DNA of 20,313 bases from a virus: the IMG/VR virus record IMGVR_UViG_3300022929_004573, positions 1 through 20,313 of that record; one strand, given 5' to 3'. Of this stretch, positions 1-20,313 are shown piece by piece. The translations under genes were made by a program, and so were the position numbers. Below the pieces are notes generated by a model. That model was not told the DNA's origin. It was given only the letters and a program-made list of their open reading frames with translations, and did no database searches. Positions within the stretch are counted from its first letter, which is position 1; the number at the start of each line of letters is the position of its first letter.

Positions 1-66
1 CAGGCATATGCCGACGCTGACCCAGAGGCTGAGCCAATGCTTGTACAAGAAGAGGCCAAAGCCTAA
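1..66 (+). CDS. C-terminal end of an unidentified protein (5' partial)
   Basis: Frame 1 is open from the window edge to a TAA at 64-66 and encodes the last 21 residues of a protein. The tail is rich in Ala, Glu, Asp and Pro and has no recognisable motif; acidic Ala/Pro tails of this kind are usually flexible. The stop is followed 14 bases later by a strong intrinsic terminator, which supports this being the true end of a transcription unit. The function cannot be judged from the part visible here. Confidence 0.6.
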   Translation, partial: QAYADADPEAEPMLVQEEAKA

Positions 67-77
67 GCAACAAATAA

Positions 78-89
78 GACGCCCCTATT
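78..89 (+). repeat. Copy 1 of the dispersed 12-mer GACGCCCCTATT (non-coding)
   Basis: This is an exact copy of a 12-base sequence found five times in the window, always on the plus strand. It is the only non-coding copy and forms the left arm of the terminator stem. The other four are in reading frames of unrelated proteins. Confidence 0.8.
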
Positions 90-123
90 AGACAAACTGT
101 CTGGTAGGGGCTATTATTATTTT
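81..123 (+). terminator. Strong intrinsic terminator after the first gene
   Basis: Bases 81-94 pair with 98-111 in a 14-bp stem (12 Watson-Crick and two T-G pairs) closed by a 3-base AAC loop. An AT-only run with a TTTT end follows (112-123). It lies 14 bases after the stop of the upstream gene. The outer stem (GCCCCTA with TAGGGGC) includes most of the 12-mer repeat that recurs in this window. The same bases carry a promoter for the next gene. Confidence 0.85.
89..117 (+). promoter_or_regulatory. Leaderless promoter embedded in the terminator (drives 124..372)
   Basis: A -35-like TAGACA (89-94), a 17-base spacer and a -10-like TATTAT (112-117) are followed by exactly six bases and then the ATG at 124. 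The predicted transcription start is the A of the start codon. There is no convincing ribosome binding site, in keeping with leaderless translation. The -35 lies in the terminator stem and the -10 in its T-rich tail. Confidence 0.55.
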
Positions 124-372
124 ATGCAAGATTTTGAAGCATGGATAAAGCACGGATTTGAGATGGGCTGGTGTGGTCCAGCTATTTGCTACACCCATGA
201 CGGCATACCTATCTCTGAGCCCGAACAGGCTGAAATGGACGAGGGCAATGACTCATGTATCCACATAATTAGGCTCTACGAGGACCCTATTCACAAGATA
301 GCTGTGGAGGCAAACCACTCCCCTTCTATTTGGCGTGCTACTAATCACGGTTTAGACATTGAATCTGACTAA
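124..372 (+). CDS. Small conserved actinophage-type protein of unknown function
   Basis: Encodes 82 residues with Trp, Cys and His spread along the chain. The segment WCGPAICYTHDG (residues 16-27), a central acidic stretch leading into CIHIIRLYED, and the C-terminal ANHSPSIWRATNHGL resemble a small protein family I remember from actinobacteriophage genomes; that resemblance is from memory and was not searched. No signal peptide or membrane segment is seen. The ATG follows the terminator tail directly and has a leaderless-type promoter, which favours this start. The gene overlaps the next by 14 bases, suggesting co-transcription. Its role is unknown. Confidence 0.75.
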   Translation: MQDFEAWIKHGFEMGWCGPAICYTHDGIPISEPEQAEMDEGNDSCIHIIRLYEDPIHKIAVEANHSPSIWRATNHGLDIESD

Positions 373-937
373 ACTGCACCCTTTAATTTGGGTTGTGCAT
401 GATTTTGTGGGTCAGGAAATTATTGACTCTGTTTTAAGTGACGTTAGCGACTTAGAAGACTCGAGCTGGATGTTAGATGCAGGCTCTTTAAACTCTGAGT
501 CTTTTTGGATAAATAGAACAGTTCCTCCAGATAAATTCAGCGACAAAACTAGAACTTTGATGGACGAACTCAATAAAAGTGTTACAGATTGTTTTGACTA
601 CTATAAAGAAATAATTGAGGTAGGAAATCTTCACAGAACGCTCCCAGATGGTAGAAGTCTTGACTACCACATAGATAATTATGATGGTCCTGATCTTGAA
701 AATGTTTTTGGCATTGTAATTTACTTAAACGAAGACTACGAAGGCGGTCAAATTCACTATAAAGATTTAGATATTTTTTACAAACCTAAGGCAGGGGATT
801 TGATAGTTCACTATGCTGGACTACTGCATGGCGTAACTGAAGTAAGTTCTGGTATTAGGTATATATTTACTATGTTTGTTAGAGGATCCGATAAAACAAC
901 TTTTATGGGAGAAATAGCGGACCTTTCGGTCTTGTAG
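359..937 (+). CDS. 2-oxoglutarate/Fe(II)-dependent oxygenase (prolyl-4-hydroxylase-like)
   Basis: A 192-residue protein with the double-stranded beta-helix core of Fe(II)/2OG dioxygenases. The iron ligands appear as His104-x-Asp106 (YHIDNY) and His157 (LLHGV), and Arg167 (SGIRY) would hold the 2-oxoglutarate C5 carboxylate. The segments YLNEDYEGG and KPKAGDLIVHYAGLLHGV are typical of the prolyl/lysyl hydroxylase-like branch. Such enzymes couple oxidative decarboxylation of 2OG to hydroxylation of a substrate, here unknown. The TTG start at 359 overlaps the previous gene by 14 bases; an in-frame GTG at 395 is an alternative but would cut into the first strand. It is the first of five intact oxygenases in the window. 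Being cytoplasmic is inferred from the lack of a signal peptide. Confidence 0.85.
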   Translation: MNLTKLHPLIWVVHDFVGQEIIDSVLSDVSDLEDSSWMLDAGSLNSESFWINRTVPPDKFSDKTRTLMDELNKSVTDCFDYYKEIIEVGNLHRTLPDGRSLDYHIDNYDGPDLENVFGIVIYLNEDYEGGQIHYKDLDIFYKPKAGDLIVHYAGLLHGVTEVSSGIRYIFTMFVRGSDKTTFMGEIADLSVL

Positions 938-940
938 GAT

Positions 941-946
941 TATACT
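941..946 (+). promoter_or_regulatory. Possible -10 element before the FkbM-like gene
   Basis: TATACT lies 20 bases before the ATG at 967, and an AGGAG ribosome binding site (959-963) lies between them. This would give a normal short leader, unlike most unit heads here. No good -35 is seen, so the gene may instead be read from the upstream promoter. Confidence 0.3.
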
Positions 947-966
947 CAAGATATATCAGGAGAGAC

Positions 967-1536
967 ATGCTTTCAGACCAATTTGTATTGGACATTCTAA
1001 AAAACAAGCGAGACGGATACTATGTAGAGCTTGGTGGTGCTGACCCGATTGAGGGCAGTAACACATATAAGCTAGAAAAAGAGTATGGCTGGAAAGGTGT
1101 CAGCTTTGACTGGGACCAAAAGCATGCTGACAAGTTTAACGAAGTTAGAGACAATCCCTGCCTTGCTGTGGATGCTATTAGTTTTAATCACGGTAAGTAT
1201 TTTGAGGAAAACAACTTCCCCGAGAGAATTGACTACCTACAGGTAGACGTTGACACTGGCTACCTAGAAAATGGGCACCCGATTGGCAACTTCGGTTCAA
1301 ACCTTCTAGGTCTTATCTCTCTGCCTCTAACCAGGTATCGTTTCTCCGTTGTAACGTTCGAGCATGATGCAAACATCTACTTTAAACTTAATTCAGTTAG
1401 AGATGCTCAGAGAGAGATTATGGACGCTCTTGGTTACTCTCTAGTCCGACGATATACTTGGGAAGACTGGTGGGTTGACCCAGAAATTGCTGACTACATG
1501 ACTTATAGAGACCACTTTGTGCACGATGCACCTTAG
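967..1536 (+). CDS. FkbM-like SAM-dependent methyltransferase
   Basis: A 189-residue protein. Residues 18-33 (YYVELGGADPIEGSNT) form the glycine-rich S-adenosylmethionine loop and WKGVSFDWD (42-50) supplies the acidic residue at the end of strand 2; IDYLQVDVDTGYLENG (88-103) follows. This layout matches FkbM-type methyltransferases, which O-methylate sugars or polyketides. Phage and cyanobacterial relatives usually sit in glycan clusters, as here. The protein is shorter than many FkbM proteins but holds the whole N-terminal Rossmann half. AGGAG four bases before the ATG supports the start. Its stop overlaps the convergent oxygenase stop by four bases. The methyl acceptor is unknown; a sugar hydroxyl is the likeliest guess. 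Confidence 0.75.
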   Translation: MLSDQFVLDILKNKRDGYYVELGGADPIEGSNTYKLEKEYGWKGVSFDWDQKHADKFNEVRDNPCLAVDAISFNHGKYFEENNFPERIDYLQVDVDTGYLENGHPIGNFGSNLLGLISLPLTRYRFSVVTFEHDANIYFKLNSVRDAQREIMDALGYSLVRRYTWEDWWVDPEIADYMTYRDHFVHDAP

Positions 1537-2120
1537 TTATTTAAGAATTCTTCCCAAAGGTCGTCGTCGTACTCGGCTGGTAGCTCAAAATTTCTAAAAA
1601 ATATAATTACATTTACACGCTTTCCCGTTAGTACTTCTCGCACTCCGTGTAAGTTTGCTGCGTTACCTCTAAACATTATTAAATCGCCCTGTTCGAGCCG
1701 TACTTCTTTATTGTGGTGCTCAAAGTAAAGATTTCCTCCCGTGTAGTCGCTATTTAGCATTAAAATACAGGAGTAGTGTTCTTCAATATCTTTTTTCCCC
1801 GGATAGACATCTCCGTCATCATCATGCGGCTCGTTTATAGCTCCTGCATACATGATGTTGCCAAAGAGTCTTTTAAGTTCAAATCGGTTGTACGTAAACT
1901 CGTAGTTTTCTTTGAAAGTTTTATCGGCAAGCTTCAATGCTTTTGCTACCAACATATGCTCTTCTGGTGCCACGCCTCGTGCAATATCCTGCCAAAGCAT
2001 TCCTGAATGCCTGTAGTGTGGACGGTAGTCCTCTTCGGAGTTGTTTTCTATGTAATTCATCAATGTCTCGCACTCTTCAGGAGTTAAAACATTTTTCTTT
2101 AGGTAAAAAAGCTCTGGCAT
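1533..2120 (-). CDS. 2-oxoglutarate/Fe(II)-dependent oxygenase, paralogue A
   Basis: A 195-residue Fe(II)/2OG dioxygenase. The iron ligands are His99-x-Asp101 (EPHDDDGD) and His158 (NLHGV); Arg168 (TGKRVN) is the 2OG-binding residue. It shares long identical or near-identical stretches with the oxygenase at 5897..6451: LxPEeC near residues 12-17, RLFGNIM, HDDDGD, HYSCILMLNSDY and GDLIMFRGNAANLHGV. The two are therefore paralogues. They fall in the prolyl-4-hydroxylase-like branch common in aquatic phages. The gene stands alone between two plus-strand genes and is divergent from the subtilase. A TAGACT hexamer seven bases before ATG suggests leaderless expression. The substrate is unknown. Confidence 0.88.
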   Translation of the reverse strand: MPELFYLKKNVLTPEECETLMNYIENNSEEDYRPHYRHSGMLWQDIARGVAPEEHMLVAKALKLADKTFKENYEFTYNRFELKRLFGNIMYAGAINEPHDDDGDVYPGKKDIEEHYSCILMLNSDYTGGNLYFEHHNKEVRLEQGDLIMFRGNAANLHGVREVLTGKRVNVIIFFRNFELPAEYDDDLWEEFLNN

Positions 2121-2127
2121 GTGTATA

Positions 2128-2133
2128 AGTCTA
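2128..2133 (-). promoter_or_regulatory. Leaderless -10 element (drives 1533..2120)
   Basis: Read on the minus strand this is TAGACT followed by seven bases and the ATG at 2120. No clear -35 and no ribosome binding site are visible. Confidence 0.4.
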
Positions 2134-2159
2134 CCCCACCAATAAAGTCACTAAAAAGC

Positions 2160-2188
2160 TTGCGGAAATATTGATAGTGTGCTAACTT
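2160..2188 (+). promoter_or_regulatory. Leaderless promoter of the subtilase gene
   Basis: TTGCGG (2160-2165), a 17-base spacer and TAACTT (2183-2188) precede the ATG at 2195 by six bases. This matches the TAnnnT-N6-ATG pattern. No ribosome binding site is present. Confidence 0.5.
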
Positions 2189-2194
2189 ACTTGC

Positions 2195-3577
2195 ATGCTA
2201 AAACAACTAAGTAAAACAGTAGTAACAGCTGTAGGGCTTGTTACATCTCTTTCGATAGGGCTCTCTAGCCTAATGCCAGAAGAAGGCAGGGTAGAGCTGC
2301 CCCCCGTCACTGTAGAAAACTATAAAACTGTAGAAGATGTTGCAGGAAGTTTAAACGACACAGTGTTTACCATCATGGGGAGCCAAGCTAATGCCACTTG
2401 GGGCCTAGACCTAATAGATGGCACTAAAGACGGTTCTTACAACTACACCAGTCAAGGATCTGGTGTTCGTATATACATTGTAGATACTGGCGTAGATGCT
2501 CTACATCCCGAGTTTTCTGGACGTGTAGCGGATGGGTTTGATGCTTTCGGACAGAACTTAGACCAGACAGACTGCAATGGCCACGGAACTCATGTCGCTG
2601 GCATTGCTGCTGGTGACTACTTTGGGGTAGCTAAGTCTGCAACTATTGTCCCCGTAAGGGTTATGGACTGTGATGGGCGTGGGAACACTACAACTCTTAC
2701 TAGCGGTATCGATTGGATAGTCTCTAATTACTCTGGTGGTGCAGGTGTTGTCAATATGAGCATCGGCGGAAATAAGGATGAAAAAGTAAATGCAGCAGTA
2801 TCTAAACTTATTTCAGCTGGCTTAGTTGTTGTAGCCGCGGCTGGCAACTCTGGGTCAGATGCATGTAACTATTCTCCTGCTTCTGCTGCTGGAGTTATTG
2901 CTACAGGAGCAATTGATATTTTTGAGACCGTAGCAGACTTCTCTAACTGGGGAGACTGTGTAGATGTTTTAGCACCTGGGGTCAGAATTAACTCTGCAAA
3001 CTCTAGCGACTACTCCATGTCTCGAAGAATGAGCGGTACTTCTCAAGCTAGTCCATTTGTGGCGGGCGCGATTGCAACTTATCTTTCGAGCGGGTCAGTA
3101 ACTTCTCCAAGTCAAGCTGAGCCGTATCTTCGTGAGCTGGCCGTAAATGGAATAGCAAGGGTTGAATCAGAGCCAGCCCCACTACCAGAGCCCACGCCAG
3201 AACCCACAGTAGAGCCAGAACCTGAGTTAGTAGAGCCAGAGCCATCAGAACCGCCTGCTATAGATGAGCCAATTGTATCAGAGCCTGAAATTGTCGAAGA
3301 CCCGATAAATAACCTAATCAAAGCAGAGCCTCGGAGGGTTGGTTCAGCTTTTGTAAACATATCTTGGGAGCAGATAGATGGAGTTGCTTCCTACGATATC
3401 TATAGATCTCCCGCTGTTCCAGAATTTGTCTGGGAGCCAGTAGGGTCTACTACTGCTGAATACTCTATGAGGGTAGTGACATCTAAAAAAGGCAGCCATT
3501 ACTACTTTAAAGTCGAGGCAAAAATGATAGATGGAAGCGTCATAGAACTAGGGACAACTTCTTACTCTTCGAATTAA
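2195..3577 (+). CDS. Secreted subtilisin-like serine protease (S8, proteinase K type) with Pro/Glu linker and Fn3 domain
   Basis: A 460-residue precursor. Residues 1-26 form a signal peptide (Lys near the start, then a hydrophobic stretch). The S8 domain spans about 65-320: catalytic Asp97 (IVDTGVD), His130 (NGHGTHVAG) and Ser283 (SGTSQASP), with oxyanion Asn218 (AAAGNSG). TWGLDLID before the domain and VRVMDCDGRGNT within it are typical of proteinase K relatives. A Pro/Glu-rich linker (324-370) leads to a C-terminal fibronectin type III-like domain (373-458) that may bind a surface. Oddity: only about 40 residues lie between signal peptide and catalytic domain, so the usual I9 propeptide chaperone seems absent or minimal. 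It is likely exported and would cleave extracellular or envelope proteins. An exported protease is unusual cargo for a phage. Confidence 0.92.
   Translation: MLKQLSKTVVTAVGLVTSLSIGLSSLMPEEGRVELPPVTVENYKTVEDVAGSLNDTVFTIMGSQANATWGLDLIDGTKDGSYNYTSQGSGVRIYIVDTGVDALHPEFSGRVADGFDAFGQNLDQTDCNGHGTHVAGIAAGDYFGVAKSATIVPVRVMDCDGRGNTTTLTSGIDWIVSNYSGGAGVVNMSIGGNKDEKVNAAVSKLISAGLVVVAAAGNSGSDACNYSPASAAGVIATGAIDIFETVADFSNWGDCVDVLAPGVRINSANSSDYSMSRRMSGTSQASPFVAGAIATYLSSGSVTSPSQAEPYLRELAVNGIARVESEPAPLPEPTPEPTVEPEPELVEPEPSEPPAIDEPIVSEPEIVEDPINNLIKAEPRRVGSAFVNISWEQIDGVASYDIYRSPAVPEFVWEPVGSTTAEYSMRVVTSKKGSHYYFKVEAKMIDGSVIELGTTSYSSN
3164..3304 (+). repeat. Pro/Glu-rich low-complexity linker in the subtilase
   Basis: Imperfect GAG-CCA-type codon repeats encode PEPTPEPTVEPEPELVEPEP and similar units. 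The stretch separates the catalytic domain from the Fn3 domain and is expected to be extended and flexible. It also creates spurious long antisense reading frames. Confidence 0.8.
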
Positions 3578-3687
3578 GGTAATAAGTATAGCATATTACG
3601 TACCGCTATTTTGCTGGATAATGTACAGAGGACTACGTGCAAATATGTCATACAAACTTAGGTCTAACTTTGTATAAAAGAAGGGTA

Positions 3688-3693
3688 TAGGAT
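3688..3693 (+). promoter_or_regulatory. Leaderless -10 element (drives 3700..3936)
   Basis: TAGGAT lies six bases before the ATG at 3700. The intervening AGGACC could also act as a weak ribosome binding site, so either mode is possible. It sits at the end of a 122-base gap that otherwise shows no terminator or RNA. Confidence 0.45.
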
Positions 3694-3699
3694 AGGACC

Positions 3700-3936
3700 A
3701 TGATTGAAATAGATGTTGTAACCCTCTCGATGGGTGTTTTGATAGGCGAATTCATCATTATTCTGATTCTGATGGGACATCTTGGACGTGAATCTGCAGC
3801 TCATGAGCGTAAAAATCGGGCTGACGAACGCGAAAAGATCGTGCGTTTGATTCAGAGCACTCGCCGCGGACTTAAAAGCGACGAGGCAAACGAACTAAGA
3901 GACGCCCTTATTGACAAGGTTCGAGCTAAAGACTAA
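3700..3936 (+). CDS. Small membrane-anchored protein with charged cytoplasmic helix
   Basis: Encodes 78 residues. Residues 5-27 (VVTLSMGVLIGEFIIILILM) are a single hydrophobic helix, and 28-78 form a highly charged, probably helical segment with many Arg, Lys, Glu and Asp. The layout suggests one transmembrane segment with a cytoplasmic coiled-coil or helical tail. I recognise no family. Small one-helix proteins in phages often affect membrane or lysis functions, but nothing here specifies that. The ATG has a leaderless-type -10 element. The 3' end overlaps the convergent GT61 gene by 11 bases. Confidence 0.6.
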   Translation: MIEIDVVTLSMGVLIGEFIIILILMGHLGRESAAHERKNRADEREKIVRLIQSTRRGLKSDEANELRDALIDKVRAKD

Positions 3937-4996
3937 GAGTTTCTGAGACTTTTTCAATTCTTTCGATAACCTCAGCAGCGTTCCTCCTTGAGGGTATCAA
4001 GATGTGCACTGTTTCTTGCATGTAAGAGTCAGTTAAATAGTGATTACTCTCAAAAACCTGTAGAACTCCCCATTTCTCGTCTTCAAAGGCAAGCTCTGAT
4101 CCAATGTCCACGACTATTTGGTCTTTTTGCATAAAATGACCATTAGCTAGTCCAGTTCCAGTCAGCCCCACAAGAATTTTTGTCTGATTAAAGAACTTAA
4201 CTTGGTCTTCTATGGTTTTAAACTTTTCCTCGGGGGTAACTATTTCGTATCCTTTGCCCCTGAAATAGTTCTCTAAAGTCTCCTCGTTGTCCATGCGAAT
4301 GTCAGTGGATACCCTGTTTTCTCCACCACCTACAGCTTCTACCCCTGGTAGTGTTCTGTCATGGTCCAGATGCCTTCTCGACAAATAAACTTTTCTGTAA
4401 GGGGCTACTTGTCGCTCTTCTTCCGTTAAGACGTGGTTTTTTACGGCTTCCATTCCGTTTTTAATGTCTCCTGACGTAAAAGTGAATGCTACTCGAGTCT
4501 CCTGCTCCCCCAGTCTTATTAGATTTGTTACTTTAAAAGCAACAGGAGAATCGCCCTTCTCATGAAAGAAATAGGTGACTCCCTCGTGATCTAAGAAAGA
4601 CCTTATGTATTCAGTGGTAGCAGAGCGAGAGTTCATTGTGAGCTTTGACCCCATACCATAAGCCATAGTGTTGTGGATTATGAAGTACGTATACGGGTAT
4701 GCTTTATGTATTTTTAAAACTATTGGAATTAAATCGTGAAATGCAGTGTAAAAAGCATCGTTCATTGTTATAAAGATTACGTGCCAGTCGGGAGAAGAAG
4801 TTCGGGGGTCGTCTAGCAAGTCATAGAGATGTTTATGCTCTTCCCATTGGGAGGGGGTGTAGTGAATAACACCTTCGTTTTCCGTTTTGGCCAAAAGATA
4901 TGCTTCTTCTTTATGGACTATAAATTCATCATAACTAAACGGAAGCACTGCCGTACACGGGTGAGGTGCAACCTGCTCAAAGCCAAATGTAATCAT
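3926..4996 (-). CDS. GT61-family glycosyltransferase (DUF563-like)
   Basis: A 356-residue protein with the C-terminal signature of family GT61: RKVYLSRR (201-208), DNEETLENYFRGKGYEIVTPEE (236-257) with Gln265 in the following helix, then LVGLTGTGLANGHFM (275-289) and a VVDIG strand. GT61 includes eukaryotic EOGT and plant xylosyl/arabinosyltransferases, and bacterial members in polysaccharide clusters; it is an inverting GT-B enzyme. Residues 1-190 are divergent and may form the acceptor-binding half. It is the last gene of a three-gene minus-strand operon, seven bases after the GT8 stop, with AGAGG and TAGGG upstream of the ATG as ribosome binding candidates. No signal peptide or membrane segment is seen. 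Donor sugar and acceptor are unknown. Confidence 0.8.
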   Translation of the reverse strand: MITFGFEQVAPHPCTAVLPFSYDEFIVHKEEAYLLAKTENEGVIHYTPSQWEEHKHLYDLLDDPRTSSPDWHVIFITMNDAFYTAFHDLIPIVLKIHKAYPYTYFIIHNTMAYGMGSKLTMNSRSATTEYIRSFLDHEGVTYFFHEKGDSPVAFKVTNLIRLGEQETRVAFTFTSGDIKNGMEAVKNHVLTEEERQVAPYRKVYLSRRHLDHDRTLPGVEAVGGGENRVSTDIRMDNEETLENYFRGKGYEIVTPEEKFKTIEDQVKFFNQTKILVGLTGTGLANGHFMQKDQIVVDIGSELAFEDEKWGVLQVFESNHYLTDSYMQETVHILIPSRRNAAEVIERIEKVSETLSL

Positions 4997-5003
4997 TGCC
5001 CTA

Positions 5004-5894
5004 CTACCTCTTAACTTCTATGTCGTCATACTCTGCAGTAGCCATAGTCGGGTCTGGCGGGTCTAAGTTTGGCCGCCAAAGATTTTCTATCCCCCAAACC
5101 TCGTCATAAACCCTTCTCCACTCTAAGTCGTAGGGACCGCGATCTCTATCGTAGTTAATATTGTCAGTCCATGGCTTTGCTGGCCCTCGGAAGTGCACTA
5201 TTACAGGATTTTTATAGATTTGGTTCATGCTAGAAAAACTATCAAAACAATTAAAGTTGCCGCTCATGGGGAACCAATTTTCGTAAAGAATTGCATTGAA
5301 AGCAGTTTGTTCGATAGCAAAAGGCATGTGAGTAGCGTTTGCATGGTTCTCGGCCGCCCATTCCGTAAACGCTTCTTCTAGCTTCCCCTCTCTCCAAGCA
5401 TTTAAGTCAGCAATAAACACACCGCTATTAAAATAAGCTCTTTCGGGGTGCCCTATGTCTATGGCAGCTGTCATAGTATCTTCGGCATATGCAACTATTT
5501 TTTGTCCATATAATTTGTGCTCAATAAAGTCAGTGGGGTCTGCTGTGATAAAAGCATCGGAGTCTACGTAAACTGCCTCGTCGTAGTCGTGGCAAATAGA
5601 CGAGATAAAAAGTTTTATGAGTGCTGTTCTTGTGTGGTGCGTGTTGTGGAAGTTTATACTCCAACGGTCATCCTGAACATACGAATCAAACTTGTCTGCA
5701 GTCCTAAATTCTATGTCTAGATGTTCTCTGTCTACTGCTTCTATGGCTTCTTGCTCCCTCAGACGTAAGTCATAAGGGACCATGCAGATAACTTTGATTG
5801 GTTTTTTGTAGTGATTTCCTAAACTTCTTAGAAGCACGCAAGCGTACTCAAAATAGTTTTCATCAAAGTTGGTTACAAAACACCTATTAGACAT
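5004..5894 (-). CDS. GT8-family glycosyltransferase
   Basis: A 296-residue retaining GT-A glycosyltransferase. Asp111-Ser-Asp113 (VYVDSDAFI) is the metal-binding DxD motif. YFNSGVFIADLNAW (154-167) and HFRGPAKPW (234-242) are the classic GT8 C-terminal motifs, with the final HxxGxxKPW holding metal and phosphate. IEQTAFNAIL (194-203) replaces the usual DQDxLN. GT8 enzymes transfer galactose, glucose or related sugars from UDP donors. The gene begins two bases after the stop of the oxygenase 5897..6451, with AAGG upstream of ATG, so translation is probably coupled. It is related to the plus-strand GT8 at 11384..12160, but the two differ enough to use different acceptors. Confidence 0.9.
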   Translation of the reverse strand: MSNRCFVTNFDENYFEYACVLLRSLGNHYKKPIKVICMVPYDLRLREQEAIEAVDREHLDIEFRTADKFDSYVQDDRWSINFHNTHHTRTALIKLFISSICHDYDEAVYVDSDAFITADPTDFIEHKLYGQKIVAYAEDTMTAAIDIGHPERAYFNSGVFIADLNAWREGKLEEAFTEWAAENHANATHMPFAIEQTAFNAILYENWFPMSGNFNCFDSFSSMNQIYKNPVIVHFRGPAKPWTDNINYDRDRGPYDLEWRRVYDEVWGIENLWRPNLDPPDPTMATAEYDDIEVKR

Positions 5895-5896
5895 TG

Positions 5897-6451
5897 CTAA
5901 ACCTTGGGTATGTAGTCTCTAAAGAAAAAGATAAAGTTGTAGCGCTTTCCCTCTTTAACAGGACGTACTCCGTGTAGATTTTCTGCGTTCCCTCGGAACA
6001 TAATGACGTCGCCCTCTTCTAGCTTTACTTGTAGTCCATGGTGTTGGAAGTAGAGCTCTCCCCCCTCGTAGTCGCTATTAAGCATAAGAATAGAAGAGTA
6101 GTGAAGCTCTACGTCTGGCTTACCTTCGTAATGATCTCCGTCATCATCGTGTGCTGGATTTTCTGCACCAGTATCCATGATATTCCCGTACAAGCGCTTC
6201 ATATCAAAGGTGTACTTAATTTCATAGTTACTTTTAAAAAACTCTTCGACCTTGTTGATAGCACTCCTAAGGGGGTTAAGAAATACTATTTCTTCGTTAT
6301 AGAAGTCTTCGACAGGAATCGTGGCCATCTTGTATCCAGGCCTGAAGGCGTCTTTATGTGAATATTGATCTATCCAATCACGGTAAGACTTGCACTGCTC
6401 GGGCGTTAAAACATTTTTAACTAACTTATAGGGGAGCTCTTTTTCAGACAT
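5897..6451 (-). CDS. 2-oxoglutarate/Fe(II)-dependent oxygenase, paralogue B
   Basis: A 184-residue Fe(II)/2OG dioxygenase. Iron ligands are His101-x-Asp103 (PAHDDDGD) and His160 (NLHGV); Arg170 (EGKRYN) would bind 2OG. It is a clear paralogue of 1533..2120 and lacks only that protein's acidic C-terminal extension. It leads a tight operon with GT8 and GT61, which suggests that its hydroxylated product is the glycosyltransferase acceptor. That link is inferred from gene order only. The start has a TAGAAT hexamer six bases upstream and no ribosome binding site. The promoter region is shared with the divergent carbamoyltransferase gene. Confidence 0.9.
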   Translation of the reverse strand: MSEKELPYKLVKNVLTPEQCKSYRDWIDQYSHKDAFRPGYKMATIPVEDFYNEEIVFLNPLRSAINKVEEFFKSNYEIKYTFDMKRLYGNIMDTGAENPAHDDDGDHYEGKPDVELHYSSILMLNSDYEGGELYFQHHGLQVKLEEGDVIMFRGNAENLHGVRPVKEGKRYNFIFFFRDYIPKV

Positions 6452-6457
6452 AGAAAC

Positions 6458-6463
6458 ATTCTA
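6458..6463 (-). promoter_or_regulatory. Leaderless -10 element (drives oxygenase-GT8-GT61 operon)
   Basis: On the minus strand this reads TAGAAT, six bases before the ATG at 6451. Only three bases separate it from the -10 of the divergent carbamoyltransferase promoter, so the two polymerases would compete. Confidence 0.5.
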
Positions 6464-6466
6464 CTA

Positions 6467-6472
6467 TAGACT
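6467..6472 (+). promoter_or_regulatory. Leaderless -10 element (drives carbamoyltransferase)
   Basis: TAGACT lies six bases before the ATG at 6479. A weak TTCAGA (6443-6448) sits 18 bases upstream as a poor -35. No ribosome binding site is present. Confidence 0.5.
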
Positions 6473-6478
6473 AAAGAC

Positions 6479-7915
6479 ATGAGAATCTTTGGCGTGAACG
6501 AGACCACTCATGACGCGGCGGTAGCTGTCATTGATGGTGGGGAAATTCTATTCGCTGGACACGCGGAGCGTTACAGCAAGGAAAAGAACGACTGGTTCAC
6601 GAACGATGAGCTTATAGCAGACGCCCTTACGTATGGCGGGTCGCCAGACAGGGTGGCTTACTACGAGAAACGTTGGCTCAAGAGGCAAAGAATTGCTAGG
6701 CATGGTGGCTTTGGCGAGGGAAAGCCTTACTACAAAGAAACCATCTTGGGCAAGATCCCAAGCAAAAGCTACAAGCATCACTACTCTCATGCGTGTGCTG
6801 GATACTACACATCCAACATGACAGACGCCGCTATTGTCGTGCTAGACGCCATAGGCGAATACGAGACTTCTACAATCTGGGTAGGAGAAGGCAAGAAGAT
6901 TAAACAGCTGTACAGCCAAAAGTACCCGATGAGCTTTGGCCTGTTCTACTCTGCCTTCACCAAGTTGGTTGGTCTAAAGCCAAACGAAGAAGAGTACATC
7001 ATGATGGGCATGGCTGCATATGGGAATGCAGACCGCTACTACCAAAAAGTTCGTGATTACTTTCCTGTATTCTCCCACCAGAAGTACAACTTCCACTCAG
7101 GGATTCACGACTGGGAGGAGCTTGTAGAGGGCCAAGCTAGGTTTGATATTGCGGCCGCAGTGCAGAAAGTGTTTGAAGAGCGGCTCATCGAGTTTATGGG
7201 GATGGCAAAAGCTTTGACTGGTAAAGAAAATCTAGTCTTTATGGGGGGCTGTGCCCTAAACAGTAAAGCCAATACTCTGCTCTGGGACATGTTTAAAAAC
7301 GTGTGGATTATGCCCAACCCTGGCGATGCTGGTTCAGCGTTAGGGGCTGCTGCTGCAATGTATGGCGACCACCTATATTGGAGGAGTCCCTATTTGGGAC
7401 ATGACTTGGGTGGCGAATATCCCGTAGACAAAATACTAAACGCCCTTATTGAAGACAAGATAGCACCAGTAGCTAACGGAAAAGCAGAGTATGGACCTAG
7501 GGCTCTTGGCAATCGCAGTATTCTTGCTGACCCTCGTGATCCTAATATTAAGGACAAAGTAAACCTAATTAAGAAGCGCGAGCTGTTTAGGCCATTTGCT
7601 CCAGTAGTTCTGGAAGAAGAGGCCCACAACTGGTTTGATATGAGGTACGCGTCTCCATATATGCAGTACACGCCTAGAGCTTTGAGACCAGAAATGATGC
7701 CAAGCGTTGTTCATGCTGACGGAACCTCTCGTGTCCAAACTGTCAATGAGTACGAACACTCTGGACTTTATGCTGTCCTAAAGAAGTGGCATAGCCTTAC
7801 TGGAGTTCCTGTACTATTGAATACGAGCCTAAACATTAAAGGTCAGCCCATCTTGAATGATGAAGAAGACGTTAAGGCTTGGGAAGAGCACTATAAGAAA
7901 GGCATAATAAGATGA
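6479..7915 (+). CDS. NodU/CmcH/TobZ-family carbamoyltransferase
   Basis: A 478-residue protein with both halves of the family. The N-terminal Kae1-like domain has HHYSHACAG (100-108, iron-binding His), Asp123 (VLDAIGE), the GGCALNSKAN loop (256-265) and GDAGSALGA (282-290). The C-terminal YrdC-like domain carries EYGPRALGNRSILADPR (337-353), RPFAPVVLEE and NTSLNIKGQPI (448-458). These enzymes make carbamoyl-adenylate from carbamoyl phosphate and ATP and transfer the carbamoyl group to a hydroxyl, usually on a sugar or antibiotic. Some phage members act on 5-hydroxymethylcytosine in DNA, so phage DNA is another possible substrate. Family members often exceed 550 residues; this one ends soon after NTSLN, so the C-terminus is shortened. 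It overlaps the next small gene as ATGA. Confidence 0.92.
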   Translation: MRIFGVNETTHDAAVAVIDGGEILFAGHAERYSKEKNDWFTNDELIADALTYGGSPDRVAYYEKRWLKRQRIARHGGFGEGKPYYKETILGKIPSKSYKHHYSHACAGYYTSNMTDAAIVVLDAIGEYETSTIWVGEGKKIKQLYSQKYPMSFGLFYSAFTKLVGLKPNEEEYIMMGMAAYGNADRYYQKVRDYFPVFSHQKYNFHSGIHDWEELVEGQARFDIAAAVQKVFEERLIEFMGMAKALTGKENLVFMGGCALNSKANTLLWDMFKNVWIMPNPGDAGSALGAAAAMYGDHLYWRSPYLGHDLGGEYPVDKILNALIEDKIAPVANGKAEYGPRALGNRSILADPRDPNIKDKVNLIKKRELFRPFAPVVLEEEAHNWFDMRYASPYMQYTPRALRPEMMPSVVHADGTSRVQTVNEYEHSGLYAVLKKWHSLTGVPVLLNTSLNIKGQPILNDEEDVKAWEEHYKKGIIR

Positions 7916-8004
7916 TTATTCTCTACTACCTAGAGCGTGCTTATCGAAAAATTAAGTGGTGGCTCTTCCCCAAGAAACGACCAAAGAAAGATTTTATTTA
8001 CTAA
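7912..8004 (+). CDS. 30-residue basic aromatic microprotein
   Basis: A short frame begins with ATG inside the ATGA overlap at the carbamoyltransferase stop and ends in TAA whose last A starts the next gene's ATG (TAATG). The peptide has nine Lys/Arg and only two acidic residues. Its first half is hydrophobic and aromatic (IILYYLERAYRKIKWWLF) and its second half is KKRPKK-rich, so it could be a membrane-binding amphipathic helix with a basic tail. No family is recognised. Being exactly tiled between two genes is the main evidence that it is translated. It could alternatively be only a coupling device for the downstream gene. Confidence 0.55.
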   Translation: MIILYYLERAYRKIKWWLFPKKRPKKDFIY

Positions 8005-8663
8005 TGAGAAGCGACATTGTAGGACCTGACGACGAGGTTGTTCCTTACGTAGACCCTATCTACACCCCCGATAACAGGCATCTTCCAAAGATGTTTGACT
8101 TTATTAAAAACGCAATTACAGATGAAGAAGCGGAATCTCTTAGAGAGTTTATAGAACAAAAGCTTTCTGAAGAGCGCGAAGACCTAGAAGCTAGTCAATC
8201 TATGGTTTTGGCTTACAGGCCTGACGAGTGGGACAGCGCGGGAGTTATTGCAAAGATTCAGGATTTAGCCAAACTCCACATTCAAAATACTTACTCTTTG
8301 GGAGGGTACTTGGGGGCCCAAAAGTTTATGTTGCTTCGTACTGAAAATGCTCAGTCATATAAAGAGGTGTACGGAAACTACAACAACGATGGAGAAATTT
8401 TATACACTGCAATTGTCTCTCCTTGTCGGGGCACTGAGTATTTTCAGGGAGAAACTAAGTACACGATAAACGGCGAAGGCTTTAAGCCGAGAGCAGTCGA
8501 CATGACTGTTCACAGAAATGAAGAGCTAAACAACTGGGAAATAACCGAAGTTATTAATGGAACTAGATTCGACTTGGTTATAGTTTTCCAAGAAGTGGAT
8601 AAGCAAGTTTCGTATGACTACGAAATAGATCAGACTATTGCCGAAGGTCTTTCTGCCTTCTAA
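8004..8663 (+). CDS. Degenerate 2OG-oxygenase-like protein lacking iron ligands (pseudoenzyme candidate)
   Basis: A 219-residue protein from ATG 8004, chosen over an in-frame GTG at 7956 because it makes a TAATG overlap. The C-terminal half aligns by eye with the oxygenase core of 5897..6451. HDDDGD corresponds to YNNDGE (126-131), so the HxD pair becomes Tyr and Asn. The segment with distal His and GKRYNFIFFF corresponds to NNWEITEVINGTRFDLVIVF (176-195), where Trp178 replaces His and Arg188 is kept. The N-terminal MFDFIKNAITDEEAESLREFI (30-50) matches the usual oxygenase start. The protein therefore seems to keep the fold and perhaps the 2OG-binding Arg but not the iron site. A regulatory or structural role is likely; the alignment is by eye only. 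Confidence 0.6.
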   Translation: MRSDIVGPDDEVVPYVDPIYTPDNRHLPKMFDFIKNAITDEEAESLREFIEQKLSEEREDLEASQSMVLAYRPDEWDSAGVIAKIQDLAKLHIQNTYSLGGYLGAQKFMLLRTENAQSYKEVYGNYNNDGEILYTAIVSPCRGTEYFQGETKYTINGEGFKPRAVDMTVHRNEELNNWEITEVINGTRFDLVIVFQEVDKQVSYDYEIDQTIAEGLSAF

Positions 8664-9298
8664 ACAGCTCTAGTTGACCATCCCGCGCCTACAGGAACAA
8701 AGTCGGTTGAGCTGAATCTTTTCCCCGTGAGTACTGGAGTAACTTCGTGCTCTATGTTTGAGGGGATTATTAGCATCCTGTTTGCCTTAAACGGTAGGGA
8801 GATGTTGTCCTCTAAAAACACTAAGTCCCCGCCTTCAGTATCTTCAGTTTGCTTTAAATAGAAAACAACTCCGTAATCAAAGCAGTCTACGTGAGAACTT
8901 ATGGCATCTCCGCCTTTTAAAACATGGTATGCATCAAAAGAAACTGGCCTGTGCTCTGAAAAATCTAAACCGAGAGCTTCTCCGTACATTTTAAAAGCCT
9001 TATTTGCAGCTTCAGAAATGACTTGTTCTGCAATTCTTTTATAGTGCGAGGGATATAGGTCAATGTTGTAATTTCTTGTCCCCCAGATATTGTAGTGTTT
9101 TTCGGTGTCGTCTTCTACTTCTTCTGGCTCCATAGCATCTACTGGCATCATAGACATATCATCATCATCAACATGGTTCAGCTGAAAACCGTTTTTGTCT
9201 GCCCACATAAGCATTTCATACAAATCTTCTAATGGCTCGGTGGGGCACAGGTCATCGACTATGCCAATTTCGGTACCTGGGAGAAAAGTTAGATTCAT
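8660..9298 (-). CDS. 2-oxoglutarate/Fe(II)-dependent oxygenase
   Basis: A 212-residue Fe(II)/2OG dioxygenase. The ligands are His136-x-Asp138 (SSHVDCFDYG) and His184 (NIEHEV); Arg194 (TGKRFS) binds 2OG. GGDLVFLED and the NRMLIIPSN strand fit the prolyl-hydroxylase-like fold. The N-terminal third is distinct from the 1533 and 5897 pair, with an acidic segment rich in Asp and Glu at 43-65, so it is a separate subfamily. It converges on the degenerate oxygenase-like gene with a 4-base overlap and is divergent from the serine recombinase. TAAAAT six bases before ATG marks a leaderless start. The substrate is unknown. Confidence 0.87.
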   Translation of the reverse strand: MNLTFLPGTEIGIVDDLCPTEPLEDLYEMLMWADKNGFQLNHVDDDDMSMMPVDAMEPEEVEDDTEKHYNIWGTRNYNIDLYPSHYKRIAEQVISEAANKAFKMYGEALGLDFSEHRPVSFDAYHVLKGGDAISSHVDCFDYGVVFYLKQTEDTEGGDLVFLEDNISLPFKANRMLIIPSNIEHEVTPVLTGKRFSSTDFVPVGAGWSTRAV

Positions 9299-9304
9299 GG
9301 GTAC

Positions 9305-9310
9305 ATTTTA
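9305..9310 (-). promoter_or_regulatory. Leaderless -10 element (drives 8660..9298)
   Basis: On the minus strand this is TAAAAT, six bases before the ATG at 9298. No -35 or ribosome binding site stands out. Confidence 0.5.
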
Positions 9311-9339
9311 TCAATCAAATAGAAGGTTGTATTTTTTAT

Positions 9340-9345
9340 TAAACT
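9340..9345 (+). promoter_or_regulatory. Leaderless -10 element (drives serine recombinase)
   Basis: TAAACT lies seven bases before the ATG at 9353. The surrounding 9331-9352 is strongly AT-rich. No ribosome binding site is present. Confidence 0.4.
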
Positions 9346-9352
9346 TAAAACC

Positions 9353-10039
9353 ATGGACGCCCCTATTGAGAAAGCTTTACTCTACGCACGTGTATCAACG
9401 CAGATGCAGGTGGAGGATGGAGTGTCCTTGGGTGCACAGGAGAGACAGCTGATTCAGGCAGCTGAGATGTATGGGTTCACTGAGCATGAGGTTGTGCTGG
9501 AGGAGGGCCGCTCTGGTAAGAATGTGTCAGGGCGACCGAAATTAATAGACGCCCTTAATCAGTTAGACAAAGGGGAGGCAGGAGCACTGATCGTAACTAG
9601 GATTGATAGGTTGGCTAGATCAACCAAGGACTTCTTGGATATTGTGGACAGGGCTGGTAAGAATGGGTGGAGGCTTATTATGCTGGACCTAAACCTAGAC
9701 ACTTCTACTTATCAGGGGAGATTTGTGGTGACAATCATGTCGGCGCTCGCTGAAATGGAGCGAGGAATTATCGCTGAGCGTGCTAAGGATATACACAAAG
9801 ACAGACGGGAGCAGGGTGTAGTGTGGGGGAAGGATATGGGCCCAAGGCCTATGTATCCGCCACAGGTTAGAGAGCAACTTTTGATTCACAGGAGGAGGGG
9901 AATGTCTTTCCAGGCAATCGCCGACACGCTGAATGTGAACGGGGTACTTGCGCCAAGAGGCGGAACGTGGTATGCTAGTTCTGTACGCAACGCAATAAAC
10001 GCGCTTACACAGATGGAGGATAACAGTGGGGAGGCGTAA
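9353..10039 (+). CDS. Short serine recombinase (resolvase/invertase family)
   Basis: A 228-residue protein. The catalytic domain (about 7-145) contains LLYARVSTQMQ with nucleophile Ser15 and Arg13, RIDRLARS (83-90) with the conserved arginines, and the ALAEMERGIIAERAKD helix (131-146). The C-terminal part (165-220) is a compact DNA-binding region with GMSFQAIADTLNVNGVLAPRGGTWYASSVRNAI. That motif is shared with the start of the recombinase domain of larger actinobacterial serine recombinases, but zinc ribbon and coiled coil are absent. It is therefore longer than a plain resolvase yet far shorter than a phage integrase. It could invert or resolve a DNA segment. No obvious pair of crossover sites was seen nearby. 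Codons 2-5 are the dispersed 12-mer. Confidence 0.92.
   Translation: MDAPIEKALLYARVSTQMQVEDGVSLGAQERQLIQAAEMYGFTEHEVVLEEGRSGKNVSGRPKLIDALNQLDKGEAGALIVTRIDRLARSTKDFLDIVDRAGKNGWRLIMLDLNLDTSTYQGRFVVTIMSALAEMERGIIAERAKDIHKDRREQGVVWGKDMGPRPMYPPQVREQLLIHRRRGMSFQAIADTLNVNGVLAPRGGTWYASSVRNAINALTQMEDNSGEA
9356..9367 (+). repeat. Copy 2 of the 12-mer GACGCCCCTATT
   Basis: An exact copy placed directly after the start codon of the serine recombinase, read as Asp-Ala-Pro-Ile at residues 2-5. Confidence 0.8.
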
Positions 10040-10364
10040 AAAGAGTGAGAAAAAGGATGATCCAACAAAGGATTGGGAAGTAACTCAAGAGATACAAATT
10101 AATGGACGCTATGTCGAGCCAGGAACAGAACTAAAGATAAAGGGCGAGCGGGGACGATTCAGATTTATCAAACACGTGCTTACGTCCACAGCGGAGTGGA
10201 TTGATGTGTGGGGTGGGCCAAAAAATGCTCAGCAGTGGAGGAGTTTTAGAACTGATAAAGTTCAAAGAGTTCACTACAAAAACACGACTGATAGGGCACT
10301 GGCTCAGGAGTATAAAGACAAGAAAGCTGCGATAAAAGAAGAATCTGATAGTGAAGACAGTTAG
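10026..10364 (+). CDS. Small conserved actinophage-type protein
   Basis: Encodes 112 residues. Lys-rich N-terminus (1-15), then a beta-rich core with DWEVTQEIQINGRYVEPGTE, GERGRFRFIKHVLTSTAEWIDVWGGP and the ending RVHYKNTTDRALAQEYKDKKA. I remember near-identical core motifs in actinobacteriophage proteins of unknown function; this was not searched. The GTG start at 10026 lies five bases after a GGAGGA ribosome binding site (10015-10020) and overlaps the recombinase gene by 14 bases, so the two are probably co-expressed. The many Trp, Arg and Lys residues allow nucleic-acid binding, but nothing proves it. The end is only 10 bases from the convergent dehydratase gene, with no clear terminator between. 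Confidence 0.78.
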   Translation: MGRRKKSEKKDDPTKDWEVTQEIQINGRYVEPGTELKIKGERGRFRFIKHVLTSTAEWIDVWGGPKNAQQWRSFRTDKVQRVHYKNTTDRALAQEYKDKKAAIKEESDSEDS

Positions 10365-10374
10365 TCCGTCCTCT

Positions 10375-11361
10375 CTAAAGCCACTCGGGGTTTTCTAAGT
10401 ACCAGTTAACGGTCTTTTCTAGAGAGTTTTCTAGGGTGTAAGCAGGAGTCCAACCAGAGCTGAGCAACTTAGATCCGTCTAAGCTATAAGAATCGTCATA
10501 TCCAGGTCTAGAAATGTTTCCGTCTTCAAGTTTGTAGTTCAAGTCTCTACCTGCAAATGTTGCAATTAGCTCTGCCCAATCAAGGTTGGAGTATTTTCCA
10601 TCTGCTCCTATGTGCCACTTGCTGGGCTCCACGGAAGTGAGCGGAGAATTAAAATCTAAAGATAAGAGATGAAGAAGTGCGCTAGCAACATTTTCAACAT
10701 AAACATATGTTCTAGTTGCAACTTTTCCATTGCTGGTGTGAATTGTCACTTCTTCATTGTTTAGAATCTTTTTTATGACAAGAGGCGTAAACTTTTCGGT
10801 GTCTTGTAGGGGCCCCACTACATTTACCATGTTTGTTGTTGCTAGCGGAACGTTGTACGTTCTCCAGTAAGAAAAAGAGATGTTTTCTTGAGCAGCCTTA
10901 GAAGCACTGTACGGGTTACTTGGAAAGTGTCTGTCTTGCTCTGTGTGCGGGCTGCCAGTATCGGGCCCGTAAACTTCATCAGTAGAGCACTGTATAAACT
11001 TCTCAATATTCGCAGTCTTAGCCCAATCTAAAAGATTGCAAACAATTGCAACATTGTTCATGATGGTCTCTGTAGGTTTCTTGATGCCTACATCGACATG
11101 ACTCTGGCTGGCAAGATTAATTACATAGTCAATCGGACCAAATTCGCTTGAGATGTACTCTGTTATTGGGTGAGTAAGATCGTGAACAAGTGTTTTAACT
11201 CTAGAAGACCTAGATCCTATGGCCCATTCAAGTCTGTTTTGTCCATTTTTAAACGCTGATATTGGGCACACTGTTTCCCAGTCAGTGTTGTCTAGAATAG
11301 CTTTTAAGACATGAGCTCCTACGAAACCAGTGGCTCCTGTCAACAAAACCCGTTTTTTCAT
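10375..11361 (-). CDS. NAD-dependent nucleotide-sugar epimerase/dehydratase (RmlB-like)
   Basis: A 328-residue extended short-chain dehydrogenase. GATGFVG (9-15) is the NAD(P)-binding loop, INLASQSHVD (81-90) is typical of dTDP-glucose 4,6-dehydratases, and STDEVYG (126-132) with Tyr151-x3-Lys155 (NPYSASKAA) supplies the RmlB-type active site with Thr127, Asp128 and Glu129. RPGYDDSYSLDGSKL near the C-terminus matches the RmlB substrate-binding RPG(H)D motif. The length is usual. The likely reaction is 4,6-dehydration of a nucleoside-diphosphate hexose, giving the 4-keto-6-deoxy precursor of unusual sugars; which nucleotide is used cannot be told. It is a single minus-strand gene divergent from the GT8-GT cluster, which may use its product. 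Confidence 0.88.
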   Translation of the reverse strand: MKKRVLLTGATGFVGAHVLKAILDNTDWETVCPISAFKNGQNRLEWAIGSRSSRVKTLVHDLTHPITEYISSEFGPIDYVINLASQSHVDVGIKKPTETIMNNVAIVCNLLDWAKTANIEKFIQCSTDEVYGPDTGSPHTEQDRHFPSNPYSASKAAQENISFSYWRTYNVPLATTNMVNVVGPLQDTEKFTPLVIKKILNNEEVTIHTSNGKVATRTYVYVENVASALLHLLSLDFNSPLTSVEPSKWHIGADGKYSNLDWAELIATFAGRDLNYKLEDGNISRPGYDDSYSLDGSKLLSSGWTPAYTLENSLEKTVNWYLENPEWL

Positions 11362-11367
11362 ACGTAT

Positions 11368-11373
11368 AGTGTA
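11368..11373 (-). promoter_or_regulatory. Leaderless -10 element (drives RmlB-like gene)
   Basis: On the minus strand this is TACACT, six bases before the ATG at 11361. It overlaps by two bases the -10 of the divergent GT8 gene. Confidence 0.45.
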
Positions 11374-11377
11374 GTCT
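11372..11377 (+). promoter_or_regulatory. Leaderless -10 element (drives GT8-GT-SGNH unit)
   Basis: TAGTCT lies six bases before the ATG at 11384. The whole divergent intergenic region is 22 bases, so both promoters must share it. Confidence 0.5.
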
Positions 11378-11383
11378 AAAGCA

Positions 11384-12160
11384 ATGAGAACATGTGTTGT
11401 AACCGCTACAGACAGAAACTACTTTGTGGGCACTGAAGTCATGCTTCGTAGCTTGGACGCTAACTATCATGGCGAAAACAAGCTAGAGGTTTATGTGCTT
11501 GTTCCCAGTAAGCAGCAAAACTGGGACTTCCACAGCACCGAGTTTAAAAACATAGACGTTACTCTTATATATGACCCTGTGTTCGAGAGTGGTGAAGCCG
11601 TCGCTGCCGCCGAGAACATGTACGACAAAGGCAGGCTGACCTCGACTTCTATGTTTAGGTTTTGGCTGGGAGACCTGTTTAAAAAGCACGACAAGGCTGT
11701 CTACATTGACTGCGACACTGTAATCATGAGGGACATTCAGCCACTGCTGGACTTTGAGCCAGTAGGAGGGCTAGCAGCGTATAACGAAGGCCAGCTCAAC
11801 TTGCAAAGCAATCCGTCTTTCAAAGATGCTGCGTACTTCAACTCTGGCGTAATGGTTGCAAACCTAAAGGCTTGGCGAGCACTTCAGGTGCCTAAGAAAG
11901 CCCTAAAAATTGCAAAAGAATTTAAAGATTGGACTGGCGCTACAGACCAAGATGTGCTAAACATAATATTTAGGCACAACTGGACGCCCCTACCAATGTC
12001 CTATAACTACATGGTAAACATCTTTCCTGATGTAGAGTTAAAGGACCCATTGATAGTTCACTGGGCGGGAAAGGCGAAACCGTGGCTATCGAACTCACGG
12101 AACGACACATGGAAGAATACGTGGAGACATTACAAGAACTTAGGCCCCACTACGATGTAG
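11384..12160 (+). CDS. GT8-family glycosyltransferase
   Basis: A 258-residue retaining GT-A enzyme. Asp109-Cys-Asp111 (VYIDCDTVIM) is the metal-binding DxD motif. AYFNSGVMVANLKAW (155-169), ATDQDVLNIIF and the C-terminal HWAGKAKPW complete the GT8 set. The DQD-x-LN motif missing from the minus-strand GT8 is intact here. The likely donor is a UDP-hexose. No membrane segment or signal peptide is present. It heads a plus-strand unit with a GT-A glycosyltransferase and an SGNH protein and is divergent from the nucleotide-sugar dehydratase. Its end overlaps the following gene. Confidence 0.9.
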   Translation: MRTCVVTATDRNYFVGTEVMLRSLDANYHGENKLEVYVLVPSKQQNWDFHSTEFKNIDVTLIYDPVFESGEAVAAAENMYDKGRLTSTSMFRFWLGDLFKKHDKAVYIDCDTVIMRDIQPLLDFEPVGGLAAYNEGQLNLQSNPSFKDAAYFNSGVMVANLKAWRALQVPKKALKIAKEFKDWTGATDQDVLNIIFRHNWTPLPMSYNYMVNIFPDVELKDPLIVHWAGKAKPWLSNSRNDTWKNTWRHYKNLGPTTM

Positions 12161-12801
12161 TGATTGCCACACCTGGCAAAGAGCTTCACCAAGGATACGT
12201 TGACAGTCTAGTTAAGACGACTGAATGGCTAAACCAACAGGGCCTCACGTATAAGTGGCTAAACAAGAGCGGGTCACTGGTCCAAACAACTCGCGAACTT
12301 ACTGCTTTAAATTCTTATAACCCCGACTGGGAAACTACCCAGATTGGGCGTGGAGAGTTTACCTACAACAAGATTTTCTGGATTGACTCTGACATTGGCT
12401 GGGACGTAGAGCAGTTCCAAAAGATATATGAATCAGACCATGACATCATTGGCGGACTATACCAAACGGCCCCTGATGGACGCGTCGCCGTGGCTTTCTT
12501 TGACGAGAACGGATTTCCAACAGTAGTACGCGAGCAAGACTTCATTATGATGGACGCCACTATTCACGAAGTCTACGGAATCGGATTTGGATTCGTAGCG
12601 ATGAAGAGTGGTGTGTTTGAGATGTGCGACAGGCCATGGTTCTTTATCGAGAACATACAGTGGCCAAATATTGGTTTCGAAACAAACATTGGCGAAGACT
12701 ACTCGTTTTGTGTTAATGCTAGGCGGAATGGGTTCAAGGTGATGCTAGACTCCGAAGTCAAGGTCAAGCACCACAAAGAAATTATTTATGAGCTTAGATA
12801 G
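12109..12801 (+). CDS. GT-A fold glycosyltransferase (GT2-like phage type)
   Basis: A 230-residue protein from ATG 12109. VVIATPGKELHQGYVDSL (17-34) is the first strand and donor-binding loop, FWIDSDIGW (90-98) holds the DxD metal site, DIIGGLYQT follows, and GEDYSFCVNARRNGFKVMLD near the C-terminus matches the acidic catalytic region and final strands of small GT2-like enzymes of phages. The start is uncertain. GTG 12082 is possible; ATG 12109 keeps the first strand but overlaps GT8 by 52 bases; GTG 12160 would make a TAGTG junction like two others here but would remove half the first strand. It overlaps the following SGNH gene by 14 bases. It probably extends the same glycan as the adjacent GT8. 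Confidence 0.78.
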   Translation: MEEYVETLQELRPHYDVVIATPGKELHQGYVDSLVKTTEWLNQQGLTYKWLNKSGSLVQTTRELTALNSYNPDWETTQIGRGEFTYNKIFWIDSDIGWDVEQFQKIYESDHDIIGGLYQTAPDGRVAVAFFDENGFPTVVREQDFIMMDATIHEVYGIGFGFVAMKSGVFEMCDRPWFFIENIQWPNIGFETNIGEDYSFCVNARRNGFKVMLDSEVKVKHHKEIIYELR

Positions 12802-13759
12802 AATAAAAGAAACAGCTCTCATCCACGGTGAAGCCCTGACGGGTGAGTTTGTCTTTTACAACGAAACTATTCAGTCTTTGCTTGGCTTTTATATCAATAA
12901 GGGTGGCTACTCTAGCTACATAAAAGAAAAAGATCCAAAACACGAGTACTCCCAAAACTCTTGGGGATGTAGGGATAAAGAGTTTGAGGCCCCTGTGGAT
13001 TTGTTGGCTGCTGGATGTTCTATGACATATGGTCAAGGAGTTCCTGTTGAGTATCGATGGTCAGACGTTTTAGCTAAATCTCTAGGGATTAACACCGCCA
13101 CTCTTGCTGTTCCTGGGTGGTCTACCCAAAGCATTGTAAACGCAATAATGAGCTACATAATTAGATTTGGCAAGCCTAAAGCAATTGCTATATGGCTACC
13201 AGACTTTTCAAGAGTAGATTTAGTAACTAACAAGGATCTACTTCTGATAAATAAAGAAAAAGCCAATAATTTAGAGACTGGAGAGGCAATACGTCTTGTC
13301 TACACAGCGATAGATCATATAGAAGAAACGCCTCGCCTGTCCAAGAAACCGCACTTGGTTCAGGATGTTCTTAATAATGAAACTACTTCTCTGTTAGCTG
13401 GCCAGTCCCTTAGGTTTTTAGTCGAGTATTGCAAGGAAGCGGGCATAGAGTTAGTGTACTCAACTTGGGACTTAGGGGTGCATGAGCTCATTAACTACGC
13501 ACTTGAACTAGAAACAAAACATATTCCTGAAGGTGTTAATCGACCATATGAGCCAAAATTAGATTTAACTGGCTATGTGGATATTGGTTATTATCACGAG
13601 AACAACCACGAAATGTCTGACTTAAATTGCCACTCTGACCTAAGAGAGGCTACAAAGTACTGTTTTGACTGGGGGACTGACGAAGACAATCACGTGGGAA
13701 CTCACATGCATGCCCATGTTGCAGAAAAGTTTGCAGATAGACTAAAATCTATCTTCTAG
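12788..13759 (+). CDS. SGNH/GDSL-hydrolase-like protein, paralogue 1
   Basis: A 323-residue protein. LLAAGCSMTYGQGVPVEYRWSDVLA (72-96) is block I with candidate nucleophile Ser78, and AVPGWSTQSI (107-116) supplies the block II glycine region. IELVYSTWD is a core strand. The C-terminus HVGTHMHAHVAEKF carries a His cluster also found in the two paralogues downstream. SGNH proteins are esterases or acyltransferases that often remove or add O-acetyl groups on glycans. The preceding SWGCRDKEFE segment recurs in paralogue 2 as SLGSRGKKELE. The gene overlaps the upstream glycosyltransferase by 14 bases. Cytoplasmic location is likely, because no signal peptide is present, which fits glycan or intermediate modification before export or assembly. 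The exact reaction is unknown. Confidence 0.75.
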   Translation: MSLDRIKETALIHGEALTGEFVFYNETIQSLLGFYINKGGYSSYIKEKDPKHEYSQNSWGCRDKEFEAPVDLLAAGCSMTYGQGVPVEYRWSDVLAKSLGINTATLAVPGWSTQSIVNAIMSYIIRFGKPKAIAIWLPDFSRVDLVTNKDLLLINKEKANNLETGEAIRLVYTAIDHIEETPRLSKKPHLVQDVLNNETTSLLAGQSLRFLVEYCKEAGIELVYSTWDLGVHELINYALELETKHIPEGVNRPYEPKLDLTGYVDIGYYHENNHEMSDLNCHSDLREATKYCFDWGTDEDNHVGTHMHAHVAEKFADRLKSIF

Positions 13760-13762
13760 TCT

Positions 13763-13835
13763 GGCTCCATCGTTTAGCGGCCTAGGACCCCGCCCTTTCA
13801 CGGCGGTAGCGCGGGTTCGAATCCCGCTGGAGTCA
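13763..13835 (+). tRNA. tRNA-Glu (anticodon UUC)
   Basis: The 73-base cloverleaf has a 7-bp acceptor stem GGCTCCA/TGGAGTC with one G-T pair, an anticodon stem CCGCC/GGCGG around loop CTTTCAC (anticodon TTC), a TAGC variable region and a T arm GCGGG-TTCGAAT-CCCGC. The discriminator base is A, and CCA is not encoded. It lies three bases after an SGNH gene, so it is probably processed from that transcript. It would read GAA and GAG, which are frequent in the acidic proteins of this window. Confidence 0.95.
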
Positions 13836-13842
13836 CTAGCGG

Positions 13843-13848
13843 TAAAAT
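13843..13848 (+). promoter_or_regulatory. Possible -10 element upstream of the kinase gene
   Basis: TAAAAT lies just after the tRNA and five bases before an ATG at 13854. That ATG opens a 13-codon frame overlapping the kinase start. No clear -35 is visible because the region upstream is the tRNA. Confidence 0.35.
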
Positions 13849-13853
13849 TGATA

Positions 13854-13895
13854 ATGACGCCAACAGAAATCAATTTTTCCTATGACAAACTTTAA
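13854..13895 (+). CDS. Possible 13-residue leader peptide overlapping the kinase start
   Basis: ATG ACG CCA begins a frame that ends in TAA at 13893-13895, 14 bases inside the kinase gene. The kinase ATG at 13882 has no ribosome binding site and no TAnnnT at the usual distance, so ribosomes finishing this short leaderless frame could re-start there. The evidence is positional only, and the peptide has no known match. Confidence 0.25.
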   Translation: MTPTEINFSYDKL

Positions 13896-14808
13896 GACTC
13901 GCTATTTCAATACGATTGAACGTGTTGATCGCATTGACTGTCTTAGAAAAATGTCTAAGCATGTAAACAAGATTAAAGAAGAGTACGAGTATTACTACCT
14001 TCTACCAGAAACTGTACAGCGATTTTTTATACAGCCGTTCGGATTTACTATGCAGGGAGAAGTTGCTTACTACTACATGGAATACTCTCACGCAAAAGAT
14101 CTTGGTCTCCAGTCAGCAGCAAAAGAAGTATCAGACGCCGAGTTTCTTAGGTTTTTAGAGAAAATTCAAATATTCAAGAACTGTATGCCAGACGAGCCAG
14201 TGCTAGACATTCAAGTAGACAAAAATGCTAGGGAACTAGTTTTAGAGAAAACTAAAGAAAGACTAGAAGAGCTAAAAAATTCTGATTGGTATCAGTCGTC
14301 TTATGCAATAAAGATTGAAGAGTCGGAAAATTCTTTGGATGCCTGCTATAAGTTGCTGGAAGAGAAATTTGAAAAGTTTTATCCCCAAAGAACCTACAAG
14401 AGAATTGTTCTATCCCACGGGGATTTAACTTTTAACAACATCCTCTGGGACGATCAGAGTAACTACTTTAAGTTAATAGACCCTAGAGGCTCTAGCTCTA
14501 TGTACATGGACGAATACTATGACTTAGCAAAACTTAGTCAGTCAATTAATGGCGGATATGACGATATTATTCACGAGAACTACTCAATAAACACTTCTGA
14601 CATGTCTTTATATATTGATGGCGGCTTGAGTCCTAGGGTTACAGGAGCATTCAAGATGTATGTAGAGCACAACAAAATAAACTATAAGTTACTTAGGGTG
14701 TACGAGGCATCTTTGTTTTTGTCCTTGGCTGCCCACCACACCGAAGACCATAAAAGAGTTGCTGCTTTTATTTTAAATGCTGCTCGGATATTAAAAAAGA
14801 TAAAGTAG
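13882..14808 (+). CDS. Choline-kinase/aminoglycoside-phosphotransferase-like kinase
   Basis: A 308-residue protein. VLSHGDLTFNNILWDD (177-191) is the catalytic loop with His179, Asp181 and Asn186, and FKLIDPRGSSS (197-207) holds the metal-binding Asp200. These are the APH/choline-kinase fold motifs. The N-lobe is unusual: only about 40 residues precede an RKMSKHVNKIKEEYEYYYLLP segment, so a canonical glycine-rich loop is not evident. The gene is followed in TAGTG overlap by a nucleotidyltransferase. Kinase plus nucleotidyltransferase is the LicA-LicC arrangement (choline phosphorylation, then CDP-choline synthesis), also seen for sugar-1-phosphates, and suggests that the two activate one substrate for a glycan. 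The substrate cannot be named. Confidence 0.8.
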   Translation: MTNFKTRYFNTIERVDRIDCLRKMSKHVNKIKEEYEYYYLLPETVQRFFIQPFGFTMQGEVAYYYMEYSHAKDLGLQSAAKEVSDAEFLRFLEKIQIFKNCMPDEPVLDIQVDKNARELVLEKTKERLEELKNSDWYQSSYAIKIEESENSLDACYKLLEEKFEKFYPQRTYKRIVLSHGDLTFNNILWDDQSNYFKLIDPRGSSSMYMDEYYDLAKLSQSINGGYDDIIHENYSINTSDMSLYIDGGLSPRVTGAFKMYVEHNKINYKLLRVYEASLFLSLAAHHTEDHKRVAAFILNAARILKKIK

Positions 14809-15563
14809 TGAGAGTTCCGACTGTAGTCTTGCCCATGGCGGGCGAAGGATCTAGGCTAAAGTCTAGGTTCGATGACCCTAAGCCTTTTGTGCAAATTAAA
14901 GGAGTCACTCTTTTAGAGCTATCTTTGCTTGGATTCCCTGAAGAGTGGGATGTAGTTTTAGTGTGTAGGGGTGAGCACGTGGGCAGGCTTGAAAAACTTT
15001 TAGTAGATAGTCCTGTGTTTAAAAATAGGAATTGCAGAATTTCTATATTCCCTGGTCAAAGTTCTGGTCAAGCGGAGACTGCTCTCTTCGGGATGACGGG
15101 CATTTCTCCAGACGCCCCTATTGTTGTATCAAACTGCGACACCTACTTTTCTGCTGACTTTGAGGTAGACAACTACTACGACGGATTGATTGGGACCTTT
15201 AAATCAAATAGCAGTGCTTACTCCTATGTTGAAATCAAAGATGGCTTGGCTGTCAGAACTGCTGAAAAAGAAGTCATATCTAACAGGGCTAGCTCTGGAA
15301 TTTATTACTTCTCTGATGTAAGAACTTACATAGATGCTTATCTATCTACTGATTGGAATGGTGAAAGATACATAGCCCCCATGTACAACAGCATGATTGA
15401 AGAAGGTCTACTGGTTACCGAAGTTAGGCAAAAGTTTGTAGTTCCACTTGGAACTCCTGAAGAAATTGACTATGCTGTAAAACATGGACGCTCGAGAGTG
15501 GGCAGAGCTGTGGCACTCGTTAACAGACGAAGAAAGAGAAGCCGTGCTCGTGATGAAGCGTAA
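14808..15563 (+). CDS. Sugar- or choline-phosphate nucleotidyltransferase
   Basis: A 251-residue protein. LPMAGEGSRLKSRFDDPKPFVQIKG (8-32) is the nucleotidyltransferase signature with Gly-rich loop, Arg16 and Lys25. VVSNCDTYFSADF contains the metal-binding Asp, and SSGIYYFSD and the C-terminal VPLGTPEEIDYAV complete a LicC/GlmU-N-like domain. It would join NTP with a phosphorylated sugar or alcohol, releasing pyrophosphate. The GTG start overlaps the kinase stop as TAGTG. The last 26 residues, Arg-rich from about residue 226, are read from bases that also encode the next small gene in another frame. They look unlike a normal domain end, so a short non-conserved tail or a frameshift is possible. 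Confidence 0.85.
   Translation: MRVPTVVLPMAGEGSRLKSRFDDPKPFVQIKGVTLLELSLLGFPEEWDVVLVCRGEHVGRLEKLLVDSPVFKNRNCRISIFPGQSSGQAETALFGMTGISPDAPIVVSNCDTYFSADFEVDNYYDGLIGTFKSNSSAYSYVEIKDGLAVRTAEKEVISNRASSGIYYFSDVRTYIDAYLSTDWNGERYIAPMYNSMIEEGLLVTEVRQKFVVPLGTPEEIDYAVKHGRSRVGRAVALVNRRRKRSRARDEA
15111..15122 (+). repeat. Copy 3 of the 12-mer GACGCCCCTATT
   Basis: An exact copy inside the nucleotidyltransferase gene, read as Asp-Ala-Pro-Ile just before the VVSNCDTYF metal-binding strand. The match with copy 5 extends to 17 bases (AGACGCCCCTATTGTTG). Confidence 0.8.
15471..15476 (+). promoter_or_regulatory. Possible intragenic leaderless -10 element
   Basis: TATGCT within the nucleotidyltransferase gene lies seven bases before the ATG of the small gene at 15484, fitting the window's pattern. 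It is also coding sequence (Tyr-Ala), so chance is a fair explanation. Confidence 0.2.
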
Positions 15564-15636
15564 AGAGCTCCAGCGCAGGGAGCAAGAGTTTTACGAGGCG
15601 AAAGCAAAGAGGGATGCCGCCAAGAAAGAAAGTTAA
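15484..15636 (+). CDS. Small charged helical protein overlapping the nucleotidyltransferase gene
   Basis: ATG 15484 opens a 50-residue frame in +1 relative to the nucleotidyltransferase and overlaps it by 80 bases. The N-terminus (DAREWAELWHSLTDEEREAV) looks like a natural helix-turn-helix cap, followed by a Lys/Arg/Glu-rich helix likely to form a coiled coil. Composition and heptad-like spacing are far more protein-like than the Arg-rich tail read in the other frame. I recognise no family with confidence. It overlaps the next small gene by 23 bases. Function is unknown. Confidence 0.6.
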   Translation: MDAREWAELWHSLTDEEREAVLVMKRKELQRREQEFYEAKAKRDAAKKES

Positions 15637-15787
15637 AGTAGTAGACGCCCCTATTGTCTACAAAGAAGGCGAAGAGTCCCTGTCGGTGTTTGGGTGGTGT
15701 TCTACTGGACATCACGAGATATGTAGAGTAGAATTTCCAGGACATAAATGTTCGTGTGAGTGTCATAAAGGATTTAATAATGCATAA
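15614..15787 (+). CDS. Small Cys/His-rich actinophage-type protein (probable zinc-binding)
   Basis: A 57-residue frame with a basic start (MPPRKKVKVV) and a C-terminal cluster of four Cys and several His: FGWCSTGHHEICRVEF and GHKCSCECHKG. The spacing (C-x4-H-H-x2-C, then C-x-C-x-C-H) suggests a metal-binding knuckle. I remember similar small Cys/His proteins in actinobacteriophage genomes; this was not searched. It overlaps the preceding small gene by 23 bases and the following SGNH gene by eight. Residues 11-14 are the Asp-Ala-Pro-Ile of the dispersed 12-mer. Possible roles include nucleic-acid or protein binding. Confidence 0.65.
   Translation: MPPRKKVKVVDAPIVYKEGEESLSVFGWCSTGHHEICRVEFPGHKCSCECHKGFNNA
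15644..15655 (+). repeat. Copy 4 of the 12-mer GACGCCCCTATT
   Basis: An exact copy inside the Cys/His-rich small gene. Flanking GTAGAC (15641-15646) and GTCTAC (15656-15661) are perfect inverted repeats, so the copy can sit in a 6-bp hairpin with a 9-base loop. It shares 18 bases with copy 5 (AGTAGACGCCCCTATTGT). Confidence 0.8.
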
Positions 15788-16670
15788 AAAATTTGAACCT
15801 GATTTTTTTGATGCTCTTTTAGATAGATCAATAGATCATCGATTTCATTTTGGTGATCCTTCTGATGACACTAGCTACCACCATGAAGTAAACTCTCTCG
15901 GCTCTAGGGGTAAAAAAGAGCTAGAGCGGTCTAAATTGTTAGCAGCTGGATGTTCCCAGACCTTTGGAATGGGTGTCCCTGAAGGGTGGACTTGGCCTTC
16001 AATTCTCGCAACAAAACTGGGCGTGTCTTACACAAATATTGGCTCTGTCGGAGCTTCCGTACAGGGGATTGTTGGAAATATAATTTCTTACATTGAAGAA
16101 ATAGGCGCCCCTGAAGTTATCTGCGTTGTTTTTCCGCAAATATGGAGATATGAGTTTGGAATTGACAGTAAAATTATTTTTAGCAAAAAAGACGGTCCTC
16201 AGGAGGAGCCTCACGTAGCGGTTGTTATAAACACTCCTCCCGATGTAAATCCGCCTAACCTCTCTAAGCGTCCTCATGAAATAACCGAAATTATTGGAGA
16301 AGCCTCGTCGGTCTACTTAACTTCAATAGCAATAAGAGAATTAATCCACTACTGCAGAGCAAAAAATATAAAACTATTGTTTAGTTCTTGGGATATTGAT
16401 GCCGATTCAATCTTTTCTAGGGCAAAAAATACACACTCTATATACAGTAACTATCTTTCTTTAGGGGATGATTTACTAGAATTTGAAGATGATCGTAACA
16501 GAGACACTACTTCCGATATTCACTATAAATGTCACACAGGGATACTCGACAAACCAAAAGAGTGGGTTAGGGGTTTAGACCAATCCCGCCACATGGGGGC
16601 GCATCAGCACCTTCACTACGCAGAACTGTTCGAGAGACATATAAGAGAGGCAGAGAACAATGTCAAATAA
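15780..16670 (+). CDS. SGNH/GDSL-hydrolase-like protein, paralogue 2
   Basis: A 296-residue protein from ATG 15780, preferred over GTG 15756 because AAGGA (15767-15771) sits at ribosome-binding distance and the overlap with the previous gene shrinks to eight bases. KLLAAGCSQTFGMGVPEGWTWPSILA is block I with candidate nucleophile Ser59. SVGASVQGI follows as block II region, and IKLLFSSWDID is a core strand. The C-terminus LDQSRHMGAHQHLHYAELF has the same His cluster as paralogues 1 and 3. The middle LSKRPHE segment also recurs in all three. No signal peptide is seen. An esterase or acyltransferase acting on glycan substituents is the most likely role. The exact activity is unknown. Confidence 0.75.
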   Translation: MHKKFEPDFFDALLDRSIDHRFHFGDPSDDTSYHHEVNSLGSRGKKELERSKLLAAGCSQTFGMGVPEGWTWPSILATKLGVSYTNIGSVGASVQGIVGNIISYIEEIGAPEVICVVFPQIWRYEFGIDSKIIFSKKDGPQEEPHVAVVINTPPDVNPPNLSKRPHEITEIIGEASSVYLTSIAIRELIHYCRAKNIKLLFSSWDIDADSIFSRAKNTHSIYSNYLSLGDDLLEFEDDRNRDTTSDIHYKCHTGILDKPKEWVRGLDQSRHMGAHQHLHYAELFERHIREAENNVK

Positions 16671-16836
16671 AAATAGCTGGGCAACTGTAACCCTAATAGA
16701 TGGAATGATCTATGAAGGCACTATTGAAGAGGAAGCTCCCTATGGGCTTTACTTCCATATTGGTGGTAACGAAGATAGGCTCTGCATGTGGCCTTGGCAG
16801 AATATAGTTAGAGTCATATATCGAAAAGAGCAATAG
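16660..16836 (+). CDS. Small beta-rich actinophage-type protein
   Basis: A 58-residue frame: ATG overlaps the SGNH stop by 11 bases and TAG overlaps the next GTG start as TAGTG. The pattern WATVTLIDGMIYEGTIEEE, then LYFHIGGNEDRLCMWPWQNIVRVIY is a five-strand SH3/Sm-like barrel layout. I recall proteins of this form with the WPW motif in actinobacteriophages; this was not searched. Exact tiling between two genes supports translation. Function is unknown. Confidence 0.7.
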   Translation: MSNKNSWATVTLIDGMIYEGTIEEEAPYGLYFHIGGNEDRLCMWPWQNIVRVIYRKEQ

Positions 16837-17789
16837 TGAAGTTTCTAACTCCCAAGAATGAGATTATAGATATAGAGGGAGAGATAAGTTTAGAAGATAC
16901 TAAACTTCACGAGACAGTAAACCTAAAACACGGAGAAGAATACTTTGCCCGTCAGTATTTGCAGTTTAGTCTAGAGCCCGAGCAAATCCCGGCAAGAGAA
17001 CATGACACTGTTCATATTTTTGAAAAAGAAGTAAATTCTTTTAACTATAGAAGTCCAGAATTTAGTCAAGTAGACCTTATAACTCTAGGTTGCTCACAAA
17101 CTTTTGGAATTGGTGTCTGCTACGAATACATATGGCCAAATCTTTTAGCCAAAAAGCTCAATTTTACTCATGCCAATATCTCGCTGCCTGGGTGGTCTGC
17201 TTCACAAGCAATAAGAAATTTTTATATTTATGTAAATACCTACGGGAAGCCTAAGGCGGTTAGTCTCTTGCTCCCTGATTTTTTTAGATACCTATATGTA
17301 GTCACTCCCGAAGTTTCTCGACTCTACAGCGGGGAAGAGCCATGGCCTCAGCCGCGACTTGAGGTAGGACAGCTTCACATAGACGGTATTTGGGACATAA
17401 AAAACCTTCCTGTCTTATCTAAGCGTCCCCACCTAATGAGCGAAGTTGTGACTCCTGATTTTAGTTTTTATCAAAATCTAGATGATATCTACAAATTTCT
17501 AGTTTTTTGTGAACAGTTGGGTATAGCTGTGTCTATTAGTTCATGGCACGGTGACGAGACTTTAGATCTTCTTAGAGCTCTTGGGACTATAAATGAGAAA
17601 CTTTTTTATGAAGATATCAGCGAGTCCGTAGAAAAATGTCAAAATTTAGACCACTTTTCAATAAAAAAGGAATTGATGCACGACGAGTTTGATGTGGGCT
17701 TGGACAAAGCTCAACATATGGGTGTCCATGAGCACATGCACCATGCCGAAAATGCGGAAAAAATACTAAGAAAACAGCTTGACTTATAG
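16836..17789 (+). CDS. SGNH/GDSL-hydrolase-like protein, paralogue 3
   Basis: A 317-residue protein. LITLGCSQTFGIGVCYEYIWPNLLA (81-105) is block I with candidate nucleophile Ser87. SLPGWSASQAI matches the PGWSTQS of paralogue 1, PVLSKRPHLMSEV matches the LSK(R/K)PH segment of the others, and IAVSISSWHGDE is the SSW core strand. The C-terminus LDKAQHMGVHEHMHHAE has the common His cluster. The GTG start makes a TAGTG junction with the preceding small gene. Paralogues 1 and 3 appear closer to each other in the PGWS segment, while 2 and 3 share GCSQTFG. The protein is probably cytoplasmic and acts in the same pathway as the other two. Confidence 0.75.
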   Translation: MKFLTPKNEIIDIEGEISLEDTKLHETVNLKHGEEYFARQYLQFSLEPEQIPAREHDTVHIFEKEVNSFNYRSPEFSQVDLITLGCSQTFGIGVCYEYIWPNLLAKKLNFTHANISLPGWSASQAIRNFYIYVNTYGKPKAVSLLLPDFFRYLYVVTPEVSRLYSGEEPWPQPRLEVGQLHIDGIWDIKNLPVLSKRPHLMSEVVTPDFSFYQNLDDIYKFLVFCEQLGIAVSISSWHGDETLDLLRALGTINEKLFYEDISESVEKCQNLDHFSIKKELMHDEFDVGLDKAQHMGVHEHMHHAENAEKILRKQLDL

Positions 17790-17808
17790 GCAAATTTAAT
17801 GCTATGTT
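17779..17808 (+). promoter_or_regulatory. Leaderless promoter of the metalloprotease lipoprotein gene
   Basis: TTGACT (17779-17784), an 18-base spacer and TATGTT (17803-17808) precede the ATG at 17815 by six bases. This is the best -35/-10 pair in the window. The -35 lies in the last codons of the SGNH gene. Confidence 0.6.
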
Positions 17809-17814
17809 AGTAGC

Positions 17815-19269
17815 ATGAAGAAATTAGCTGTAGTTGTTGCGGGGCTTTTGGTCCTAACTGGTTGCTCGTCTGTCGAGCCTGAGAATGTCTCCCTTCCCGC
17901 ACAAACCGAAGAAGCGGCGCAAGATACGCGTCCTAGTGACGATGATGTTTTAGTAGAGGTTACTCCTTCGACTGATGAAGGTGAGTTTGAGCCAGTAGAC
18001 GCCCCTATTGTTGAGGAAGAAGCTGTACAAGAAGATGTACAAGTTTCTGACCCTGTTGAGTATATTTTTTCAAGTGAAATTGTTGATGACTCTATCTGCA
18101 AACTGAAAGAAGATAGTGATCCTCGTAGAAGGTGGGCCGATGTGCCTGCGACTGGGTTCCCTCTCAACACATACGGTGCGACGGTTTCTCAGTTTGGTAC
18201 CGCAAAAGTAAAAGTTGTGTTTCTAGAGTGGGAAGACCTGAGGGGGACTCGGGAAGATTATGACTATCACGTAGAAGAACTAACCAGAGCCAACGAGTTC
18301 TACAGAGTTGTATCTGAAGGCAAGTTCGGTTTTGACATTAGCTTTGAGCAAGAGTGGATGTTGGTTGATGGCTCTTACCAAGACTCCTACTTCACCGACG
18401 AAATGACCGACGCTGGACACAATTCAGCTTCTCGCATCCAGCAGCGCATCGACAAATTTATTGCGGCTACAGATGACACGGTGGACTACTCGGATGTTGA
18501 CGTGCTTTTCTTTGGCCTCCCGCGTGCGAAGACGGTAATTGAATCGGGTGGACTGCACATTTTTGGGGACGGCGGATGGGTGTTTGGAAATACCCAAGAA
18601 GGGACCATCCTCAATATCTTTGCCTTCGGAGAGAGGGTCTTTAATCACATTGGGCAAAATCAAGGATGGGCTTGGTTTGCACACGAATTTGGTCACGTGC
18701 TCAAAATGCCTGACCTAGCAGACGAGACTCAGGGGCGCAATACCCCAGACATGTATGTGAATACACCGTTCTATGGATTTGACGTAATGGCAAATCAAGA
18801 TGCAGGAACGCAAGGGCTCTCTGCCTGGATGAAGTGGCTGCAGGGTTGGTTGGATGATTCGCAGGTCACTTGCATAGACGCCGATAATGTTGACGAAGAG
18901 TTTTATAAACTAGATGAAGCCAACATTGTTGGTGGCGAAAACGAGATGCTTGTTGTTCGCCTGAGCGATACAAAGGCTCTGATTGTTGAGTCTCGACGCT
19001 GGGATTCTAGATTTGACCTTCCGATTGCTCATTCGCGTGATGGTGTAATTGTCTACTTAGTTGATGTCACTCGCGGTCACTGGCAAGGACCACTTCGATT
19101 GCTAAGCCCGAGAGACATTACACAGTACTTGTCTCAAGAAAATGTGTGGCCTGATTGGCGAGTGCTGGACGTAATTATGTTTGAGGGTGACTCCATAACT
19201 TTTGATGGGGTCACTGTAGAAGTCAAGCAAACCTCTATGTATGGAGATATAGTAAGCGTTTCTAGATAG
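17815..19269 (+). CDS. M6-like zinc metalloprotease lipoprotein
   Basis: A 484-residue protein. Residues 1-17 are a lipoprotein signal peptide ending in lipobox LTGC, so Cys17 would be lipidated and the protein anchored outside the membrane. An acidic, Glu/Asp-rich linker follows (20-85). The catalytic domain starts near 95; WFAHEFGHVLKMPDLAD (287-303) gives HExxH with His290, Glu291 and His294 and the PDL ending typical of M6 (immune inhibitor A) peptidases. GFDVMANQDAGTQGLSAWMKWLQGWL (321-346) matches the M6 segment after the active site. It probably degrades extracellular or envelope proteins. The linker contains the dispersed 12-mer. An exported lipoprotein protease is unusual for a phage and could come from a host. 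Confidence 0.88.
   Translation: MKKLAVVVAGLLVLTGCSSVEPENVSLPAQTEEAAQDTRPSDDDVLVEVTPSTDEGEFEPVDAPIVEEEAVQEDVQVSDPVEYIFSSEIVDDSICKLKEDSDPRRRWADVPATGFPLNTYGATVSQFGTAKVKVVFLEWEDLRGTREDYDYHVEELTRANEFYRVVSEGKFGFDISFEQEWMLVDGSYQDSYFTDEMTDAGHNSASRIQQRIDKFIAATDDTVDYSDVDVLFFGLPRAKTVIESGGLHIFGDGGWVFGNTQEGTILNIFAFGERVFNHIGQNQGWAWFAHEFGHVLKMPDLADETQGRNTPDMYVNTPFYGFDVMANQDAGTQGLSAWMKWLQGWLDDSQVTCIDADNVDEEFYKLDEANIVGGENEMLVVRLSDTKALIVESRRWDSRFDLPIAHSRDGVIVYLVDVTRGHWQGPLRLLSPRDITQYLSQENVWPDWRVLDVIMFEGDSITFDGVTVEVKQTSMYGDIVSVSR
17998..18009 (+). repeat. Copy 5 of the 12-mer GACGCCCCTATT
   Basis: An exact copy in the acidic linker of the M6 lipoprotein, read as Asp-Ala-Pro-Ile at residues 62-65. Eighteen bases match copy 4, and 17 match copy 3. 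Confidence 0.8.
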
Positions 19270-19273
19270 CTGA

Positions 19274-19279
19274 TAAGAT
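19274..19279 (+). promoter_or_regulatory. Leaderless -10 element (drives 19286..)
   Basis: TAAGAT lies six bases before the ATG at 19286. It begins four bases after the metalloprotease stop. No -35 or ribosome binding site stands out. Confidence 0.5.
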
Positions 19280-19285
19280 TTTAAT

Positions 19286-19768
19286 ATGAGTTTAGATAAA
19301 TTGGACAGCTACGTAGCTAGAGGAACTATTAGGGAATTTCTAGAGTATCTTCTTGCAAACGGAACTAACGAAATTGCAGAAGCTCCCGACCATATAGCTG
19401 GAACAGATCCCACTCAGCTGCGGATTGGGTCTGTAGTTAACTCTATAAAAGAGTTTCACGTAGACAGAGCAGAGAACTTTACAGGAGTACGAGGAAAACT
19501 AACAACACTAGGATACAGCTTTGTTGTAGATGATGAAATTCCAGAGTTGCCAACGGGAACTCGGACAGTAGGCATTTTCTACATGACAAAGAAAACTGAC
19601 TATGTCGGTGGTCCCGACGTTGTTGGCTCCTCTAAGCATCAAGGCAATATTGGAGATGTTATTTGGTTCAACAGTAAACATTGGGAACACTTAGAACTGG
19701 GTAAATCTACCGAAGGCACTAACTACAGACTCTTTGCATTTTGGGGTTCTGACTGGAGCTTCAATTAA
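19286..19768 (+). CDS. Unknown protein, possibly a divergent cupin/2OG-oxygenase fold
   Basis: Encodes 160 residues with no family I can name. FHVD (57-60) could be an HxD pair, and GNIGDVIWFNSKHWEHLELG (120-139) followed by TNYRLFAFWGSDW (145-157) looks like the end of a double-stranded beta helix: GD-strand, distal His (132 or 135) and Arg148. The spacing from HxD to distal His, about 75 residues, is longer than the 50-60 of the oxygenases in this window but within the fold's range. The gene directly precedes a true 2OG oxygenase with no gap. The assignment is speculative; a plain cupin without enzyme activity is equally possible. Confidence 0.6.
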   Translation: MSLDKLDSYVARGTIREFLEYLLANGTNEIAEAPDHIAGTDPTQLRIGSVVNSIKEFHVDRAENFTGVRGKLTTLGYSFVVDDEIPELPTGTRTVGIFYMTKKTDYVGGPDVVGSSKHQGNIGDVIWFNSKHWEHLELGKSTEGTNYRLFAFWGSDWSFN

Positions 19769-20313
19769 ATGTACTTTGACCCCGTATATCTAAAAGACAT
19801 CTTTACCCCCGAGCAAGAAGCCGAATTGCGTGAGGTTGTTGAGGAGTACCACGGGCCAGATAAAAAGTTTTACTTTGATGATATTAGTGACCGAGAGGTT
19901 AGACGCTCCAAGAAGCTGAAGAAGTTTAACGAAATCCTAGAGCCGCTGGCTAAGGAAGTCTTTGGCGATGACACGCTCAAAGCCACCTACAGCATCTTGC
20001 TTACCTATAACAAAGATTCGCACTTGGTTGGTCACCACGACACAAACGCCAATATTTACACCATCAACTACTGCGTTAAGTCAAACGTAGAGTGGCCTAT
20101 CTGGTTTGGTGATGACGATGAGCGTGTTGGATTAGATATCCCTGAAGGCGAAGCCTTGGCATTTATGGGCTGTGACGACTTCCACTACAGGGAGAAGACT
20201 GACCAAGAAGACGCTGACTTAGTACTTGTGATGTTTCACTTCTGCCCCGAAGACCACTGGTATTTCACTAAAGGTGAGGGACACTTTGAGGAGATACAAA
20301 ATCACTTTGAAGT
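19769..20313 (+). CDS. 2-oxoglutarate/Fe(II)-dependent oxygenase (3' partial)
   Basis: The ATG follows the previous stop directly, and the frame stays open to the window end, giving at least 181 residues. LVGHHDTNANIYTINYCV (86-103) carries the HxD pair (His89, Asp91) and FMGCDDFHYREK (132-143) the distal His139. TPEQEAELREVV (13-24) is the usual oxygenase N-terminal helix. The 2OG-binding basic residue after the distal His is not obvious; Arg141 or a Lys beyond it is possible. It belongs to a different subfamily from the others. It is probably co-transcribed with 19286..19768. The C-terminal end lies outside the window. Confidence 0.75.
   Translation, partial: MYFDPVYLKDIFTPEQEAELREVVEEYHGPDKKFYFDDISDREVRRSKKLKKFNEILEPLAKEVFGDDTLKATYSILLTYNKDSHLVGHHDTNANIYTINYCVKSNVEWPIWFGDDDERVGLDIPEGEALAFMGCDDFHYREKTDQEDADLVLVMFHFCPEDHWYFTKGEGHFEEIQNHFE

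Follow-up and report, generated by a model that had tools for sequence, protein, structure and literature searches.

Putatively leaderless genes and their promoters

In actinobacteria, a TANNNT motif some 12 bp ahead of the start codon marks leaderless genes (Zheng 2011, PMC3160421), and Cortes 2013 (PMC3898074) reports that a conserved -35 motif was not found at such genes. The closest phage cases in the sources cited here are the cluster O mycobacteriophage promoters PL1, PR2 and PL2, of which PL1 and PR2 are divergent (PMC4351075), and the Adephagia promoter P90 (PMC11373665); leaderless expression has been predicted for some of these mycobacteriophage promoters (PMC4351075, PMC11373665). 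Bidirectional promoters are a further point of reference, with divergent starts most commonly 18 bp apart and often 10 or 23 bp apart (PMC12825309, PMC10268837). For five such promoters of E. coli, basal activity in one direction is reported not to depend on the other (PMC12825309). What we describe below belongs to the known leaderless expression of actinobacteria (Zheng 2011; Cortes 2013) and is dense here.

A TAnnnT box at a fixed distance from first-gene starts

We analyzed positions 1 to 20,313 of the IMG/VR virus record IMGVR_UViG_3300022929_004573 (the window, 20,313 nt). An earlier note on this DNA had named 14 putative heads of transcription units and had placed a TAnnnT box at a set spacing before nearly all of them. 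Taking the gap to be the number of bases between the last T of TAnnnT and the ATG, we re-read the coordinates and recovered the same distribution: gap 6 at ten heads (124, 2195, 3700, 6451 minus, 6479, 9298 minus, 11361 minus, 11384, 17815 and 19286), gap 7 at two (2120 minus and 9353) and TAnnnT at neither gap for 967 and 13882. The candidate -10 boxes, with the gaps found upstream of related genes, and one associated hairpin are listed here.

81 to 111, plus strand: terminator-like hairpin with a 14-bp stem and T-rich tail, overlapping a promoter-like sequence (TAGACA at 89 to 94, 17 bp, TATTAT)
112 to 117, plus strand: TATTAT in the T-rich tail behind the hairpin, gap 6 to ATG 124; gap 6 in 6 of 11 distinct orthologue upstream regions
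2128 to 2133, minus strand: TAGACT, gap 7 to ATG 2120 (2OG-Fe(II) oxygenase); in homologue upstream regions including paralogues, gap 6 in 10 of 25 and gap 7 in 2 more
2183 to 2188, plus strand: TAACTT with extended TG, gap 6 to ATG 2195 (S8 peptidase), weak -35 candidate TTGCGG at a 17-bp spacer; gap 6 in the single orthologue upstream region (1/1)
3688 to 3693, plus strand: TAGGAT, gap 6 to ATG 3700; gap 6 in 2 of 2 orthologue upstream regions
6458 to 6463, minus strand: TAGAAT, gap 6 to ATG 6451 (2OG-Fe(II) oxygenase); in homologue upstream regions, gap 6 in 6 of 13 and gap 7 in 3
6467 to 6472, plus strand: TAGACT, gap 6 to ATG 6479 (carbamoyltransferase); gap 6 in 9 of 53 distinct orthologue upstream regions
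9305 to 9310, minus strand: TAAAAT with extended TG, gap 6 to ATG 9298 (2OG-Fe(II) oxygenase); gap 6 or 7 in 6 of 6 homologue upstream regions, one of which (L005) is a near copy of the window
9340 to 9345, plus strand: TAAACT, gap 7 to ATG 9353 (serine recombinase); gap 6 or 7 in only 3 of 11 orthologue upstream regions
11368 to 11373, minus strand: TACACT, gap 6 to ATG 11361 (NAD-dependent epimerase); gap 6 or 7 in only 3 of 9 homologue upstream regions
11372 to 11377, plus strand: TAGTCT, gap 6 to ATG 11384 (GT8 glycosyltransferase), with A rather than a pyrimidine at -1; gap 6 in only 1 of 7 homologue upstream regions
17803 to 17808, plus strand: TATGTT with extended TG, gap 6 to ATG 17815, -35 TTGACT at an 18-bp spacer; a search for orthologue upstream regions found none
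19274 to 19279, plus strand: TAAGAT with extended TG, gap 6 to ATG 19286; gap 6 in 4 of 4 orthologue upstream regions, two of them near copies

In several orthologue upstream regions the box is kept amid otherwise diverged sequence. Orthologue support is poor for 11384, 9353 and 11361, and the internal gene 14808 has a box in 3 of 7 orthologue upstream regions, which counts against the rule. The -35 boxes of the window are mostly weak, with at most three of six matches at 8 of the 12 promoters, and a consensus promoter scan returned fewer sites than shuffled sequence did (18 versus 34.8).

The earlier note had put the chance expectation for TAnnnT at about one in 64 positions and somewhat higher in AT-rich DNA; we measured 1.70% of positions on both strands of the window (692 in total, about 1 in 59) and 4.0% in ten intergenic stretches (53/1318), 2.4 times the window average. 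Gap 6 at 10 of 14 heads has P = 2e-15 at the first rate and P = 1e-11 at the second, values that are too generous because the heads were picked with the sequence in view. When the 40-mers upstream of the 14 heads were dinucleotide-shuffled 2000 times, no more than 5 of 14 had the box at gap 6 and no more than 6 of 14 at any gap. Gap 6 or 7 occurs at none of 11 other window starts and at none of 12 internal starts in a second count that left out 12112. Among 654 other window ATGs, gap 6 occurs at 11 and gap 7 at 7 (together 18/654).

A start-agnostic test run on our own gene calls sidesteps the bias in head selection. It found an in-frame ATG at gap 6 in 10 of 25 window genes, against a mean of 0.7 for 36 other offsets (0.56 in a second run).

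With a loose pattern, Shine-Dalgarno-like sequence is found at 2 of 14 heads (967 and 3700) versus 5 of 12 internal starts, in line with the claim that most of these starts lack a ribosome binding site. It is absent from 11 of the 12 boxed heads, and at the exception, 3700, the match overlaps the -10. Since 967 has an AGGAG and lies 29 bp behind a gene, and a tRNA gene precedes 13882, these two are probably not true unit heads, and the rule may therefore cover every real unit head of the window.

Promoter-like signals that were not selected for

We set 177 starts with the box at gap 6, gathered in the window plus 12 related contigs and including chance matches, against 692 other starts. A pyrimidine at -1 precedes 153 of the gap-6 starts (86%) and 214 of the others (31%); such a base before the A of ATG fits a transcription start on the ATG. 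TTG at -35 with a 17-bp spacer occurs at 32/177 versus 5/692 starts, eight other spacers giving 1 to 5 of 177, and an extended TG at 54/177 versus 43/692. Shine-Dalgarno-like sequence shows the reverse distribution (23/177, or 13%, versus 365/692, or 53%).

The spacing recurs in related contigs and named phages

A gene caller that picks long open reading frames dilutes the signal when one start is called per gene (in G007, for example, 4 of 66 spaced co-directional starts), and we therefore adopted the start-agnostic test for the relatives as well. Across 18 contigs including the window (G004 and G005 are near copies of each other, as are G013 and G014), gap 6 is higher than every one of the 36 other offsets in 16 and is joint highest in two. 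It exceeds gap 7 in all 18, narrowly in G039 (12 versus 11). The gap-6 excess is weak in four AT-rich relatives (P 0.0045 to 0.021) and in G013 (P 0.044).

Counted over 11 related contigs, the box at gap 6 precedes 42 of 148 divergent starts (about 6 expected), 48 of 412 co-directional starts that have 40 bp or more upstream (about 15 expected) and 38 of 465 tight, operon-internal-looking starts (about 10 expected). Enrichment is strongest at spaced and divergent starts and is present at tight ones too. In each of three mapped genomes, gap-6 starts cluster in one part.

Among named phages, the spacing recurs in Pumpernickel, in about 39 genes once the mean background is subtracted; 39 of its 44 gap-6 starts are co-directional. 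Of 34 spaced start codons deposited for two annotated stretches of this phage, 14 have the box at gap 6. DSL-LC01, related through its portal protein, has no clear excess (4 versus 2.58). In Mimi, 17 genes have gap 6 and another offset outdoes it with 19; the -1 pyrimidine there is not significantly enriched (11/15 versus 73/148). The Kyanoviridae control C48C1 has no enrichment (5 versus a mean of 5.94).

The earlier note had held that nearly all first genes are leaderless, an actinobacterial habit taken to an extreme. This description fits the window region, and it does not extend to these phages generally because related contigs have gap 6 at a minority of starts, enrichment reaches tight starts and DSL-LC01 has no clear signal.

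Head-to-head pairs and a hairpin that overlaps a promoter-like sequence

The more unusual features of the window are two head-to-head pairs of putatively leaderless genes and a terminator-like hairpin overlapping a promoter. If no leader needs accommodating, the pairs can manage with 27 bp (6451/6479) and 22 bp (11361/11384) between start codons. The opposed boxes of the first pair are 3 bp apart, and transcription starts at both ATGs would be 28 bp apart, beyond the 7 to 25 bp by which bidirectional promoters are defined. At 11361/11384 the opposed boxes overlap by 2 bp, and starts at both ATGs would be 23 bp apart. The related epimerase/GT8 pairs of G010 and G011 have boxes at gap 9 on both sides, the second gap in G011 having been read by eye. 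Among 165 divergent pairs, 42 would be leaderless on both sides, a count that serves as no statistic because starts were picked by the motif.

In scans of positions 1 to 20,000, the hairpin ahead of 124 has the most stem pairs of any terminator-like site, and the promoter-like sequence overlapping it shares the top score (10/12) with three others. The hairpin folds at -23.9 kcal/mol (z -6.3), and its tail, UAUUAUUAUU, is broken by an A. Its stem is kept in seven sequences that were selected for having the hairpin, with changes on both sides at 3 of 13 pairs; the hairpin is absent from the remaining orthologue upstream regions of 124. Terminator-like sites overall are not in excess (14 versus 15.1 in shuffles).

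Host and phage group

The virus probably infects actinobacteria, as the earlier note had implied. None of the window genes examined fixes the host, and the indirect support comes from relatives. WhiB is found in 18 of 20 and 18 of 30 records of relatives and in six of six named phages, and among 14 control genomes only in Corynebacterium glutamicum; the phages closest in portal protein infect Microbacterium, Arthrobacter and Gordonia. PHROG matches of 20 proteins from the relative G011 indicate a large group of actinophages, as does the portal similarity.

Attempts to place the host below phylum level named none: a near-exact tRNA-Glu pattern had no match in the genome contig collection, looser tRNA-Glu matches reached 94% identity in several genomes, and WhiB matches (best 80 of 531) were spread across the phylum. 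A T4-like origin was rejected, since among 23 C48C1 (Kyanoviridae) marker proteins, matches in the contigs were limited to ribonucleotide reductase, carbamoyltransferase and a DnaB-like helicase. Recombination at a GACGCC repeat was likewise set aside: the ends of alignment blocks fall no more than 15 bp from a site in 9 of 155 cases (2000 random draws averaged 2.3 and reached 10 at most), and six of the nine nearby ends are at the recombinase gene start.

How the boxes may work

TAnnnT most likely behaves as a -10 element in front of leaderless mRNAs, judging from sequence comparison. Given the exact six- or seven-base distance from these promoters to first-gene starts, the mRNAs very likely start with the ATG. 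The host main sigma factor would read TAnnnT as the -10. At gap 6 RNA polymerase would start on the A of ATG, gap 7 being one base off the usual spacing, and mRNAs with neither leader nor Shine-Dalgarno site would enter the leaderless translation route of Actinomycetota. Downstream genes of a unit would be translated through Shine-Dalgarno sites or overlap with the preceding gene, and nearly every unit of this accessory-gene region would have its own start-fused promoter. We place high confidence in this reading as a whole.

That transcription from these promoters begins a few bases to either side instead, giving very short leaders or mRNAs that miss the annotated start, is very unlikely. The two gap-7 heads would suit such shifts, as would the gap-9 boxes of G010 and G011, which imply leaders of about three bases; against them, gap 6 outnumbers gap 7 in all 18 contigs, and the pyrimidine-purine step lands on the A of ATG. 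Recognition of the box by a sigma factor or polymerase that the phage itself encodes, which we consider highly improbable, would account for the clustering of gap-6 starts in part of the genome, as expected of a separately controlled gene class. The combination of TTG, a 17-bp spacer, TAnnnT and extended TG instead resembles the housekeeping type, and actinobacterial genomes have the same peak: in 62 loci with GC above 0.6, on which the gene caller is rough, gap 6 occurs at 28 and gap 7 at 16 of 570 divergent starts (mean 1.73). The comparison was restricted to these 62 of 71 loci because counts from the other nine, with GC up to 0.6, were too small to read. A search with the C48C1 late sigma protein alone matched no contig. 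Chance, in the form of AT-rich intergenic DNA in which TAnnnT is enriched and heads picked by eye, is a negligible explanation given the ceiling of 5/14 in shuffles, the position-exact spike seen both in further genomes and at start codons as deposited, and the agreement of the unselected -1, -35 and Shine-Dalgarno signals.

One could also picture the accessory region as a series of self-contained cassettes, each with its promoter and start codon fused. Head-to-head genes 14 to 28 bp apart would share a bidirectional leaderless promoter usable by one polymerase at a time, an arrangement that would act as an either/or switch, and a terminator hairpin would also serve as the next gene's promoter. 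We regard this picture as doubtful.

For uncultured actinophages, whose annotation otherwise depends largely on Shine-Dalgarno sites, start codons and transcription units could be read straight from sequence with a position-exact promoter rule. Pumpernickel has a named host strain, Microbacterium paraoxydans NRRL B-14843, and a single experiment on this phage could test the claim. The tight head-to-head pairs offer a compact natural setting for studying promoter sharing between two leaderless genes.

Comparison with known systems

The window shares with actinobacterial leaderless genes a TANNNT about 12 bp before the start, a missing Shine-Dalgarno site and a unit-proximal position (Zheng 2011, PMC3160421; Cortes 2013, PMC3898074), and its mostly weak -35 boxes recall the lack of a conserved -35 motif in Cortes 2013. 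It differs in being a phage region with 12 of 14 named heads boxed within 20 kb, and in the enrichment of TTG at -35 over related contigs.

For the mycobacteriophages, a few such promoters are named in each genome (PMC4351075, PMC11373665), compared with 12 in 20 kb of the window and about 39 genes in Pumpernickel. This Microbacterium phage has the gap-6 rule and a portal protein 61.7% identical to that of G011; unlike the window virus it is a soil phage with a GC of 0.565 and mostly co-directional gap-6 starts.

The 11361/11384 pair resembles the bidirectional promoters of Warman and colleagues (PMC12825309, PMC10268837) in its overlapping opposed -10 elements, whereas 6451/6479, at 28 bp, falls outside their definition. 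In the window, both products would be leaderless protein-coding mRNAs, a difference from those promoters.

A TAnnnT box at a fixed distance from start codons

The earlier note had proposed that genes heading a transcription unit carry a TAnnnT box ending exactly six bases before ATG (gap 6), or in two cases seven (gap 7), which it took to imply leaderless mRNA. All 12 box positions in the window (20,313 bases, GC 0.433) were confirmed, ten at gap 6 and two at gap 7, as were the two departures among the 14 named heads, 967 and 13882, which have no box. The 11 other window starts have none at either gap (0/11). TAnnnT occurs at 1.70% of positions across the window and at 4.0% within ten intergenic stretches, and the box count at the named heads is far above chance at either rate. 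In 2000 dinucleotide shuffles at most 5 of 14 heads had gap 6, below the observed count, and 654 other ATGs of the window have gap 6 in 11 cases and gap 7 in seven. Because the reader had picked the heads, we also ran a start-agnostic test, which considers any in-frame ATG near the start of each called gene at offsets 0 to 40; gap 6 was found in 10 of 25 window genes versus a mean of 0.7.

Boxed heads in the window, with the share of orthologue upstreams boxed at gap 6 or 7 (oxygenase counts take in paralogues; one locus, L005, nearly duplicates the window)
124, plus strand, gap 6: 6/11
2120, minus strand, 2OG-Fe(II) oxygenase, gap 7: 12/25
2195, plus strand, S8 peptidase, gap 6: 1/1
3700, plus strand, gap 6: 2/2
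6451, minus strand, 2OG-Fe(II) oxygenase, gap 6: 9/13
6479, plus strand, carbamoyltransferase, gap 6: 9/53 (gap 6 only)
9298, minus strand, 2OG-Fe(II) oxygenase, gap 6: 6/6
9353, plus strand, serine recombinase, gap 7: 3/11
11361, minus strand, epimerase, gap 6: 3/9
11384, plus strand, GT8, gap 6: 1/7
17815, plus strand, gap 6: no orthologue upstream found
19286, plus strand, gap 6: 4/4

Box conservation across orthologues is mixed. For the carbamoyltransferase, the nine gap-6 upstreams among 53 distinct relatives (L026 and L029 among the nine are near copies) diverge widely outside the box. Many upstreams without gap 6 appear by eye to be operon-internal; a counter-example is L015, where ~182 bp separate the gene from an oxygenase gene running the other way and no box stands at gap 6. 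Among non-heads, a box is present in 0/6 orthologue upstreams of 16660, 1/5 of 5894 and 3/7 of 14808, all three of the latter in AT-rich loci.

Both departures are probably not unit heads. A co-directional gene lies 29 bp upstream of 967, whose ATG is preceded by AGGAG; its orthologue upstreams have AGGAG in 3/5 and a box in 0/5. The start of 13882 lies 45 bp downstream of a same-strand tRNA-Glu gene, which may itself be the first gene of the unit, and a box is found in 0/4 orthologue upstreams. On our reading, coverage becomes 12/12 if neither is a head. As read from the sequence, 13843-13895 holds an ATG at 13854 with TAAAAT five bases upstream; this ATG opens a 13-codon frame, possibly a leaderless upstream ORF, that runs 14 bases into gene 13882. 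Overlaps of exactly 14 bases with the preceding gene occur at 359, 10026 and 12788 (starts as called).

Recurrence in related contigs and named phages

Relatives were gathered via the carbamoyltransferase at 6479, keeping the 80 best of 162 viral loci, and 51 sequences including the window were compared after 31 of 82 were removed as near copies or shorter than 8 kb. Gap 6 is the top offset in every start class, at 34.0% of divergent starts (n=144), 13.6% of co-directional starts preceded by 40 bp or more (n=331) and 6.2% of tight starts (n=658). The remaining gaps range from 0.6 to 9.7%, except for a second peak at gap 11 of divergent starts (15.3%), which probably reflects opposed boxes. In the start-agnostic test of 18 longer contigs including the window (some truncated at multiples of 20 kb, with near copies G004/G005 and G013/G014 included), gap 6 outnumbers all 36 other offsets in 16; in G021 and G013 it ties with the highest. 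Gap-6 counts versus the mean were 27 vs 5.8 in G011, 18 vs 2.6 in G012, 16 vs 2.5 in G010 and 4 vs 1.3 in G013 (40 kb), with a weak excess in the AT-rich G021, G039, G044 and G033.

The G011 portal protein matches that of DSL-LC01 best, at 71.7%, and that of Microbacterium phage Pumpernickel next, at 61.7%, followed by other Microbacterium, Arthrobacter and Gordonia phages (best of 838 records). At gap 6, Pumpernickel has 44 genes (mean 4.75; highest other offset 12) and Gordonia phage GodonK seven (mean 2.3; highest other 6). Arthrobacter phage Mimi has 17 (mean 6.7), yet another offset reaches 19. There is no clear signal in DSL-LC01 (4 vs 2.6), and no enrichment in the Kyanoviridae control C48C1 (5 vs 5.9; 95 of 156 kb, GC 0.431). 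When deposited start codons are used for 106 of the 109 features in two stretches of Pumpernickel, gap 6 occurs at 14/34 spaced or divergent starts, a class in which every other offset is at most 5, and at 7/72 tight starts; AAGGA, counted by eye, is present in nine of 19 spaced starts without a gap 6 or 7 box.

The claim that nearly all first genes follow the rule stands for the window heads (12/14) but is not supported as a general one, since most divergent or spaced starts in 11 related contigs do not follow it. There, gap 6 was found in 42/148 divergent starts (mean at 24 other offsets 6.3), 41/125 with 16-39 bp upstream (6.2), 48/412 with at least 40 bp (14.9) and 38/465 tight starts (10.3), shares that are blurred by uncertain starts and chance matches. 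Gap-6 genes are also clustered, in intervals chosen after viewing the map: 21/69 genes at 60-110 kb of G011 versus 6/106 elsewhere (P = 2e-5), 17/85 inside versus 7/102 outside in G007, and 13/59 versus 7/101 in G016. Outside the G011 interval lie the genes for DNA polymerase and primase (12-29 kb) and those for terminase, portal and major head protein (~130-149 kb), although the terminase start, 130711, is itself at gap 6.

With its oxygenases, glycosyltransferases, peptidase and recombinase, the window looks like an accessory region. Four 2OG-Fe(II) oxygenase family matches fall within 20 kb (359-937, 1533-2120, 5897-6451 and 8660-9298), the first below the Pfam cut-off but matching PHROG 61. 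By eye, the product of 17815-19269 looks like a lipoprotein with a zinc-protease-like HEFGH motif.

Promoter-like signals around gap-6 starts

From the window and 12 contigs that follow the rule we took 177 gap-6 starts, with TAnnnT and ATG as the sole criteria, and compared them with 692 other ATG starts. A pyrimidine at -1 is present in 153/177 versus 214/692 (P = 3e-42), an extended TG in 54/177 versus 43/692, and a -35 TTG separated by a 17-bp spacer in 32/177 versus 5/692; eight alternative spacers give 1 to 5 of 177. Shine-Dalgarno-like sequences occur at 23/177 versus 365/692. TTG at -35 recurs in Pumpernickel (20/36 versus 2/132) and Mimi (6/15 versus 1/148); the -1 pyrimidine is not significant in Mimi. 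Within the window, 11/12 boxed starts have the pyrimidine, and clear -35 boxes are few (124 and 17815, weak at 2195). A generic consensus scan of 1-20000, which requires a good -35, gave no support by number (18 sites versus 34.8 in shuffles). From these sequence patterns, the boxes are very probably -10 elements that place +1 on the A of ATG and yield leaderless mRNA, a confidence slightly lowered by the mixed orthologue counts and by Mimi.

Some boxes are packed into compact divergent pairs. The 6451/6479 genes share a 27-bp spacer, with -10 boxes 3 bp apart, and the 11361/11384 genes one of 22 bp, with boxes overlapping by 2 bp. A scan of ORFs of at least 60 aa, unvetted as genes, at most 60 bp apart and with the same gap on both sides, returned 14 pairs at gap 6, nine of them with 14-27 bp between; none of twelve other gaps gave more than 3 (range 0 to 3). 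The oxygenase/carbamoyltransferase pair recurs at 25, 27, 28 and 36 bp and at wider spacing, and the epimerase/GT8 pair at 14, 17 and 22 bp, the 17-bp cases with boxes at gap 9.

Upstream of gene 124, TATTATTATT, which includes the -10, comes directly after a 14-bp hairpin at 81-111. Seven sequences selected for having the hairpin, some of them near copies of one another, were aligned; all 13 consensus pairs hold with a single cell as exception, and three have both-sided changes. Four relatives have TTGACA in the stem exactly 17 bp before TATTAT (counted from the alignment); the other orthologue upstreams of gene 124 lack this hairpin. The arrangement suggests that the hairpin could terminate the transcript of the preceding gene and initiate the following one.

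A repeat possibly associated with the serine recombinase

GACGCC[CA][CT]TA has ten copies in the window, all on the plus strand (78, 3901, 6620, 9356, 9548, 11983, 12553, 15111, 15644 and 17998). It is repeated in several relatives, often with strand bias (13 and 0 in G004, 0 and 11 in G014; G012 is unbiased, 4 and 4), and is rare in named phages (Pumpernickel 2, Mimi 3, GodonK 1, C48C1 0). In the window and 16 related contigs (G005 excluded), 61/63 sense copies within called genes are in frame 0, with 17 copies intergenic and 18 antisense. Density is 1.73 per 10 kb with a >60% recombinase match versus 0.28 without any, overlapping records included. The recombinase gene start (9353-9368) itself opens with the motif, and GACGCCCCTA is exact there in 21/26 listed rows, a count that takes in duplicate records. 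Orthologues that retain it vary in start codon and upstream DNA; close relatives L002 and L003 lack it. The motif may be the recombinase's own site, a reading weakly supported by alignment block ends.

Relation to known leaderless systems

WhiB matches exceed the curated cut-off in 18/20 relatives' records (mostly rule followers or similar sequences), in 18/30 of a second group chosen so as to cover contigs where the signal is weak or absent, and in 6/6 named phages; among 14 control genomes only Corynebacterium glutamicum matches. Since WhiB is also found in the second group, at lower scores, the rule is not a simple consequence of it. An Actinomycetia host was predicted for DSL-LC01 by its authors (PMC10611076). 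Among the matches listed, which leave subscription literature mostly uncovered, we found no account of leaderless expression in phages of this group.

TANNNT-led leaderless genes are established in Actinobacteria (PMC3160421, PMC3898074), and leaderless promoters, divergent ones included, have been predicted in mycobacteriophages (PMC4351075, PMC11373665). If transcribed from their ATGs, 11361 and 11384 would start 23 bp apart, one of the spacings common among bidirectional promoters (PMC12825309). The probable leaderless use here is of the known actinobacterial kind, with two uncommon details, the tight divergent pairs and the terminator-like hairpin that overlaps a promoter-like sequence.
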